A stretch of DNA of 64,000 nucleotides, taken from positions 1,007,001 through 1,071,000 of the forward strand of contig NZ_CP011477.1 of NCBI RefSeq assembly GCF_001010805.1. Reading direction: 5' to 3'. The notes below the pieces were generated by a model. The model did no database searches and was not told the origin of the DNA. It saw nothing but the letters and a program-made list of their open reading frames with translations. Each line of letters starts with the position of its first letter. The stretch's first letter is position 1. Positions 1-64,000 of the stretch are shown piece by piece. Origin of the DNA: Spongiibacter sp. IMCC21906. Its GTDB lineage: Bacteria > Pseudomonadota > Gammaproteobacteria > Pseudomonadales > Spongiibacteraceae. A program made the translations under genes and the position numbers.

Positions 1-182
1 GGAATTCGCCACGCTTCTTACTCCTCGAAAACTGGCACTTGAAATTTAGGGCGGGAATTATTCGCCTTTAGCGGCTGCTTGTCAAGGCTGAGGAGAGGAA
101 AGTAGATCAATTTTGGATTTCTTGGGCTTTTGCATAAGGCTGTGATGGCCTTGATCGCTCTATTTTTCGTATTTTTTGGGGT

Positions 183-560
183 TTACGAACTTAGGCGTTC
201 AGCAATCACTAGGCCCCATACCGTAAAGCAAAGAAGCAGTGTGATCATAACCGCCGCTGAACCGATGTCTTTTGCTTGTCCGGAAAGGGGGTGGCGCTCG
301 CTGCCGATGCGATCAATGGCTGCTTCAATCGCGGAATTAATAAGTTCTACAACGACCAAAAGTACAACGCTGGCGATAAGTAGCCCGGTCTGGGTGGCGC
401 CTTGCCCCAGCCAAAAGGCCAAAGGCAGCATTATGAGGGCAAAGATGGCTTCTTGCCGAAATGCTTCTTCGTGATGCCATGCGGCTCGCAAGCCTTTGAT
501 AGAGTATTCGGTAGCAGCGGCGATGCGGGAGAAGCCTGAACGGCCGGGTTTGTTCATCAT
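183..560 (-). CDS. dgkA: Diacylglycerol kinase DgkA
   Basis: A 125-residue integral membrane protein of the prokaryotic DgkA family, which phosphorylates diacylglycerol to phosphatidic acid in the inner membrane, recycling the diacylglycerol made during periplasmic glycan modification. The sequence has the family layout: an amphipathic N-terminal segment with HHEEAFRQE (about residues 29-37), two hydrophobic helices, the highly conserved VELINSAIEAAIDRI active-site block (about residues 71-85) and a third helix at the C terminus. Length matches the E. coli enzyme. It is transcribed away from the LPS operon; two adjacent ATG codons (558-560 and 555-557) could serve as start. Confidence 0.95.
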   Translation of the reverse strand: MMNKPGRSGFSRIAAATEYSIKGLRAAWHHEEAFRQEAIFALIMLPLAFWLGQGATQTGLLIASVVLLVVVELINSAIEAAIDRIGSERHPLSGQAKDIGSAAVMITLLLCFTVWGLVIAERLSS

Positions 561-656
561 GGTAAAAATGCGTTCTCAATAATGAGCGGGCTGGCATTCA
601 GTGTACAATGCGGCTCTTTTTTCGGATATGCCAATGCATAAGTTTATAGCGACGAC

Positions 657-1550
657 ATGACAATACCGAGACATCTTTTTGCCCCCCGACTCTGGCCTAC
701 TTGGCTGGGGGTTGGACTAATGTGGGTGCTAACGAGATTGCCGCGAGGGGTCTGCTATCGTATTGGCGCAGGGTTGGGCTTGGCGTTTTATTTTCTTGCC
801 AAACGCCGGCGGCATATCTGTGACGTGAACTTGCGATTGTGTTTGCCTGATCTTGATGAGACTGAGCACCGTACTTTGCTGAAAAAAACGATGCGTGATC
901 AAGGCATTGGTCTTATGGAAATGGTGCGAGGCTGGTTTTTAACTGTAGATAAGTTGGGCGTTGAGCTGCGCATTACGGGCGGTGAGTTAATGGAACCGGC
1001 CGATGGCAGAGGCGTGTTGGTTGTAGGCACCCATTTCACCTCGCTGGATATCTGCGGCAAACTGCTCGGCGAGCGCTACCCGGCGGATTCTTTTTACCGC
1101 AAACATAAAAATCCAGTATTGGAGTGGGTGATGAGCCGCTCGCGGGGACGCTTTGGTGAGCCGATTCACCGCCGGGATATGAAACGGGCACTGCGGCGCT
1201 TACGTGATGGGCATCGGCTGCTGTATTTGCCTGATCAGGATTATGGCCGTAAGTCCGCTGAATTTGTGGATTTTTTTGGCGTGAAGGCGGCCACTACCAT
1301 TGGGACTAGCACCTTGGCTAAGGGCGGTCGGGCGAGGGTGGTATTTCCGGCGTATCGACGTTTGGACCATGGCCGGGCTTATGAAATCAATATCACTGAG
1401 CTTGAGGGCTTTCCCTCGGGGGACCCGGCGGCGGACGCCCGGCGAATTAATGCCCATTTGGAGCAGGCAATATTGAACGCGCCGGAGCAATACATTTGGG
1501 TGCATCGTCGTTTTAAAACCAGGCCTGAGGGCGAGGCGAGGGTATATTAA
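657..1550 (+). CDS. Lipid A biosynthesis acyltransferase (LpxL/HtrB family)
   Basis: A 297-residue LpxL/LpxM-type late acyltransferase that transfers a secondary fatty acyl chain from acyl-ACP to the lipid A precursor on the cytoplasmic face of the inner membrane. A hydrophobic N-terminal anchor (about residues 15-45) precedes the catalytic HX4D motif, seen as HFTSLD near residue 125, and the later block LYLPDQDYG typical of the family. Length fits the usual 300 or so. It heads a plus-strand run of LPS genes and is two bases from the next start. Whether it is the lauroyl or the myristoyl transferase cannot be told from sequence alone. Confidence 0.9.
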   Translation: MTIPRHLFAPRLWPTWLGVGLMWVLTRLPRGVCYRIGAGLGLAFYFLAKRRRHICDVNLRLCLPDLDETEHRTLLKKTMRDQGIGLMEMVRGWFLTVDKLGVELRITGGELMEPADGRGVLVVGTHFTSLDICGKLLGERYPADSFYRKHKNPVLEWVMSRSRGRFGEPIHRRDMKRALRRLRDGHRLLYLPDQDYGRKSAEFVDFFGVKAATTIGTSTLAKGGRARVVFPAYRRLDHGRAYEINITELEGFPSGDPAADARRINAHLEQAILNAPEQYIWVHRRFKTRPEGEARVY

Positions 1551-1552
1551 TT

Positions 1553-2476
1553 GTGAAACCGTTGCGTTGCTGGATCTTTACCGAGGGGCGACTGGGCCAT
1601 CTCAATCAGGTGCGTGGTTTGGCGCAGCGCTTGTCGGCCAAAACGGAGACGGCGTTTCACTATTTGGATCTTTCTCAGCAGCGATTTCGGTATTCAGGCA
1701 AACAAGGTTTGCTTGATCAGTTTGCTGCCGAGCAGTTTCCCGACTGGATTATTGGCGCGGGTAGTAACTGTCATCGGCCGATGATCTGGACCCGCTTTAT
1801 TACGGGCTGTCCCAGTGTGGTGTTGAGTAGCCCCAGCTGGCCGCTGTGCTTGTTTGATGCGGCTTGCATCCCTGCCCATGATGAACCGCCACATCGCAAA
1901 AATATTCTGCTTACCCAAGGCGTATTAAACACGATGGTTCCCGTTGTCGAAGGGCGAAACCCTTCGACAGGTTTAATTTTGCTGGGGGGGATTAACAAGC
2001 ACTTTGAGTGGGATGATGCGAGGATTGCGGCGCAGGTGCGTGCAGTGGTGGAGGCGTCACCGGATATCAGCTGGACTATTAGTAATTCTCCCCGTTCGCC
2101 TGCGTCATTAATGCCTTCGCTAGGCACAGTGTTAAAACATGCCCGCAACGTCGAATTACTGTCCTATGAGCAAACACACAAAGATTGGCTAAAGACTCAG
2201 CTGAGCCAGGTTGGTCGGGTTTGGGTGAGCTGTGACAGTGTGTCTATGGTGTTTGAGTGCATTACGTCTGCGACGCCCACTGGGCTTTTAAAATTGCAGC
2301 CTTTGGGGGATTCCCGCGTCACCCGTAGCATGGCTCAAGTCGAAGCTAAGGGGCTTGTTCGCGTCTGGAACGAGCGGGACAAAGGGACGATGCCCTCTGC
2401 TGACATTAAAATATGGGAAGCGGATCGTGCGGCGGATTGGCTTATCGAACAAACCCTACAAAAGAAGAGATCGTAA
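1553..2476 (+). CDS. ELM1/GtrOC1-family protein (DUF1022)
   Basis: A 307-residue member of the family named after the plant mitochondrial fission protein ELM1; bacterial members are predicted glycosyltransferase-like proteins often found among LPS genes, function not established. Family blocks visible are the N-terminal WIFTEGRLGHLNQVRGL, the IIGAGSNCHRP segment and the C-terminal VSCDSVSMVFECITSATPTG. The start is a GTG two bases after the lpxL stop; the stop overlaps the next gene's ATG (TAATG). A perfect 10-bp inverted repeat lies inside the coding sequence at 1945-1969 and encodes the VVEGRNPSTG stretch. The context argues for a role in LPS assembly, which is inference. Confidence 0.8.
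   Translation: MKPLRCWIFTEGRLGHLNQVRGLAQRLSAKTETAFHYLDLSQQRFRYSGKQGLLDQFAAEQFPDWIIGAGSNCHRPMIWTRFITGCPSVVLSSPSWPLCLFDAACIPAHDEPPHRKNILLTQGVLNTMVPVVEGRNPSTGLILLGGINKHFEWDDARIAAQVRAVVEASPDISWTISNSPRSPASLMPSLGTVLKHARNVELLSYEQTHKDWLKTQLSQVGRVWVSCDSVSMVFECITSATPTGLLKLQPLGDSRVTRSMAQVEAKGLVRVWNERDKGTMPSADIKIWEADRAADWLIEQTLQKKRS
1945..1969. repeat. Palindromic repeat inside the ELM1-family gene
   Basis: TGTCGAAGGG at 1945-1954 and its exact complement CCCTTCGACA at 1960-1969 are separated by five bases. The arms resemble dispersed REP-like palindromes of gammaproteobacteria. It is in frame and adds no stop. Only one copy is visible in the window. Confidence 0.6.
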
Positions 2477-3609
2477 TGGGCGCGAGGGCGGCAATGACAA
2501 CGCCATTGAAAATTGTGCAGATTTTGCCTGCGTTGAACTCGGGTGGTGTCGAACGCGGCACGGTAGAGTTTGCTCGTGAGCTGGTTAAGCAGGGGCACGA
2601 ATCTATTGTTATCTCGGCGGGTGGTCGAATGGTGGATGTCCTCGAACAAGAGGGCAGTCGCCATATCACCATGGCCGTGCATCGAAAGTCGCTATTGTCA
2701 TTTAAACAAGTTAGACCGATGCGGGCCTTATTGGCAGAATTGGCTCCAGATGTCGTACATGTGCGGTCAAGAATTCCCGCCTGGATTGCTTGGCTGGCCT
2801 GGCGAAAAATGCCAGTGGACTCTAGACCAAAGTTGGTTAGTACCTTTCACGGTATGTACTCGGTAAGTTTTTACAGTGCCATTATGGCTAAGGCTGAGCA
2901 CTGTATTGCCATCTCTCACTGTGTTGAAAAATACATGCGCGATAACTACCAGCTGAGCGATGACAAGATTACCTTGATTCCTAGGGGTCTGGACCCAGAT
3001 GCATTTAATGGTTACGCCTGTACGCCTGAGTGGCAACAGCAATTGTATGGGGACTATCCCGAATTAGCGGATAAAAAAATTATTCTGATGCCGGGACGCT
3101 TATCGCGCTGGAAGGGGCAAGAGGCCTTTTTGGACATGATGGCCCAGCTGGTATCGCTCAGAAATGACTGCCACGGCGTGGTGGTAGGGGACGCCGAACC
3201 AGGTAAGCAACATTACCTTCAGGAGCTTCTGGCAATGCGCAATGAGCTAGGCTTAAATGACAACGTCACGTTTGTGGGGCACCGTAGTGACATTCCCGCT
3301 TTTTATGGTTTGGCTAGCGTGACCTGCCATATGTCCAATAAAGAAGAACCCTTTGGCCGGACGGTGCCAGAGTCTTTAGCGGTGGGAACGCCGGTGGTGG
3401 CTTATGACCGGGGTGGGGCGGCAGAGTCGTTAGTTGAGGCCTTTCCCTTAGGACTGGTCCCTGCGGATGATACTACGGCTTTCGCGGATCGGGTTGCGAC
3501 GCTGCTGGACGGTAAATTTGATCTTCATCTGCCCGATGAGTACTTTCTGCTCAGTCAGGTAGCATCGACCCTTGGGGTGTATCGGCGCTTGTTGGACGAG
3601 TTGGCTTAG
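2476..3609 (+). CDS. Glycosyltransferase, GT4 family
   Basis: A 377-residue GT-B fold retaining glycosyltransferase of family 4. The N-terminal acceptor domain opens with ILPALNSGGVERGTVEFA, and the C-terminal sugar-nucleotide domain shows LMPGRLSRWKGQ (about residue 205) and the EX7E signature within EEPFGRTVPESLAVGTPVVAYDRGG. It probably adds a sugar to core oligosaccharide or O-chain at the cytoplasmic membrane; donor and acceptor are unknown. The start chosen is ATG 2476, which overlaps the stop of the ELM1-family gene; an upstream in-frame codon at 2413 would run deep into that gene. A second in-frame ATG (MTTPLK) seven codons in is also possible. Confidence 0.88.
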   Translation: MGARAAMTTPLKIVQILPALNSGGVERGTVEFARELVKQGHESIVISAGGRMVDVLEQEGSRHITMAVHRKSLLSFKQVRPMRALLAELAPDVVHVRSRIPAWIAWLAWRKMPVDSRPKLVSTFHGMYSVSFYSAIMAKAEHCIAISHCVEKYMRDNYQLSDDKITLIPRGLDPDAFNGYACTPEWQQQLYGDYPELADKKIILMPGRLSRWKGQEAFLDMMAQLVSLRNDCHGVVVGDAEPGKQHYLQELLAMRNELGLNDNVTFVGHRSDIPAFYGLASVTCHMSNKEEPFGRTVPESLAVGTPVVAYDRGGAAESLVEAFPLGLVPADDTTAFADRVATLLDGKFDLHLPDEYFLLSQVASTLGVYRRLLDELA

Positions 3610-3674
3610 CAGGTATAATCCCTTGTCGAGTGCTATAGTTCGCGAGCCCAATTCTTATGAGATAGAGGCAGTCA

Positions 3675-4715
3675 ATGAGAGTATTGCATGTTGATTACCA
3701 GCAGCTGCGTCGGTATGGCGCTACCCGTGTTAGCTGGGCACAAAAGCTGCAATTTGGTTTGATAAGAAATCATCATTTTGTTCAAGGTTTTAGTGATCGG
3801 GATGTGGCGGCTTTCGAAGCGCCCCTGGGAATTCGTGAGCTTGGTATAAATAAGGCTAATAAGCGCCTGCTGGAAATGGTCGAGGCGATGGAGCCCGATC
3901 TGGTCATTGCTGGCCATTGCGATCTGATCAGCAACACTACCTTGGGGGAAATCAAAAAGCGCAACCCCTATTGCTTTATTGCTCATTGCAACAATGATCC
4001 ACTGTTTGTGCCTAGTAATGTTGAACGGATTAAATCCCGGGCCTTGGCGGTGGACGCGGTGTTTGTTTCTACGGGTCGTCGAGAGCTTAAGCCGTTTGAG
4101 GGGCTGGGAGCGCGCGTGTACCACATGCCGAACCCGGTTGATCCCTCTGTTGAGTGCTTTGATAGTTCAAAAAGAAATGACCTGCCTTACGATCTGTTGT
4201 TTTGCAGTAATAGCACTAATTTCACTAAACGATTGGAGTTAGTGGGTCGCTTGCGGGAGACTCTGCAAACCGAGCTGATATTCAAAACCTTTGGTAGTTT
4301 TGGCGAGCCTCCAGTATGGGGCAAGGACTATAATAAAGCTTTGTCAGACTCAAAAATGGGGTTGAATCTCAATCGACAGGAAGGAGGCTACTGGTACGCT
4401 TCTGCACGTATGGCGCAGCTGGCAGGTAATGGCATTTTGCAGTTTACCCATAGCGATGCTCGCTTCGATGAGTTACTGCCTGCAGAATCGGTGGTTTATT
4501 TTAATGACGAGGCCGATTTGCTAGCCAAAATCAGAGATTTTCACCGGGATGATGATAAGCGACAGCATTGGGCTTCACGTGCACGTGAGTTTTTTCATCG
4601 GGAAATTAATGCAACCTTGTTTGCACAGTACATTTTAGAAGCGAGTACCTTGCAGCCGTTTAGCCATGACTATGTGTGGGCTAGAGATATCTGGGTTGAT
4701 GGGGCTATGCAATGA
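3675..4715 (+). CDS. CgeB-like glycosyltransferase
   Basis: A 346-residue protein resembling the CgeB/YkvP-type glycosyltransferases (GT-B fold, C-terminal glycosyl transferase group 1-like domain). Recognisable parts are the N-terminal nucleotide-fold strand MRVLHVDYQQL, a central LVIAGHCDLIS block, and a C-terminal segment with MGLNLNRQEGGYWYASARMAQLAGNG, where the group usually carries its donor-binding residues. An ATG with preceding GATAGAGG-like purine-rich sequence sets the start. The stop overlaps the following gene by four bases (ATGA), so the two are translationally coupled. Likely an LPS sugar transferase; sugar unknown. Confidence 0.7.
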   Translation: MRVLHVDYQQLRRYGATRVSWAQKLQFGLIRNHHFVQGFSDRDVAAFEAPLGIRELGINKANKRLLEMVEAMEPDLVIAGHCDLISNTTLGEIKKRNPYCFIAHCNNDPLFVPSNVERIKSRALAVDAVFVSTGRRELKPFEGLGARVYHMPNPVDPSVECFDSSKRNDLPYDLLFCSNSTNFTKRLELVGRLRETLQTELIFKTFGSFGEPPVWGKDYNKALSDSKMGLNLNRQEGGYWYASARMAQLAGNGILQFTHSDARFDELLPAESVVYFNDEADLLAKIRDFHRDDDKRQHWASRAREFFHREINATLFAQYILEASTLQPFSHDYVWARDIWVDGAMQ

Positions 4716-5425
4716 CCCAGTCGTTGAGGCATCGACAGCCGTTTGCAGGTGGAGGCAATCGCCTTTGTTTTGTTCATCCTGAAAAATATGACCTTTGTAT
4801 CAAAGTGCGTCGCCCGGATTTCACTCTGGAAGACCGACGCAGGAAAAAAGGATTTCCAAAAAACCTCAAGCCCTTATCGAGCTTTGATGACAATTTGGAC
4901 GAGTTTCGCGTGATGCAAGCGCTGGAGAGATACTACCCAGACGATATTTTTAAGCACGTGAGCCGTTGCTATGGTTATGTAAATACTGATATGGGGCCCG
5001 GGCTGTGCTCCGAATTGATCCGTGATAGCGATGGTAAAATTTCTATTTCTCTAAAACAGTATTTGTGGGAGCAAGGCTATACCCAAGACTGCCAGCGAGC
5101 AGCGGATGAATTGGTTGAACACTGGCGTCAGTATAGCGTGCCGTCCCGGGACCTGATTGTGCATAACATTGTGCTTCAGAAAGATATTAGCTCTGATGGC
5201 AAAGAAACTATTCGGCGCATGGTGGTTATCGACGGCATGGGCAATGCCGGCCTGATTCCTGGTCACCGAATGCCATGGTTTATTCAGACCAAAAAAACGC
5301 AACGAAAGATTGATAATTTTCGCTGGCGCATTCAGGAGTTACTTGATGATAAGGAAGCTGGCAGAGGTAAGGGTTATCATGGGTTTTTGTTCCATTCTGG
5401 CAACGACAGCAGCAATTCAGCCTAA
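4712..5425 (+). CDS. YrbL-like PhoP-regulon family protein, kinase fold
   Basis: A 237-residue protein of the YrbL family (PhoP regulatory network protein), which has a reduced protein-kinase-like fold related to LPS core kinases. The glycine-rich turn GGGNRLCFVHP (about residues 12-22), the lysine in YDLCIKVRR, and a catalytic-loop-like RDLIVHNIVLQ followed by VVIDGMGN are seen, which together look like the Lys/Asn/Asp set of small-molecule kinases. Inference: it may phosphorylate a core sugar. It overlaps the CgeB-like gene by four bases and lies nine bases before the next gene. Biochemical function of the family is not established. Confidence 0.75.
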   Translation: MTQSLRHRQPFAGGGNRLCFVHPEKYDLCIKVRRPDFTLEDRRRKKGFPKNLKPLSSFDDNLDEFRVMQALERYYPDDIFKHVSRCYGYVNTDMGPGLCSELIRDSDGKISISLKQYLWEQGYTQDCQRAADELVEHWRQYSVPSRDLIVHNIVLQKDISSDGKETIRRMVVIDGMGNAGLIPGHRMPWFIQTKKTQRKIDNFRWRIQELLDDKEAGRGKGYHGFLFHSGNDSSNSA

Positions 5426-5434
5426 GATTTTAAT

Positions 5435-6604
5435 ATGGCATTGAACAGAAATATAGTATTCAGTACCCAAAACTTCCCTCCAGAGATGGGAGGAATACAA
5501 AATTACGTTCATAAACTTGCGGTTGCGTTACATCAACGAGGGGAGGACGTGACCGTATTCTGTGATGCTGCCGCCCATCCTGATGCGACGGTTTTTGATA
5601 AACAGCAGCCATTTGAAATCGTGCGTGTACCTGGGCCTAAATTTTTACGTCGTCGAATAAAGTCCTGGCGCCTAAAACGACACTTGGCGAACGTAGAAAA
5701 CGCGCTTGTTATTTGCGATTCATGGAAGAGTCTCGAACTGCTGGCGTTGCCGCTGGACTTATCTGTTAGGGTGGTTTGTTTAGCGCACGGAATGGAGTTC
5801 TCCGAAGTGCCTTCGCCGCGCCGTAGTTCGAGGGTAAAGCAATCTCTGGTTAAGGCGAATCTTATTCTTGCCAATTCCACGTTTACTGCAGATCGGCTCC
5901 TGAAATATTCACCAAGCAGTCAAAAGGTGAAGATTCTTCATCCGGGGGTGGATGTTGTAGAAGAGCCTTCCCCGCAGGATGCAAAGCGGGTGGAGAGTTG
6001 GGTTGCTGGCTTTGATCCGGTGTTGACCACCGTTGGTCGAGTTGAGGCACGTAAAGGGCAGGATAAAATCATTGAGATTTTGCCCCGGTTGTTGGCGGAT
6101 TATCCGCGTCTTCTCTATATTGTTGCAGGTGCAGGGCCTGGTCTGGAACAGTTAAAGCAGCGTGCTACTGACGTTGGCGTACTGGAAAAAGTACGTTTCT
6201 GTGGCAGGGTAACTGATAGCGAGCGGTCGGCAGTTCTAAATGGCAGTGATCTGTTTGTAATGCCCAGCAGGCAAGTTGGCGACTCGGTGGAAGGGTTTGG
6301 GATTGTATATCTGGAAGCGGCCATGTTTGGCTTGGCGAGTCTCGCCGGGCGTGTTGGCGGCGCCAGCGATGCCGTGGTAGAGGGCGTTACCGGCGCACTC
6401 TGCGACGGAGATCAGGCGGAAGACATCTATGGTGAAATAAAAACCTTGCTCGCAAATAGGCAAAAGCTGCGGGAGATGGGACGGCTTGCCCGTGAGCGAG
6501 CGAGCACGGCGTTTTTGTGGCCTGTTGTCGCAAGTAATCTGCTAGAACTGGTTGACGAAATGTCGCGGGGGGCGGAATCGTCACCCGATTTGGAGTCACA
6601 ATGA
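5435..6604 (+). CDS. Glycosyltransferase, GT4 family
   Basis: A 389-residue GT4-family glycosyltransferase. The acceptor domain begins with STQNFPPEMGGIQNYVHKLAVALHQRG, a standard glycine-rich loop; the donor domain has TVGRVEARKGQD (about residue 200) and the EX7E block in VEGFGIVYLEAAMFG, followed by a GGASDAVVEGVTG motif. Its stop overlaps the next start by four bases (ATGA), coupling it to the GT25 gene. Expected to act at the cytoplasmic membrane in core or O-chain assembly; donor specificity not predictable. Confidence 0.9.
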   Translation: MALNRNIVFSTQNFPPEMGGIQNYVHKLAVALHQRGEDVTVFCDAAAHPDATVFDKQQPFEIVRVPGPKFLRRRIKSWRLKRHLANVENALVICDSWKSLELLALPLDLSVRVVCLAHGMEFSEVPSPRRSSRVKQSLVKANLILANSTFTADRLLKYSPSSQKVKILHPGVDVVEEPSPQDAKRVESWVAGFDPVLTTVGRVEARKGQDKIIEILPRLLADYPRLLYIVAGAGPGLEQLKQRATDVGVLEKVRFCGRVTDSERSAVLNGSDLFVMPSRQVGDSVEGFGIVYLEAAMFGLASLAGRVGGASDAVVEGVTGALCDGDQAEDIYGEIKTLLANRQKLREMGRLARERASTAFLWPVVASNLLELVDEMSRGAESSPDLESQ

Positions 6605-7440
6605 CCAACGACGCGCAAATGAACGCTGACTTTTCTGGTTTGGCTTGCTGGGTTATTAGTCTCAACTCAGAGACCCCTAACTCGACCCGTTTGCTGAACG
6701 CGTTGCGGCAACAAGGTCTAAATGCAGGCTTTTTCTCTGCGGTGGATGGCCGGCAAGCTATGCCATTATTAGAGGGTGGTGAGCGCTTTTGCCACAATTT
6801 AGCTTTGGTTCGGCATGGCAGGCAAATGACTGGCGGGGAGGTGGGGTGCTATTTGTCCCACCTTCGCGCAGTCAAAATGGCTTATCGAGAGGGCTATCAA
6901 CATCTTTGCATAATTGAGGACGACGTTGTAATAGAGCCATTGTTTGGTGAGGTTGTCCGGTCTTTGCTAGACAAAAATCTAGATATGGTGCGCTTGATGT
7001 CGTTGAAAGTTCGTCGCAGAAAGGTTTTGACAACATTAGCAGGCGAACATCAGCTTGTTCGACCCGAGCGCGGAGGTTTGGGAACGCAAGCTTATCTATT
7101 GAGTCGCGCAGGAATGGAAAAATTCATCCAGCATGCAAATACTATTTATGAACCAATTGATAAAGTTTTTGACCATTTTTGGCTGTTTGATCTAAAAGTC
7201 TACGCAGTCGAGCCGCATGTTGCTTACGAGCTGTTGCAGGAAACGTCTGTTGCCAAAAGTTTAGCGTTGGGACAAGCAAAATTAGGTGTGCATTACCGTG
7301 TTGCACAGCCCTTTGTAAAACTATATTTCAGTCTGCGTAGACACCTTTATCTAAATTTACATCGGGCTGAGTTTTATCCCGCCGCGATGCCAGAGGCATC
7401 GCCGGGCAAAAGCCAGCGCCAGCGTTGGAAGAAGCGATGA
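6601..7440 (+). CDS. Glycosyltransferase, GT25 family (LPS)
   Basis: A 279-residue family 25 glycosyltransferase, the group that adds galactose or glucose in LPS and lipooligosaccharide. The N-terminal CWVISLNSETPNSTRL block, the GGEVGCYLSHLRAVKMA motif (about residues 78-94) and the metal-binding IIEDDVVIEP (about residues 101-110) are all characteristic. A basic C-terminal tail follows. It overlaps the upstream GT4 gene and, at its 3' end, the downstream chimeric rml gene. Confidence 0.9.
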   Translation: MTNDAQMNADFSGLACWVISLNSETPNSTRLLNALRQQGLNAGFFSAVDGRQAMPLLEGGERFCHNLALVRHGRQMTGGEVGCYLSHLRAVKMAYREGYQHLCIIEDDVVIEPLFGEVVRSLLDKNLDMVRLMSLKVRRRKVLTTLAGEHQLVRPERGGLGTQAYLLSRAGMEKFIQHANTIYEPIDKVFDHFWLFDLKVYAVEPHVAYELLQETSVAKSLALGQAKLGVHYRVAQPFVKLYFSLRRHLYLNLHRAEFYPAAMPEASPGKSQRQRWKKR

Positions 7441-8396
7441 TGCGAATTCTCCTTACCGGCGGCGCCGGTTTTATCGGCAGCGCAGTGGTGCGCCATATTC
7501 TGGCCAACACCGATGTCAACGTGGACTGCCTGACTTATGCCGGCAATGCGGAATCGATCCCGACAGCGCTGCAGAATAGTCGCTACGTTTTTGATCGGGT
7601 GGATATCTGCAGTGCCGCTGAACTGAAACGGGTGTTTGACCAGCACCAACCCGATGCCGTGATGCACCTGGCGGCTGAGAGTCATGTGGACCGCTCCATC
7701 GATGGGCCGGATGCCTTTATTCAAACCGATCTCGTGGGCACCTATACCTTGCTGAAAGCCGCACGCGCCTATTGGCAGAACTTGAGCCAGGCGAAACAGG
7801 CCGCCTTCCGCTTTCACCATATCTCCACCGATTACGTCTTTGACGGCAGCAAAACAACGCCCTACACCGAGGATGATGAACCAAATCCCCAGAGTGTTTA
7901 TGGCCTGACTAAACTCAAGGGCGAGCAGGAAATTCAAAAACGCTGGGACAAGCACGTTATTCTTCGCACGACTTGGGTATTTAGCGAGTATGGCAATAAC
8001 TTTGTTAAAACCATGCTGCGCTTGGGAAAAGAACGGGACGAACTGAATGTGGTGGATGACCAGATTGGCTGCCCAACTTATGCAGGGGATATTGCCAAGG
8101 CCTGCTTGGCGATTTGCGAGGCGCACTCTAGTGACAAAGCCAAATACGGCCTTTACCACTTTGCTGGTGATGAGGCGATTAGCTGGTGCGGCTTTGCAAA
8201 AGCCATCTTTGCTGAGGCGCTCGTGCAGCAAAAACTAGATAAGGCGCCGATGGTGAGGGTTATCATATCGGCGCAGTATCCGGCCCTAGCGAAGCGGCCT
8301 AGCAATTCGGCACTGGGCAGCGGAAAATTTAAGCGGATCTTTGGTTCTGCCAGTCGTAGCTGGCGGTTAGGGTTGGCAGGGATGATGGCTTGTTAG
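7437..8396 (+). CDS. RmlB-RmlD chimera (probably non-functional)
   Basis: The first ~125 residues are dTDP-glucose 4,6-dehydratase (RmlB): LLTGGAGFIGSAVVRHIL, DCLTYAGN, MHLAAESHVDRSIDGP and the FRFHHISTD motif. Immediately after ISTD the sequence becomes dTDP-4-dehydrorhamnose reductase (RmlD): YVFDGSKTTPYTEDD, VYGLTKLKGE, RTTWVFSEYGNNFV, QIGCPTYAGDIA, and the RPSNSALGSGKF end. The joint falls in a motif both enzymes share, as expected from deletion by recombination between rmlB and rmlD. The RmlB catalytic Asp-Glu pair after Thr is lost (TDY instead of TDE), while the RmlD YxxxK is kept. The start chosen is ATG 7437, overlapping the GT25 stop; ATG 7440 is equally possible. No rmlA or rmlC is nearby. 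Activity is doubtful. Confidence 0.85.
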   Translation: MMRILLTGGAGFIGSAVVRHILANTDVNVDCLTYAGNAESIPTALQNSRYVFDRVDICSAAELKRVFDQHQPDAVMHLAAESHVDRSIDGPDAFIQTDLVGTYTLLKAARAYWQNLSQAKQAAFRFHHISTDYVFDGSKTTPYTEDDEPNPQSVYGLTKLKGEQEIQKRWDKHVILRTTWVFSEYGNNFVKTMLRLGKERDELNVVDDQIGCPTYAGDIAKACLAICEAHSSDKAKYGLYHFAGDEAISWCGFAKAIFAEALVQQKLDKAPMVRVIISAQYPALAKRPSNSALGSGKFKRIFGSASRSWRLGLAGMMAC

Positions 8397-8497
8397 AAAA
8401 ACACTACGAATTGCTTGCTGACGAGGTGAAAGCGGAGGTGGTAGAGGAGGATATCCCAAGCGAGGTGGCATTACCTGGGTTGTCACGGGTCGCTTGA
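8387..8497 (+). pseudogene. Possible frameshifted C-terminal tail of the RmlD half
   Basis: Directly over the chimera's stop, the other plus-strand frame (from TTG 8390) reads LLEKHYELLADEVKAEVVEE followed by DIPSEVALPGLSRVA before a TGA at 8495. The amphipathic acidic composition looks coding, so the tail may have been detached from the RmlD end by a one-base indel near 8388-8393. This is weak evidence and could be chance. Confidence 0.3.
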
Positions 8498-8865
8498 GGC
8501 CGGCGATCGAGCGAGCGCGCTTTGCTCAAAATATCGGTTTTTACTGTGTGCTGAGGCTGGTCAGCTTTTGGGGGTCGTAGCGCAGTATCACGCCAGTCTT
8601 CGCGAAACAAACCTTCTCCGACTATGTTCTCTTCTGCGAAAAAATTGCCAAGTAAGCGCATCGATACAGATTGCAGCGGCGAGTGTCGAGGTTACAATGC
8701 GCTTTCGCGTAGATCAAGTTCAGGTTGGCGCGTCACCAAGGTTCTATTTATCCCATATCTACACTGTTACGTATTGGCGTAAAGTTACCTTGGATGGCGC
8801 TTGCTTTGCCGCTGATTGTAGCGTCATAAATGCTCCGTGGTTTTTGGCTTGATGTTGCAGGGTTG
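8498..8865. other. Degenerate intergenic stretch
   Basis: No convincing gene. Short open frames on both strands have no recognisable domain. The base composition shifts toward A+T near its right end, where the next glycosyltransferase begins. It may be the scar of the deletion or of lost rml or glycosyltransferase genes. Confidence 0.4.
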
Positions 8866-9852
8866 ATGTTCAATATGTTTGAAAAAGAAAATAAAGTTTC
8901 TATTTTAATAGCTGCTTATAATGCTGAAAAAACCATAGAACAATGCGTTCGTTCGGCAATGGCGCAAACCCATAAAAACATTGAAATCATTGTTGTGGAT
9001 GACGTATCTACGGACTCTACCCTGAAAATAGCTCAGGACTTGCAAAAATTTGATGCCCGCATAGTTGTGCATCAGCGAGAGCATAACGGCGGACCCGGGG
9101 CTGCACGTAACAGTGCTTTAGAGCTGTCCACGGGGTATTGGGTTACTGTGCTGGATTCGGATGACTGGTATTTTCCAAACAGAATAGAGTTTCTGTTTGG
9201 ACTGGCGAATAAAAATAAATCAGATTTGGTGTTCGATAATTTATTATGCATAAAAGATAATAAAATTGATTCAAAAAAAAATTCAGAGCCATTCATATCA
9301 AGTGAAAGTAGTGTGTTGGGCGAACTTACTTTGGAAATGTACGTAAAATCTTTTTCCCGATCTAAAACTTTGCCAAATTTGGGGTATCTCAAGCCGTTTA
9401 TTAAGCGATCGATTCTTGCCAGTAATAACATTCGCTACAATACGAGGCTAAATGTTGGTGAGGATTCTCTGCTTGTTATGGAGCTCTTTGCTGCTGGTGC
9501 CAAAAATGTAATTTTCGCTGATGAGTTACTATATTGTTATCGGCGCCATGATTCATCTATTTCAAAAAATATGTCCGCTCATGATCTTGAAATGCAGGTC
9601 AGAGAGTACGGGTCATTCTTGCGATCTCGACAGCATGTCCTATCTCGAGAGGTGGCTGATAGATTGCGACGACAAATTGAATACTACGTAGAAAGCAGCC
9701 GGAAGAGGCGGTCTTGGAACAGCTTGTTGGATAATGGTTTGCGCGTGTTTATTCTGGAAACAATAGAAAAGAAAGAAATGAGGAAGTATTTTTTTAGGAG
9801 CTTATTTAAGTATTTGAAGCTGATTAGTAAGTCCAAAAATAAAGCAGTGTAG
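8866..9852 (+). CDS. Glycosyltransferase, GT2 family
   Basis: A GT-A fold family 2 glycosyltransferase of about 328 residues. The N terminus has VSILIAAYNAEKTIEQCVRSA, then IIVVDDVSTDST, GGPGAARNSALE and the metal-binding VLDSDDWY (DxD-type, about residues 92-99), all classical. The downstream half carries GEDSLLVMELF and a YRRHDSSISKN segment common in this family. The start could be ATG 8866 or ATG 8875; the upstream ATG 8830 would add a hydrophobic non-conserved leader. Codon use is visibly more A+T-rich than in the upstream LPS operon, suggesting separate acquisition. Confidence 0.85.
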   Translation: MFNMFEKENKVSILIAAYNAEKTIEQCVRSAMAQTHKNIEIIVVDDVSTDSTLKIAQDLQKFDARIVVHQREHNGGPGAARNSALELSTGYWVTVLDSDDWYFPNRIEFLFGLANKNKSDLVFDNLLCIKDNKIDSKKNSEPFISSESSVLGELTLEMYVKSFSRSKTLPNLGYLKPFIKRSILASNNIRYNTRLNVGEDSLLVMELFAAGAKNVIFADELLYCYRRHDSSISKNMSAHDLEMQVREYGSFLRSRQHVLSREVADRLRRQIEYYVESSRKRRSWNSLLDNGLRVFILETIEKKEMRKYFFRSLFKYLKLISKSKNKAV

Positions 9853-10102
9853 AACGAAATTTTGCATAGAGAGTCGTAACCGATTTGGCCGGAATAGGTT
9901 TCCAAAGTGCGTTCCATTATTGGCTGCGTATTTTTTTACATGATTTGATCGGTTGAGCTATGTCTTTTATTGCGTGCGGAGATTTTCTTGAGGGTGTTCA
10001 GAACTCTGTGTCAGCCTAACGAGCTGAGGGTGTTTGGTCGGTAATCTTGATCTTTATTTTCCGGAATGTAACCATATTGAAAACGACTTGATAGAAATAA
10101 AT

Positions 10103-11176
10103 ATGATCTCCGCAAAACTCCGTGTTGCAGCCTGGCCTAAAGAACAGAATCGGACTAATAATCCTTATAACTATATTCTCTACAAATCTATGTCGGCTTC
10201 GACCGAGGTGTATGAATTTGATCGCCGCAGCATGCGGATTTCCAATGAGAATATTTTGCATGTGCACTGGCCGGATAAGCTCGTGGGGGATAGGAGGCGA
10301 TGGCGCATGATATGGCGTTGCTGGAAACTGCATCGCGCCATAAAAAAACTACATAAAAAGGGGGGGAAGGTTGTATGGACGGTGCACAACCTCAAGCCTC
10401 ATACCTTGCGTCATCCGGAGCTTGCTAATAAATTATTTGAAAAATTCATTGATCTTGTCGACGGCTTTATATTTCTATCGAGCGAGAGTCGGCAGCTGTT
10501 TTTCAGCGCGCACCGGGAGGCAGAAAAAAAGCCGCATGCTGTAACACCTCATTTACATTATGCTGAATACTATCGATTGCGTGTCGATCAGAATATTTCA
10601 CGTAACTCCATTGGCATCGCAGAAGGGCAGACTGTGCTGCTCATGTTCGGAAAGATTAGCGAGCACAAAGGGCTCAGGCATCTGATTGATGCCAAGCAGC
10701 GTTGCAAGCTAGATAATGTTCGCATCATTGTCGCCGGAGGCGCTGCTTCTGATTCGGTTACCAAGGCCGATCTGGGTGACGCACGAGCAGACCCTAGTTT
10801 CGTGGTTAGAGCAAGCCATGTGGAAACGGAGCAAGTTGCCGCTTACTTTGAAATGACGGACGGTGTAATTCTTCCCTATACCGCCATCTTAAATTCAGGC
10901 ACGGCAGTGCTTGCCTTGTCGCTTAATCGTCCTGTTATCGCTCCCGATATGGGCAGTTTCCGTAGTCTTAGCAATGAGTTCGGAAGTGACTGGGTTCATC
11001 TCTACGCTCCGCCGCTTGATGCAGAGAAGCTGTCCGCTGCCTGCCAGTGGCTGCAAAACAGGCAGGGAAAAGGCGCCCTTTGCCAAGCAGAAAGCCTTAA
11101 AAGCTGCGATCCTGCAGTGGTTGCAAAGCAAACTGAAGACTTTTACCGGTTGCTACTTAAGAATAGTGGTCATTGA
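10103..11176 (+). CDS. Glycosyltransferase, group 1-like
   Basis: A 357-residue GT-B type glycosyltransferase. Features include ILHVHWPDK and VVWTVHNLKPH in the N-terminal domain, LMFGKISEHKGLRHLIDA at the start of the donor domain, and DGVILPYTAILNSGTAVLALSLNRPVIAPD, which matches the C-terminal donor-binding block of GT4-like enzymes. The chosen start, ATG 10103, begins the conserved part; an upstream in-frame GTG at 10034 adds unconserved residues. It stands apart from the main operon and is followed by a hairpin that probably ends transcription. Confidence 0.75.
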   Translation: MISAKLRVAAWPKEQNRTNNPYNYILYKSMSASTEVYEFDRRSMRISNENILHVHWPDKLVGDRRRWRMIWRCWKLHRAIKKLHKKGGKVVWTVHNLKPHTLRHPELANKLFEKFIDLVDGFIFLSSESRQLFFSAHREAEKKPHAVTPHLHYAEYYRLRVDQNISRNSIGIAEGQTVLLMFGKISEHKGLRHLIDAKQRCKLDNVRIIVAGGAASDSVTKADLGDARADPSFVVRASHVETEQVAAYFEMTDGVILPYTAILNSGTAVLALSLNRPVIAPDMGSFRSLSNEFGSDWVHLYAPPLDAEKLSAACQWLQNRQGKGALCQAESLKSCDPAVVAKQTEDFYRLLLKNSGH

Positions 11177-11190
11177 GACGCCTCTAGGTA

Positions 11191-11221
11191 AGGCACTCTT
11201 CACTTGGGTGATGTAGTGCCT
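11191..11221. terminator. Hairpin between convergent genes
   Basis: AGGCACT at 11191-11197 pairs with AGTGCCT at 11215-11221, with a second short pairing (TTCAC/GGTGA) inside. It lies between the glycosyltransferase (plus) and pta (minus), so it may act in both directions; the T-run is weak. Confidence 0.5.
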
Positions 11222-11253
11222 GCTTCCCTTTCCCTTTGGCGTTTCTTCGGTGT

Positions 11254-12162
11254 TTAGGCCAACACCCCCGCAATCACCACCACATCCACAATATCTTCGG
11301 CACTACAGCCCCGTGACAAGTCCATCCACGGCTTGGCCAGCCCTTGCAGCAGTGGCCCTAATGCCTTGGCGCCGCCAATCCGCTGGGTGATTTTGTAGCC
11401 GATATTGCCGGAATCCAGGTCGGGGAAAATAAACACATTAGCGTGGCCTGCCACCGCCGAGCCGGGGGCCTTTTTCTCGCCGATGGCGGGCACAAAGGCG
11501 GCATCAAATTGCAGTTCGCCGTAGATGGCCAGCTCTGGCGCGGCCTGCTTGGCCAGCTCTAATGCCGCACGGACTTTGTCGACTCGGGGGTGTTCGGCGC
11601 TGCCTTTGGTGGAAAAGCTCAACATGGCAACTTTGGCTTCTTCGCTGGTAAGCCGCTGGTGGCTTGCAGCGCTGACAATGGCGATCTCTGCAAGGGCGGC
11701 GCTGTCGGGATCGGGGATGACGCCGCAGTCGCCGTAGGTGAGCACTCTGCCGTCGGTGAGCTCCATCAGGAAGAAGCTGGACACTTGTTTTGCCCCGGGG
11801 ACGAGGCCGAGACCTTGAATGCCGGCGACGCCGCCGGCGGCAAAACCGAGTTTGATCAGTACCGCCGCTAGCAGGACGGGGTTTCTTAGTTGTTCGGTGG
11901 CTTTCTCGGTGGTCATGCCCTTGGCCGCCCGTGCTTTGGTGAAGGCGGCGATGGCTTTGGCCGTCCATTCTTCAGCGTCGCTGCGCCGGCTGAAGACCTC
12001 GACGCCTGCGGGCGCTTCCTGGCCTTCAGGCAGCTCGATCAGTATCGGCTGGGCTAGAGCGCTGGCGGCGGCGATGACACGCTCGTCGTAGTGCTCGGGC
12101 AAAAGGATGCGGCGGGGCTGGTTGCTGGCGCTTTGGCGCAGGGTGTCGAGGATGCTGGTCAT
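11254..12162 (-). CDS. pta: Phosphate acetyl/butyryltransferase (Pta family)
   Basis: A 302-residue single-domain PTA_PTB enzyme, interconverting acetyl-CoA and acetyl phosphate. The protein starts [12 protein letters not shown], followed by [62 protein letters not shown], and a C-terminal [21 protein letters not shown] with [25 protein letters not shown], all family hallmarks. The middle of the N-terminal half is slightly shorter than usual. The same frame stays open upstream to 13179, but that extension is antisense to a P450 and a ferredoxin and has no homology, so ATG 12162 is the start. No ackA is adjacent. Confidence 0.88.
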
Positions 12163-12219
12163 GCTGTGATGTCTCTCGGGTTGTCGTGCGGAGATGGTGG
12201 GGGATTCAGCAGTCTCTTC

Positions 12220-12258
12220 CCCTCTCACCCCAGCTCTCTCTCCGCTGGGGAGAGAGGG
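12220..12258. repeat. REP-like palindrome
   Basis: Arms CCCTCTCaCCCCAGC (12220-12234) and GCTGGGGaGAGAGGG (12244-12258) are complementary apart from one central A-A mismatch, with a nine-base pyrimidine loop. This looks like a dispersed intergenic palindrome. It sits exactly between the pta start and the truncated P450, close to the breakpoint. Confidence 0.65.
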
Positions 12259-12291
12259 CAAAGGTGCTGTACTTTGTTGGGAATAAAAATT

Positions 12292-12990
12292 GTTACCACT
12301 CGCCCAGGTTTTGGTTTGGTGGACAGCTGGGAACAACGCACTAATGAGCTGATGGAGTGCCTGGCCTATTTTCAGGAGCTGTATAACGAGCGCAAGAAGC
12401 TGCCGCCTAAAACGGATCTGATTTCTATGTTGGCCCACTCCCCAGAAATGGGTGAGCTCAGCGGCACGGACTTTATCGGGATTCTGGTGCTGTTGCTGGT
12501 GGGTGGCAACGATACCACCCGCAATTCCATGTCGGGCAGTATTCTGGCGGCCCATCTGCACCCGCAAGAAATCGACAAAGTGAAGGCTAACCGGGCGCTG
12601 ATCAGCAGTATGGTGCCGGAGATTGTGCGCTGGCAGACCCCTATTGCCCATATGCGTCGCACCGCTATCGAGGACGTGGAGTTTCGCGGTCAGCTGATTC
12701 GTAAAGGTGACAAGGTCGCCATGTGGTATCTGTCGGGCAACCGGGATGAGGAAGTGATTGACCGGCCGATGGATTTTATTGTTGACCGTCCCCGGGCCCG
12801 CCACCACCTGTCCTTTGGTTTTGGCATTCATCGCTGTTTGGGCAACCGTCTGGCGGAAATGCAACTGCGTATTCTGTGGGAAGAATTCCTCAATCGTTTC
12901 TCGGGTGTTGACGTAGTGGGTGATGTCAAGCGTGTGCCTTCCAACCTTGTGCACGGTTACGACGAGTTGCCTGTACAGTTGCGCCGCTGA
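12292..12990 (+). pseudogene. 5'-truncated CYP153-type cytochrome P450
   Basis: About 232 residues corresponding to the C-terminal half of a CYP153 alkane/fatty-acid terminal hydroxylase. Present are the [21 protein letters not shown] segment, the I-helix GGNDTTRN, the K-helix EIVRW region, [11 protein letters not shown], and the heme-binding [10 protein letters not shown] with the axial Cys. CYP153 proteins are usually about 420-470 residues, so the N-terminal half is missing. Upstream in-frame sequence is antisense to pta and unrelated. No good ribosome site precedes the fragment. The cognate ferredoxin and a GMC dehydrogenase follow intact. A productive P450 cannot form from this remnant. 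Confidence 0.85.
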
Positions 12991-13029
12991 TCGGCCGTTT
13001 TTTTCACTATTTGTTTGGAGTTTTTTGTT

Positions 13030-13353
13030 ATGCCAAAAGTAACTTACATTACGGCCATTGGTGAGGCGCGGGACGTTGACGTGCCGGTAGGTACCTCCTG
13101 TATGGAAGGGGCGGTGCAAAACCTCGTGCCGGGTATTGACGGTGACTGCGGTGGTGCTGCGGCCTGCGGTACCTGCCATGTTTATGTGGATCAGGAGTGG
13201 GCGGAAAAGGCTGGTCGCCCCGAGGACGATCTTGAAGTGCAGATGCTGGAGTTGACCGATGATGTGTCACCGACCAGTCGTCTGGCCTGTCAGATCGTGG
13301 TGACCGAAGAACTGGATGGACTGATCCTGAGAATGCCAGAAGGGCAGCATTAA
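13030..13353 (+). CDS. [2Fe-2S] ferredoxin (P450-type)
   Basis: A 107-residue adrenodoxin/putidaredoxin-type ferredoxin. The cluster ligands follow the CX5CX2C spacing in DCGGAAACGTC (about residues 38-48) with the fourth Cys in RLACQIVV (about residue 87). It would deliver electrons to the CYP153 partner encoded just upstream, which is truncated here, so the ferredoxin is probably orphaned unless it serves another oxygenase. Start ATG 13030 is chosen because GGAG sits nine bases upstream; an alternative codon at 13015 precedes that site. No ferredoxin reductase gene is in the window. Confidence 0.92.
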   Translation: MPKVTYITAIGEARDVDVPVGTSCMEGAVQNLVPGIDGDCGGAAACGTCHVYVDQEWAEKAGRPEDDLEVQMLELTDDVSPTSRLACQIVVTEELDGLILRMPEGQH

Positions 13354-13355
13354 AC

Positions 13356-14963
13356 ATGGCGACCAGCGCGGATTACATCATCGTCGGCGGCGGCTCAGCA
13401 GGCTGTGTGTTGGCCAATCGTCTCAGCGCCGACCCGGCAGTGAAGGTTGTTTTGCTGGAGGTCGGGCCCGCTGACAAAAATTTATTATACCGTATGCCCG
13501 CCGGGTTTTTCCCGCTGATGCAGGCTGGCAAGGGTAACTGGAATTTTGAAACCGTACCCCAAACCGCGATGGGTGACCGACGGCTGTATTTTCCCCGGGG
13601 CAAGGTCCTGGGGGGCAGCAGTGCCATCAACGGCATGGTGGTATCCCGGGGCAATGCCGGTGACTATGATCGCTGGGCTGCCAAGGGCAACGCCGGTTGG
13701 TCCTGGCAGGAGGTCTTGCCGTATTTTAAAAAGCTCGAAGCCGATCCGGCAGGCGACCCCGCCGTTCGTGGCCGCAGTGGCCCCATCGGTGTCAGCCGGG
13801 TACCTCTTGAGTCGATGAACCCTACCTCGAAGGCCTGGCTGGAGGGCGGCCAGCAAGCCGGTCACCCCTTCAACCCGGATATGAACGCGGGCGACCCCCT
13901 GGGCATGGCCCAAATGCAGGGCAATTACGCTGACGGTATTCGCCACAGCGCCTCGGCCCGCTATCTGGACCCCGTGCGCCCCCGACCCAATTTGCAGATT
14001 ATCACCGAAGCCCTGGCCAGCAAGGTGATGATTGAGCAGGGCAGGGCCACCGGCGTTGAGTACCTGCACAAGGGGAAGCGACGGGAAATTCACGCCCAGC
14101 GGGAGGTGCTGCTGGCAGGCGGCGTGGTCAACTCGCCCCAGTTGTTGATGCTGTCCGGGATAGGTGATGCCGACGAGCTTGCAGCCCACGGCATTACCCT
14201 GCGCCAGGCCCTCCCAGGGGTGGGGAAAAACCTGCAGGATCACCTGGCCGTGGCGGTGAAGCAGCGTATTACCCAGCCCCATTCCATGCTCAAAGATTTG
14301 AAGTGGTATCGCATGGCCTGGACCGGCCTGCAATATCTTGTTGGCAAGTCTGGCCCCGCTGCGGTGAGTGCTCTGGAGGCCTGGGCGCATTTGAAAACCC
14401 GCCCCGACCTCGACTACCCCGACCTGCAAATTTATTCGGTGCCACTCATGCATAACGACCATGGCCGGGACATTATCCAGGAGGAGGGCTGCATGGCCGT
14501 GATGAACGGTTCCCGGCCCCGCAGTAGCGGCACCGTCAAGCTGGCCTCTGCCAACCCGGCTGAGGCGCCGCTGATTGACCCCCAATATCTCACCGACCCC
14601 GACGATCTGCGGGTACTGCGGGACGGCATTCGGATGGTGCGGGAAATTTTTGCCCAGGCCGCCTATGATGACTTTCGTGGGGACGAATATGCGCCGGGGG
14701 CGGCGGTGCAGAGTGACGCTGAACTGGATACGTATATTCGTGAAAACGCCAATACCCTCTATCATCCGGTGGGCACCTGCAAAATGGGCGTGGATGAGAT
14801 GGCGGTGGTCGACCCCCAGCTCAAGGTTCGGGGCATCGACGGCCTGCGGGTGGTGGATGCCTCTATCATGCCCGATGTGGTCAGCGGCAATACCAACTTC
14901 CCCGCCATGATGATTGGGGAAAAAGCCGCCGACATGATCTTACAGTCGGCGGGAAACCGGTAA
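13356..14963 (+). CDS. GMC-family FAD alcohol dehydrogenase (AlkJ-like)
   Basis: A 535-residue glucose-methanol-choline oxidoreductase that oxidises alcohols to aldehydes with FAD. Visible are the ADP-binding IIVGGGSAGCVLANRLS at the N terminus, GMC signature 1 in GKVLGGSSAINGM (about residues 83-95), signature 2 in GGVVNSPQLLMLSGIG (about residues 254-269), and the catalytic C-terminal HPVGTCKMG (about residue 470) and SGNTNFPAMM. It starts two bases after the ferredoxin stop. In alkane degraders such an enzyme takes the product of the CYP153 hydroxylase to the aldehyde; that assignment comes from context. Confidence 0.9.
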   Translation: MATSADYIIVGGGSAGCVLANRLSADPAVKVVLLEVGPADKNLLYRMPAGFFPLMQAGKGNWNFETVPQTAMGDRRLYFPRGKVLGGSSAINGMVVSRGNAGDYDRWAAKGNAGWSWQEVLPYFKKLEADPAGDPAVRGRSGPIGVSRVPLESMNPTSKAWLEGGQQAGHPFNPDMNAGDPLGMAQMQGNYADGIRHSASARYLDPVRPRPNLQIITEALASKVMIEQGRATGVEYLHKGKRREIHAQREVLLAGGVVNSPQLLMLSGIGDADELAAHGITLRQALPGVGKNLQDHLAVAVKQRITQPHSMLKDLKWYRMAWTGLQYLVGKSGPAAVSALEAWAHLKTRPDLDYPDLQIYSVPLMHNDHGRDIIQEEGCMAVMNGSRPRSSGTVKLASANPAEAPLIDPQYLTDPDDLRVLRDGIRMVREIFAQAAYDDFRGDEYAPGAAVQSDAELDTYIRENANTLYHPVGTCKMGVDEMAVVDPQLKVRGIDGLRVVDASIMPDVVSGNTNFPAMMIGEKAADMILQSAGNR

Positions 14964-14978
14964 GCAAGGGGGCAGACA

Positions 14979-15272
14979 ATGCAAGACATGGGTGTCCAGG
15001 GTGAATCCTGCCCGTTTAGCTTCAACTTTGACCCAAACACTTTCAGGGTGGGCGACGTGGTGAGCTACCGGGTTCCAGATCGCTTCGACGACTTTCCCTT
15101 TGTGGGGATTTTAAAGGAAGTCCACCCGGATCATGTGGTGATTTCCCCTAACGATCCCACTGCGCCGGATATCTGTTATCGGGCATCCCGGGAGAGCCGA
15201 CCGGTGGTAGCCGCCGGTGATATTTTCAGCCGGAAGGGCGAGATTAGTGCAATTACTGAGCAGCACCGTTGA
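14979..15272 (+). CDS. Small protein of unknown function
   Basis: A 97-residue protein not recognised. It has a good ribosome site (AAGGGGG, 14966-14972) six bases before ATG 14979 and follows the GMC gene by 15 bases, so it looks like the last gene of the alkane cassette. The centre (FRVGDVVSYRVPDRFDDFPF followed by VGILKEVHPDHVVIS) has the alternating pattern of a small beta-barrel such as an SH3-like or KOW-like fold. No signal peptide or membrane segment. Confidence 0.6.
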   Translation: MQDMGVQGESCPFSFNFDPNTFRVGDVVSYRVPDRFDDFPFVGILKEVHPDHVVISPNDPTAPDICYRASRESRPVVAAGDIFSRKGEISAITEQHR

Positions 15273-15458
15273 TCCAGTATTGAGTAAGAACGATCGGGAC
15301 GACGTTTGTCGTTTACAAAGACTAAACAGCTTTAGGCTAAGTGCATACCCAGGTGGCGTGAATGCCAGCGGTGGGCATACCTACAAAACGAATGACGAGT
15401 ATCACTGCCATCGTGATGTGTTCGGTTTTGTTGACCAGAACAAGCTTCTTCAGGAGTC

Positions 15459-15487
15459 CCTCTGAAAATTACCGAATTAATCAGAGG
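15459..15487. repeat. Inverted repeat, possible insertion-sequence end relic
   Basis: CCTCTGA (15459-15465) and TCAGAGG (15481-15487) flank an A+T-rich spacer. On the minus strand the sequence GGGCACCTCTGATTAATTC resembles terminal sequences of some IS5-family elements, from memory only. No transposase is present; the neighbouring 15273-15450 stretch has no recognisable gene. Confidence 0.25.
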
Positions 15488-15554
15488 TGCCCTAAGGAAT
15501 GTTTTAGATAACAGGAAAAAATTGAGGGTCGATGTTTATCCACTTTTTTAAAAG

Positions 15555-15875
15555 TTAATATTGAGCTTCAGGTACATAGACAATTAAGCCATCCATGTCA
15601 TCCGTGATTGTGATTTGGCAACTTAATCGACTGTTTTCTTTAGGTTCTAAAGTGCACTCAAGCATTTCTTGCTCAATTTCATCAGGCTTGCCAGTTTTAC
15701 TGAGCCAGTTTTCGTCGATATAGCAATGACAGGTAGCGCAGCTGCATGAACCACCGCATTCGCCGAGGATTTCATCGATACCATTGTCAAGCGAGGCCTG
15801 CATAAGATTGCTACCGGTTTCGGCATTGACTTCGCGGATTTCGTTATTAGTGTTTATGAATTTTATTAATGGCAT
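15555..15875 (-). CDS. [2Fe-2S] ferredoxin for the Rieske oxygenase
   Basis: A 106-residue plant/vertebrate-type [2Fe-2S] ferredoxin. Cluster ligands are in ECGGSCSCATC (CX5CX2C, about residues 40-50) and RLSCQITI (about residue 86). It lies 52 bases downstream of the Rieske oxygenase gene on the same strand and probably carries electrons to it. It differs clearly in sequence from the P450 ferredoxin at 13030. No cognate reductase is nearby. Confidence 0.92.
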   Translation of the reverse strand: MPLIKFINTNNEIREVNAETGSNLMQASLDNGIDEILGECGGSCSCATCHCYIDENWLSKTGKPDEIEQEMLECTLEPKENSRLSCQITITDDMDGLIVYVPEAQY

Positions 15876-15927
15876 GAAATGGCGCGCCCGTTTTCTAATC
15901 GTTAAATATTAAACAGTTTGTGTACAT

Positions 15928-16926
15928 TCACTCTGCAGGAGGTAAGTCGTAAAAACCTGCTTGCCACTTTCTGAGCATGGTAAAGGCTTTAACGTCTTGT
16001 TTGGCAAGCATTGGGCGGGCGACATATTTTTGATTACGCCAAACCAGTAAGTCTTCGTCTACCGTTGTAAGAATTTCGTTTTTAATCCGCTCTTGAATAG
16101 CTGCGGGCATGTCGCCTTCGTCGCCGTCTTTGCGTTCCCACCATATAGTGTTGAAAAGCTCCGAAGTTTCATCATCAATTGGGGTGGCAGAGAAAAGAAC
16201 GCGGTAGTTGTAGGCGCCTTTAAAGACGTTAAAAGAGCAGCCGACACCAGTGGTGCGGGTATCGAAGGTCATTTCAACCTTGTTGGTGCGTACCGATTTA
16301 AAGCCGAACAGCGTACGAAATACTGAGTTGTCGTCACGGATGTCCATCTCTAAAAGCATCGGATCCAGTGGTGAGTCGTGCACATAGCGAAAATGCATGG
16401 AATCAACGCTGTTCTCAAAGGTAATTTGTGGGTGAACTGGTTCATTGGGCCAGCGCCGAGTTCCGTGGGGAAATATTGGGTAAAATTCTGATTCGTCACG
16501 GTCAGAAAATTCACGGAAACTATCAAACATATGGGGCAAGCCCCAACGGGGGGCCGAGTCGGTGGGATCGTGCCACATGAATATACAGCCGTGTTGTTCG
16601 GTGACGTGCCACGTTTTTATGCGCTTGTTAATAGTGTTTTCTTGATAGGGGATTTCAACATTTTTGCCTTCGCCGCTCCAAACCCAGCCGTGATAGGGGC
16701 AGGTGACGCAATTGCCTTTAACCTTTCCGCCATGACCAAGGTGGGCCCCCATGTGGTGACAATGGGCATTCATGAGTCGCAAAACGCCGTCTTCGCCACG
16801 AAAAGCAACGAGGTCTTCTCCAAAGTAACGCAGCGCCTTAACCTCGCCTGTAGGAATTTCATCACTCCAGCCAATTTGGAACCAGCCAACCGGCTTCATT
16901 GAAAAGGGCAATTCTTTCAGATTCAT
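15928..16926 (-). CDS. Rieske non-heme iron oxygenase (terminal oxygenase)
   Basis: A 332-residue ring-hydroxylating oxygenase alpha subunit of the class that includes 3-ketosteroid 9alpha-hydroxylase KshA and VanA/DdmC-type monooxygenases. The Rieske cluster ligands are in AHCHHMGAHLGHGG and CVTCPYHGWVW (about residues 55-85). The mononuclear iron site is in ENSVDSMHFRYVHDS (about residues 171-185), which has the Asp and two His. It is shorter than typical KshA (about 380). It is co-oriented with the ferredoxin and has the island operator 53 bases upstream. Likely hydroxylates a cyclic or polycyclic intermediate; substrate unknown. Confidence 0.88.
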   Translation of the reverse strand: MNLKELPFSMKPVGWFQIGWSDEIPTGEVKALRYFGEDLVAFRGEDGVLRLMNAHCHHMGAHLGHGGKVKGNCVTCPYHGWVWSGEGKNVEIPYQENTINKRIKTWHVTEQHGCIFMWHDPTDSAPRWGLPHMFDSFREFSDRDESEFYPIFPHGTRRWPNEPVHPQITFENSVDSMHFRYVHDSPLDPMLLEMDIRDDNSVFRTLFGFKSVRTNKVEMTFDTRTTGVGCSFNVFKGAYNYRVLFSATPIDDETSELFNTIWWERKDGDEGDMPAAIQERIKNEILTTVDEDLLVWRNQKYVARPMLAKQDVKAFTMLRKWQAGFYDLPPAE

Positions 16927-16978
16927 GGGGGCTCCGGGTCGTGTTCGCTTGTATCGAAAGCTATTAATATTTGTTGAT

Positions 16979-16997
16979 AACTAATATACCATCAGTT
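16979..16997. promoter_or_regulatory. Island operator, site A
   Basis: AACTAAT-ATACC-ATCAGTT, a 7-5-7 dyad, between the Rieske operon (start 53 bases away) and the divergent TetR gene. It fits the shared consensus AACTnAy-N5-rTnAGTT found at ten promoters in the island. Confidence 0.65.
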
Positions 16998-17190
16998 ATT
17001 TTTATGGGCAAGTTATCTGCTTGCATGAATTCTTCTGGTTAGTGGTCTATGGGCATATTTTTGCCTATAAATGGCATTTAGTGGTGCTTACCGGTTGGTG
17101 TGTCACTATATTTTGGCTGAATTCAGAGTTTTATGTGAAAATAAGGTAATATTTAAATTTCGGATAGTTTGTTTTTAAGGTATTGAACGC

Positions 17191-17859
17191 ATGCGTACGG
17201 TTATCACGACTAACAATCATGGCCAGTCACTTGGCCGCAAGGGAATGCAGACACGGACGCGCCTTATGGACGCTGCCCGCAAGCTATTGAAATCTGGCTC
17301 TCTGGTTGAGCTGACAGCTGTTTCTATTGCCAAGAAAGCCAAGTCATCGTCAGCAACCTTCTATCTTTACTTTTCGGATGTGCGTGACATTTTGCTTGCG
17401 CTTACCGAAGAAGCAGAATCGGATATGCAGGCTGTGCATGGCATATTGGATGAACCTTGGGACCCCAAAGTACTGGATGTCGATCATTCCCGTCGAGTGG
17501 TGCAGGCCTTTGTGTCGGTGTGGGATAAGCATCGGGAGGTGCTACGTTACAGAAACCTTGAGGCAGATCGGGGTGATCCAGTATTTGAAAATATACGCTT
17601 GAGAACATCGGTTAGGATCGTGAATCGCTTTGCAGAACATATTTTGGCTTCTTATCAAGAAGGTAGCGGTGGCGATAAGAAAACAGCTCAGGCCGACGCC
17701 TCAGTATTAGTCGCTGCTATGGAGCGCTTGGCGGCAACTGACCCTAAAACGGTAGAGCAAGGTGTGGGTGCGCAAGCAATGTGGGATGCCATGACGCGAG
17801 TTATTGCCCAGACATTGAGTTTCCCGGCGTCACCAGCTGAATTTGACCAGCCTCGCTGA
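17191..17859 (+). CDS. TetR-family transcriptional regulator
   Basis: A 222-residue TetR regulator. The N-terminal helix-turn-helix domain (about residues 18-70) reads GMQTRTRLMDAARKLL, then LVELTAVSIAKKAKSSSATFYLYFSDVRDILLAL, with the usual F-Y-x-Y-F turn. The C-terminal ligand-binding domain is not assignable to a ligand class by eye. It is divergent from the Rieske operon and shares a gap containing operator site A, so it is the best candidate for the regulator that binds the repeated 19-bp dyad. A strong hairpin follows it. Confidence 0.85.
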   Translation: MRTVITTNNHGQSLGRKGMQTRTRLMDAARKLLKSGSLVELTAVSIAKKAKSSSATFYLYFSDVRDILLALTEEAESDMQAVHGILDEPWDPKVLDVDHSRRVVQAFVSVWDKHREVLRYRNLEADRGDPVFENIRLRTSVRIVNRFAEHILASYQEGSGGDKKTAQADASVLVAAMERLAATDPKTVEQGVGAQAMWDAMTRVIAQTLSFPASPAEFDQPR

Positions 17860-17938
17860 GCCCATTTAAAAAATAGTTGATTTTGGATTTGATGATCAGT
17901 TTTACAATGAGTTTAGCTTTGTTGTGATACAAATACTT

Positions 17939-17970
17939 AACGTGCCGGGTCAACGCCCGGCACGTTTGGT
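17939..17970. terminator. Bidirectional terminator hairpin
   Basis: AACGTGCCGGG (17939-17949) and CCCGGCACGTT (17956-17966) form a perfect 11-bp stem with a six-base loop, followed by TGGTTTT on the plus strand. It separates the convergent TetR and acyl-CoA ligase genes. Confidence 0.8.
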
Positions 17971-17971
17971 T

Positions 17972-19603
17972 TTAGCGCTTATTTAATTTAAATCCTGCTT
18001 TTTCTCTGTCCCAGGTGTTTGCTGTTACACCCTCATCGCGTAGTTTGTATTTAAGTATACGGCCCACGGGGCTGCGGGGCATCTCGGCACTGCTGCGGAA
18101 CTCGAAGTAGCGCGGCACCGCAAAATAGGGCAGCTGTTCAGCTGACCAGGCGCACAATTCTTCTTCGCTGAGATTGCTGCCTTCTTTCACGGTAAGCGTG
18201 ACTTTAAGGTCGTCTTCGGTCAGCTCCGATAAGACCGCATGGGCTGCAACGTCTTCGATATCAGGGTGGCGGCGGAAGGCTGATTCCACTTCGAAGCTGG
18301 AAATATTCTCGCCACGGCGACGCAGATAATCTTTCTTGCGATCGACAAAATAGAAGTAGCCATTTTCATCAAATTTGCCGATGTCGCCAGTGTGGAACCA
18401 CATGTCCTTCATCACCTTTAAGGTGTCTTCAGGGCGTTTCCAGTAGCCTTGAAACATCACATTGGGGCGTAGTGGGCGCACAATCACTTCACCAGATTCT
18501 CCCTCGGGCACTTCAATGCCATTGTCATCAATGATACGAACATCAAAGCTGTCGTTGCGCATGCCTGAACAGTCTCCAGGCACTTTAATGCCCAGTGGCA
18601 CCGAGGTAACTAGTGAGCATTCGGTGAGACCAAAGCCAGGGCAGGCAGTATGTTTTGCGCCAAAGCGTTGTTTCCAGGCTTGTTGCAATTTGTCAGGGAA
18701 GGGGGCGCCGCCAACGATAGAGATTTGCCCAAAGCAGCGTTTTTCTGCTTCGTTCTCGGGGGCGCCAAGCAGCATGGGAAACATGGAGCCAAGCAGAGTG
18801 GTGTAATTGGCGCCGGTACGCTCAATTTCGGGCCAGAAGTTAGAAACGGAAAAACGCGGATAAATGGCGATACGGCCACCGTGCATCAATTCGCAAATGA
18901 CGTTGCTTACTGCATTGAAGTGAAACAGTGGTAAGGCAGTCCAGCTTACTGTGTCGGCACTGCGCCCGGTACCTTCACATACGATGCGGGCCAGGTTGCA
19001 GGCGTAATTATGGCTCACCATGCAACCCTTTGAAGGGCCGGTGGTACCGCCGGTGTAAATGAGCATGGCTAAATCTGATGGTGCTACCTCGACTTGTGGG
19101 TCGCTGCAATCATCAGCCAGTAGTTGCTCCCAGCTCATGACTTGGCCAGTAAAGCTAGCGGCGGGCGCTTCGCCTCGATGCACCAGGGTTTTAACGCTGG
19201 GCAATTCTGTGGCAATGGCCATAACACGGTCGGCATAATCGCTCTCGGCAATAACAACGCTCGCATCGCTGTCGCCAAGTTGATGCCGCAAAAATTCACC
19301 TTTATAGGCGGTGTTAATGGGCACCGAGATGGCGCCAAGTTTGTTGATGGCTAGCCAGATAAAGACAGCATCTTCGCTATTGTCCAGTAGGGTGGCAACG
19401 GTTTGCCCCTTTTCAATCCCCAGTGCTTTCAAACCATTGGCTAGTCGGCAGGCTTGTTTGTCGAGATCGGAGACACTGAATTTCTTACCCAAAAAATCTA
19501 AAAACTCTCTCTCAGGGTTGGCTTCAAGCGCCCGCTGAAGCACGGCGTTAATCGTATCCTGCTGCTCACTTCCCCATCGTGTGATTGACGTTTCATTTGT
19601 CAT
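17972..19603 (-). CDS. Acyl-CoA ligase (AMP-forming)
   Basis: A 543-residue ANL-superfamily CoA ligase that activates a carboxylic acid through an acyl-adenylate. The P-loop-like LIYTGGTTGPSKGCMVSH (about residues 166-183), the GFGLTECS motif, the FHTGDIG and DRKKDYLRRRGENISS hinge, and the C-terminal catalytic Lys in PVGRILKYKL are present. The start is set at ATG 19603 (MTNETSITRW); the open frame further upstream reads through the operator. Its promoter (site B) is nearly identical to that of the thiolase gene at 61954, so the first and a late pathway step are probably co-induced. Confidence 0.9.
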   Translation of the reverse strand: MTNETSITRWGSEQQDTINAVLQRALEANPEREFLDFLGKKFSVSDLDKQACRLANGLKALGIEKGQTVATLLDNSEDAVFIWLAINKLGAISVPINTAYKGEFLRHQLGDSDASVVIAESDYADRVMAIATELPSVKTLVHRGEAPAASFTGQVMSWEQLLADDCSDPQVEVAPSDLAMLIYTGGTTGPSKGCMVSHNYACNLARIVCEGTGRSADTVSWTALPLFHFNAVSNVICELMHGGRIAIYPRFSVSNFWPEIERTGANYTTLLGSMFPMLLGAPENEAEKRCFGQISIVGGAPFPDKLQQAWKQRFGAKHTACPGFGLTECSLVTSVPLGIKVPGDCSGMRNDSFDVRIIDDNGIEVPEGESGEVIVRPLRPNVMFQGYWKRPEDTLKVMKDMWFHTGDIGKFDENGYFYFVDRKKDYLRRRGENISSFEVESAFRRHPDIEDVAAHAVLSELTEDDLKVTLTVKEGSNLSEEELCAWSAEQLPYFAVPRYFEFRSSAEMPRSPVGRILKYKLRDEGVTANTWDREKAGFKLNKR

Positions 19604-19642
19604 TGTCTGGCTTCCCGCAGTTGACGTTGTTATTGAACACGC

Positions 19643-19674
19643 ATAAACTAACACATAGTCATTTATTGGTGCAA
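19643..19674 (-). promoter_or_regulatory. Promoter with island operator, site B
   Basis: Operator AACTAAC-ACATA-GTCATTT at 19646-19664. Read toward the CoA ligase, TTGCAC (complement of 19669-19674) and TAGTTT (complement of 19645-19650) are 18 bases apart and could be -35 and -10 boxes, with the operator over the spacer. The region is almost the same as site C. Confidence 0.65.
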
Positions 19675-19873
19675 ATATCACGGTGCTTGTTTGGGTTTGT
19701 TAATAAATTAATATCAGCCTAACTGAATAGAAAACAGTAGTTGAGTATTGAAATTATGATTTATTACGACTCTAGCTCCAGTTTTTTCGCGGTTTTGGCG
19801 ACATAAAGTTGCTAAATTTAGTTTAAAAAGCAAGGCGTTAAATAGCGGTTTTGCTCGGTGTGGAGAGGGTCCC

Positions 19874-20242
19874 ATGGCTGAAATTCGTCCCGATATTGAA
19901 TACCTCAATTTTCTGAATGAGGGTAAGTTTTGTATTCAGCGTAGCAGCGGTAGTGGCAAATACGTGTTTTACCCCCGAACGATTGCTCCCGGCAGCGGCC
20001 TTGATGATCTGGAGTGGGTCGAAGCGGATGGTCGCGGCATTGTCTATTCAACAACGACTGTTCGCGCTCGTCCACCCAAGAGTGATTACAACGTGAGTTT
20101 GATTGAGCTGCGGGAAGGGCCCCGGATGATGAGCCGGGTTGAGGGTATTGCGCCAGAAGACATCTGTATCGGCATGACGGTAAAGGCACGCATTTTAAGC
20201 GAAGGTGATGAGCCGCCTTATATCGTATTTGATCCGGCCTGA
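19874..20242 (+). CDS. DUF35 OB-fold protein with degenerate zinc ribbon
   Basis: A 122-residue DUF35/OB-fold protein, the class that partners thiolase-fold Ltp2-like aldolases and MaoC proteins in steroid side-chain degradation (for example ChsH2). The OB domain is intact (LEWVEADGRGIVYSTTTVRA to GMTVKARI). The N-terminal rubredoxin-like ribbon keeps its framework, FCIQRSSGSGKYVFYPR and IAPGSG, but the four zinc-binding Cys positions are Ser, Ser, Ala and Ser. The start ATG 19874 has GAGAGGG upstream. It leads the seven-gene run to 26879, and could pair with the Ltp2-like protein at 54273, which has no adjacent DUF35 gene. That pairing is inference. Confidence 0.8.
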   Translation: MAEIRPDIEYLNFLNEGKFCIQRSSGSGKYVFYPRTIAPGSGLDDLEWVEADGRGIVYSTTTVRARPPKSDYNVSLIELREGPRMMSRVEGIAPEDICIGMTVKARILSEGDEPPYIVFDPA

Positions 20243-20310
20243 GCCGGTTGGCAATTTATAAGGTGCGCCAGCGGGCACACATAATCTATGTATGAGTAAT
20301 GGAGACGAAC

Positions 20311-21084
20311 ATGAATAACCCAATGTCGATGGAAGGCCGCGTCATTATGGTCACAGGTGCAGGTCAGGGAATCGGCCTGGCATTAAGCCGTCAGCTGCTG
20401 GACCTGGGTGCCAAGGTGGTTGGTGTGGATATGAATGCCGACACTTTAAACACGGTGGCCAGCGACTTGGGGGAGGGGTTTCTTCCTCTGCCGGGCAGTG
20501 TTACCGATGTAAATTTTGCGGCAGAAGCCGTAGCCCGCAGTGTTGACCATTTTGGCGCTTTGGATGGGCTGATCAATAATGCCGGGATCACTCGTCCAGC
20601 GATGATCAATAAAATGTCGATTGATGAATGGCAGTCGGTTATTGACGTGAACTTGAGTGGTTCTGTGTATTTTATGCAGGCGGTCGGTCGGCATATGTTG
20701 GCAGAAGCGAAAGCGGGAAATAAAGCCCCCGGTGCTATCGTCAATATCGCTTCTGATGCAGGTCGTCGTGGCAGCATGGGGCAAATCAACTATGCCTCTG
20801 CTAAAGCGGGTATCTTTGGCGCAACCATGACCGCGGCGCGGGAATGGGCCAAATTTGGTATTCGCTGCAATGCGGTGTGCTTCGGTGTGGTTGCTACGGC
20901 AATGACTGAAACCGTGCGTAACGATGAGCGTTTTGCCGACAATTATTTGGCTCAAATCCCCTTGGGTCGTTGGTCCTCACCAGAAGAAGTAGCCAAGCCG
21001 GTATGCTTTTTATTGTCTGATGCGGCTTCTTATATTACCGGTCAAATTTTGTCCGTTAATGGTGGTTACACCATTGCAATGTAA
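20311..21084 (+). CDS. Short-chain dehydrogenase/reductase
   Basis: A 257-residue classical SDR. Cofactor motif TGAGQGIGLAL (about residues 15-25), structural NNAG near residue 90, and catalytic Ser-Tyr-Lys with NIASDAGRRGSMGQINYASAKAG (about residues 147-169). An Asp after the second strand (VGVDMNAD) suggests NAD(H). Probably oxidises a hydroxyacyl-CoA or ring hydroxyl in the pathway, a FabG/HSD-like role. The start ATG 20311 follows a GGAG eleven bases upstream; the ATG at 20299 overlaps that ribosome site. The 3' end is ten bases from the next gene. Confidence 0.9.
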   Translation: MNNPMSMEGRVIMVTGAGQGIGLALSRQLLDLGAKVVGVDMNADTLNTVASDLGEGFLPLPGSVTDVNFAAEAVARSVDHFGALDGLINNAGITRPAMINKMSIDEWQSVIDVNLSGSVYFMQAVGRHMLAEAKAGNKAPGAIVNIASDAGRRGSMGQINYASAKAGIFGATMTAAREWAKFGIRCNAVCFGVVATAMTETVRNDERFADNYLAQIPLGRWSSPEEVAKPVCFLLSDAASYITGQILSVNGGYTIAM

Positions 21085-21094
21085 GGTGAGTGAG

Positions 21095-22165
21095 ATGCAG
21101 GAAATGGACGAGTTTATCGCCATGTTGCGCGATAGTGCTGAGGGTTTTTTGGCTGATTTTCAAGCTTCCCCCAACGCCAAAACTGAAATCGCAGTGCCGC
21201 GCCCCCTTGATCGTGAGCTGTGGGCGGTAATGGCTGAGTTGGGTTGGCTGGGCTTGCTGCTACCCGAGTCGCAGGGTGGTTTGGCGTTGCCGCTTGCCGC
21301 TGCAGCGGAATTGGCAGAAGTGATGGGGCGCTATCGTTTCCCTGTGCCGTATATCGAAGCGGCGATTATGCCTGGGCAGATATTGTCGGTTGCGGGCAAT
21401 GACCGTCTGGCAGCAGAGCTGGCCAGCGGTGATCAGCTGTTTTGTTTGGCATGGCAGGATCGTCCTGGCAGTGATAACGCTTTTGGTATGTGTACGCTCA
21501 GTGAGGGGGGGGTTAGCGGCAGTAAAAGTTTTGTTGCGGCGGTAGAGCCGGGCAGTCAAATATTGGTCTCGGTTAACACTCAAGACGGTCCCGGAATTGT
21601 TCTGGTCGACAGCGATGCTGCGGGTATTGCAGTGCAGCGTAGTGCGACCGCCTCGGGGAGTTTCTGCCAGTTAAGTTTTGACAAGGTGACTTGCACGCCG
21701 CTACTGACTGGCCTATTGGCAGAGCAGGCTTTGGCATCTGCCTTGACGGCAGGACGCTTATTGGCCAGTGCTTTTCTCACCGGTTTGTCCCGGGCTTGTT
21801 TGCGCGACACTGTGGACTATTTGAATCAACGTCAGCAATTCGGTCGCAAACTGTCGAGTTTTCAGAGCGTGTCCCATCGCTGTGTAGACATGCACATTCA
21901 TATTGAATTGGCCGAAGCCGTATGGCGGGTCGCTGCAGAGTCAGAGGATCTGGCAACGTTGAGCGCAGCCAAAGCTCGGGCCAGCGATGTGGCTCAGAAT
22001 GTGGGACGTCAGGCTGTGCAGCTGCACGGTGCTATGGGCTTTACCGAAGAGTGCGCGGTGGGTGAATACCTGCGCCTGGCCTTGCAGTATGGCAATTGGC
22101 TTGGCAGTGCCAAAACCCTGCGTCGGACTTTTCAATCTACCCGCAAAGGGGAGGCGCTGGCATGA
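21095..22165 (+). CDS. Acyl-CoA dehydrogenase, small (non-canonical) subunit
   Basis: A 356-residue acyl-CoA dehydrogenase-fold protein of the short kind that pairs with a full-length partner to form alpha2beta2 dehydrogenases in steroid catabolism (ChsE/Scd type). It has the N-terminal helical domain (ELGWLGLLLPESQGGLALPL), the FAD-contacting arginine segment in NQRQQFGRKLSSFQSVSHR (about residues 249-267) and QLHGAMGFTEE near the end, but lacks the middle-domain SEP-GSD substrate motif of its partner. Start ATG 21095. Overlaps the next gene by four bases, so stoichiometric expression with the large subunit is expected. Confidence 0.85.
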   Translation: MQEMDEFIAMLRDSAEGFLADFQASPNAKTEIAVPRPLDRELWAVMAELGWLGLLLPESQGGLALPLAAAAELAEVMGRYRFPVPYIEAAIMPGQILSVAGNDRLAAELASGDQLFCLAWQDRPGSDNAFGMCTLSEGGVSGSKSFVAAVEPGSQILVSVNTQDGPGIVLVDSDAAGIAVQRSATASGSFCQLSFDKVTCTPLLTGLLAEQALASALTAGRLLASAFLTGLSRACLRDTVDYLNQRQQFGRKLSSFQSVSHRCVDMHIHIELAEAVWRVAAESEDLATLSAAKARASDVAQNVGRQAVQLHGAMGFTEECAVGEYLRLALQYGNWLGSAKTLRRTFQSTRKGEALA

Positions 22166-23358
22166 GCGACTTAAGTACAAATGAAGCCACAATAAATCGC
22201 GATGACATGAGCGATGAAGATTTTCGGGCAGAATTCCGCGCCTTTTTGGCGACATATTATCCCGCTGAGCTGAAACAGGATTTCCATCGTCCCTTCCGTC
22301 GGTTGCGAGGTGACCCCGCCAATGACTGGCAGCGCACCTTGCAGAAACACGGCTGGCGGGCACCGGCATGGCCCCGTGAGAGTGGTGGCATGGGGTTGTC
22401 ATTTCGCAAGCAGCTCATTTACCACGAAGAGCTGGAGCATGCGGGAGTGGCGCGCATTATCGATCTGGGTGAAACCCAGCTTGGTCCCACCATTATTAAA
22501 ATGGGTAGCCCAGAGCAATGCGAGCATTACCTGCCTCGTATTCTCAATTGCGAACATGTGTGGTGCCAGGGTTATTCCGAACCCAATGCCGGTTCAGATC
22601 TAGCGAGTCTGCGCACCAGCGCGGTACTGGATGGTGATGACTTTGTGGTGAATGGCCAAAAAATCTGGACCACTCACGCCAATGATTCCACGCATATTTT
22701 TACGCTGGTACGCACCGGAAAATATGAAAAGAAACAGCAGGGCATCAGCTTTTTGCTGATCGATCTTGACGCCCCTGGCATCTCGATTCGCCCCATTATT
22801 AATTTGGCGGGTGAAGATGAGTTCTGCGAAGTGTTTTTCGAAAATGTGCGGGTACCCAAAGCGAATCTGGTAGGCGAGTTGGATCAAGGTTGGGCGGTTG
22901 CCAAAGCACTACTCGGTTACGAGCGAGTGTGGATTGGCAGCCCTGCGCTGGCGGGTAAGGCGCTTGCCCTCGGCGAGCATCTTGTTGAGCAATTGGGGCT
23001 GGAAGATGACCGCGGGGTAATGGACGAGTTAGCGCAACTACAAGCGGATCTCCACGACTATCGCCTGCTTTACTCTCGTATTTGCGACGCCATTGCCGAC
23101 AGTGGCAAAGCGCCGGGACCAGAAGTGTCGATGCTCAAAGTGTATGCCTCGGAATTACTGCATCGTTTGACGGAATTTAATGTGGAGATCAGCGGCGAGT
23201 ACGGCGCGGTGGTTGGCGATGTCACGGTGCAAAATTCCGCCACCGAAACCGATTTGTACTGGCAGCTGATGATGGCGCGTCCGGTTACGATTTTTGCCGG
23301 TGCCAATGAAATACAGCGGGATATTCTCGCTAAAACTGTTCTGGGCCTGCAGGCCTGA
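22162..23358 (+). CDS. Acyl-CoA dehydrogenase, large subunit
   Basis: A 398-residue acyl-CoA dehydrogenase with the middle-domain motif GYSEPNAGSDLASLRTSA (about residues 138-155), NGQKIWTTHAN, and the C-terminal FAGANEIQRDILAKTVLGL. Start ATG 22162 overlaps the stop of the small subunit (ATGA), fixing it. It most likely forms a heterotetramer with the 21095 product and introduces a double bond next to a CoA thioester on a bulky substrate. Order is small then large, the same order as the halves of the fused enzymes at 33126 and 52021. Confidence 0.9.
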   Translation: MSDLSTNEATINRDDMSDEDFRAEFRAFLATYYPAELKQDFHRPFRRLRGDPANDWQRTLQKHGWRAPAWPRESGGMGLSFRKQLIYHEELEHAGVARIIDLGETQLGPTIIKMGSPEQCEHYLPRILNCEHVWCQGYSEPNAGSDLASLRTSAVLDGDDFVVNGQKIWTTHANDSTHIFTLVRTGKYEKKQQGISFLLIDLDAPGISIRPIINLAGEDEFCEVFFENVRVPKANLVGELDQGWAVAKALLGYERVWIGSPALAGKALALGEHLVEQLGLEDDRGVMDELAQLQADLHDYRLLYSRICDAIADSGKAPGPEVSMLKVYASELLHRLTEFNVEISGEYGAVVGDVTVQNSATETDLYWQLMMARPVTIFAGANEIQRDILAKTVLGLQA

Positions 23359-23400
23359 TCTGTATGCCGATCAGGTGATCGGCAGCAAAGGAGTATGACT

Positions 23401-24648
23401 ATGTTTAGTACAGGCGCACTTTCTAATACCGGCGCACTTGGCGGTATCCGCGTGCTTGATATGACTCGGGTTGTTGCTGGTCCTTATGCAGGGCAAATAT
23501 TGGGTGATCTTGGCGCCGAAGTCGTCAAAATCGAGCGCAAGGGTGAGGGGGATGATTGCCGCCGGGTTGGCCCTCCATGGATGGACAGTGAGCTTGGTCG
23601 TCAAGGCCAGGACTCGACCTACTATCAATCAGTGAATCGCAACAAAAGCTCAATTTCGGTGGATTTTGCCACTGAGGCTGGTGCCGATTTAATCCGTCAA
23701 CTAGCCGCTAACGCGGATGTACTGGTAGAGAATTATCGCAGCGGCACTCTGGCTCGTTACGGTCTGGGTTATGAAGATCTTAAAGCCATCAACCCCAAAT
23801 TGATTTACTGCTCTGTTACTGGTTTTGGACAGACCGGGCCCTATGCAGGGCGGTCGGGCTACGACTATCTGGTTCAAGCTATGGCGGGACTGATGTCGGT
23901 AACCGGTCATCACGATGGCGTTCCGGGTGATGGGCCAATGCGAGTCGGCGTGCCAATTGCGGATATTTGTGCCGGTTTATATGCTGCGATTTCAGTGTTG
24001 GCGGCGCTAAATTACCGCAACGTCAGTGGTGAGGGTCAATATATTGATGTATCGCTATTCGACTCTCAATTATCTGCCATGCTTAATACGTTCTCGGGCT
24101 GGTTCAATGGTGGCACCGCCTTGGGACGCACCGGTAATGATCACCCCAGCGCGGCACCCTACGGCGTGTTCAAAGTGGATGATGGGTATATTTTGATTGC
24201 GACCTTTAACGACCGCGAGTTTGTTCGTTTGGCTGGTGTGTTAGGTCATGCCGAATGGGGCAGTGATCCTCGCTTTTGCAGTATGGGTGCACGGGTAGCC
24301 AATCGGGAAGAGTTGAAAGCCCTTGTTACTGAAGCTTTAAAAGGTAAAACCAAAGTCGAGTGGGTCGAGATTCTTAACGCGGGTACTGTTTCCTGTGGCG
24401 GCATTAATGAAATGGCCGATATTGAAAAAGACCCGCAGGTGCTGGCGCGGGAATTAATTATCAACCAAGAGCACCCCACCAATGGCACTATTCGCAGCGC
24501 GGCAAGTCCCATGCGTTTTTCGGCATCGCCAGTCACCTATCGCCAAGCACCACCGTTACTGGGCGAACATAACGAACAGGTTCTGTCTTCTTGGCTGGGT
24601 TTTAATGATGAGCAAATCTCGGCCTTGCAAGAGCAGGGGGCTATATGA
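23401..24648 (+). CDS. CaiB/BaiF-type CoA transferase (family III)
   Basis: A 415-residue family III CoA transferase, which moves CoA between carboxylates via an aspartyl-CoA anhydride. Motifs: VLDMTRVVAGPYAGQILGDLGAEVVKIE near the N terminus, VLVENYRSGTL, SVTGFGQTGPYAGRSGYD, and PIADICAGLYA holding the likely catalytic Asp (about residue 183). AAAGGAG at 23387-23393 is best spaced for ATG 23401 rather than ATG 23395. It could transfer CoA from a released product to a fresh acid substrate, as BaiF does with bile acids, or act as an epimerase-type racemase. Overlaps the next gene by four bases. Confidence 0.9.
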   Translation: MFSTGALSNTGALGGIRVLDMTRVVAGPYAGQILGDLGAEVVKIERKGEGDDCRRVGPPWMDSELGRQGQDSTYYQSVNRNKSSISVDFATEAGADLIRQLAANADVLVENYRSGTLARYGLGYEDLKAINPKLIYCSVTGFGQTGPYAGRSGYDYLVQAMAGLMSVTGHHDGVPGDGPMRVGVPIADICAGLYAAISVLAALNYRNVSGEGQYIDVSLFDSQLSAMLNTFSGWFNGGTALGRTGNDHPSAAPYGVFKVDDGYILIATFNDREFVRLAGVLGHAEWGSDPRFCSMGARVANREELKALVTEALKGKTKVEWVEILNAGTVSCGGINEMADIEKDPQVLARELIINQEHPTNGTIRSAASPMRFSASPVTYRQAPPLLGEHNEQVLSSWLGFNDEQISALQEQGAI

Positions 24649-25799
24649 GCGCGGCATACCGCTTTACGCCTTATGAATTGCCGCCAGAAACAGTCGCCCT
24701 GCGCGCTGAGGTTAGAACCTTTGTACAAGAGGAAGCGAAACACTGGGATGGCTGGCAAATAGGTCACTCCTGGACCGGCTTCGATCGTGAGTTGAGTCGC
24801 AAGCTCGGTGAGCGTGGCTGGATTGGTATGACCTGGCCCAAGCAATACGGCGGTCACGAGCGCAGCGCCATGGAACGCTATGTGGTATTGGAAGAGCTGC
24901 TCGCAGCAGGCGCTCCAGTGGGCGCTCACTGGGTGGCAGACCGCCAGAGCGGGCCATTGATTTTGCGCTTGGGTAGTGAGGCGCAAAAGACTAAATACCT
25001 GCCAGCAATTTGTCGCGGCGAAGCGGCGTTTTGTATCGGCTTGTCAGAACCAGATGCCGGTTCTGATTTGGCCTCCTTGCGATCAAAAGCCGAGCGCGTT
25101 GACGGCGGTTGGCTTTTGAATGGTCGTAAAGTTTGGACGACCTACGCCCAAGACTGCGATGTGATGATCGGTTTATTCCGCACTGGATTTTCTGAGGAGC
25201 ACGGCAAGCACAGAGGCTTGTCGCAGTTTCTTATCGATTTAAAAACACCGGGCATTGAAATTAATCCGATCAAAGATTTGACCGGCGAATCCCATTTTAA
25301 TGAGATTGTTTTCGATAATGTCATGCTCGCCGAAGACGCTTTGATGGGCGTAGAAAACGGCGGCTGGGCGCAAGCCAATGCCGAGCTGGCCTTTGAACGC
25401 AGTGGTCCGGATCGGTATTTAAGTTCTTTTCCGCTATTGCCCATGGCGCTAGCCAAACTCGGTGAGTCCGTTAACGATCCGTCTATCGCTAGGGATATTG
25501 GCGCGATGGTGGCGGAGTTAACTGTGCTGCGGCAAATGTCTTTGTCGATTCAGAATCAGTTGGAAAATGGCGAAACACCACTGCAAGAAGCGGCGATTAC
25601 CAAACTATTGGGCACGGGATTGGAGCAGCGTATGCCGGGTTTAATTGCCGATATTGTTGAAGCGCAACCGCTTCGCCGTGCTGGCGATACCTTGTCTGAG
25701 GCGCTGGCCTACTTAATTCAGGTTGAGCCAAGCTTTTCCCTGCGCGGTGGCACCAATGAAATTATGAAAATGATTATTGCGCGTGGCATGGGCCTTTAA
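24645..25799 (+). CDS. Acyl-CoA dehydrogenase, large subunit
   Basis: A 384-residue acyl-CoA dehydrogenase with GLSEPDAGSDLASLRSKA (about residues 132-149), NGRKVWTTYAQ, HFNEIVFDNVML, and C-terminal RGGTNEIMKMIIARGMGL. ATG 24645 overlaps the CaiB-type gene stop. It is paired with the small subunit gene at 25833, here in large-then-small order, the reverse of the 21095/22162 pair. Probably acts on a different ring or chain intermediate. Confidence 0.9.
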   Translation: MSAAYRFTPYELPPETVALRAEVRTFVQEEAKHWDGWQIGHSWTGFDRELSRKLGERGWIGMTWPKQYGGHERSAMERYVVLEELLAAGAPVGAHWVADRQSGPLILRLGSEAQKTKYLPAICRGEAAFCIGLSEPDAGSDLASLRSKAERVDGGWLLNGRKVWTTYAQDCDVMIGLFRTGFSEEHGKHRGLSQFLIDLKTPGIEINPIKDLTGESHFNEIVFDNVMLAEDALMGVENGGWAQANAELAFERSGPDRYLSSFPLLPMALAKLGESVNDPSIARDIGAMVAELTVLRQMSLSIQNQLENGETPLQEAAITKLLGTGLEQRMPGLIADIVEAQPLRRAGDTLSEALAYLIQVEPSFSLRGGTNEIMKMIIARGMGL

Positions 25800-25832
25800 T
25801 TCGCTAGTTTAAAGAACAGGAAAAGTGCTGTT

Positions 25833-26879
25833 ATGAGTGAAATGAATATTGGCGAATTATTGGCTGATCAGCTAGAAAAGTTGCTATCGGCTCAGGTCAA
25901 TGCTGATCGCCTTGCCGAATTAGAGGCAGGTGGGACAAGCCCGGGTTTATGGAAAGCTATTGAAGAAATGGGCGTGGCCGATGTTATGTGCATCGGTAAA
26001 GACGATGCTGGTTTGGGTTGGCAAGATTGTGCTGAGCTGTTTCGGGTGCTAGGTCGTCATGCCGCGCCGTTGCCGTTGGCTGAAACTCTGTTTGGTCGTC
26101 GTTTATTAAGCCAGGCTAGTTTGGTGATACCGGAAGGGCCGTTAGCTGTGATTGACCCCAGTGCCAATGCGAATATTCAGCTTGATGCCGCGGGTTGCTT
26201 GCAAGGCGAAGCCTCAATGGTGAGCTGGGCCAGTTGGGCGACGCAACTGCTTGGCGTTGCCCATCGTGGCGAAGAGGCTTTTTTGTTTAGCGTTGGCGGC
26301 AATGATGTGGCGGCGCGTATATCGCCTTGCGATACCCTGGAGCGGGTGCCGACCTCAGCCATTGATTTTAGCGGTATAACTCCCCTCGCCGTCGTGCCGA
26401 TTAACGATGCTTTGCTTGTTCGTAGTGGTCTGGCCGTAATGCGCGCCCTTATGATCAGTGGCGGCTGCGATAAGGTAGTGGAATTGGCCGTGGACTATGC
26501 CAATACCCGCAAGCAGTTTGGTAAGCCCATTGGCAAATTTCAGGCTCTGCAGCACCAGTTGGCAGAAGCCAGCTGTCGCGCCGCCACAGCAGAAATGGCA
26601 GCAAAGTATGCCTGTAGAGAGCTGGATGGTAGTCAGCTTTTAGAAGGGGCCTCGATCGCGAAGTACACCGCCAGTGTTGCCGCCAAGGACGTAAGCCGTA
26701 TTGCCCATCAGGTATTTGGTGCCATTGGCATTACCGACGAGCACGAGCTGCACTATTTTACTCGCCGGTTGTGGCAGTGGCGAGCAGAGGCAGGCAATGA
26801 GCGCTACTGGTCTCAGCAATTGGGTAATCAGGTATTGGCAGCGGGCTCTGAGCAGTTGTGGGCCTCGCTGACTGCTTGA
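25833..26879 (+). CDS. Acyl-CoA dehydrogenase, small subunit
   Basis: A 348-residue short acyl-CoA dehydrogenase-fold protein. The NTRKQFGKPIGKFQALQHQLAEA block (about residues 225-247) and HQVFGAIGITDEHELHYFTRRLW near the C terminus are the typical small-subunit FAD-site features; the SEP-GSD motif is absent. It should complex with the product of 24645. It closes the seven-gene plus-strand run that began with DUF35 at 19874; operator site D and a new operon follow. Confidence 0.85.
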   Translation: MSEMNIGELLADQLEKLLSAQVNADRLAELEAGGTSPGLWKAIEEMGVADVMCIGKDDAGLGWQDCAELFRVLGRHAAPLPLAETLFGRRLLSQASLVIPEGPLAVIDPSANANIQLDAAGCLQGEASMVSWASWATQLLGVAHRGEEAFLFSVGGNDVAARISPCDTLERVPTSAIDFSGITPLAVVPINDALLVRSGLAVMRALMISGGCDKVVELAVDYANTRKQFGKPIGKFQALQHQLAEASCRAATAEMAAKYACRELDGSQLLEGASIAKYTASVAAKDVSRIAHQVFGAIGITDEHELHYFTRRLWQWRAEAGNERYWSQQLGNQVLAAGSEQLWASLTA

Positions 26880-26960
26880 TCCTGTTGGATGAAAATGCAA
26901 ATAAATAAAACAGCGTAGCGCTTACGAATTGCCAGCGGCTCGCGCATGTGATAATTTAAA

Positions 26961-26979
26961 AGCTAACACATAGTTAGTT
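26961..26979. promoter_or_regulatory. Island operator, site D
   Basis: AGCTAAC-ACATA-GTTAGTT, ending 44 bases before the crotonase gene at 27023. The core CTAAC-N5-GTTAG is a perfect palindrome, the most symmetrical of the set. Confidence 0.7.
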
Positions 26980-27022
26980 GTTGGTCGGTTTTAATCCCCG
27001 TCTGACACCTGCGGAGAGAGTC

Positions 27023-27823
27023 ATGGAATATAACGATATTACTTACGAGAAAACCGGCGCAGTGTTGCGGGTTTGTCACAACCGCCCGGACAAAGGAAAT
27101 GCCCAATCAACACGCTTGCTGGCTGAGCTGGATGATGCTCTGGCCCGTGCCAAGGCAGATAGCGAAGTGCATGTGGTGATTATTGGCGGTCAGGGAAAAC
27201 ATTTCTCGGCGGGTCACGATTTGGCCGACGGCATGAAGCTGCGGGGTGATTACACCGTAGAGCAACACTGGCACTGGGAGCAGGAACATTTTCTTGGTAA
27301 TGCCATGCGTATTTGGGATCTGCCCAAGCCAACCATTGCCGAAGTCAGCGGGGCCTGTATTGCCGGCGGCTTTATGGTGGCTAATTCCTGTGACTTGGTG
27401 ATTGCTAGTGACGACGCCTACTTCTCTGATCCGGTGTTACATTCCATGGGCGCAGCAGCGGTAGAAGCGTTATTACATCCCTGGGTACTCAATACTCGCA
27501 AAGCTAAAGAGCTGTTGTTTACCGGCGGTAAAATCAGTGCTCAAGACGGTAAAGAGTGGGGCATGGTCAACCATGTGGTTCCCCGGGCGGAGTTAGAAGA
27601 CTTCACTATGCAAATGGCCCAGCAAATTGCCAAGGCTCCCCCTCACGCCACCGCTATGTTGAAGCGTTCGCTGAATCGCACCGCGGATATTCAAGGCTAT
27701 CGCAACTCCCTTAACGCGCATTTTGATACCCATACCGTTAGCTCTTCTACCAAGGAGTTTTGGGATATCGTTAATCAGGGCGTGGCGAAAATGGTTTCAG
27801 AAGGTAAAAAATCCGGTAAATAA
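27023..27823 (+). CDS. Enoyl-CoA hydratase/isomerase family protein
   Basis: A 266-residue crotonase-fold protein. Oxyanion-hole segments are in GKHFSAGHDLADG (about residues 60-72) and EVSGACIAGGFMVANSCDLVIAS (about residues 107-129), followed by FSDPVLHSMG and the FTGGKISAQDGKEWGMVNHVV helix block. The usual hydratase glutamates are not obvious at their expected places, so isomerase or hydrolase activity is possible. Start ATG 27023 is chosen (GGAGAGAG upstream); an earlier in-frame codon at 26978 lies on the operator's edge. First gene of a three-gene operon. Confidence 0.85.
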   Translation: MEYNDITYEKTGAVLRVCHNRPDKGNAQSTRLLAELDDALARAKADSEVHVVIIGGQGKHFSAGHDLADGMKLRGDYTVEQHWHWEQEHFLGNAMRIWDLPKPTIAEVSGACIAGGFMVANSCDLVIASDDAYFSDPVLHSMGAAAVEALLHPWVLNTRKAKELLFTGGKISAQDGKEWGMVNHVVPRAELEDFTMQMAQQIAKAPPHATAMLKRSLNRTADIQGYRNSLNAHFDTHTVSSSTKEFWDIVNQGVAKMVSEGKKSGK

Positions 27824-27850
27824 AATCGGGTTTTAGCAGAGAGCGCTTGA

Positions 27851-28336
27851 ATGACGGATGGGAATAACATCGAGCAATGCGTCGCTGCTGAAGTCATTCG
27901 TCAGACTTTGTCGCGCTATTGTCGCTATGTGGATAAAGGCGACAGTCAGCTGTTGTCTGAGTTGTTTCATAAAGATGCTGAGTACCTGCCAATGGCTGGC
28001 CGCAGTGCCTATTGTGGTCCACTCGGGGTGCAACAATTCTTTGTAGACCTGCAGACCGAGTTCAGCAATTTGTACCAAGCCGGTGGGCCACGACCACCGC
28101 GCTTAAAGCACCATCTGGCCCAGCCCGATATTCAGGCGATCACAGAAGATTTTGCCTGCATTGAAACCCGGTTCTCCGTGTATTCGGACCTAGGGCTTGA
28201 TCATATTGGTTACTACTGTGACCGCCTGTCTCCTCATGTATCAGGTGATTGGTTGTTTGATTCCAGAGTGATAGTGCTCGACTGGATTGATAGTCGTTCT
28301 GTACTCAATATCTTGTCAGGCAGAGATAGCGCCTGA
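27851..28336 (+). CDS. SnoaL/NTF2-like protein
   Basis: A 161-residue SnoaL-like (nuclear transport factor 2 fold) protein. The N-terminal helices (EVIRQTLSRYCRYVDKGDSQ), the FHKDAEYLPM strand entry and LKHHLAQPDIQAI mark the fold, which includes ketosteroid isomerases, cyclases and dehydratases. Residues that could serve as acid/base include the Asp/His in DKGD, FHKDA and KHHL. It sits between a crotonase and a CoA ligase in one operon under site D. The reaction cannot be assigned. Confidence 0.75.
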   Translation: MTDGNNIEQCVAAEVIRQTLSRYCRYVDKGDSQLLSELFHKDAEYLPMAGRSAYCGPLGVQQFFVDLQTEFSNLYQAGGPRPPRLKHHLAQPDIQAITEDFACIETRFSVYSDLGLDHIGYYCDRLSPHVSGDWLFDSRVIVLDWIDSRSVLNILSGRDSA

Positions 28337-28365
28337 CACTAACTCAATTTTTTTGGAGCTATGCA

Positions 28366-29898
28366 ATGCATCCTAGTATTCATGCCAAGGAACGCCCCAA
28401 TGCCGCTGCTATTATTATGGCGGAGAGTGGTGAGGTCACCAGCTATGCGCAACTGGAACAGCGCTCGAATCAGGGTGCCCAGCAGTTTCGCGCGCTGGGC
28501 TTAAAGCCGGGTGATGGTATAGCGATCTGGATGCATAATTCTGCCAGCTTTCTTGAAATCAGCTGGGCAGCCCAGCGTTCGGGCTTGTATTTTACCCCGA
28601 TTTCTACCCACTTAACCTTGGCCGAAGCCGCTTATATCATTAAAGACTGCGGCGCGGCCTTGTTGATAGGCTCACCGGATTTACCGGGAGTGGAGGAGTT
28701 AATCGCTAAGGGTGTCGCTGCCGAATTTGGCGAGCAATTTCAGTTTTTTGTGGACGGCGAATCAGCAACCTTGCCAAGCTGGCCACAAGCCATTGCCACC
28801 CTATCCAGTGAGCGGATTAGCGACGAAACTGCCGGTCAGTATATGGTGTATTCATCGGGTACCACCGGTAAGCCCAAGGGCGTACAGCTTCCTTTAAGTG
28901 GTGCGCCAGCGGATCAGCCTCTGCCATTTGTTGCCATGCAACGGGAGCAATACGGCGTATCCGAGAGCAGCGTGTATCTGTCTCCAGCACCGCTTTACCA
29001 TGCCGCACCATTGGTCTTCAGTATGACTGTGCAGAGTATTGGTGGCTGTGTGGTGATCTGCGAAAAGTTTGAACCAGTGGCATTGCTGGCGGCAGTTGAA
29101 CGTTTTCATGTCAGTCATATGCAAATGGTGCCGACCATGTTTGTGCGCCTGTTAAAATTGCCCGAGGTGCAACGCAGCGGCTTTGATTGCTCCAGCCTGG
29201 AGTGCGTTATTCATGCTGCGGCACCGTGTCCGGTGCCTATCAAACAACAGATGATTGATTGGTGGGGGCCGATTCTTTATGAATATTACGGCGGCTCTGA
29301 AGGTAATGGCGCAACCTATATTACTTCTGAAGAATGGTTAAAAAAACCGGGCTCCGTGGGTCGTGCCCAGTGGGGCATTCTCCATATCTGCGACGAAGAG
29401 GGTGAGGAGTTGCCCGCAGGCCAGCAGGGTATTGTCTATTTTGAAGGTGGCTTTGATTTTAAATACAAAAATGACGAGGCTAAAACCAAAGACGCTCGCA
29501 ATCCCAAACATCCCGGTTGGTCGACCTTGGGTGACATAGGCTATCTCGACGAGGATGCTTATTTATTTTTAACTGATCGCAAGAGCTTTATGATCATTTC
29601 TGGTGGGGTCAATATCTACCCTCAAGAAATTGAAAATATGTTAACCGTGCACCCCAAGGTCATGGATGTGGCGGTGTTTGGTGTACCCAATGCCGATTTT
29701 GGTGAAGAAGTGAAAGCCGTGGTGCAGCCCGTAAATTGGAATGAGGCCGGGGATGCTTTAGCCGAAGAGCTGATGGCTTACTGCCATCAACAACTCTCCG
29801 CCATTAAGTGCCCCCGTAGCATCGATTTTGATGCGGCATTACCACGAATGGATAATGGCAAGCTGTATAAAAAGGCATTGCGGGATCGTTATTGGTAA
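28366..29898 (+). CDS. Acyl-CoA ligase (AMP-forming)
   Basis: A 510-residue ANL-family ligase: VYSSGTTGKPKGVQLPL (about residues 161-177), a YEYYGGSEGNG A5-type motif, STLGDIGYLD, DRKSFMIISGGVNIYPQEIE hinge and the C-terminal MDNGKLYKKALR with the catalytic Lys. It belongs with the FadD/CaiC-like ligases of secondary metabolite and steroid pathways. Third gene of the site D operon, after a strong GGAGC ribosome site. A gap of 418 bases follows. Confidence 0.9.
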   Translation: MHPSIHAKERPNAAAIIMAESGEVTSYAQLEQRSNQGAQQFRALGLKPGDGIAIWMHNSASFLEISWAAQRSGLYFTPISTHLTLAEAAYIIKDCGAALLIGSPDLPGVEELIAKGVAAEFGEQFQFFVDGESATLPSWPQAIATLSSERISDETAGQYMVYSSGTTGKPKGVQLPLSGAPADQPLPFVAMQREQYGVSESSVYLSPAPLYHAAPLVFSMTVQSIGGCVVICEKFEPVALLAAVERFHVSHMQMVPTMFVRLLKLPEVQRSGFDCSSLECVIHAAAPCPVPIKQQMIDWWGPILYEYYGGSEGNGATYITSEEWLKKPGSVGRAQWGILHICDEEGEELPAGQQGIVYFEGGFDFKYKNDEAKTKDARNPKHPGWSTLGDIGYLDEDAYLFLTDRKSFMIISGGVNIYPQEIENMLTVHPKVMDVAVFGVPNADFGEEVKAVVQPVNWNEAGDALAEELMAYCHQQLSAIKCPRSIDFDAALPRMDNGKLYKKALRDRYW

Positions 29899-30316
29899 TC
29901 AGTAGATAATTAAGCGTGGGTTGGGTGGGCTAATTTATGCGTTTTTGCTGCACCAGCTCCGCAAGGGCGCACAACGGTAGCTCGCTAGGGTTTTAAGATC
30001 TTTGTGCGAGTGAATATACCTTCTCAGGAAGAGGTTGATGAGGGTTTGATGGGAAATCCTTTTCTTCGGTATGTTGTTTGAAATACTTAATGCGGCCCTC
30101 ATTAAGCCACATAGTGACTTGCTTCTAGCGTTTTTGGCATTTCGTCATCCCGGACGTATAGCGATCCGGGATCCAGTTGCTCGGGGTTAAATGTAATCGG
30201 GCAATTATCGTTACCAGCTTTGCTATAACGAATAAATCGTGTTTCGATAAAGCCCGCTGGACGTAGTCTTGTACTGTAGTCTTTATCCGCTGCTTATCCG
30301 AGTTTGAAACCATTTT
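29899..30316. other. Intergenic gap between convergent ligase genes
   Basis: No gene recognised. It holds one palindrome (30147-30172) and otherwise unremarkable sequence; a small minus-strand open frame here lies over the palindrome and has no homology. No operator dyad seen, consistent with both flanking genes converging on it. Confidence 0.5.
30147..30172. repeat. Intergenic palindrome, REP-like
   Basis: ATCCCGGA (30147-30154) and TCCGGGAT (30165-30172) with a ten-base loop, preceded by CGTC and followed by CCAG, the flanks common to dispersed GTCATCCCGG-type intergenic repeats in proteobacteria. Confidence 0.5.
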
Positions 30317-31852
30317 TTAATAGTCTGCAATTAATTTTCGTAATTCAATCAAGCTAACTTTATAGCTTGAAGTACGTGGCAATTCATCAACAAAATAATA
30401 GGCGCTGGGAATTTCTGGTGCGCTCAGATGTTCACGAGCAAAGCGGTTTAATTCCTTGTCACTTGGTTGCTGCTGACCTGCTTTGAGCACAAGGGCGGCA
30501 ATCGGGATTTGTCCTAGTCGGGGGTCGTCTACCCCGATTACGGCGGCGTCAGCAAGGGCGGGATGACGACGTAATTGTTCGGCAATCAGCAGTGGCGCTA
30601 ATTTAAAACCACCACGAAAAATAGTTTCTTCCAATCTGCCTTTAAACCACATGAAGCCGTCTTCGTCGATACGAGCCTGATCTGATGTGGCGATCCAGTC
30701 AGGGCCAACCCGATCAACCCTGGCTTCTAGTCTACCCACCTCGTTTGTGGCTAGTACATTGCCATTGTCTGGGTTGGTGATGCGTAATGCCACGCCGGGT
30801 AAAGCGCGGCCGCAGCTGCCCATTTTACTGGCGGAGTACTCTGTCAATTCTGCCATCGACCAGCTGGTAATTACGCCACAAAATTCACTGGCGCCATAGC
30901 TCAGGTTAACTGGGATACCTAAGTCATTTTGAAAGTACGCCTGCACTTCGCGGTCTAGTGGTGCGGCGCCGGTGCGAACCACTTTAATACTGCTAAAAAC
31001 TTCACGGGGTAATTGACGTTGGCGCAGGGCGGCCATTGCGGCGGGTGGGATGTCGGCGGCCGCTGGTCGGAAGCGCTGCACAATGGCTAGCCAATCGTCT
31101 AATTGGAATTTTTCCAGAATCGCCATTGGCAGGCCCATGGCAAGGGCGGGCATGCTGGCATAAACGCCGCTGATATTACTCAGCGGCAATACTGAAATAA
31201 TCGGTGCGGGTTGGCTGGCGTTGGCATTCATTTGTGTCAATGCCTGCTTGGCGGCTTCCGTGCTGGCGGCAAGATTGTGACGGCTTAGTTGGATACGCTT
31301 TGGTGCGCCGGTAGTGCCGCTACTCAGGGTTTCGATGGCGGTATCGCTGCAGTTTGGATTTTGGTCGTCGGTAGATGGGATTGGAGTGTTTGCGTTCGGA
31401 GTAGGTTTATCCGGACAGTGGCGCAGCTCCAACTTGGCATCGGTGATGGCAATACCTAAGCAGCCAAGTTCTTGCACTGCGCTGAGCAGCTCCTCGTTCC
31501 AGTCCTGTTGATCGGCAATAACGGCTCGGTAGCCTTCCTTACAGAGTTCGGTAACGATTTTGCTGGTGGATTGGTAACAGTGAATCATTGATGCGCAACG
31601 ATCGCTTATCAACAGCCCCCACAGGCAAGTGATATGGAGGGGGCGGGTACGAGCAATAAACGCAACCCGGTGCACGTCGCCGCCAGGATGTTGATTTAGT
31701 AGTGTGTTCAATGTGTGGATAGTGCTGCTGACATCTTGCCAGCTATAGGTCTGATCATTGAAATAAAACGCCGTCTCCTCAGCTCTGCATTGTGTCAGGG
31801 CGTTACTGAGATTGCTTGCGAGTGCAGATGAAATCGTGTGCGTGAGTGTCAT
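30317..31852 (-). CDS. Acyl-CoA ligase (AMP-forming), divergent
   Basis: A 511-residue ANL-family member. The nucleotide motif is ETLSSGTTGAPKRIQLSRHN (about residues 167-186), with Arg where Gly usually follows the Lys. NLSYGASEFCG, FKGRLEETIFRGGFKLAP hinge and a C-terminal SSYKVSLIELRKLI, with Lys kept but the preceding Gly replaced by Tyr, complete the fold. It is more divergent than the other three ligases, so substrate class may differ. Site J lies 88 bases upstream. Confidence 0.85.
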   Translation of the reverse strand: MTLTHTISSALASNLSNALTQCRAEETAFYFNDQTYSWQDVSSTIHTLNTLLNQHPGGDVHRVAFIARTRPLHITCLWGLLISDRCASMIHCYQSTSKIVTELCKEGYRAVIADQQDWNEELLSAVQELGCLGIAITDAKLELRHCPDKPTPNANTPIPSTDDQNPNCSDTAIETLSSGTTGAPKRIQLSRHNLAASTEAAKQALTQMNANASQPAPIISVLPLSNISGVYASMPALAMGLPMAILEKFQLDDWLAIVQRFRPAAADIPPAAMAALRQRQLPREVFSSIKVVRTGAAPLDREVQAYFQNDLGIPVNLSYGASEFCGVITSWSMAELTEYSASKMGSCGRALPGVALRITNPDNGNVLATNEVGRLEARVDRVGPDWIATSDQARIDEDGFMWFKGRLEETIFRGGFKLAPLLIAEQLRRHPALADAAVIGVDDPRLGQIPIAALVLKAGQQQPSDKELNRFAREHLSAPEIPSAYYFVDELPRTSSYKVSLIELRKLIADY

Positions 31853-31939
31853 AGGTCACCGATTGAGGGCTTGCGTATAAGCTAGCCTGGCATTTGGCTA
31901 GGATATTTAAGCCGAACAGGTTTTATTGTTATTAAAATT

Positions 31940-31958
31940 TAATGATTATGTGTCATTT
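31940..31958. promoter_or_regulatory. Island operator, site J
   Basis: TAATGAT-TATGT-GTCATTT, 88 bases upstream of the minus-strand ligase gene. The weakest match to the consensus of the ten, but a strong dyad (AATGA/TCATT) with the same 7-5-7 geometry and TATGT centre. Confidence 0.5.
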
Positions 31959-32057
31959 ATTGTATCGCTTAAGCTAATGAGGAAAAAGTCTCTCGCTGTA
32001 TTTAAAGAATATAGGCATATATGAAAGCCATTTGCTCGAGTCGGTTTGTTGAATGGA

Positions 32058-32076
32058 AGCTGATTATGTGTTAGTT
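32058..32076. promoter_or_regulatory. Island operator, site I
   Basis: AGCTGAT-TATGT-GTTAGTT, 98 bases before the MaoC gene at 32174. It and site J lie 100 bases apart in one divergent promoter gap. Confidence 0.65.
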
Positions 32077-32173
32077 TTTGCATTAAATTGATGCCTGTTT
32101 GTTCGTTTGTGCTGGCCTTGCAGCCGCAGCATTGGGTACATGCAAATTTCTTTATTGGCTTGGAGTGTATCGC

Positions 32174-33040
32174 GTGGGTTTTGAATACGAAAAAATTAAA
32201 AATTGGCCGATCCCAGAGGGTTACCAGGATTATTCTGAGAACGACTGTATTTTGTACGCGCTGGCTGTTGGTGCAGGCGCAGGCGACCCCGAGGCTGATC
32301 TGAATTTGCTCTACGAGAAAAAACTGGATGTACTGCCGACAATGGCAGTGACCATGGCATCTCAGGGCACTATGTGGGTTGCTGACCCCAAGACCGGTAT
32401 CGATTTGAGCAAGCTGCTGCATGGCGAGCAGTATCTGACAATACATAAGCCACTGCCGGCAAAGGGCTCGGTAAAAAGCCGCAGCTATGTACAAGAGATT
32501 TACGATAAGGGCGTGGAGAAGGGTTCGGTCATGATGTTGGCGCGAGAAATTAGCGACGCCGACAGTGGAGACTTGTTGGCCACCTGTACCTCAGCGGTAT
32601 TTTTGCGGGGCAACGGCGGTTGCGGCGGTCCCCAGAGCGGTCAGCCGGTGCCGCAGCCTATTCCAGAACGCGATCCTGACGCGGTGGTTAATGCGATTAG
32701 TCGTGAGGAGCAGGCAGCGTTGTATCGCTTAACTGGCGACACAAATCCACTGCATATCGACCCTAAATTTGCGGCGATGGGTGGCTTCCCCAAACCCATT
32801 TTGCATGGCCTTTGTACTTACGGCTTTGCTGCGCGGGCGGTGATTTCAGCAGTTTGTGATGGCGATCCAGCGCGTCTACGCAAGTTTAATCTGCGCTTTG
32901 CCAGCCCGGTGTTTCCGGGTGAAACCTTGCGCACTGAAATCTGGAAAGAGGGCGACGGTAAAGCAGCATTCCGTACCTTTGTTGTTGAACGGGAGTTGCT
33001 GGTCTTAAATAACGGCTATGCAGAGTTTGATCCCGCATAA
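32174..33040 (+). CDS. MaoC-type (R)-enoyl-CoA hydratase 2
   Basis: A 288-residue double-hotdog hydratase like the hydratase-2 domain of peroxisomal multifunctional enzyme. The C-terminal hotdog has the signature YRLTGDTNPLHIDPKFA (about residues 193-209) with catalytic Asp and His, then KPILHGLCTYGF. The start is a GTG at 32174 with GGAG eight bases upstream; this matches the N terminus of the paralog at 57152. Hydrates 2-enoyl-CoA with bulky groups. First gene of an operon with a fused dehydrogenase, an Ltp2-like aldolase and DUF35: dehydrogenation, hydration and retro-aldol cleavage in sequence. Confidence 0.9.
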   Translation: MGFEYEKIKNWPIPEGYQDYSENDCILYALAVGAGAGDPEADLNLLYEKKLDVLPTMAVTMASQGTMWVADPKTGIDLSKLLHGEQYLTIHKPLPAKGSVKSRSYVQEIYDKGVEKGSVMMLAREISDADSGDLLATCTSAVFLRGNGGCGGPQSGQPVPQPIPERDPDAVVNAISREEQAALYRLTGDTNPLHIDPKFAAMGGFPKPILHGLCTYGFAARAVISAVCDGDPARLRKFNLRFASPVFPGETLRTEIWKEGDGKAAFRTFVVERELLVLNNGYAEFDPA

Positions 33041-33125
33041 TTAGTTGAGGGTTAGCGGTCGACGGAATAACGATTAAGTAACTTTCAAAAAGACGATATA
33101 AGTAATAGATAGGGCGGCACACGAC

Positions 33126-35429
33126 GTGATTGCAATTAGTGAAGATTTACAGGCGATTAAAGATCAGGCAGCACGCTTTCTGAATGAGCGGGCTGACCCC
33201 GAATACTTGAAAGTCTTATTAGATAGTCCCGCCTCCTTTGATCGTGAAAGCTGGGCCAGTATGGCCGATATGGGCTGGCCAATGTTAGCTGTGGATGAGG
33301 CTCAAGGTGGCTTGGGCTTAGGCTTGCGGGGCTTAGCGGTGCTCGCTGAGGAGATGGGACGAACCACGGTGTCGCTGCCATTATTGGCGGTGTATCAGCT
33401 GGCTAAAATTATTAAACAAAACACTGCAGATGACGGTTTATTTGAAGTGTTAGAAGCACTGATGATCGGCAGCAGGGTTGCTTGTTTTGTCTGCGGCACC
33501 CCTTTGCAATTAATTGAGGGTAAGTTGCAGGGTCGCAGTGCTGCCACAACATTTGCCGCCGTGGCTGATTACGCCATAGTGCTGGCCAATGATGAGGGTC
33601 AGCAAAAAATCGTGCTGGTTAATCTGGCAGATACGACAGTCGCAAAGGAGCCGGTGTCAGCAATTGATCAGGCCCGTGGGCAGGCGCGACTGAATTTTTC
33701 TGCTAGCGATGTTCAGGTTCTCGCCAGTGATAATGCCGATCAGGTTTATGCTGACTGCCTCGCAGTGGCAGCGTTATTAACGGCGGTGGAACAGAGTGCA
33801 GGCGCAGAAGCGGCTATGTTATTGGCTCGTGACTATGCGCTGGAACGCAAGGTTTTTGGTCAAACTTTGGGTGCCTTGCAGGCTATTAAGCACAAAATTG
33901 CCGATATGTACTGGCGTATAGAATTGGCTCGAGGTTGTGTAGATGATGCTCTACTTGCCTATGAGGCGGAAGATGACAGCTGGCGGGAGTTGGCGGCGGC
34001 GTCGCGGGTGGCTGCAATTGAAGCTTATGAATTCAGTGCTAAAGAATGTATGCAGACCTTTGGTGGTCTGGGATCAACTTGGGAGGGTTTGCCCCAGCAT
34101 CATTATCGTCGCTCACGGGTGCTGGCTCTGGAATTAGGGAGTCGCCTGGAATGGCGAGAGCGCTTTTTTAGTTATCGTCTTGCCGACAGTGGCAATGAGC
34201 GTGAACCTATTGAGGCTCTGCCTGAGCTGGGAGCTTATCGCCAGCAAGCCCGTAAATGGTTGGCAGAAAATGCGCCTGCTTTTTCAGGTGATGTGCGTAA
34301 GGGCTTGAGCTTTGAAGAAGACCTCGCTCTTGGCCGCCAGTGGCAGGCCCGAAAAGTGGAAGGGGGCTTTGCCTGCATCAATTTGCCAGCTGAATACGGC
34401 GGTGCCGGTCTTACCGAATTACACAAAATTGTGTTTGGCGAAGAAGAACTCAAATACCTTTTACCCACCGAATATTTTGTTATCAGCACTGCGCAGTTAA
34501 TGGCGATTTTTCTGCGTTATGCCCCGGAGGAAGCACGCAACGACTTGGGTCCAAAAGCGATTCGTGGTGAGCAGATCTGGTGTCAGATGTTTTCAGAGCC
34601 CGGTGCGGGTTCAGATCTTGCCGCTGTACGTTTGAAGGCAGAGCGTCATAGTCAGGACGGTGTGGATGGTTGGTTGCTAAACGGTCAAAAACTGTGGACC
34701 AGCTGGGCTCAAGTGGCCGACTGGGGTTTTATTGTTGCCCGCACCAATAGTGACGGTCCCAAACACGCTGGCATTACCTGTTTTTACGCCGATATGCACA
34801 GTGATGGCATCAGTGTGCGTCCCATACGTCGCATGGCGGGCCATGACGATGTGAACGAAGTGTTCTTTGATAATGTATTTATTCCTGACACCCAGCGTCT
34901 GGGTGAAGAGGGCCGCGGTTTTGCGGTGGCGATGGAGATGCTCATGATTGAGCGGGTTGCCGGTGTGTACGATGAAAGCATTGGTGGAATGTCTCTTAAT
35001 GCCTTATTTGAGCATGCCCAACAATATGACATTGCAGGTGCACCGGCTATCGCTGACGGGGAAATTCGCGCTACTTTGCTAGAAGCCTATATTGAACGTC
35101 AGGGTTTGCGGTCTATTTATCGCCGAGGCATGGCTGCGGTGGGTAACGGGCAAGAACCTGGTCCAGAAGCGGGTATTCGCAAGCTGATTATGGGGCGTGC
35201 TCGGCAGCGGTTGGGCGCGCTGGCATTGGACTTAATGGGGCCGGATGGTGTTGAGATGAACCCGGATGGTGATTTCAGAACCGATTTTGCTTGGTCGTGG
35301 ATTGATCCTGCAGGACGAATTGCTGGTGGCACAGATGAAGTATTGTTAAATACCATTGCCGAGCGGGTGTTGGGTCTTCCCCAAGATCACCGCCCTGATA
35401 AAAATAAACCGTTTAAAGAACTGAGCTAA
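33126..35429 (+). CDS. Fused acyl-CoA dehydrogenase (two-module, FadE34-like)
   Basis: A 767-residue protein made of two acyl-CoA dehydrogenase modules. The N-terminal module (about 1-360) is small-subunit type: LERKVFGQTLGALQAIKHKIAD and QTFGGLGSTWEGLPQHHYRRS. The C-terminal module (about 370-767) is large-subunit type: MFSEPGAGSDLAAVRLKA, NGQKLWTSWAQ, and GGTDEVLLNTIAERVLGLP. The layout matches FadE34-type enzymes of cholesterol and cholate side-chain catabolism and looks like a fusion of a small-large gene pair. A GTG start at 33126 fits. Ends four bases before the aldolase gene. Confidence 0.9.
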   Translation: MIAISEDLQAIKDQAARFLNERADPEYLKVLLDSPASFDRESWASMADMGWPMLAVDEAQGGLGLGLRGLAVLAEEMGRTTVSLPLLAVYQLAKIIKQNTADDGLFEVLEALMIGSRVACFVCGTPLQLIEGKLQGRSAATTFAAVADYAIVLANDEGQQKIVLVNLADTTVAKEPVSAIDQARGQARLNFSASDVQVLASDNADQVYADCLAVAALLTAVEQSAGAEAAMLLARDYALERKVFGQTLGALQAIKHKIADMYWRIELARGCVDDALLAYEAEDDSWRELAAASRVAAIEAYEFSAKECMQTFGGLGSTWEGLPQHHYRRSRVLALELGSRLEWRERFFSYRLADSGNEREPIEALPELGAYRQQARKWLAENAPAFSGDVRKGLSFEEDLALGRQWQARKVEGGFACINLPAEYGGAGLTELHKIVFGEEELKYLLPTEYFVISTAQLMAIFLRYAPEEARNDLGPKAIRGEQIWCQMFSEPGAGSDLAAVRLKAERHSQDGVDGWLLNGQKLWTSWAQVADWGFIVARTNSDGPKHAGITCFYADMHSDGISVRPIRRMAGHDDVNEVFFDNVFIPDTQRLGEEGRGFAVAMEMLMIERVAGVYDESIGGMSLNALFEHAQQYDIAGAPAIADGEIRATLLEAYIERQGLRSIYRRGMAAVGNGQEPGPEAGIRKLIMGRARQRLGALALDLMGPDGVEMNPDGDFRTDFAWSWIDPAGRIAGGTDEVLLNTIAERVLGLPQDHRPDKNKPFKELS

Positions 35430-35433
35430 TTTT

Positions 35434-36624
35434 ATGGCAAATACCTATTCCGAAAAGCAGTGTGTGATCTCTGGTGTGGGCCAGTCAGAAATTGGGCGCC
35501 GGCTGCCTCGCAATGGCTTGCAGCTCACGGTCGATGCGGTGAAGCAAGCTCTTGATGATGCGGGTTTATCCCGTAGTGATATTGACGGGGTATCCAGCTG
35601 GCCGGGGCAAATGCAACACGCGGCGCCGGGTTTCTCGCCAGTCTCAATCACCGATTTACGCGAGGCCATGGACCTCAAGCTCAGCTGGTATAACGCGGGT
35701 ATTGAGTCGACCCAAATGTCAGCCATTATTAATGCGTGTATGGCAGTGGCTAGCGGTCAGGCGCGACATGTTATTTGCTTTCGTACCATGACCGAGGCCA
35801 GCGCCATGGCTAAGGGGACGCGCTCCAGTGTGCAGGGCACTGGCAGCCAGCGCATCAGTGGACCGTTTCAGTGGCAGCTGCCCTTTGGCGCCTTTTCGGC
35901 CAGTAGCTGGGTGGCGATGGTGGCGTCTCGTTATATGCATGAATTTGGCGCAACGCGGGACCAGCTTGGCCAGATTGCGGTAAATGCGCGTAGCAATGCG
36001 GTTCTGAACGAGCGCGCGGTCTACCGCGATCCGCTGAGTATGGATGACTATCTGGCATCGCGGATGATTTCAGATCCGCTGTGTTTATTTGATTGCGATG
36101 TGCCAATTGATGGCTCTACTGTAATTATTATTTCCCATAAAGATTGCGTGCCCGATTTAAAATCTACGCCTGTTCATATTGAAGCTGTTGCGGGTCCTCT
36201 TTATGGTCGCGACAGTTGGGATCAGCAAGATGATCTCACCCGTTTTGGTGCAGAAGATGCGGGTAAAATGCTGTGGTCTCGCACCGACTTTAGTCCTAAA
36301 GATGTCGACCTGGCGGAGCTTTACGATGGCTTTAGCTTTTTAACCCTGCTGTGGCTTGAGGGCCTGGGTTTTTGCGGCCGGGGCGAAGCGGCGGCTTTTG
36401 TTGAGGGCGGCAAACGAATTGCTCGGGATGGCGAGTTGCCTCTGGCTACCCACGGCGGCCAGCTGTCAGCGGGGCGGACCCACGGTTTAGGATATTTTCA
36501 CGAGGCGGTAAAACAACTGCGGGGCGAAGCGGGCAATCATCAGTTGAGTGGCGAGAGGAAGTTGGCGGTCGTGAGTAATGGGGGCGGCAATCTTGCCGGT
36601 GCAGCATTATTGCGCCGTGACTAA
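35434..36624 (+). CDS. Thiolase-fold lipid-transfer protein, putative retro-aldolase (Ltp2-like)
   Basis: A 396-residue thiolase-superfamily protein of the SCP-x/Ltp2 branch. It has the thiolase fold blocks (VISGVGQSEIGRR, NAGIESTQMSAIINACMAVASGQ, SDPLCLFDCDVPIDGSTVII, GRTHGLGY), but no Cys at the nucleophile position (STQ instead of CxS). Ltp2 of actinobacteria acts as a retro-aldolase with tyrosine catalysts; LAELYDGFSF here carries the matching Tyr. It is followed by a DUF35 gene with intact zinc ribbon, the known partner arrangement. It probably cleaves a tertiary beta-hydroxyacyl-CoA. Confidence 0.85.
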   Translation: MANTYSEKQCVISGVGQSEIGRRLPRNGLQLTVDAVKQALDDAGLSRSDIDGVSSWPGQMQHAAPGFSPVSITDLREAMDLKLSWYNAGIESTQMSAIINACMAVASGQARHVICFRTMTEASAMAKGTRSSVQGTGSQRISGPFQWQLPFGAFSASSWVAMVASRYMHEFGATRDQLGQIAVNARSNAVLNERAVYRDPLSMDDYLASRMISDPLCLFDCDVPIDGSTVIIISHKDCVPDLKSTPVHIEAVAGPLYGRDSWDQQDDLTRFGAEDAGKMLWSRTDFSPKDVDLAELYDGFSFLTLLWLEGLGFCGRGEAAAFVEGGKRIARDGELPLATHGGQLSAGRTHGLGYFHEAVKQLRGEAGNHQLSGERKLAVVSNGGGNLAGAALLRRD

Positions 36625-36707
36625 AAAGAGCAAAGTACCTAGGCCGATAATAGGTTCTTACTGCGAAATCTAACATCGATACTCAGACGAAAAGATGGGT
36701 AAATTTA

Positions 36708-37145
36708 ATGACTGACACACATTCTTCAGAAACAAATGCTCCAGAAAAAACAATGGGCCCCGTACCCGAGCTGGATGAACTGAATAGTTTTTTTTGGACT
36801 TCTGGCGCCGACGGTCAACTACGGATGCAGTATTGCGAAGATTGTCAGTATTGGCAGCATCCCCCTAGCGTTTGTTGTCGAAAATGCTTAAATGAAGATA
36901 TCGCTCCCAAACCGATGTCTGGCACCGGTACAGTGGCAGCGCTTACGGTTAACCGCATGCCGTGGATCCCGGGCTTAAAAATTCCTTATCTTCTAGTGAT
37001 TGTCGAATTGGACGAACAGCAGGGATTGCGTTTAACTTCGGCCATGCCAGCCGCCGAGCCTGGCAGTGTCAGTATTGGCGATAAGGTGAAGGTGTCTTTT
37101 GAACAGCGCGAAGATGTCTGGATGCCGTTTTTTGCGTTGCAATAA
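36708..37145 (+). CDS. DUF35 OB-fold protein with zinc ribbon
   Basis: A 145-residue DUF35 protein. The zinc ribbon is complete: YCEDCQYWQHPPSVCCRKC (about residues 43-61) provides two CX2C pairs. The OB domain follows (GTGTVAALTVNRMPW to GDKVKVSFEQ). In Ltp2-ChsH2 type aldolases this subunit helps bind the acyl-CoA and shuttles it from hydratase to aldolase. It lies 83 bases after the Ltp2-like gene and ends the site I operon. A strong hairpin terminator follows. Confidence 0.88.
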   Translation: MTDTHSSETNAPEKTMGPVPELDELNSFFWTSGADGQLRMQYCEDCQYWQHPPSVCCRKCLNEDIAPKPMSGTGTVAALTVNRMPWIPGLKIPYLLVIVELDEQQGLRLTSAMPAAEPGSVSIGDKVKVSFEQREDVWMPFFALQ

Positions 37146-37160
37146 GCGCGACTTTTGAAG

Positions 37161-37197
37161 GCTGCTGATATTCCTAAGGGAGTATCAGCAGCGTAGT
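37161..37197. terminator. Bidirectional terminator hairpin
   Basis: GCTGCTGATATTCC and GGAGTATCAGCAGC pair around a TAAG loop (37161-37192), followed by GTAGTTTT. Located between convergent genes, the DUF35 gene and the HAD-PlsC gene. Confidence 0.8.
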
Positions 37198-37198
37198 T

Positions 37199-38635
37199 TT
37201 AGTCTGTTGGCCAGTTGGTGAGAGTATCAATATATTGCTGGCGCACCTCATTTATCTTTTGTTCTAGCGTATCCAGTGTCCAGTCTTCTACCGATATGGG
37301 TGGCAACACCGCAACATCAACGGTGCCGGGGCTCATAACTGCGGCATCTCGGGCGGCAATCATCTCGGCATTGCGAAATACAATGGGCACCACAGGAATG
37401 CCCGCTGCCATTGCCATACGAAATCCTCCTTTTTTAAAGTCGCCAACCAGTTCGGTATCGACTCGGTTACCCTCAGGGGCAAGGCAGATCGAAATGCCTT
37501 TGCGGGCCAGTTCTTCAATGGGTTTTAGTGCCTCTACTGAGGCTTTGGAGTCAGCCCGGTCGATAAAGGCGACATCGGCCAATTTACCGATGGTGCCGGT
37601 GAGCCAGTGATCTTCCAGTTCTTTTTTGCCCACGCCGGTAAAGTCTTTCTCAATAAGCTTGGCGGCCATAAAAGCGTCGTAGTTGTTGCGATGGTTAAAA
37701 ATAAAAACAGCTGGCCGCTGCGCCCAGAGGTGTTTGTGGCCTACCACATTGAGCTTAACCCCGTTGATTTTAAACATGCGGTCAATCCAGCGGGGTGAAG
37801 CGTAATTTAAAATTGCCCGCTTATCTCGCTTGAGTAACCCCAGGCCGACGCCAATAGCGGCAAATGGCAATATACTCATGACTCCGGCGGTTGATCGTAA
37901 TGCACCATTGTTTTTACGACTGACAAAACGTTGGATGGGCCAACCTCGGGATTTGGCTATTCGGCTTAACTGTTTGCCGGGGTTGGTTGGCCGGGGATGG
38001 CCAACCAGATGCATAAGCGCTTCATCTTCGTCGCCATCGGCGTAAAAAAAACAGTCGCGTAATTGGCTCTGATGCTGCTCCGCAAAGCGCTGTGCGGCCT
38101 GGGCTTTACCTTTCCCCCAAATGAGTGGTTTTGCGAGCTCGCCTGTGAGCAGGTCATCGTCGAGGATAAAGCGATTACAAAGCACATGTTCAATGCCTAA
38201 AAAGCGGGCGATGGGATCTGCCTGATAGCAGGTGGCAGAGGAAGACAATATAACGGTGTGCCCCTGCTGCTGATGCGCTTTGATGATTTTGCGCATTTCC
38301 GGGTAGATCAGGTTAATGATCTTTTTATTGAACAGCAGCTCACCCATAGTCATAAGGTCAAGGTGGCATCGCCCTTTCCAGGCATCGGCGCCAATTTGCA
38401 AAAGGTCTTCAAAATCGGCTTTGCCAACAGCGGTATTAATAGCGGTGTTTATGGTGCGCAAAAATTCTTGCAAGCTAATTTCTTTATTTTTTAAACGTTG
38501 TTTACTGAGATGGGCGGCAGAGAAACCGGCAATAATAGTGCCGTCCAAATCAAAAAACGCACATACCGATGGACCCGTTTGGGACGTGTGAATAGTACGC
38601 AAGGTGGACGCCAATGCCTGTTCTGTCTGTATCAT
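37199..38635 (-). CDS. HAD-IB phosphatase fused to PlsC acyltransferase
   Basis: A 478-residue fusion. The N-terminal ~230 residues are a SerB-like HAD-IB hydrolase: FFDLDGTII motif I (about residue 28), VILSSSATCYQ motif II, and FFYADGDEDEALM motif III. The C-terminal part is a 1-acyl-glycerol-3-phosphate acyltransferase: FNHRNNYDA (HX4D, about residue 315) and APEGNRVD (the PEGTR-like motif). Such fusions could make phosphatidate and release diacylglycerol. It overlaps the WS/DGAT gene upstream by four bases, forming an acylglycerol module with it and PlsB. Confidence 0.9.
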   Translation of the reverse strand: MIQTEQALASTLRTIHTSQTGPSVCAFFDLDGTIIAGFSAAHLSKQRLKNKEISLQEFLRTINTAINTAVGKADFEDLLQIGADAWKGRCHLDLMTMGELLFNKKIINLIYPEMRKIIKAHQQQGHTVILSSSATCYQADPIARFLGIEHVLCNRFILDDDLLTGELAKPLIWGKGKAQAAQRFAEQHQSQLRDCFFYADGDEDEALMHLVGHPRPTNPGKQLSRIAKSRGWPIQRFVSRKNNGALRSTAGVMSILPFAAIGVGLGLLKRDKRAILNYASPRWIDRMFKINGVKLNVVGHKHLWAQRPAVFIFNHRNNYDAFMAAKLIEKDFTGVGKKELEDHWLTGTIGKLADVAFIDRADSKASVEALKPIEELARKGISICLAPEGNRVDTELVGDFKKGGFRMAMAAGIPVVPIVFRNAEMIAARDAAVMSPGTVDVAVLPPISVEDWTLDTLEQKINEVRQQYIDTLTNWPTD

Positions 38636-40137
38636 GATTTCCTTCCTTTGGCGGTGGCTGCTTTGGTGGTAATGGCTTTTTTAGCTGCCGGTTTTCGGCG
38701 AGGGGGAGTTTTTTTATTTGCAGACTGAACCGCTGGTTTGGATGCTGGCTTAAGCAAGGCCGTAAACTCTTCATGAAGGCATTGCATCAATAAATCAGGT
38801 TGGCTGATAGCTGCGGTATCGCAGTGGCTGCCGATATAACACACCCCGTTGTGGGACATCATGACAAGCATCAGAGGAATGCCGGGCAGCGGGCCAAAGG
38901 GGTACATTTTAATAATTTTGCTTCCGGCAATATAAGATGGTTCTTTCAGACCGGGAACATTTGATGCCTGCACATCTACCTGGCTGGCAAGCTCGCCTAA
39001 TTCCTGAAGTGCGGTAGCGGGTAAATGAACCAACAGCGGGGCGATGCGGTTGAGAATATTAATGGCCGGCTCGGCTATGGCTTGTTGAACCTGGGTTTGA
39101 ATATTGTTTATACGGTTTTTAGGATCGGCATGGTTGAGTGGCAGGGTAATTCGGGCCGCTGCAAAATGATTGCCGCCATCGCTGTCATTCGCGGTACGTA
39201 AATTAACCGGCATGGCCAGTGGCAGGTTTTCGATCTCGCAATCGAGTGCAGAGTGATAGCGATGAAGACCGCCAGCAATCGCGGCAATATAAATATCATT
39301 GACGCTGGCATTGAATGCCTTGGCGCAATCTTTAAGCTCAGCGAGGGGATATTCGAGTACATCCAGACGACGACTTAGGCTGCGGCGCATTAGCAGTGGT
39401 GAGGCAGGGCTAGTGTCGCTGCTGAGAATGCGTTTGGCCGACTGCCATTGCTGTTTAATTTCTTCAATGCGTTTGCCTGGGTGTTGCAGGAGGTTTTTGC
39501 TGCCGCTGAGGCCTTTGTAAAAGGTGTTTTTGAGGCCAGGTAGTGCCGAGGTTAAAGCGCGGTTTAGTCCGCGTCGGCTCAAGGTTATTGCATTAAGATC
39601 TTCCGGTATTGGTTCAGGAATAGGGGATCTGAGAGGGGCTTCTCTGCTCGTATTAAACAGTAACTTTAGCAACATAAGCCCACCCATGCCGTCGGACACG
39701 GCATGGTGCATTTTAATCAGCAACGCTGCTTTGGCAGTTTGCTCAGTCAGGCCTTCCAGCAGAACCACCTCCCACAATGGTCGCTGGGTGTCCATTGGTG
39801 CAGAGAGAAACTGCTTAGCTGTATCGAGTACATTGCGCATTTTACCGGGGCTGGCGACACTATAGCGGCGCAGGTGGTAGTCCAGATTGAAGTCGGGATC
39901 GACAACCCAGCGAGGTGATGTGGTGGCAATGGCGGGGGTGACAATATGTTGACGAAGACGAATAAACTGGCGGCTGGCGTAGTCAAAGCTGTCTCGCAAC
40001 TGATCAAAGTCGGGCACGTCATCGAGCATGGCAATAGATAGCATGGCGCTGCGGGTTTTTACCGAGGCTTCACCTCGCAGCATTAATAGTTCAAGGGCGT
40101 CGACCTCGTCTTTAAAATAATGTTGCTTATCAGTCAT
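38632..40137 (-). CDS. Wax ester synthase/diacylglycerol acyltransferase (WS/DGAT)
   Basis: A 501-residue bifunctional WS/DGAT that esterifies fatty alcohols or diacylglycerol with acyl-CoA to form storage wax or triacylglycerol. The catalytic HHXXXDG motif is HHAVSDG (about residues 134-140), followed by GGLMLLKLLF; the second half has AMPVNLRTANDSDGGNHFAAAR, and SNVPG near the C terminus. A lysine/alanine/proline-rich tail of about 30 residues ends the protein. The start ATG 40137 overlaps the end of plsB by eight bases. Confidence 0.92.
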   Translation of the reverse strand: MTDKQHYFKDEVDALELLMLRGEASVKTRSAMLSIAMLDDVPDFDQLRDSFDYASRQFIRLRQHIVTPAIATTSPRWVVDPDFNLDYHLRRYSVASPGKMRNVLDTAKQFLSAPMDTQRPLWEVVLLEGLTEQTAKAALLIKMHHAVSDGMGGLMLLKLLFNTSREAPLRSPIPEPIPEDLNAITLSRRGLNRALTSALPGLKNTFYKGLSGSKNLLQHPGKRIEEIKQQWQSAKRILSSDTSPASPLLMRRSLSRRLDVLEYPLAELKDCAKAFNASVNDIYIAAIAGGLHRYHSALDCEIENLPLAMPVNLRTANDSDGGNHFAAARITLPLNHADPKNRINNIQTQVQQAIAEPAINILNRIAPLLVHLPATALQELGELASQVDVQASNVPGLKEPSYIAGSKIIKMYPFGPLPGIPLMLVMMSHNGVCYIGSHCDTAAISQPDLLMQCLHEEFTALLKPASKPAVQSANKKTPPRRKPAAKKAITTKAATAKGRKS

Positions 40138-42508
40138 GATTTTTAACTCGATTAAAAAAGCGTTGGTTAAAGTTGCGTCGCGCAGAGTTGAAGCGTTGGT
40201 CGCTGAGCTGTAAAAGCGCCTCCAATTCTTCGATATACTCATGCCCTAATCGGGGTTGGTAGCTAGCGTTGTCGTCAATCACTCCACGATTTTCGGCAAT
40301 CTGTAATCCGGTTTTAAACAGATGTAGTGATGCTGCTTCGGAATGAATAATGCGCTTTTGCAGTAGGTATTGGCGGGCTGTGCCAGCACAAAACTGAAAG
40401 AAGTTGGCGTCGCCGACGGTGTTTTTGTCGGCACGTAATTCAAGGCAGACCGCGACCACCCAGTAACTCTCTAAAAAACAACGCAATACGCTGTCGGCGG
40501 TGATGGGTTGCATGGCCGCTAGCAGCTCGTGAGTAGTCTCTGGCCCGTCTTCAACCGCTTGCTCCCAGTCTGGGTCGACTTTTAATAAGTGCTCGTTAAG
40601 GGTTTTGCGAAATTGATTTTTTTCCAGAAAAAAGAAGTCGAACTTAAGCAGATCTCTAAGTTGAAGTGCCGTTTGCCAAAAAACCGTCAATGAATTGTCG
40701 CCGTTGTTATTGGCGGCAGCGGTTAAAGCCAGCTCGGCAATGGCGCTGTCGAGGAAGTGATGAATGATCCAGTTGCGATAGTAAGACGCGGCAACGTGGG
40801 CATCGTGGTTAATGGTGTAAACCGCTTCTGGGCCGTCGGTTTCGGCATGAATCAGCCCTTGGCTGATCAGGGCGTCGAGTTCTTCCTGGATACCCTCATC
40901 ATAGAGTAGTCGTTGGGCGCTGGCCGTCATTGGCGCCTCATTGCGTTTTGTATAAAGAACAAATTCCCGCAGTGCCATTTTAAGTTGTTCAAAACTCAGT
41001 GCTTGGCGAAAGGCGCTGAGGGCGGTCATGGTAATCAGAGAAATAGCGGTGATAGGAGTGGCCTGATTAATGCGCCAGGAAATTTCAAAGGCCAGTTTTT
41101 GCAATGCTAAATGATATTCGCTGTCGCTAAGTTGACTGGCGTGTTCTGGGCTGCCTAAATAACTGCTCAATGACAAGGGTTGGCCAAATCGAACGTAGAT
41201 GCGACCAAAGCGACCGTGGGCTGATTTAAAGTAATTGATCATCCATTTCAGATCTTCTTTTTTCTTCGCTACGCCCATGGCCTCACCGGCATAACCTTTC
41301 ACCTCGTTAAGTTGGTCATAGGTGGTGGAAGCGGGAATCAGCGCAATATCCTCGCAGCGGCCGTCGCGGTAGGCGTCTACCACATATTTTAATAAACCGA
41401 GTTTGGGCGGCAGAGATTTGCCGGTGCGGGAGCGGGTGCCCTCTATATACCATTGCAGGCTAAAACGTTTTTCGACCATATAGCCCAGATATTCTTTTAA
41501 CACCCAGCGGTATACCGGGTCGCTGCGAATATCCCGGCGAATAAAGATCACTCCGGAGCGGCGCATAATATAACCCATCGGCCAGAAGCTCATATTAATG
41601 CCGCCAAGGGTGCTGGTGCGGGGGAGGCCGGCTTCGTGCAGTGCGACTGACATGACGCCAACATCCATATTGGAGCGATGTGACGGCAGAATAATAGCGG
41701 GTTTACCATTTACCGCAGCGCGTACGGTTTCGATCTGCTGTGGATCAATATCCAATTGCTCAACATAACCGCGGCGATAAAGAATTCGCCCCATTGTTAA
41801 ATTTACATCCAGCCCCAGTGGCGTAAAACCCGATGCCAATTCTTTTAAGGCTTTGTCGGCCAGGGCTTCGGCCTGGGCGATGGGCAGTTTTTTCTGTTGG
41901 GCTAATTGCTGAAGGCCGGTTTGAAAACGGCTGGACGCGCGTATTTCCTCGCGAACCAATTTGGGCATTTTGTACTGGGGGCCAAGGAGTTGTGATGCCG
42001 CTCGTTCAAGGGCGAGGGTGGCCCGGCGAACAACAAAATGGGCAAATTCATCTTCAGCATTGCTGGCGCGTTGCTGCTCCCATATCTCCCGTAATTCTGA
42101 AATGGTAGCGGGCTCGCCTTCAAGAACGTGAACCCGTTCGGGCTGATATCGGGCGATGAGATATTTAGCATAGGGGTGGGGGGCACGAGGGTCACCAGTG
42201 GAGACAAGGTCGCGCAGGTAGACCTGGTGCTTGCCATTGCGTGCTTTGGGGAGCCATGCCACCCGTAGTGGGCACAGTGCAGGGTTGTCGCCTTTTGCCA
42301 AACGTTGACGCAGTTGCCATGTGGTGCGGCTAGCGTCCAGTTTGGGATAGTCGATATAGAGCACTTCTATGTTGGCATCGGCTTGCTGGCTCGTCTTTTT
42401 TTGCAGCCATGCTTCGATAATCTTCCGTTCTGTTCGCCCACGGGTTTGTGCCAGGAATATTCGGCGTTGGCCGGGGGCGCTTGACTGGCTGGAGTCTGCC
42501 GAATGCAT
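40130..42508 (-). CDS. plsB: Glycerol-3-phosphate acyltransferase (PlsB family)
   Basis: A 792-residue PlsB-type sn-glycerol-3-phosphate 1-O-acyltransferase, near the 807 of E. coli PlsB. Acyltransferase block I is LPSHRSNMD (about residues 276-284), block II GVIFIRRDIRSDP, block III WYIEGTRSRTGKSLPPK, and block IV ALIPASTTYDQL. It catalyses the first step of phospholipid and triacylglycerol synthesis at the membrane. Its location here, with WS/DGAT and the HAD-PlsC fusion and behind a flavoprotein gene with operator E, suggests a storage-lipid paralog rather than the housekeeping enzyme; that is inference. Confidence 0.9.
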   Translation of the reverse strand: MHSADSSQSSAPGQRRIFLAQTRGRTERKIIEAWLQKKTSQQADANIEVLYIDYPKLDASRTTWQLRQRLAKGDNPALCPLRVAWLPKARNGKHQVYLRDLVSTGDPRAPHPYAKYLIARYQPERVHVLEGEPATISELREIWEQQRASNAEDEFAHFVVRRATLALERAASQLLGPQYKMPKLVREEIRASSRFQTGLQQLAQQKKLPIAQAEALADKALKELASGFTPLGLDVNLTMGRILYRRGYVEQLDIDPQQIETVRAAVNGKPAIILPSHRSNMDVGVMSVALHEAGLPRTSTLGGINMSFWPMGYIMRRSGVIFIRRDIRSDPVYRWVLKEYLGYMVEKRFSLQWYIEGTRSRTGKSLPPKLGLLKYVVDAYRDGRCEDIALIPASTTYDQLNEVKGYAGEAMGVAKKKEDLKWMINYFKSAHGRFGRIYVRFGQPLSLSSYLGSPEHASQLSDSEYHLALQKLAFEISWRINQATPITAISLITMTALSAFRQALSFEQLKMALREFVLYTKRNEAPMTASAQRLLYDEGIQEELDALISQGLIHAETDGPEAVYTINHDAHVAASYYRNWIIHHFLDSAIAELALTAAANNNGDNSLTVFWQTALQLRDLLKFDFFFLEKNQFRKTLNEHLLKVDPDWEQAVEDGPETTHELLAAMQPITADSVLRCFLESYWVVAVCLELRADKNTVGDANFFQFCAGTARQYLLQKRIIHSEAASLHLFKTGLQIAENRGVIDDNASYQPRLGHEYIEELEALLQLSDQRFNSARRNFNQRFFNRVKNHD

Positions 42509-42566
42509 GGCTTAAATTCCTGTGTTAGATACGATTATTATGAGTTCTTGTGGTTGCTGGCTACGG

Positions 42567-44582
42567 TCATGCTGGTATCACCGGTGAGACAATATTGTTG
42601 TTTCGGTGGTTAACAAATTGGCGCACTAACTGGTGTGCCTCGGCCACGGCATCGCCGATGCGGCCCATTTGCCTTGCATCGCCAATAAGAGCGCATTCGA
42701 TATTGTTGTTAAACGCTGAGCTGCTAAGAGCATCGTAAAGCTGATGCTCACGGTCTCGGCCTTGAGCCAAAATGCAGTAAGCGATAGGTCGGGTGATCAG
42801 CTCCTTATCCATTTGTAAGTAAGCAATACCTTCGTTGACCCTGGAGAGTTCGCTGTTACAGATTAGCTCTAATTCTGGATTGCTCAATAAACGTTTGAGC
42901 AGATCGCCACGATAGATCATTTCTGCAGAGCGGGCGAGCTGGCGAGCAGGGGAGCGACTGGAAAGAATGACTTTATAGCCTCGTTCGATAAGGGCTTCGC
43001 AGGTTTCGCAGCCGGTTTCGCCACCGCCCAAGACCAGGATGGGCCCTGTTTCCGGTTTGGGAAGTGAGTGGCTGGCCAGAGAATTTAGCAAGTCGAACGC
43101 GTCACAGCTATTGCGTGCATTCAAACCGGCAAAAGTCTGGGGGCGCGAGCGACTGCCTGTGGCAAAAACAACAATATCGGGTTTGCGAGCCACTATCTCT
43201 TGCTCATTGATTTGGGCCTGTAGCTCGATATTTACTTTGCTCGCTTGTAGTTGGCGAATTAAATACTGACGGTAGCGTTCCAGCTTGTCTTTAAAAGGGG
43301 GCGCGGCAGAAACAATTAATCCGCCACCGAGTTTATCCTGTGCTTCCAGTAAGCTGGTGTCCGCACCTGCCGCTGACAGGCTTAGGGCGGCGTTAATGCC
43401 TGCGGGACCGCTGCCTACTACCATTGCCCGGCAGGGTGCCAATAATTGAGGAATGTTGCTGGCGAGTTCACGGCCGGTAACGGGGTTGTTGGCGCAGCGA
43501 ATACTGTTTTCAGCAAAGCCGTTGGCAACGCAGTAATTGCAGGAGGTGCAGGGAATAATGGCATCTGCATTTCCGGCTTTCGCCTTGTTACTCCATTCAG
43601 GGTCTGCCAACAAGGTTCGCCCCAAGGCTATCAGGTCGGCATCGCCATCACGCAACGCTTGTTCGGCGGTATCTGGGTGGCGGATCTGGCCAACGGTAAT
43701 GATGGGAACATGACATACCTCGCGAATACGGCGGGAATAGGGCAGTCGCCAACCATCGGGGGCAGACATCGGATCCAATACTTTATCAAAGCTCTCTGGG
43801 CCGACTCCGGTGGATACATGGAGGGCGTCAATGCCAGCATCCACCAGCATAGGGCAAATTCGCTCCATATCTTTAATGCTCAGCCCGCCGTCGCAAAATT
43901 CATCGGCTGACAGGCGGTAGATTAATGGTCGATTACCGATTGCTTGTCTTACCCGGTGAATGACGCGGCGGGGGAATTCCAGTCGACCGGCTTCGTTACC
44001 GCCCCATACGTCTTCCCGTTTGTTACTGCGTGGAGACATAAATTGTGTCAGCAAATAGCCGTGGGCACCGTGAAGTTCAACAGCTTGATAGCCTGCTTTA
44101 ATACCCAGTTCGGCGCTGCGGCCAAAATTGTCGATCATTGCCTCGATCTCAGCGTGGCTCATGCCTTTGCAGACTAACTTGTTAGGGTCTTTGCGAGACC
44201 TTATGTCGCAGGGGCCGATTGCTGTGCCGGTTGATAATAAATTTCGCTTGGCGGCAGCGCCGCCGTGCTGTAATTGTAGACAGGCGACGCTACCAGCTGT
44301 TTTTATAGCATTTACCAGTGTTTTGTGGCCGGGCAGGTGCAGGGAGCTTTCCAATGTTAACTGGTTGGGTTCAGACTGGCCGGAGGCGAGTTCAACACTG
44401 CAAAATTCAACAATAATCATACCGGTGCCGCCATCAGCACGGGCCTTATAAAATGCAATTTGCGCGTCACTAACCAAGCCCTCCGGGGTGCCTAGCTGGG
44501 TGGACATGGGCGGCATAACTGTTCTGTTGGGGATATCCAGTTTGCGAATGCGAAGGGGCTTAAAGAGTAGAGGGTAATTCAA
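42567..44582 (-). CDS. 2,4-dienoyl-CoA reductase-like flavoprotein (FadH/BaiCD family)
   Basis: A 671-residue three-domain enzyme. The N-terminal ~370 residues form an old-yellow-enzyme TIM barrel (PNRTVMPPMSTQLG, LQLQHGGAA, ELHGAHGYLLTQFMSPRSNKR with the catalytic loop). A 4Fe-4S site lies in CTSCNYC and SIRCANNP (about residues 346-365). The C-terminal part binds FAD and NAD(P)H (VVGSGPAGINAALSLSAAG, LVLGGGETGCETCEAL). The family reduces 2,4-dienoyl-CoA, and BaiCD/BaiH members act on oxo-bile-acid CoA esters, so a double-bond reduction or desaturation in the island's pathway is plausible. Operator E is just upstream; plsB follows 58 bases downstream. Confidence 0.9.
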   Translation of the reverse strand: MNYPLLFKPLRIRKLDIPNRTVMPPMSTQLGTPEGLVSDAQIAFYKARADGGTGMIIVEFCSVELASGQSEPNQLTLESSLHLPGHKTLVNAIKTAGSVACLQLQHGGAAAKRNLLSTGTAIGPCDIRSRKDPNKLVCKGMSHAEIEAMIDNFGRSAELGIKAGYQAVELHGAHGYLLTQFMSPRSNKREDVWGGNEAGRLEFPRRVIHRVRQAIGNRPLIYRLSADEFCDGGLSIKDMERICPMLVDAGIDALHVSTGVGPESFDKVLDPMSAPDGWRLPYSRRIREVCHVPIITVGQIRHPDTAEQALRDGDADLIALGRTLLADPEWSNKAKAGNADAIIPCTSCNYCVANGFAENSIRCANNPVTGRELASNIPQLLAPCRAMVVGSGPAGINAALSLSAAGADTSLLEAQDKLGGGLIVSAAPPFKDKLERYRQYLIRQLQASKVNIELQAQINEQEIVARKPDIVVFATGSRSRPQTFAGLNARNSCDAFDLLNSLASHSLPKPETGPILVLGGGETGCETCEALIERGYKVILSSRSPARQLARSAEMIYRGDLLKRLLSNPELELICNSELSRVNEGIAYLQMDKELITRPIAYCILAQGRDREHQLYDALSSSAFNNNIECALIGDARQMGRIGDAVAEAHQLVRQFVNHRNNNIVSPVIPA

Positions 44583-44606
44583 GTCGCACTCCTTGGCTTA
44601 TAAAAT

Positions 44607-44625
44607 TACTGCCATATAGTTAGTT
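44607..44625. promoter_or_regulatory. Island operator, site E
   Basis: TACTGCC-ATATA-GTTAGTT, ending only 25 bases from the flavoprotein start on the minus strand. The right half is a perfect match; the left half has two deviations. Confidence 0.6.
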
Positions 44626-44694
44626 ATTCTAATCATTGTGTTGTAGGGATATACACTAACGATTGCATTAAATAATCGGTGGTATTATTATAAT

Positions 44695-44713
44695 AACTGA
44701 CGTACAGTAAGTT
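44695..44713. promoter_or_regulatory. Island operator, site F
   Basis: AACTGAC-GTACA-GTAAGTT, 35 bases before the TonB receptor start. Nearly symmetrical. Together with site E it fills one divergent promoter gap with two dyads. Confidence 0.7.
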
Positions 44714-44747
44714 TTAAATGCTTTTGCCAATTAATGTGAGCGTAGAG

Positions 44748-47162
44748 ATGAATAATATAAAAATAGTTAAACGAGAGTTAGGGTGTACCAAAACAATACT
44801 GGCCATGTGTATCGCTGCGGCATCTGCGCAGAGCATTGCACAAGAACAGGCCAAGGGGCGCGTTATAGAAGAGGTGATCGTGACCGCCCAGAAAAGAGCA
44901 CAGGCAGTCTCGGATGTGCCTCTTTCTATTCAGGCACTAACGGCAGATAAATTGGAGTCAGAGCGATTTGAATCGCTGGCGGACCTTAAGCTTATCTCCC
45001 CCAGCTTTACCTATAGTCAGGGTTCGGCAGGTAACTTCTCTAACTCAATCTCTATGCGCGGCTTGGGCTCCTTTTCCTTTGAGGGCGGGGTACAGCCCAG
45101 TGTATCTACCGTAGTTGATGGCGTTGCCTTGGCTAGAACAATAGAGTTTAGTTCAGATTTGGGTGATATCGAGCGGATCGAGGTTATTTCTGGGCCTCAG
45201 GGGACCCTGTTTGGCCGTAACTCCATCGGTGGCGCGTTGAACATTGTGCGTAAAGGACCATCGGAAGAGTTTGCTGCTGAAGTGGAAGTGGCTGCTACCG
45301 ACGACGATGAGACCATAACCAAAGCCATGGTTAACGGGGCGCTGTCGGACAGTGTGCAAGGCCGGTTGAATGTGTTCTTTAAAGATAGAGACGGACATAT
45401 TAAAAACCTTCATCCCAGTCATGGTGATGTGGGAGGTGAAGAAAGCCGCGGCTTGATGGCAAAGTTAAATTTCGATGTGAACGATGATCTGAGTGTGTTG
45501 TTTAGTTTTGACTACGTCGATACCGAAACCGGAGGAAGCCCATTGGTTACCTTTGGGCTGGATACCCTGTATCCCGGTGCTCAGGCGCGTCTGGTGGCGC
45601 TGGGCAATGGTGATGCGGCCAAAGGTCAGCAAGTGCTTGACGATCCATTCACCATTAATGCGAATACCGAGCATTTCACGGACTACGTTCAGCGAGGGTT
45701 TGTGGCAGATGTAACCTGGCAGCTGAATGAACAGTGGCAAATGAAGTCGATCAGCGCCTTGCGTTCGTCTGAGCAGGCCTTTAACCAGGATATCGACTCC
45801 TCTCCTGCTTCCATGGGCAATCTGGATAGCACTACGGCGACGGTAGCCGTCGGTGGCAGCACTTTCGGAATGTTCGGTGTGTACCTCGATGGCACAAATC
45901 TCTCTCCTCTGGGGGATTCGGGTATCGAGAACGAAATTGAGTACTTCACTCAGGAGTTGCGGTTTGAGTATCAGAGCGCAGAGATGAGTGTTGTGACCGG
46001 TGTGTATCTGCAAGATTACCAGGAAGACGGTGTTGCCGATGTGCCGCTATGGATTCGTGCCGCACCGCCGCTGCCTACTCCTATTATCCAGTCTGATCCT
46101 TACACCAATGACTATGAGCAGCAGAGCTGGGCCGTTTTCAGTGATGTAACCTATGATCTTTCTCAAACGGTTCAGTTATTTGCGGGCCTGCGTTGGACTG
46201 ACGAAGAGGCTACCCTCAAGCATAAGCAAAGAAGTTATGTTGCAAGGGATTTCAGTTGTATTGATAACGTCTGTGATGTTGATCTGACCACCGCCTATGT
46301 CAATCGGGCATTCGAGTTTGAAAAAGATGGTCACAGTGCAGATTGGTCTGGCCGAGTGGGTGCAAAGTGGGATGTCGCAGAAAACAGTAATCTGTATGCC
46401 AGTTATTCCCGTGGTTTTATCGGTATCGGGGTGAACTATACTCGTTCATCCACCCCGGATAATGCCTTCCTGGAGCCTTCTATCGCCGACTCTTTTGAGG
46501 TGGGTTTTAAAAGCGATTTTCTTGAGCGCACCCTGCAGGTTCACGGTGCAATTTTCTTGATGAATGTCGACGACATTCAGTCCACCAAGCGTTTGCCGGG
46601 TAGCACCCAGACCGCCCCTGTGAATGTGGGCAAGATTCGCAGCCAGGGTCTTGAGCTTAACAGCAGTTGGTTGGCAACAGATCGTTTGATGTTGACTTTG
46701 GGGCTGGCTTATACCGATTCCGAGTTTAAGGAATTTGACATGGACTGCTATGTGGGTCAAACCGCAGCGCAAGGGTGTGTCAATGGTGAGCAGGATCTGA
46801 GTGGCGAGCGTGCGCCCCAGGCTCCTGAGCTGAAATACACGGTGTCTGCTAACTATGAGCTACCGTTGGCCAGCCTTCCCTTTAATGGCTACGGTAATGT
46901 CAGCTATGTTTGGCAATCTGAAACAGCGGCTGAGCTGTCTCTTGATCCACGCCTGATGCAAGATGAATACGGTTTGCTTAATGTGAGTTTCGGCATCCGT
47001 GATAAGAAAGAACGCTATGAGGTCTCGGTGTTTGGTAAGAACGTGACTGACAAGTATTACTCGCTGAGCCGCGGTCAAGCAGACCCAGTGGGCGGCTACT
47101 TCCAGTTCACCACCCGGGGTGCTCAGGCTTACTGGGGAATTGCAGCGAAATATCGATTCTAG
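44748..47162 (+). CDS. TonB-dependent outer-membrane receptor
   Basis: An 804-residue TonB-dependent receptor. A signal peptide (about residues 1-33, cut near SAQSIAQ) precedes the TonB box IEEVIVTAQKR, a plug domain with SMRGLGSFSF, VSTVVDGVALAR and IERIEVISGPQGTLFGRNSIGGALNI, and a 22-strand barrel ending in the aromatic YWGIAAKYRF. The family imports iron complexes, but many members in degraders take up bulky hydrophobic substrates. Operator F directly upstream ties it to the catabolic island, so uptake of the pathway substrate is the natural guess. The start ATG 44748 gives a proper signal peptide. A terminator follows. Confidence 0.93.
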   Translation: MNNIKIVKRELGCTKTILAMCIAAASAQSIAQEQAKGRVIEEVIVTAQKRAQAVSDVPLSIQALTADKLESERFESLADLKLISPSFTYSQGSAGNFSNSISMRGLGSFSFEGGVQPSVSTVVDGVALARTIEFSSDLGDIERIEVISGPQGTLFGRNSIGGALNIVRKGPSEEFAAEVEVAATDDDETITKAMVNGALSDSVQGRLNVFFKDRDGHIKNLHPSHGDVGGEESRGLMAKLNFDVNDDLSVLFSFDYVDTETGGSPLVTFGLDTLYPGAQARLVALGNGDAAKGQQVLDDPFTINANTEHFTDYVQRGFVADVTWQLNEQWQMKSISALRSSEQAFNQDIDSSPASMGNLDSTTATVAVGGSTFGMFGVYLDGTNLSPLGDSGIENEIEYFTQELRFEYQSAEMSVVTGVYLQDYQEDGVADVPLWIRAAPPLPTPIIQSDPYTNDYEQQSWAVFSDVTYDLSQTVQLFAGLRWTDEEATLKHKQRSYVARDFSCIDNVCDVDLTTAYVNRAFEFEKDGHSADWSGRVGAKWDVAENSNLYASYSRGFIGIGVNYTRSSTPDNAFLEPSIADSFEVGFKSDFLERTLQVHGAIFLMNVDDIQSTKRLPGSTQTAPVNVGKIRSQGLELNSSWLATDRLMLTLGLAYTDSEFKEFDMDCYVGQTAAQGCVNGEQDLSGERAPQAPELKYTVSANYELPLASLPFNGYGNVSYVWQSETAAELSLDPRLMQDEYGLLNVSFGIRDKKERYEVSVFGKNVTDKYYSLSRGQADPVGGYFQFTTRGAQAYWGIAAKYRF

Positions 47163-47192
47163 TTCTGATGTTGTACCTGGCGTGATGCTATA

Positions 47193-47222
47193 AAGGCGCT
47201 CCCACTCGGGGCGCCTTTTTTA
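47193..47222 (+). terminator. Rho-independent terminator
   Basis: AAGGCGC and GGCGCCTT arms around a CCCACTCGG-type loop, followed by TTTTTT, 30 bases after the TonB receptor stop. Confidence 0.85.
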
Positions 47223-47343
47223 TTAGCCTTCGTTTTACTATCAACGTTACGCTAATGAATATTGATGCTGCCGCCAAGGATGACTAGACTGCCCGCTCCA
47301 TCTTCAGTCAAGAGCGCGCTCCTTAATACGGGCAGAACCCAGT

Positions 47344-47958
47344 ATGGATAGAACCAATATAAGCCCGAAGGCTTATTCAGAAAGGCGGCAATCTCTGCTT
47401 CTGGATATTGCCGTGGAGGAATTTTTGCGGGTTGGTTTTTCTGCCTGTTCAATGGATCATATTTCGCGGGTCTCGGGCGTAAGTAAGAGCACCATTTACC
47501 GGCACTACAACAATAAGAATGAGTTGCTGAAGGCTGTTACTCTGCGGTTAGCCGATGATCACTGCCGGCAAGTATCGGCTTTTGGTCTCGATGACGACGA
47601 CCCTGTGGTCAGCTTGCGCCAGTTTGCTGAGCATATCTATAACATTGAAACCCAGCCCCGGCACCGGGAGTTTCTGCGACTTTATATTGCTGAGGCGCAA
47701 AATTTGCCGTTTCTAGCCCAGCTGGTGCGGGAATTTGGCGCGGGCAAAACCCTGGGCCGCCTCAGCGATTATTTCCGTTGTTTAATCGAGGCGGGGCGAA
47801 TGGGGCACCCAGATCCTGATCAGGCCGCGCTGACATTTTATACCCTCGCTCGGGGTAATCTCCGGCCGCTATTCGGTAATCTGCTGGATGATGCAGAGGA
47901 GAAGCGGCGTCTTCATATTGATATTGATCTGTTTCTTAAGGGGTGTGAGTTACTTTGA
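47344..47958 (+). CDS. TetR-family transcriptional regulator
   Basis: A 204-residue TetR regulator. The DNA-binding domain (about residues 12-60) reads ERRQSLLLDIAVEEFLRVGFSACSMDHISRVSGVSKSTIYRHYNNKNELLKAV, with the canonical STIYRHY turn; the C-terminal domain resembles the AefR-like TetR_C group (LRLYIAEAQNLPFLAQLVREF). Its own upstream gap holds no clear copy of the 19-bp dyad. It could regulate the TonB receptor, the amidase or the whole island; the 17191 product is a rival candidate. Confidence 0.88.
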   Translation: MDRTNISPKAYSERRQSLLLDIAVEEFLRVGFSACSMDHISRVSGVSKSTIYRHYNNKNELLKAVTLRLADDHCRQVSAFGLDDDDPVVSLRQFAEHIYNIETQPRHREFLRLYIAEAQNLPFLAQLVREFGAGKTLGRLSDYFRCLIEAGRMGHPDPDQAALTFYTLARGNLRPLFGNLLDDAEEKRRLHIDIDLFLKGCELL

Positions 47959-48008
47959 CTCGGGCCTTAAGGTAATTTTGAATGTTTCTCGCAACGGTTT
48001 TGCTTCCA

Positions 48009-48027
48009 CACTAACTAATAGTTTATA
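48009..48027. promoter_or_regulatory. Weak operator-like sequence
   Basis: CACTAAC-TAATA-GTTTATA fits the left half and part of the right half of the island dyad, 119 bases upstream of the amidase gene. Match is poor; listed as tentative only. Confidence 0.25.
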
Positions 48028-48146
48028 GCGCGATATTCTTTATGTATTGCCATATTTCTTGGGGTGGATAATAGATACGAAACGGTATAGTATCGAAAAT
48101 GCGAGAGAGTGTTTCGTGTGATTTTTAAATTCCGGGAGGGTGATAA

Positions 48147-49697
48147 GTGAATAATAATTACTCGGTTGGTGGGTTGGGGCGCCGGGCCTTGCTAAAGGCC
48201 GCTGTTGGTGGCTTTGCAGCAGGCTTGCTTCCAGGGCGGTGGGCAATGGCTGCAGCTGGTATGGCGGATCACGATATCAGTTGGTTGTCTATTTCTCAGC
48301 TGCAGGCAATGTATCGGCGCAGGGAGTTGTCACCCGTGGACGTGACGCAACACTTTTTGACGAGAATTCGTCAGCTAAATCCGGTGTTACATGCTTATCT
48401 GGCTGTTGATGCTGACGCCGCGATTGAGGCGGCCAGGCGGGCAGAGTCGGCGCTAATGAAGGGCGAGGCCACTGGGCTTTTGCATGGCATCCCGGTCTCG
48501 GTGAAGGACTTGTATATGACCAAAGGCTTGCCGACTACCCAGGGATCCCTGATTTATAAAGATTATATTCCTGAGGTTGATGAGATTCTGGTGGAGCGTT
48601 TACGCGGGGCGGGGGCGATCATTTTGGGTAAAACCAATACACCTGAATTTGCGACTTTTCCCAGAACCAAGAACCTGTTGCAGGCCGAGACTGTTAACCC
48701 CTGGAATACCGATTGTATTTCCGGAGCATCTAGTGGTGGGGCCGGTGCGGCAGTGGCGGCGGGAATGAGTTGCTTTGCGGTAGCCAGTGACGGGGGTGGC
48801 TCAACCCGTATTCCGGCCTGTTTTAATGGTGTTTTTGGTATGCAGCCCAGTGCTGGGCGTATTCCCATGCGTACTCCTCGGTCAGTGCATATGTCATCGG
48901 CAGGGCCGATGACATTACATGTGGAGGATGCTGCGATAATGTTGCAGGTGATGGCTGGCCCCGATCCCCGGGATCCCAGTGCGATTAAGCAAAAGCCTTT
49001 AGATTATGCAGCCGGGATGAGTGCAAGAGGGATAAAGGGTGCCCGAATTGCTTGGAGCAGGAATTTTGGTTTTATACCCATTGTTAATCAGAAGGTCATT
49101 GAAACTGTAGAGCAAGCAGCACAGCTGTTTACTCAGGCGGGCGCCCACATTGAAGCGCCAGATATTACCCTCCCGGATGAGGAGGCTTGGCAGGTGTTTC
49201 TTGCAATAAATGAAATTTCCTATTACCGGGGCAGTCGTTTGTTGGATTTTAGCCCAGAGCAGCAAGCCCTGCTGAGCCCACCGACTAAGGGGATGCTGGA
49301 TTTGGTTCGGCGCTCGTCGAAATTGAGCGAGAAAGACATTTTCGGCATTTTTGAAAAACGCAAAAAACTTCAGTCGTGGGCTGACAATATTTTTCGTCAT
49401 CATGATTTCATCTGTACGCCAACAGTGGGTATTACTGCGCCCAAGGTGCCTGAAGGAGAGTGGCAGCAGCCCTATGCCGACCCGGTATATGCCAAGCGTA
49501 TCAGCACGCCGTATACCTATATTGCGAATACCTTGGGTTTGCCGGCGGTGTCTATTCCCTGTGGTTTTGTCGATGGCATGCCGGTGGGATTACAGGTAAT
49601 TGGGAGGCGCTTTAACGATGTGGGCGTTCTGGCTATGGCTCAAACATTCTCGGTGATGCAGCCATGGGCTCGTGCTCATCCGTCGCTTGCTGGCTAG
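48147..49697 (+). CDS. Amidase (amidase-signature family), Tat signal
   Basis: A 516-residue amidase-signature hydrolase. The Ser-cisSer-Lys triad is visible: Lys in GIPVSVKDLYM (about residue 118), cis-Ser in SGASSGGAGAAVAAG (about residue 193) and the nucleophile Ser in SDGGGSTRIPA (about residue 217). The N terminus GLGRRALLKAAVGGFAAGLL followed by AMAAAG looks like a twin-arginine signal peptide, so it is probably exported. It hydrolyses amide bonds; substrate unknown, but export next to a TonB receptor suggests cleavage of an amide-linked form of the substrate in the periplasm. The start is a GTG after GGGAGGGTG. Confidence 0.88.
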   Translation: MNNNYSVGGLGRRALLKAAVGGFAAGLLPGRWAMAAAGMADHDISWLSISQLQAMYRRRELSPVDVTQHFLTRIRQLNPVLHAYLAVDADAAIEAARRAESALMKGEATGLLHGIPVSVKDLYMTKGLPTTQGSLIYKDYIPEVDEILVERLRGAGAIILGKTNTPEFATFPRTKNLLQAETVNPWNTDCISGASSGGAGAAVAAGMSCFAVASDGGGSTRIPACFNGVFGMQPSAGRIPMRTPRSVHMSSAGPMTLHVEDAAIMLQVMAGPDPRDPSAIKQKPLDYAAGMSARGIKGARIAWSRNFGFIPIVNQKVIETVEQAAQLFTQAGAHIEAPDITLPDEEAWQVFLAINEISYYRGSRLLDFSPEQQALLSPPTKGMLDLVRRSSKLSEKDIFGIFEKRKKLQSWADNIFRHHDFICTPTVGITAPKVPEGEWQQPYADPVYAKRISTPYTYIANTLGLPAVSIPCGFVDGMPVGLQVIGRRFNDVGVLAMAQTFSVMQPWARAHPSLAG

Positions 49698-49717
49698 CTC
49701 AACAAGAGTCGAATTGC

Positions 49718-50335
49718 TTAATCGGCTTTTGTTAATGCGGTAATCACCTGCTTGCTGGTAGTGAGAGTCGCTAGGGGGGTCAGCATGTGCTCGACAATAG
49801 CGTCGTGGGCCTGCTGACTAGACCCAGCGATGGCGTCCTCTGGAATGACGATGTGATAGCCTCGATCCAGGCCGCCCAGTAACATGCCGGGAATGGCGGC
49901 ATTGGTGGAAACGCCCGCCAATACCAGACATTTGCGTTGCAGATTGTGGAGCAGGGATTCTAGATGGTTACCGTAAAACGCCGTCATTCCCGAATAGCGG
50001 CGAACGATATGATCTGTTGGCTGAGGCGCCAGCCCGTCAACGATGTCAACTTGCGGGCTGCCCTCTAATAAGCCTTTTTTATGGTGGATATAGGCTACCG
50101 CCGGGTTGTTGATACTGACCCCGGCAAAATCGACGCGGTGCTCGACATTAATATAAATCACCGGCAGACCTTGTTCTCTGAATGCCGCAGCAAGGGCGGC
50201 AATTCTGGGAACAATTTGGCGGGTATTGGCGTGGGAGGTAATACCGGGCAGGACGCTGTGTTCTGCCTCAAGTAAGCCCCGCTGGCACTCATTGATCAGC
50301 AGGGCACTTTGATCCAGTAAGTTCAGTGTATTCAT
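49718..50335 (-). CDS. Isochorismatase-like protein lacking the catalytic Cys
   Basis: A 205-residue isochorismatase-fold (cysteine hydrolase superfamily) protein. The N-terminal strand is ALLINECQRGLLE, where most members have a DxQ Asp, and the usual nucleophile block TxxCV appears as VSTNAAIPGMLLGG (about residues 140-153), with Ala in place of Cys. The YHIVIPEDAIAG strand is kept. Cys-hydrolase chemistry is therefore unlikely; a binding or altered role is possible. It follows the CoA ligase gene by 14 bases. A TTG at 50347 is an alternative start. Confidence 0.8.
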   Translation of the reverse strand: MNTLNLLDQSALLINECQRGLLEAEHSVLPGITSHANTRQIVPRIAALAAAFREQGLPVIYINVEHRVDFAGVSINNPAVAYIHHKKGLLEGSPQVDIVDGLAPQPTDHIVRRYSGMTAFYGNHLESLLHNLQRKCLVLAGVSTNAAIPGMLLGGLDRGYHIVIPEDAIAGSSQQAHDAIVEHMLTPLATLTTSKQVITALTKAD

Positions 50336-50349
50336 CGCGTTTGCCAATG

Positions 50350-51894
50350 TTAACAGTAGAGTTTACGCAGGCTGACTTTGTCGATTTTACCCGTGGGCAT
50401 TTTGGGAATACTGTCGGCAAAAATAACACTGCGTGGCTTTTTGTAACTGGCAATCATTGTTTGGCAATGGCTGATTACTTCGGCCTCACTTAATTGTTCG
50501 CCTTCCCGCAATACAACCACAGCACAAACAGACTCCCCCCATTTTTCGTCAGGAAGTCCGATAGCTGCGCATTCACTGATAGCGGCATGACAAAGAATGG
50601 CGTCTTCCACTTCGCGAGAATAAATATTCTCGCCGCCGGAAATAATCACGTCTTTTTTGCGGTCGACCAGATATAACATACCGTCTTCGTCAAATAGGCC
50701 AACGTCGCCTGTATAGCACCAGCCGTCTTTAAAACCGTCCAGCGTGGCTTTGTGATTATTCCAATAGCCACGGGCCATGGCGCTGGACTGCACCACGATT
50801 TCTCCAGCGACCTCGGGTGGGCAAAGGTTGCCATTATCGTCTTCAATGCGAATACGGGTGCCTGGAAAGGGCTGGCCAACCGAGGTGAGCCAGCGTTTTT
50901 CCTTTTCCGAGCCATCGGGTCGGTGCTGCTCTCTTAGCAGCCCCGAGCTGAAGACTTCGGTTTGGCCGTAGAGATTGATAAAGATCGGCCCCAATAAATC
51001 CATGCCGCGTTTAAGAAGGGGTAGCGGCATTGCGGCGGCTGAGTACACCAGCGTGTGAAGTTTAGAAAAATCAGTTGTGGCTAGCTTGGGGTGATCCAGG
51101 ACCATTTGTACCAGTGTTGGGGCAAGATGAAGAATGGTTACGCCATCGTTGTTGACTGCTTCCAACAGGCTTGCCGGGTCAAATAGTCGATGTAAGACTA
51201 CCGTTCCGCCGCGAAAATGGATGCCCATTCCCATGGCCATGGCGCCGATATGAAAGAGGGGCATTACCAGTAAAATGCGGTCTTCTGGCCCCGAGCGGGT
51301 TTCCACTGACATGGTTTGTGCGCCCAGGCGCATTTCCCGTTGCCCGAGTATGCAACCTTTGGGCTTGCCGGTGGTGCCGCCAGTATAGATGAGTGCGGCA
51401 ATATCCTGCTCCCGGGCTTTAAAGCTCGGGCCCTTGTCGCTGCCGGTGGCAATAAATGCTTCGTAATCCTGTGCCCAGTCCACGTGCCCATCTATGCACA
51501 CGTATACTTCCACTGAGCTGAATTGCTCGCGAAGTTCTTCAATCATCTCGCTGTATTGCGCTTCAAAGAACAGAATTTTTGGCGCGCTGTCGGTGACGGT
51601 GTGACAAATTTCTGGGCCAGCCAGCCGGAAGTTAACGGTAGATAAAATCAAGCCACTCCATTGGCAGGCGGCAATAATTTCGCCATAAGCTAAGCTGTTC
51701 ATGGACAGCACGCCAACCCGGTCCTGGTGATCTACGCCGGCATTTTGTGCAGCAGAGGCTATTTTTTTTGCGCGTATCAGAAGCTGACGGTGCGTAATGC
51801 TATTACCATCCATGAGATAGGCGGCTTGATTGGAAAAGCGCTGAGCATTGTCTTCCAGCGTGTCGGCAAGTGTAAAAGGCACGTGGTCTCTCAC
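50350..51894 (-). CDS. Acyl-CoA ligase (AMP-forming)
   Basis: A 514-residue ANL-family ligase: LIYTGGTTGKPKGCILGQ (about residues 168-185), INLYGQTEVFS, CYTGDVGLFDEDG, DRKKDVIISGGENIYSREVED hinge and the C-terminal MPTGKIDKVSLRKL with the catalytic Lys. Transcribed divergently from the fused dehydrogenase at 52021; site G lies 67 bases upstream and probably serves both. The isochorismatase-like gene is downstream in the same operon. Confidence 0.9.
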   Translation of the reverse strand: MRDHVPFTLADTLEDNAQRFSNQAAYLMDGNSITHRQLLIRAKKIASAAQNAGVDHQDRVGVLSMNSLAYGEIIAACQWSGLILSTVNFRLAGPEICHTVTDSAPKILFFEAQYSEMIEELREQFSSVEVYVCIDGHVDWAQDYEAFIATGSDKGPSFKAREQDIAALIYTGGTTGKPKGCILGQREMRLGAQTMSVETRSGPEDRILLVMPLFHIGAMAMGMGIHFRGGTVVLHRLFDPASLLEAVNNDGVTILHLAPTLVQMVLDHPKLATTDFSKLHTLVYSAAAMPLPLLKRGMDLLGPIFINLYGQTEVFSSGLLREQHRPDGSEKEKRWLTSVGQPFPGTRIRIEDDNGNLCPPEVAGEIVVQSSAMARGYWNNHKATLDGFKDGWCYTGDVGLFDEDGMLYLVDRKKDVIISGGENIYSREVEDAILCHAAISECAAIGLPDEKWGESVCAVVVLREGEQLSEAEVISHCQTMIASYKKPRSVIFADSIPKMPTGKIDKVSLRKLYC

Positions 51895-51955
51895 TATTTT
51901 CCCTCTTTGGTGTTGGTATTGTGTCGAGTTTCTTGCAGCCAGATTAAACTGCCAC

Positions 51956-51985
51956 TTGAAAACTGAATATATGTTAGTTTATTAT
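51956..51985 (+). promoter_or_regulatory. Promoter with island operator, site G
   Basis: Operator AACTGAA-TATAT-GTTAGTT at 51961-51979. TTGAAA (51956-51961) and TATTAT (51980-51985) are 18 bases apart and could be -35 and -10 boxes, with the operator filling the spacer: a repressor layout. Confidence 0.7.
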
Positions 51986-52020
51986 CTATTGCAATGCTTG
52001 TACAGAGACCGATAAAGCCC

Positions 52021-54252
52021 ATGAATTTGTATTTAACAGATGAACAAAACATGTTGCAGGAGTCGGTGGCGCGCTTATTGGCCACCGAGTCTAACGGCGA
52101 ACGGATTCGCGCCGCAGAGGCCTCAGGTTTCGATCCGGCGCTTTGGCAGCAACTGCAAAATATGGGGCTGAATTTAATGCGTCTGCCAGAGCAGGCGGGT
52201 GGTCTTGATAGTAGTTTGTTAGACGCCGTGTTAGTGGCTGAGCAAGCGGGTCGACATCTTGCCTCGGTGCCGTTAATAGAGCACATGGCGGCCTCTCGGC
52301 TGTTGGCGAAGATCGCTGCCGCAGGAAGTGATGCGGCGTCTAGCGCATTGGCTCAGCTTGCCGAAGGCAGTCTGATTACCTTTTTGCCGCAACGCTTTGT
52401 GAACACCCAAGCTCCGCTCAATGGCGCTGTGGTGGCCGACCATGTTTTGCTCGCCGACGAAAACGCTATTTATTTATTGAGCGCAGAGCATTTTAGTCCA
52501 GTTGCCAATTTGGCAAGTGGCGCACTGGGGCAGTTAAAAGATTCGGTAGAGTTGAGTGCCTTTTTAGTGGCCCAAGGAACTGAAATGTTGGCTGAGTTTG
52601 ATGCGGCCTGTGACGAGTGGCGACTATTGTGTGCGGCTGCGCTAGGGGGTTTAGCTGAGCAAGGTCTGAGGATGGCCGCAGAGTATGCTAATGAGCGCAA
52701 GGCTTTTGGTGTACCTATTTCCAGTTTTCAGGGGATATCTCATCCATTGGCTGATGCCATTTCTCAAGCTGAGGGTACCCAGTTACTGACCCGAAAAGCA
52801 GTTTGGGCGTTGGCAGCCGCTCGCAGCGACGCCTCAGCCAGTGTGGCTATGGCATTTTGGTGGGCTGCCGAGACCAGTTCAAAAGCGATGGCCAAGGCAC
52901 TGCATACCTTTGGTGGTTATGGGGTCTCGCTGGAATACGATATCCAAATGTATTACCGCCGGGCCAAGGCCTGGCCGGCTTGTGCGGGTGATGCGCAGCG
53001 TGCATTGCTTGATGCGGCGGATCGGCTGTGGCCGTCCCAGCGTTCTGTCTCTGCAGAAAGCAAGTTGCCGGACGCGGGTGATAATCACCAGGACTATAGC
53101 TTGGGCGCCGAGGCGGAAGCTTTTGCCGAACAGACTCGGGCCTTTTTTGCCAAACATATGACACCCGAGCTGCGTGCTCACGCCCATCATTCGGTAGATG
53201 GTTTTCACCCTGAGTTTAATAAGCTCGCGGCCAAAGAGGGCATGTTATTTCCCCATTGGCCTAAGGAGTATGGCGGTCTTGATAAAAGTGCCTACGACCT
53301 GGCAGCGATGACGGCGGTAATTGAGGCCGAGGGTTGGGAGCATGTTACTGCGCCTATTACCAATCAGGTAGCACAGATTGTTATGCGTTTTGGCACGGAG
53401 GAGGCGAAGGCCGAATCCCTTGAGCGGTTTGGGTCGGGTGAATCTCTGGCTTGCATGGGCTTTACTGAGCCCTCCTGTGGCTGCGATGTCTTTGCCGCAA
53501 AAACGGTTGCCGAGGAGCAGAACAATGGCGACTGGTTGATCAATGGTCAGAAAATTTTCACCACCGCAGCCAACCTGGCGGATTATTGTTTCTTGCTTGC
53601 CAGAACCAATAATGACAAACCCAAACACGCTGGCTTGAGTGTCTTTTTGGTGCCCATGACTTTACCGGGTATTGAGGTTCACGCCGTGCATACATTGCAG
53701 GATGAACGCACCAATATTGTGTATTTCAGCGATGTGAATTTACCCGCCAAGTATCTGGTGGGTGAGGTAGACGGTGGTTTAAAGGTTATGGCATCGACGC
53801 TGGAAATGGAACACGGCTCTGCGGATCAATATCGCCATGGCCATGTCACGGCATTTCACGCTGCAGAAAAATGGGCGTTACAGAATCAGCGCAACGGCAA
53901 GCCTTTGTTGGTCGACAACCAAGCAGCTGCTCGGCTGGCGCGCTCAAAGGTGCACTTGGAGGTCTCGACCCTGCTTTGTTATCGCGCCATATGGTGTATG
54001 TCAGAAAAAATACACAACCGCTACTGGGGGCCGATGGCGAAATTGTTTGCCACCGAGTACTACCAGCGCGATGCCGACGATTTAATGGACCTGTGTGCGC
54101 CATACAGCGTGATTCAACAGCGTGATGGGTTGGGGCATTTGGAAGTGGGTTATCGCCAATCTATCGGTACCACAATTTATGGTGGCACCAGTGAAGTTCA
54201 GCGTAGCTTGGTTGCCGAGCAAGCCCTGGGTCTGGCGCGTTCACGCGGATAA
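52021..54252 (+). CDS. Fused acyl-CoA dehydrogenase (two-module, FadE34-like)
   Basis: A 743-residue protein with two dehydrogenase modules. The N-terminal module is small-subunit type (NERKAFGVPISSFQGISHPLADA; HTFGGYGVSLEYDIQMYYRRAKAW). The C-terminal module is large-subunit type, with FTEPSCGCDVFAAKTVAEE where SEP-GSD is usual (Cys replaces Ser in the GSD part), NGQKIFTTAAN, and GGTSEVQRSLVAEQALGL. Start ATG 52021 is preferred over the one at 51994, which lies closer to the operator. First gene of a six-gene operon (fused dehydrogenase, Ltp2-like protein, two crotonases, MaoC, amidohydrolase). Confidence 0.9.
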   Translation: MNLYLTDEQNMLQESVARLLATESNGERIRAAEASGFDPALWQQLQNMGLNLMRLPEQAGGLDSSLLDAVLVAEQAGRHLASVPLIEHMAASRLLAKIAAAGSDAASSALAQLAEGSLITFLPQRFVNTQAPLNGAVVADHVLLADENAIYLLSAEHFSPVANLASGALGQLKDSVELSAFLVAQGTEMLAEFDAACDEWRLLCAAALGGLAEQGLRMAAEYANERKAFGVPISSFQGISHPLADAISQAEGTQLLTRKAVWALAAARSDASASVAMAFWWAAETSSKAMAKALHTFGGYGVSLEYDIQMYYRRAKAWPACAGDAQRALLDAADRLWPSQRSVSAESKLPDAGDNHQDYSLGAEAEAFAEQTRAFFAKHMTPELRAHAHHSVDGFHPEFNKLAAKEGMLFPHWPKEYGGLDKSAYDLAAMTAVIEAEGWEHVTAPITNQVAQIVMRFGTEEAKAESLERFGSGESLACMGFTEPSCGCDVFAAKTVAEEQNNGDWLINGQKIFTTAANLADYCFLLARTNNDKPKHAGLSVFLVPMTLPGIEVHAVHTLQDERTNIVYFSDVNLPAKYLVGEVDGGLKVMASTLEMEHGSADQYRHGHVTAFHAAEKWALQNQRNGKPLLVDNQAAARLARSKVHLEVSTLLCYRAIWCMSEKIHNRYWGPMAKLFATEYYQRDADDLMDLCAPYSVIQQRDGLGHLEVGYRQSIGTTIYGGTSEVQRSLVAEQALGLARSRG

Positions 54253-54272
54253 AAAGTTTTAGGAGAAGTAGG

Positions 54273-55430
54273 ATGGAAAAATTTCCCCGTGGGAAATCCG
54301 CGATTGTGGGCGCTGCCACCTTTGGCATGGGCGAGGCGCATGGCTATAAGCCGATGGATCTGGTGGCACGCTCTGCTCATCTGGCTCTGGCCGATGCCAA
54401 TTTAAAATTAAGTGATGTTGACGGATTATTTGTATGCACTGGCGACGATGCTTTGTCCGGTTTGGCGGCGGCGGAGTATTTGGGTATTCGTCCGCGTTTT
54501 ACTGACAATAATCGCACTGGTGGCTCGGCGTTTTTCTCCCACGCCATTAATGCCGCGATCTTGCTCGAAATGGGCTATATCGATACTGCCTTGATTTGCT
54601 ACGGCAGTAATCAACGCACTGGTGCGGGCGGATTGGTGTCGATGCGTCAGGCGTCACCGTATGAAAAACCGTATCGGCCAATGAACCCCTTGTCCTCTTA
54701 TGCCTTGGCTGCGGCCCGGCATATGTATGAATTTGGCACCACCGAAACTCATCTGGCCGAGGTCGCTGTGGCGGCCCGGGCTTGGGCAAATTTAAACCCC
54801 GATGCCTTTATGTTTGGCAAGGGTGAATTGACGATTGAAGATTGCCTGAGTTCCCGCATGGTGTCGGATCCATTGCGTAAAACCGATTGCTGCCTGATCA
54901 CCGATGGTGGTGCGGCTATTGTGATGACCCGGGCCGACCGCGCCAAAGATTTGGTGAAAAAGCCGGTGTATTTACTCGGCGGTGCAGCGGCGGTATGGCA
55001 CTCCAATGTCGATCAAATGGAAAACCTTACGGTGACCCCGGCTGCGGAATCGGGGCAGCGGGCTTTCGCATTATCTGGATATAAGCCTGCGGATGTTGAT
55101 GTGGTGAACGTTTACGATGCGTTTTCAATCAACACTATTTTGTTTTTGGAAGACCTGGGTTTTTGCCCTAAGGGTGAGGGCGGCAACTTTGTTGCTGGCG
55201 GTGCTATCGCCCCAGGGGGCAGCCTTCCGGTCAATACCAATGGGGGTGGTTTGTCTTGCTGTCATCCTGGTATGTACGGCTTGTTTACTATTATAGAAAA
55301 CTGCATGCAATTACGTGGTGAAGCGGGACGGCGGCAAGTTGCCAATGCCCAGCTCGCCGTCTCTCATGGTAATGGTGGCACCTTGTCCAGTGAAGCAACA
55401 TTGGTCTTAGGCACTGAGTCGACATTATAA
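54273..55430 (+). CDS. Thiolase-fold lipid-transfer protein, putative retro-aldolase (Ltp2-like)
   Basis: A 385-residue SCP-x/Ltp2-branch thiolase-fold protein. NNRTGGSAFFSHAINAAILLEMG replaces the thiolase nucleophile region and has no Cys; SDPLRKTDCCLITDGGAAIVMTR and NVYDAFSINTILFLEDLGFC are conserved, with the Tyr that matches an Ltp2 catalytic residue, and NTNGGGLSCCHPGMYG near the C terminus. It follows the fused dehydrogenase by 20 bases. No DUF35 gene is adjacent; the degenerate-ribbon protein at 19874 is a candidate partner. Confidence 0.85.
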   Translation: MEKFPRGKSAIVGAATFGMGEAHGYKPMDLVARSAHLALADANLKLSDVDGLFVCTGDDALSGLAAAEYLGIRPRFTDNNRTGGSAFFSHAINAAILLEMGYIDTALICYGSNQRTGAGGLVSMRQASPYEKPYRPMNPLSSYALAAARHMYEFGTTETHLAEVAVAARAWANLNPDAFMFGKGELTIEDCLSSRMVSDPLRKTDCCLITDGGAAIVMTRADRAKDLVKKPVYLLGGAAAVWHSNVDQMENLTVTPAAESGQRAFALSGYKPADVDVVNVYDAFSINTILFLEDLGFCPKGEGGNFVAGGAIAPGGSLPVNTNGGGLSCCHPGMYGLFTIIENCMQLRGEAGRRQVANAQLAVSHGNGGTLSSEATLVLGTESTL

Positions 55431-55454
55431 AAATCTCGCAACGGAGTGAGCAAT

Positions 55455-56252
55455 ATGTCTTTTTTTGATCGTTATGAATTTTTCAAGTTTGAGCGTCGCG
55501 GCAAGGTGCTTAATATTATTCTCAATAACCCCGAAAAGTTAAATGCGTTTAGTGAAGAGGGGCACCGCGAATTGTCCCGGGTGTTTTTTGACGCTGCGGA
55601 AGATTTAGAGAGCGAGATTATTGTAGTGACGGGGGCGGGTCGCGCCTTCACTGCGGGCGGCGATTTGGAGTATATGCAAAAGCTGAGGGATAACCCCGAG
55701 CTGATGCACCGCACCATTCGCGAAGCCAAGCGCTTTGTGTTCACGCTGCTGGATTGTGAAAAGCCGGTAATTTGTAAGGTCAACGGCGACGCGATTGGCT
55801 TGGGCACCACTTTGTCTTTCTTGGCTGATATTACCTTTTCAACGGAAGCGGCTAAATTTGGCGACCCGCACAACAACGTTGCGCTTATGGCCGGTGATGG
55901 TGGCAGCGTAATTTGGCCGCAGCTGATGGGTTATGCCCGTGCCAAGCATTACCTGTTTACTGGTGACGTGATCAAAGGCAAAGAAGCCCAGGAAATGGGC
56001 TTGATTCACAAGGCGCTTGCTCCGGAAGAGTTGGACGCGGCAGTGGATGCCTACTGCGACCGCTTATTGGCTATGCCAATACAATCGGTGCGCTGGACCA
56101 AACAGGTAGTGAATATTCCCCTCAAGCAATTGGCTCACAGCATGATGGATGCGGGGATGGCCTATGAGCATATTGCTGGTCAGACTGAAGATCACCAAGA
56201 GGCGATTAATGCCTTCCGTGAGCGCCGCAAACCCGTTTTTCAAGGCAAATAA
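55455..56252 (+). CDS. Enoyl-CoA hydratase/isomerase family protein
   Basis: A 265-residue crotonase-fold protein with the two oxyanion-hole blocks GRAFTAGGDLEYM (about residues 60-72) and KVNGDAIGLGTTLSFLADITFS (about residues 105-126), then FGDPHNNVALMAGDGGSVIWPQLMG, FTGDVIKGKEAQEMGLIHKAL and a C-terminal FRERRKPVF. Start ATG 55455 is placed by ACGGAG upstream; a GTG at 55446 overlaps that site. Third gene of the site G operon. Substrate presumably an unsaturated ring or chain CoA ester. Confidence 0.88.
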   Translation: MSFFDRYEFFKFERRGKVLNIILNNPEKLNAFSEEGHRELSRVFFDAAEDLESEIIVVTGAGRAFTAGGDLEYMQKLRDNPELMHRTIREAKRFVFTLLDCEKPVICKVNGDAIGLGTTLSFLADITFSTEAAKFGDPHNNVALMAGDGGSVIWPQLMGYARAKHYLFTGDVIKGKEAQEMGLIHKALAPEELDAAVDAYCDRLLAMPIQSVRWTKQVVNIPLKQLAHSMMDAGMAYEHIAGQTEDHQEAINAFRERRKPVFQGK

Positions 56253-56311
56253 GAAAGACTAAACGGCAGGCTTCAGTTTGTCGTTTAGTTATTGTTTTTT
56301 CGAGAAGTGCC

Positions 56312-57106
56312 ATGAGTGAAATGATGTCATCGGATAGCCCCATCACCCTGCAGAAGCAGGGACAGGTCACGCATATACAATTGAATAATCCCAAGCGTCG
56401 CAATGCCCTAAGTCGCGAAATGACAGGTTTGTTGATAGATACGCTACGGCAGGTTCATGCGGATGAAGATTGTCGTGCGATTGTGCTCAGCGGTCGTGGC
56501 GGGCATTTCTGTGCCGGTGGCGATGTCTCTGCCATGCAGGCAGACAGACCGATTCTGGGTTCGCGTCAGCGCATTGAATTTGCCCACCAGATTGTGCGCC
56601 TGCTTGCGGCGGGTCCCAAGCCTGTCATCTGTGCTATTGAGGGGGTGGCCTTTGGTCTGGGGCTGTCACTGGCCCTGGCCAGTGATGTGGTAGTGGCTGC
56701 CGAGGGCAGCTCGATGTGTGCGGTCTTCAATAAAGTAGGCTTAGTGCCCGACATGGGACTGATGTGGACATTGGCCCAGCGAGTGGGTGTAGCCAAGGCT
56801 AAGCAATTGTTTTTCAGTGCTGAGGTTTTGGGCCAGCCTGCAGCGCAAGCATTGGGTTTAGTCGATTTCAGTGCCGCCAAGGGTAATGCGATTGATGTTG
56901 CTTTTGCACGGGCCAAGGAGTTCTGCAGTGCGGCCCCTATGCCTATCGCTTTAGTTAAGGCGGCCTATGCCAAAGGTTTTTCCTCGTTGGAAGATGCCCT
57001 GCGAGCAGAGGTGGATTACCAGCCCGCGCTGTATCTCAGCGAAGATCATCAGGAAGGTGTGGCGGCGTTTTTTGAAAAACGTAAACCAGTGTTTAAAGGT
57101 AAATAA
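56312..57106 (+). CDS. Enoyl-CoA hydratase/isomerase family protein
   Basis: A 264-residue crotonase-fold protein: GRGGHFCAGGDVSAM (about residues 60-74), AIEGVAFGLGLSLALASDVVVAA (about residues 107-129), FNKVGLVPDMGLMWTLAQRVG, FSAEVLGQPAAQALGLVDF and FFEKRKPVFKGK at the C terminus. Closer to typical isomerase/hydratases (PaaG/PaaF-like) than its upstream neighbour. It lies 59 bases after that gene in the same operon. Confidence 0.88.
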   Translation: MSEMMSSDSPITLQKQGQVTHIQLNNPKRRNALSREMTGLLIDTLRQVHADEDCRAIVLSGRGGHFCAGGDVSAMQADRPILGSRQRIEFAHQIVRLLAAGPKPVICAIEGVAFGLGLSLALASDVVVAAEGSSMCAVFNKVGLVPDMGLMWTLAQRVGVAKAKQLFFSAEVLGQPAAQALGLVDFSAAKGNAIDVAFARAKEFCSAAPMPIALVKAAYAKGFSSLEDALRAEVDYQPALYLSEDHQEGVAAFFEKRKPVFKGK

Positions 57107-57151
57107 AATTGAGTAGCTGGGCCAAGTTTCACTGACAGGGAATAAATAACC

Positions 57152-58018
57152 ATGGCGACAAGCTATGAAAAATTACTGGCTTTGAACGTGCCGGAAAAAA
57201 CGGTGCATTACACAGCCAAAGACTGCCAGCTTTATGCCTTGAGTCTGGGCCTGGGTAGTAATCCCATGGACTCAGTTGAGCTGGATTTTGTTTACGAAAA
57301 AAACCTGAAAGTGCTGCCCAGTTTGTCAATGACGTTGGCTCATCCTGGATTTTGGGCGCGGGATCTCGACAGCGGCCTGGACTGGGTAAAGATTCTTCAT
57401 GCGGGCCAGTCTATGACTCTGCATGAGCCCTTGCCCAGCGATGCTGATATTGTCGCCCGCAGTCGCATTGTAGATGTGATTGATAAGGGTGAGGGAAAAG
57501 GCGCGTTGGTCTACTTTGAGCGTCAGCTTATCGATCGGCAAAACGGCACCCTGTATTGCACGATGGTACAGACTATGTTCTGCCGTGGCGATGGTGGCAT
57601 GGGGGGAAATGAAGCACTTAAGCCTGTGGTTCACCGTATTCCCCAGCGGTCAGCAGATGCGATTGATGTTCAGCAGACCTCGCTGCAAATGGCATTGCTG
57701 TATCGCCTGAATGGCGATATGAATCCTTTGCATGCTGATCCTGACATTGCCACCAAGGCGGGATTTGAACGTCCCATCTTGCAGGGGTTGGCCAGTTTTG
57801 GTGTGGCATGTGCCAGTGTGATCAAACTGTGTTGTGACCATGAGCCGAAACGTATGTTGAGTATGGACTGTCGGTTCAGTGCCCCGGTCTATCCAGGTGA
57901 AACCTTGCGCACTGAGGTATGGAACGAGGCTGAAGGAATCTACTTTCGGGTGTCTATCGATGGCCGCGATGCCCATGCCATTGATAATGGCTTTGTCTCA
58001 CTACGGCCAGTGAGTTAA
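57152..58018 (+). CDS. MaoC-type (R)-enoyl-CoA hydratase 2
   Basis: A 288-residue double-hotdog hydratase, a close relative of the 32174 product. N-terminal AKDCQLYALSLGLGSNPMD, TMVQTMFCRGDGGMGG, and the catalytic hydratase-2 motif YRLNGDMNPLHADPDIA (about residues 188-204) with Asp and His, then RPILQGLASFG. Fifth gene of the site G operon, providing hydration to feed the Ltp2-like protein encoded upstream. Confidence 0.9.
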   Translation: MATSYEKLLALNVPEKTVHYTAKDCQLYALSLGLGSNPMDSVELDFVYEKNLKVLPSLSMTLAHPGFWARDLDSGLDWVKILHAGQSMTLHEPLPSDADIVARSRIVDVIDKGEGKGALVYFERQLIDRQNGTLYCTMVQTMFCRGDGGMGGNEALKPVVHRIPQRSADAIDVQQTSLQMALLYRLNGDMNPLHADPDIATKAGFERPILQGLASFGVACASVIKLCCDHEPKRMLSMDCRFSAPVYPGETLRTEVWNEAEGIYFRVSIDGRDAHAIDNGFVSLRPVS

Positions 58019-58060
58019 TTTTCGCGGCTAATAATAATAGTTAATTTTGATGGGTAAGAT

Positions 58061-59287
58061 ATGAGTGATAAAAATTTAGATAGTGCTGCCAGCGTTACCA
58101 TCAGCGATATAGATTTTCCGGTATGGGATGCTGACAGCCATCTTTACGAAAGTGAGGAAGCTTTTCTTCGCTACCTGCCCAGGCAATTTGCAAAAGATTT
58201 TCAATTCATCGATATCAAAGGTCGTAAAAAATTAGCTATTGATGGGGTGATTACTGACTATATTCCCAACCCGGACTTTGCGGTGGTTGCCGCTCCAGGT
58301 GCTCACGAAAAATGGTATCGGGGCCAAAATCACGAGGGCTTATCAATGCGTGAGCTCAGTGGTAAACCGCTATCGCCACCAGAGCCCTGGCGAACGGGCA
58401 GAGGCAAGCTGCTGGAGCTGGATCAGCAAGGCATACATGCCTCAATGGTGTTTCCAACTTTGGCCTCGGTGGTCGAGGCGCGCTTGGGGCATAAGCCGGA
58501 ATCCATCGCCGCATTATTCTCTTCCTTGAATAGCTGGGTTGAAGATGAGTGGGGATTTTCTCGCAGCAAGCGTCTCTACCCCGTTGCCATGATCAATTTG
58601 TCTGATGTCGATCTGGCTGTTAAAGAATTGGACATTGCACTTCAACGGGGTGTGAGGGTGGTCGGTATTCGCCCGGCCCCTGTGCCGGGGCCTTTAGGTG
58701 GTCGTTCGCCTGGTGATCGGGAGTTTGATCCCTTTTGGGCTCGGGTAAACGAAGCGGGTATCTTTGTGTGTCTGCACGCTTCGGACTCTGGTTATGACGA
58801 TATGAGCCGCCGCTGGGAAGGCGGGGCTAAAGAGTGGATTCCCTTTGAGCCAACGCCGTTTAAAGCTTGTTTGGATGCCTTAGGGCGGGCGATTAGCGAT
58901 AGCTTATCTGCGCTGATTTGCCACGGGGTGTTCGAGCGTTTTCCCAATGTGCGGGTGGTGTCGGTGGAAAATGGAGCGCACTGGCTGCCTTCTTTGCTGC
59001 ATCGTCTGGAGCGGGTGTATGGTCAGATGCCCACTTATTTTAAACGGCACCCAGTAGCGCAATTTCGCCAGCATATTTTTGTGGTGCCATTTTACGAAGA
59101 TAATATCAGTGAGTTGGCGAAGTTGATTCCCGTCGAACGAATTTTGTTTGGCAGTGACTTTCCTCACCCCGAAGGCTTGCCTCAACCTTTAGATTACCTG
59201 AGTGAGTTTTCGGTATTGCCCAAAAATAGCATTCGTAAAATAATGAGCGAGAATTTGCAGGGCTTGCTGAAAGGTTCGCGGGACTAA
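58061..59287 (+). CDS. Metal-dependent amidohydrolase (amidohydrolase-2 family)
   Basis: A 408-residue TIM-barrel hydrolase of the PF04909 group (ACMSD/gamma-resorcylate decarboxylase relatives). The N-terminal metal site is VWDADSHLYE (DxH, about residues 22-31); FVCLHASD (about residue 243) offers the mid-barrel His, ALICHGVFERFPNVRVV the next His, and GSDFPHPEG (about residues 365-373) the C-terminal Asp. This family performs hydrolytic or decarboxylating C-N and C-C cleavages. Homologs are common in island-type clusters of actinobacteria and proteobacteria without firm assignment. Last gene of the site G operon. Confidence 0.85.
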   Translation: MSDKNLDSAASVTISDIDFPVWDADSHLYESEEAFLRYLPRQFAKDFQFIDIKGRKKLAIDGVITDYIPNPDFAVVAAPGAHEKWYRGQNHEGLSMRELSGKPLSPPEPWRTGRGKLLELDQQGIHASMVFPTLASVVEARLGHKPESIAALFSSLNSWVEDEWGFSRSKRLYPVAMINLSDVDLAVKELDIALQRGVRVVGIRPAPVPGPLGGRSPGDREFDPFWARVNEAGIFVCLHASDSGYDDMSRRWEGGAKEWIPFEPTPFKACLDALGRAISDSLSALICHGVFERFPNVRVVSVENGAHWLPSLLHRLERVYGQMPTYFKRHPVAQFRQHIFVVPFYEDNISELAKLIPVERILFGSDFPHPEGLPQPLDYLSEFSVLPKNSIRKIMSENLQGLLKGSRD

Positions 59288-59300
59288 TATGTCTGCTTAA

Positions 59301-59348
59301 TAGGCCCTGTAGTTTGGCGAGGCTAGGGCCTGATCAGCGTGTTTTTTA
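59301..59348 (+). terminator. Probable terminator
   Basis: AGGCCCT and AGGGCCT arms around a 16-base loop (59302-59331), then GATCAGCGTGTTTTTTATT. It follows the amidohydrolase gene by about 15 bases. Confidence 0.55.
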
Positions 59349-59556
59349 TTGCTGTGATTTAAACCGTGATAATTCAGCGGGCCGCGAGTGTGCAAAAAAT
59401 CGTAGTTCGATGTTTGCAAATGAGAAAGCGTTGGCTCTGCAAGCAGCGCGAGCACTTTAGGTCGGGGCGATGACACGTTGTGCTTTTATCCTCAATACGA
59501 AATGCTTGTGGTCAGACCGATGAATAGGGGGTTGTGTACAAACGGTCTTTTCACCT

Positions 59557-60450
59557 TTATTCGAGTTTAAACTCCAGAATACCGTTATCCATCACCACTG
59601 CATCCCGTTCAATGCAGATAACTCGGAAGTACGCTTTGCCGGGTTGAGCGTCATACCAGATTTCGGTCCGCAGAGTTTCATCTGCAAATATCGGCGCTTT
59701 ATAGCGCAGACCCATGTGCAACAGTCGATCTGGCTGGTTAGCACAAGCCATGTGTAACAGCGCGCGACCAGCAACACCAAAGGCGCAAACTCCTCGTAGC
59801 GGAGGTTTTCCCTCAGCACCTGGCGTATCTTTTAGTGCGCCCACAAATTGTTCGCCAAGGTGATAGCGGGTGTTGTCACGGCCAGGGGTTGCCAAGTCCA
59901 GCTGTTGATCGGGGCTGCGATCAGTGGGCACTTTTACAGGGGCCGGGGTGTTTGTTGCGCTACCACCAAAGCCGCCGTTGCCGACAAGAAAAGTGCCGAT
60001 GCGAATGGTAGCAACGGGGCTGTTGTCGTCATCGCTGAGCACACGATGTTCATACATAAAGGCGCCCTTGCCATGGCCGCGATCGTAAACTTCCTCGACA
60101 TGATAATTGGCAGTGAGTGTCGCCGCACTGGCAATGGGTTTGTGAATAGTAATGGATTCTTCGGCATGTAAGGTTTTTCGCCAGTCGATGCCTGTTGCTG
60201 GATCCATTGTCCACATGCTGCCTTCATTCAAAACAATTGACATCATTGGCAGGGCTTTAAGTGTGTCGTCGTTGCGAATGTATTGGGTTTCTTCGGAGGC
60301 TATAGCGGGATTGCCACCGGCGGCGATTCCCAGCGCATAGGCAATGCAATCGCTTCTGTTATAAGACTCGGTAAGTGACTCAAACGGCCAGTTCATCACG
60401 GTATCGTAATCTAATTGCGTGGGATGGCTTTTAGTGTCTGCTGCGCTCAT
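59557..60450 (-). CDS. MaoC-like protein without catalytic residues
   Basis: A 297-residue double-hotdog protein clearly homologous to the 32174 and 57152 hydratases: DYDTVMNWPFESLTESYNRSDCIAYALGIAAG, LPMMSIVLNEGSMWTMDPATGIDWRKTLHAEES, FLVGNGGFGG, GVCAFGVAGRALLHMACANQPDRLLHMGLRYKAP. The hydratase-2 motif with Asp and His (GDxNPLHxDP in the paralogs) is replaced by YHLGEQFVGALKDTPGAEG, so it should not hydrate. It may be a non-catalytic partner or acyl-CoA binding protein. Start ATG 60450 with GAGA upstream; a TTG at 60465 is an alternative. Confidence 0.85.
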   Translation of the reverse strand: MSAADTKSHPTQLDYDTVMNWPFESLTESYNRSDCIAYALGIAAGGNPAIASEETQYIRNDDTLKALPMMSIVLNEGSMWTMDPATGIDWRKTLHAEESITIHKPIASAATLTANYHVEEVYDRGHGKGAFMYEHRVLSDDDNSPVATIRIGTFLVGNGGFGGSATNTPAPVKVPTDRSPDQQLDLATPGRDNTRYHLGEQFVGALKDTPGAEGKPPLRGVCAFGVAGRALLHMACANQPDRLLHMGLRYKAPIFADETLRTEIWYDAQPGKAYFRVICIERDAVVMDNGILEFKLE

Positions 60451-60519
60451 AACATTCTGTCTCAATAAGTCGCGCTTGATAATACCGGCGCGCGAGTTCG
60501 GTCTTGTTGCTTTAATAAT

Positions 60520-60538
60520 AACTTATAATGTATCAGTT
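60520..60538. promoter_or_regulatory. Island operator, site H
   Basis: AACTTAT-AATGT-ATCAGTT, 70 bases upstream of the MaoC-like gene on the minus strand. Its half sites closely match site A (AACTAAT and ATCAGTT). Confidence 0.65.
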
Positions 60539-60876
60539 ATGAAGTTAATAATTTAGTTAAAGGTCTATAATCAAAGGAATATATTAAAATATTGGGATGT
60601 TGGTGTCGGTTTTGATGGCTGATTGTATGTTTGTTATTTGGGGTGTTAGGTGTGATTTTGGTAGCTGCTGCGGAGGCGGGAGTACATTTTCAGACGGCAG
60701 GCAAGTGGATCGAGTCACGATATGAGCCGACTAGGACGGGCTTGTCTAATAGAGATTTATAACGCCTTTGCTTAATTGCGCTGTTAATACAATTGGCGAT
60801 AACAAGAACTTGAAGCTACTGCTTGGCTGGGTAGCGTAATGGCCCGCAGTGACCGTTCAATTAGTGTTAGCAGGCC
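60539..60876. other. Intergenic gap
   Basis: About 340 bases between two minus-strand genes beyond site H. No gene, strong hairpin or further dyad was recognised. Confidence 0.5.
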
Positions 60877-61740
60877 CTAAGTTAATTTCTTGAGAAAATT
60901 GAGAAGTGCTGCACTTGCCATATCGTTGCGATCGCCTGCAACCATATGCCCCGCACCTTTAATATCTACAAAATCCAGTTGGGGAATATCTCGCTTTAAG
61001 TCGGCAACGCTTTCCATACTGACAATGGTGCTTAATTGCCCGCGTATCAACAGGCAGGGCTGGGTAATTCTTGGGGCCGCGTTTTGCATACTTGCACTGA
61101 GCTCTTTGACCTTATCTTGCCAGTCACCGGCAATAAAGGCGGGGTCCCAGTGCCAAACCCAACGGCCATCTTTGCGTTGCCGAAGTACACGCTTGAGGCC
61201 GGACTGACTGGACTGTTGCTGTCGGTGGGGGTTGTGTTTGGCGATGCTTTGCTGGGCGTCATGTAAAGTGCTGAAGCCTTCGGGGTGGGCTTGCATAAAA
61301 TTGACGATTCCTTGGGCGCCAGCAATTTCTATGGTGGGGCTGACATCGACAAGCACCAGTCCGTGGCACAGCTCAGGGCGTTGTGCTGCCAGCAATAGCG
61401 ATAGGGCGCCGCCAATGGAGGCCCCGACAAGTATCACCGATTTGCCTGTTTGTTTGCAGCAGGCGTCAAGGTCTTCCAGCATGGATTCAAATTGGTAGTC
61501 ACCATCGCTGGCCCATTCAGATTCACCGTGGCCGCGTAAATCAATGCTGATAGCGCAATAGCCCGCGTTAGCGAGGGTGTTTGCAGTTGACTGCCAGGAT
61601 TGCCGGGTTTGACCGCCACCATGCAGCAGAATAACGGTGGGGGCGCTACTCGGCCCAAAGCGGTCTGCTTTGAGTTTAAGTTGTTTTTTGCCCTTGAACT
61701 CCAGGTTTTGGGGGACGCTTTGATTGTTGGTGTTTTGCAT
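60877..61740 (-). CDS. Alpha/beta hydrolase
   Basis: A 287-residue alpha/beta-hydrolase. ILLHGGGQTRQSW is the oxyanion loop (about residues 34-46), VGASIGGALSLLLA holds the nucleophile Ser (about residue 101) and GAGHMVAGDRND the catalytic His (about residue 268). The segment RGQLSTIVSMES, where relatives usually have SD and the catalytic acid, has Thr, so the acid may be elsewhere. Could hydrolyse a lactone, ester or CoA thioester. It is divergent from the thiolase gene, with site C in the shared gap. Confidence 0.82.
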   Translation of the reverse strand: MQNTNNQSVPQNLEFKGKKQLKLKADRFGPSSAPTVILLHGGGQTRQSWQSTANTLANAGYCAISIDLRGHGESEWASDGDYQFESMLEDLDACCKQTGKSVILVGASIGGALSLLLAAQRPELCHGLVLVDVSPTIEIAGAQGIVNFMQAHPEGFSTLHDAQQSIAKHNPHRQQQSSQSGLKRVLRQRKDGRWVWHWDPAFIAGDWQDKVKELSASMQNAAPRITQPCLLIRGQLSTIVSMESVADLKRDIPQLDFVDIKGAGHMVAGDRNDMASAALLNFLKKLT

Positions 61741-61879
61741 TATTGAAGGCTTCCCTGGTCGTTTTTTTGCCGCAGTTCCTGCTTTTAATTAAAGAATATC
61801 TTCTTAGTTATTGCTTGTCTTGCTAACACATTTATTTGATATTTTACGTCACAGAACCATTTCCCATTGTGGACAATGA

Positions 61880-61911
61880 TTGCGCCAATAAATGACTATA
61901 TGTTAGTTTAT
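61880..61911 (+). promoter_or_regulatory. Promoter with island operator, site C
   Basis: Operator AAATGAC-TATAT-GTTAGTT at 61890-61908. TTGCGC (61880-61885) and TAGTTT (61904-61909) are 18 bases apart and could be -35 and -10 boxes. About 34 bases here match site B (reverse strand) with two differences. Confidence 0.7.
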
Positions 61912-61953
61912 GCTATTGATATACAGCTCGCCAGTCAATCCCCAGGAGGTAAT

Positions 61954-63141
61954 GTGCGCGACGCGGTAATAGTGGCAACAGCTCGAACACCCATTAGCAA
62001 AGCTTACAAAGGGGCATTTAATAACAGTAAGTCGCCGAGTATTGCTGCTGCGGCAATACGCGCGGCGGTAGAGCGTGCCGGTCTGGCTGGAGAGGAGATT
62101 GAAGATTTAATTTTGGGTTGCGTTTTAACGGCGGGGACTCAGGGCTTAAACGTAGCTCGGGCTTCGACTCTGGCAGCAGGCCTGCCTGTGACGGTGCCGT
62201 CACAGACAGTTGATCGTCAGTGTTCATCGGGGTTAATGGCGATTGCGATTGCCTCGCGACAAGTTATTGCCGATGGAATGAATGTGGTATTGGCTGGCGG
62301 CGTAGAAAATATTACCGCCATGAACGCACCTTATTTTCAATGGGCGCGAGAAGAGCGCGATCCCGCAGTATTGAAATTCCATAAGCACGCGTATATGCCT
62401 ATGCTGGAAACGGCTGAGTTTGTCGCTAAAAAATACCGGGTAAGTCGTGCCCGACAAGATGCTTATAGCTTGCAGTCCCAATTGCGGATGGCTGCAGCTC
62501 AGGCTGAGGGGCGTTTTGATCAGGAGATTGTTCCGGTCACTGTGACTCAGGCTGTTAAGAACAGAGAGAGCGGAGAAGTTAGCTATCGCGAAGTGACGAT
62601 TGAAGGCGATGAAGGTTGTCGTCCCAATACGACTTTAGCTGGTTTGGAAGCGTTGCAACCGGTCGTTGAAGGCGGTTGCGTCACGGCAGGTAATGCCAGT
62701 CAGTTATCAGATGGTGCCTCGGCCTGTGTGGTAATGGAAGCAGGTGAGGCAGCGAGGCGTGACTTGGCGCCATTAGGCCGTTATATCGGAATGGCTGTTA
62801 TGGGCAATGCACCAGAGGAAATGGGCATTGGCCCTGTTTATGCCATTCCTAAATTATTAGCTCGACATGGGCTGAATATTGACGATATCGGCTTATGGGA
62901 ATTAAACGAAGCCTTCGCCGTACAGTGTCTTTACTGTCGGGATGCTTTGGGTATTGATCCTGAGCGCTACAACGTCAATGGTGGCGCTATTGCCATGGGC
63001 CATCCTTATGGCATGAGTGGTGCGCGCATGGTGGGGCACGCGTTAATTGAAGGTCGACGCCGTGGAGTTAAGTATGCGGTGGTGTCGATGTGTATTGGTG
63101 GCGGTATGGGTGCAGCGGGTCTGTTTGAAGTATTTTCCTGA
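61954..63141 (+). CDS. Acetyl-CoA acetyltransferase (thiolase)
   Basis: A 395-residue degradative thiolase that cleaves 3-oxoacyl-CoA with CoA. The nucleophile Cys is in [15 protein letters not shown] (about residue 88), the His in [16 protein letters not shown] (about residue 350) and the second Cys in [10 protein letters not shown] (about residue 380). The start is a GTG at 61954 preceded by AGGAGG; the open frame runs further upstream to 61867, but that part is the operator and promoter. Unlike the two Ltp2-like proteins this one keeps all catalytic residues. Likely the FadA/FadA5-like step of the pathway. Confidence 0.93.
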
Positions 63142-63152
63142 GGGTTATATTT

Positions 63153-63944
63153 ATGAGTGATGCGAATCCACTGGTGCTATTGACGATTAATGGGGCCATT
63201 GCCGACGTTTGTTTTAACCGCGCCCAGGCACTGAATGCCATTACCGTGGAGATGGCAATTGAACTACGAGATATTTTTTCGGCATTGGCACAGAACAGCA
63301 ATGTTCGCGCGGTTATCTTGCGCGGTGAGGGCCGGGCTTTTATGGCGGGTGGCGACCTTAATTATTTTCGCCAGGCTGATAATAAGGAGGCAGCCGCTAA
63401 TGCCTTGATAGAGCCCATTCACGAGGCGGTGAGTTTAATGGCAAGCCTGCCCCAAGTCGTAATTGTCAGTTTGCACGGTGCGGTGGCCGGGGCGGGAATG
63501 AGTCTGGCGATGGCTGCCGACCTCGCGGTGGCGGAACAGGGGACCGTGTTTAATATGGCCTATGCAAAGGTAGGAAATAGCCCTGATTGCTCTGGTTCTT
63601 GGAGCTTGCCACGGCTTGTTGGAACGCGTCGAGCCCTTGAAATCGCGCTGCTGTCAGATGATTTATCTGCGGAACAGGCCCTTGATCTGGGGTTGATTAA
63701 CCGCCTGGCCGATAAAGGTCAGCAGGAATTTGAAGCGAAAAAGTTAGCTGAGCGTATTGCGGATAGCTCCCCTGCGGCGATGAGAAATATTAAAAGGCTA
63801 ATGCGCCAAAGCCATAGTCATGGTCTTGCGGAGCAGCTGGATGCAGAAGCAGAGGCTTTTGCGACTACCGCTGGTGAAGAAGATTTTAGTGAAGCAGTCG
63901 AAGCCTTTTTTGAGCGCCGTAAAGCGGTGTTTCACGGTAGATAG
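63153..63944 (+). CDS. Enoyl-CoA hydratase/isomerase family protein
   Basis: A 263-residue crotonase-fold protein: GEGRAFMAGGDLNYF (about residues 57-71), SLHGAVAGAGMSLAMAADLAVAE (about residues 107-129), MAYAKVGNSPDCSGSWSLPRLVG with an Asp in the region where hydratases carry their second acidic residue, and the C-terminal FFERRKAVFHG. It follows the thiolase gene by eleven bases and probably works in the same beta-oxidation step set, as hydratase or isomerase. Confidence 0.88.
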   Translation: MSDANPLVLLTINGAIADVCFNRAQALNAITVEMAIELRDIFSALAQNSNVRAVILRGEGRAFMAGGDLNYFRQADNKEAAANALIEPIHEAVSLMASLPQVVIVSLHGAVAGAGMSLAMAADLAVAEQGTVFNMAYAKVGNSPDCSGSWSLPRLVGTRRALEIALLSDDLSAEQALDLGLINRLADKGQQEFEAKKLAERIADSSPAAMRNIKRLMRQSHSHGLAEQLDAEAEAFATTAGEEDFSEAVEAFFERRKAVFHGR

Positions 63945-63956
63945 CTATTGTTGCGC

Positions 63957-63981
63957 GGCCTCAGAAAAAGCGAGGCCTTTA
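63957..63981 (+). terminator. Terminator-like hairpin
   Basis: GGCCTC (63957-63962) pairs with GAGGCC (63972-63977) around an A-rich loop and is followed by TTTA. It lies twelve bases after the crotonase stop. Confidence 0.55.
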
Positions 63982-64000
63982 CCTGCCACTCATCCATAAT

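Follow-up and report, generated by a model that had tools for sequence, protein, structure and literature searches.

Introduction

KstR and KstR2 of actinobacteria are TetR-type local repressors of a steroid catabolic cluster, and the regulator gene lies inside that cluster. The KstR2 operator is the 14-bp palindrome AnCAAGnnCTTGnT, located in divergent promoters (available text of PMC3068626). The locus analysed here lies in a window of 64,000 nucleotides (the whole stretch of DNA under study) and in the sequence just past its end. Like the KstR/KstR2 clusters, it has palindromes in divergent promoters and a regulator gene within the cluster, here termed TetR1 (17191..17859, + strand). Unlike the 14-bp palindromes, its dyads are 19 bp long with a 7-5-7 layout; it belongs to another phylum, and a full-length KstD-like protein was not found in its genome. 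The site consensus differs by eye from AnCAAGnnCTTGnT as given in the available text of PMC3068626, in agreement with the original prediction that the dyad is unlike the KstR motif. None of the 41 PDB sequences that match TetR1 at E <= 5 (sequence only) is a KstR-named chain, and the two NCBIfam matches of TetR1 are FadR and FabR. A KstR-type system was rejected, as operator and TetR1 sequence both fail to fit.

EdcR of Caenibius tardaugens is a proteobacterial TetR-like repressor of the estrogen-degradation cluster. The available text of PMC8700777 describes a C-terminal TetR_C_11 domain, four promoters (Pr, Pt, Pa, and Pb), and a putative operator, TnnCnnTACnAnTnGTAnnGnnA, that overlaps the -10 box. 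TetR1 resembles EdcR in being a proteobacterial TetR-type candidate repressor, with several predicted operators that overlap promoter-like boxes, but it has TetR_C_38 in place of TetR_C_11 and a 7-5-7 dyad in place of TnnCnnTACnAnTnGTAnnGnnA. HrtR of Lactococcus lactis is a heme sensor that controls heme efflux (available text of PMC7858072). No HrtR-named chain occurs among the PDB matches to TetR1. The HrtR operator has the core ATGAC-N5-GTCAT, and the dyads share its half-site and its spacing. Acyl-CoA-responsive TetR repressors (FadR of Bacillus and Thermus, PsrA) control target genes of a similar class, and their operators have another length and spacing than the 7-5-7 dyad. The helix-turn-helix of TetR1 weakly matches NCBIfam FadR (20.3 bits, far under the curated cut-off of 200), and TetR1 matches PDB 3whb, a fatty acid metabolism regulator, at E 0.043. 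Neither this operator nor this regulon is described in the available text of the best-ranked open-licence literature, including PMC4810484, PMC5790920, and PMC6678751, or in that of PMC3068626, PMC8700777, and PMC7858072. Here, we report sequence evidence that supports a single regulon spanning the island, with TetR1 as its putative regulator.

Dyad sites and genes of the island

The island, some 60,000 bases of a marine-type bacterium, holds about 40 genes predicted to serve the breakdown of lipid-like compounds, and a dyad lies in most of its promoter gaps. The sites, which have no strand, were labelled A to J and scored with a position weight matrix. Site A (16979..16997, 19.6 bits) lies in the gap between TetR1 and a KshA-like Rieske oxygenase gene (15928..16926, - strand). 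Site B (19646..19664, 23.3 bits) lies in the divergent gap between FadD, an acyl-CoA ligase (17972..19603, -; likely start 19603), and a block of DUF35, SDR, four acyl-CoA dehydrogenase-type genes, and CoA-transferase III (19874..26879, +). Upstream of the enoyl-CoA hydratase gene (likely start 27023), followed by SnoaL-like and acyl-CoA ligase genes (27023..29898, +), is site C (26961..26979, 21.9 bits). Sites D (31940..31958, 17.9 bits) and E (32058..32076, 21.2 bits) share a divergent gap. D is on the side of FadD (acyl-CoA ligase, 30317..31852, -) and E on that of MaoC, which is grouped with a fused acyl-CoA dehydrogenase, an Ltp2-like thiolase-fold protein, and a ChsH2-like DUF35 protein (32099..37145, +). 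Site F (44607..44625, 18.5 bits) precedes a FadH/OYE-like reductase and storage-lipid genes (HAD/acyltransferase, WS/DGAT, and GPAT; 37199..44582, -), and site G (44695..44713, 19.5 bits) precedes a TonB-dependent receptor (44718..47162, +). Site H (51961..51979, 22.1 bits) separates FadD, the acyl-CoA ligase encoded with an isochorismatase-fold protein (49718..51894, -), from a divergent block of fused acyl-CoA dehydrogenase, thiolase, two crotonases, MaoC, and amidohydrolase (51994..59287, +). Site I (60520..60538, 21.7 bits) is upstream of a MaoC/FAS1-dehydratase-like gene (59557..60465, -), and site J (61890..61908, 23.4 bits) is upstream of a thiolase (likely GTG start 61954) paired with a crotonase (61954..63944, +).

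The observation of the dyad is confirmed. All ten 19-mers of the original prediction are present at the positions given there, but they occupy eight promoter gaps rather than ten. Their placement 25-100 bases upstream of a gene start holds roughly; with re-chosen starts, several of them uncertain, the sites lie about 4-87 bases from the closest start. Nine of the ten sites match AACTNACN5GTNAGTT with 0-2 mismatches. Site D, with four, is the weakest against this strict consensus and is missing from the list of matches with up to three mismatches. The raw consensus is a weak test, with 28 matches in the window versus 16.5 +/- 4.5 in shuffles. The matrix gave 17.9-23.4 bits for the ten sites and 10.9 for the next-highest window position, and leave-one-out matrices placed each site at rank 10 or better within the window. 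Among 60 shuffled windows, 17 contained any score above 14 and one contained any score of at least 17.8. Matrix scans found no site in window positions 1-15900 (best 9.7 bits) or in the 40 kb preceding the window (best 10.3 bits).

Distribution in the genome and in relatives

Five more sites, not used in training, score 16.5-20.8 bits within 12 kb past the window end, which supports an extension of the regulon by about 12 kb. The genome scan bore out the proposed clustering: AACTRAY-N5-RTYAGTT, a refined pattern tuned on the window sites, has 14 matches at up to one mismatch in the 3.48-Mb genome (reversed-pattern control, 4), and 13 of them (eight window sites and the five outside) lie in one 59-kb island. 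The raw consensus shows no genome-wide excess over its reversed pattern at up to two mismatches (89 vs 109) and is not raised at up to one (9 vs 7); eight of these nine places are inside C1:1026646-1076417. Position, not raw count, sets the dyad matches apart. A covariance-model scan of the genome, a method too insensitive for 19 positions, gave one weak hit (E 2.2).

Absence of conservation in orthologous gaps, which had been named as evidence against a regulon, was not what we found: the sites are kept while their flanks diverge. Conservation was counted for sites A-I. Invariant positions number 18/19 across five genomes at site A (12/245 elsewhere in the gap), 19/19 across four at site B (remainder 85/254), 16/19 across four at site C (remainder 30/122), and 15/19 across three at site G (remainder 40/170). 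The genome and one relative, G016, have 18/19 positions of site D (remainder 77/230) and 19/19 of site E in common. Site H is shared with G001 at 19/19 and site I at 15/19, but both gaps are conserved as a whole (53/83 for H; remainder 52/116 for I). Site F (44607) is the least supported, with 5/19 positions invariant in three genomes and no conservation in G001 or G016. Most sites are kept in G001 and G016, and site A is kept in G003. Complete genomes of the same genus have 14, 16, and 21 refined matches when TetR1 is present (n=3) and 1-10 when it is not (n=14). Refined matches number 4 in G003, which is 84% complete (control, 9), and 17 in G220 (control, 15).

TetR1 as the candidate regulator

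TetR1 scores 24.7 bits against TetR_N (Pfam cut-off 24.0) and 40.8 against TetR_C_38 (cut-off 23.9), and its predicted recognition helix reads TFYLYFSD. Its AlphaFold model is poor (pLDDT 57.9). The palindromic candidate operators in the promoters of neighbouring genes are conserved together with TetR1. The same four of 57 genomes carry near copies of both TetR1 and the adjacent Rieske gene; G048 has a TetR1 homolog of 51% identity, but a search at E 1e-60 found no Rieske gene there. Five of seven distant homologs have a dyad next to them or no more than about 1.4 kb away, at 67% (G220), 51% (G048), and 34-37% identity (G245, G264, and G226). In G245, the sole exact refined match in 5.3 Mb sits 1.4 kb from the homolog. 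For the two homologs in G037 (32-37% identity), no site exceeds 14 bits (best 13.6). As the original prediction favoured, TetR1 (17191) is the most likely regulator of the dyads; dyad placement, conservation, gene co-occurrence, and the association of helix and operator described below support this assignment. With 194 bases between site A and its start, TetR1 may or may not regulate its own gene.

The recognition helix and TGAC-N5-GTCA

Fifty loci of weakly related TetRs had been meant as a negative control, and six of them scored above 16, four with the dyad directly upstream of the TetR gene. These high scores are accounted for by the make-up of the set, because 30 of the 50 loci came from a peptide-pattern scan and all 30 carry TFYLYFSD.

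Upstream of weakly related TFYLYFSD TetR genes, TGAC-N5-GTCA is found at 12 of 30 loci (expected, 0.12) and is lacking at 18, and other half-site spacings give 0-1 matches. It is found at 0/12 comparison loci, a set of 20 from which eight without a usable TetR match were left out; the helix was read for eight of these 12. The test was framed after part of the data had been seen. Several of the 30 loci are near-duplicates (for example, L029/L030/L034 and L043/L047/L053), and the 12 positives therefore cannot be counted as independent; they represent two or more groups, among them Alphaproteobacteria and Clostridia-type Firmicutes.

Promoter overlap and proposed mechanism

In three promoters, the dyad had been suggested to overlie the -35/-10 spacer. 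Overlap with promoter-like boxes, defined as -35/-10 consensus matches only, is indeed above chance, at 7/15 sites (site H among them) versus a random-relocation mean of 2.2, with one of the 15 sites outside the scanned gaps and still in the denominator. This overlap was reached in 4 of 2000 relocations. The promoter-like matches themselves are at chance level (16 vs 16.2 expected; 15 vs 17.8). From the overlap of dyads with promoter-like boxes, we infer repression.

Very probably, the dyad is the operator of TetR1 in a repressed lipid-catabolic island that a pathway intermediate would release. When no pathway substrate is available, a TetR1 dimer would sit on the 19-bp dyad, over or beside the promoter, and would block about 12 predicted transcription units of the ~59-kb island. 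The genes of the island would take up a bulky lipid, branched or cyclic, activate it with CoA, and break it down, and would also provide for wax/triacylglycerol storage. With the pathway active, TetR1 would bind one of the intermediates, of which an acyl-CoA thioester is the likeliest, and would leave the dyad, and uptake, activation, oxidation, and storage are therefore proposed to switch on together.

It is improbable that TetR1 binds the dyads as an activator or in a mixed role. Eight of the 15 sites have no overlapping promoter-like match (one lies outside the scanned gaps), as activation would allow, but the other seven overlap -35/-10-like boxes, and the catabolic-island TetRs KstR2 (PMC3068626) and EdcR (PMC8700777) are repressors in the available text. 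Slightly less probable again is a regulator from outside, of the TetR or another type, or the LysR encoded just past the window, which has a dyad (C1:1080680) in its gap and is kept in Pseudomaricurvus. Against this, the dyads track TetR1 from one family to another and occur close to its remote homologs; TetR1 alone among the 20 TetR_N genes identified in this genome bears TFYLYFSD, and no dyad in the 3.1-kb loci of the other 19 scores more than 12.4 bits. The TFYLYFSD/TGAC-N5-GTCA association also points to TetR1. TetR2 (47344, AefR-like) is encoded within the island, but we consider it a very unlikely reader of the dyads. A search at E <= 1e-15 gave no relative of TetR2 in G001, G003, or G016, of which G003 retains site A and the other two retain most sites; its helix region is STIYRHYNNK, and the best dyad in its 3.1-kb locus reaches 7.7 bits. 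On these grounds, TetR2 was rejected. Repeats that arise by chance or from base composition in AT-rich gaps are a negligible explanation, rejected on shuffles, island-confined refined matches, and gap conservation. In favour of it, the raw consensus exceeds chance only weakly in the window and does not outnumber its reversed pattern in the genome, and 14 of 300 shuffles of island-gap DNA contain a score of 16.5 bits or more. Against it, 15 sites were found where a shuffle seldom yields one, the sites are conserved across families, and the refined genome matches fall, with one exception, in one island.

Relation to steroid catabolism

The predicted enzymes of the island resemble those of sterol side-chain catabolism. 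A predicted Ltp2-type aldolase, whose top PDB match is 6ok1 ('lipid-transfer protein', E 2e-55; presumably Ltp2), adjoins a ChsH2-type DUF35 protein with zf-ChsH2 and OB_ChsH2_C domains (36708-37145). A search with NF009478/PRK12844, which we take to be the KstD family, found no full-length KstD-like protein in this genome (G000; best 35.8 bits). The same model gives 475-741 bits in eight of nine other genomes and 34.9 in G014, and no match passes the cut-off of 789. The presumed KstD family does not track the island, because it is strong in G002, G004, and G011, which lack a close TetR1. The best match in G000 to TIGR03213 (HsaC-type extradiol dioxygenase) reaches 337 bits where the cut-off is 366, and the HsaC-like gene, at 435 kb, lies beside DmpG-like, acetaldehyde dehydrogenase, and Rieske genes. 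A canonical steroid-ring regulon was rejected, given no full-length match to the presumed KstD family in this genome and an HsaC-like gene in an aromatic-type cluster. Zhongshania is not mentioned in the best-ranked open-licence matches of the sterol literature.

Discussion

Under the reading of TetR1 as repressor, the island offers a testable regulon, with about 40 genes and 15 putative operators under a single candidate regulator, in gammaproteobacterial relatives of Zhongshania and Spongiibacter. A broader proposition is put forward tentatively, and we hold it to be somewhat doubtful: that TFYLYFSD is a portable cross-phylum predictor of TGAC-N5-GTCA and also governs an undescribed 59-kb, KstD-independent isoprenoid/alicyclic lipid regulon, in which one repressor would tie together uptake, breakdown, and wax/triacylglycerol storage. 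If TetR1 senses a pathway intermediate, the effector would hint at the substrate of the island, and use as a biosensor would be possible. The helix-to-operator association could aid operator prediction for many uncharacterised TetR proteins.

Distribution of the dyad

Each of the ten 19-mers of the original prediction, 7-5-7 dyads A to J, lies exactly at its position in the window (16979, 19646, 26961, 31940, 32058, 44607, 44695, 51961, 60520, and 61890, respectively). Searching with the consensus first proposed, AACTnAC-N5-GTnAGTT, is a weak test. With up to three mismatches, 28 window matches were obtained against 16.5 ± 4.5 expected, and site D was absent among these 28. Counts in the 3.48-Mb genome were not above those of the reversed pattern (89 versus 109 at ≤2 mismatches; 9 versus 7 at ≤1). 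What stands out is placement: eight of the nine genome places with at most one mismatch fall inside 50 kb.

A position weight matrix gives a more stringent test. Built from the ten sites, as originally proposed, it scored them at 17.9-23.4 bits, and the next window position at 10.9 bits. When each site was omitted in turn, it still ranked tenth or better in the 64 kb. Among 60 dinucleotide-shuffled windows, a score >14 occurred in 17 and ≥17.8 in one. Five extra dyads (16.5-20.8 bits) were detected past the end of the window (C1:1007001-1071000), at C1:1074862, 1076323, 1076399, 1080680, and 1083077; their neighbors are an SDR gene, an amidohydrolase gene, an esterase/patatin pair, a LysR/dehydrogenase-like pair (at 1080680), and a gene with a sub-threshold lipocalin match only. 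By our own gene calls, the island totals 15 sites in 12 gaps across 59 kb; shuffled island gap DNA reached ≥16.5 bits at least once in 14 of 300 trials. The matrix scan found no dyad in the 40 kb preceding the window (top score, 10.3 bits). A further candidate (16.2 bits) lies at C1:1106046.

The refined pattern AACTRAY-N5-RTYAGTT (≤1 mismatch), which was tuned on the window sites, matched the genome 14 times (reversed pattern, 4). Of these, 13 fall in the island (eight window sites and all five outside), and the sole other one, C1:3061518, is within an ORF close to its start.

Conservation in relatives

Close copies (87-89% identity) of TetR1, the TetR gene adjoining site A (17191-17859, + strand), occur in a Zhongshania MAG, Zhongshania marina (Spongiibacteraceae), Spongiibacter thalassae, and Pseudomaricurvus alcaniphilus (Cellvibrionaceae); these probably overlap with the numbered genomes and were counted once. 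Most sites are kept in orthologous gaps. In the fetched stretch of G016, which spans A-G, every site except F is retained (six of seven), D scoring 14.7 bits. That of G001 spans A-I and clearly keeps seven of nine (E at 14.7 bits; F missing), site D being ambiguous because its gap is enlarged. The Pseudomaricurvus locus covers A, B, C, and four beyond-window sites and keeps all seven.

Invariant positions in the footprints, versus the rest of the gap, were 18/19 versus 12/245 for A (five genomes), 19/19 versus 85/254 for B and 16/19 versus 30/122 for C (four genomes each), 15/19 for G and 5/19 for F versus 40/170 (three genomes), and 18/19 for D and 19/19 for E versus 77/230 (two genomes). The footprints of H (19/19 versus 53/83) and I (15/19 versus 52/116), each in two genomes, carry little weight because their gaps are conserved as such.

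Gene content of the island

The window part of the island encodes four acyl-CoA ligases, single and fused acyl-CoA dehydrogenases, crotonases, MaoC proteins, thiolases, a CoA-transferase III, Ltp2-like and ChsH2-like partner proteins, a TonB receptor, a FadH/OYE-type reductase, GPAT, WS/DGAT, and HAD-acyltransferase proteins, and a KshA-like Rieske oxygenase (15928-16926, - strand), whose PDB similarity to KshA is limited to residues 13-128. In gene content, these enzymes resemble sterol side-chain catabolism, and steroid degraders occur in Spongiibacteraceae (PMC5790920). However, family PRK12844, which we take to be KstD, reached at best 35.8 bits in this genome versus 475-741 in eight of nine other genomes, and the HsaC-like gene is located in an aromatic-type cluster. 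As a best guess, the substrate may be an isoprenoid-like acid or ester, branched or cyclic.

TetR1 as the predicted regulator

Co-occurrence with the Rieske gene, dyads beside homologs, and the helix/operator association described below give good support to a coherent regulon with TetR1, already favored by the original prediction, as its predicted regulator. The same four of 57 relatives hold both a close TetR1 (87-100%) and the Rieske gene (E ≤ 1e-60). Some TetR match at E ≤ 1e-3 is present in 19 of the 57, including G048 (51%) and G037 (33-34%), which lack the Rieske gene at that cut-off of 1e-60. Refined matches numbered 14, 16, and 21 in the three complete genomes of the genus that carry TetR1. 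The incomplete MAG G003, which also carries it, gave 4, and the 14 same-genus genomes lacking TetR1 gave 1-10. The island (C1:1024-1083 kb here) is patchy, the close TetR1-Rieske pair being present in four of 18 same-genus genomes.

A search of 390 genomes from this order at E 1e-25 detected TetR1 relatives in nine, of which six belong to other genera. Homologs in G220 (67%) and G048 have dyads in adjoining gaps. In G245, G264, and G226, the homologs (34-37%) lie no more than ~1.4 kb from dyads scoring 20.9, 23.1, and 18.0 bits, respectively. No dyad >14 bits surrounds the two G037 homologs (32-37%; top, 13.6). Exact refined matches numbered one in G245 and two in G264, one in each lying 1.4 kb from the TetR1 homolog. 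Two exact matches in G048 (C19:140568 and C55:427891) are distant from its TetR1 homolog, and C19 has a partial PRK12844 match ~12 kb from its dyad; hence, the regulon may be split in G048. In G003, an HsaC/BphC-like gene is followed, ~160 bases downstream, by a 17.3-bit dyad (L120:2543).

The second TetR gene, TetR2 (47344), was rejected as a candidate: a search at E 1e-15 detected no relative of it in the remaining three TetR1-bearing genomes. TetR2 and an amidase gene (47344-49697) were not matched in the stretches fetched from G001 and G016; this segment, which is without a strong dyad, looks like a local insertion in the island.

Promoter overlap

Promoter-like matches as such were at chance level. 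The 21 island gaps (4296 bases) contain 14 such matches. Eight of these 14 lie over dyads, touching seven of 15 sites; relocated dyads had a mean of 2.2 touched, and ≥7 in four of 2000 trials. This overlap fits repression by occlusion. In three divergent gaps there are two sites apiece, or about one for each promoter. The distance from site A to the Rieske start is 52 bases, whereas that to the TetR1 start is ~194; hence, TetR1 autoregulation is uncertain. The reported effectors of KstR and KstR2 are steroid-derived CoA esters (PMC6678751; for KstR, also PMC8700777). By this analogy and from gene content, the effector may be a CoA ester.

Recognition helix and operator

The TetR1 recognition helix, TFYLYFSD, is exclusive to TetR1 among the 20 TetR_N genes found in the genome. 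The corresponding residues are FYLYF or FYVYF in homologs that have dyads and FYHYF or FYQYF in the dyad-less G037 homologs. The N-terminal arm, N(N/K)HGQxxGRKG (residues 8-18), is conserved as far out as the G245, G264, and G226 homologs (34-37% identity), as would be expected if this arm contacts DNA.

A TetR1 peptide-pattern scan yielded 30 further loci of weakly related TetRs, all with TFYLYFSD. Exact TGAC-N5-GTCA occurred ≤350 bases upstream of the TetR match in 12 of the 30, versus 0.12 expected from the remainder of those same loci, and spacings N3, N4, N6, and N7 in 0, 1, 0, and 0. None of the 12 usable comparison TetR loci (of 20) had TGAC-N5-GTCA. The positive loci (L031, L038, L040-L044, L046, L047, L050, L051, and L053) belong to Clostridia-type Firmicutes and Alphaproteobacteria; six carry exact pairs 38-63 bases apart. 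Since the idea was formed after a surprising control and the 30 loci include near-duplicates, support for a putative association of the TFYLYFSD helix with a TGAC-N5-GTCA operator is strong but not final. This association is the part that may extend beyond this island.
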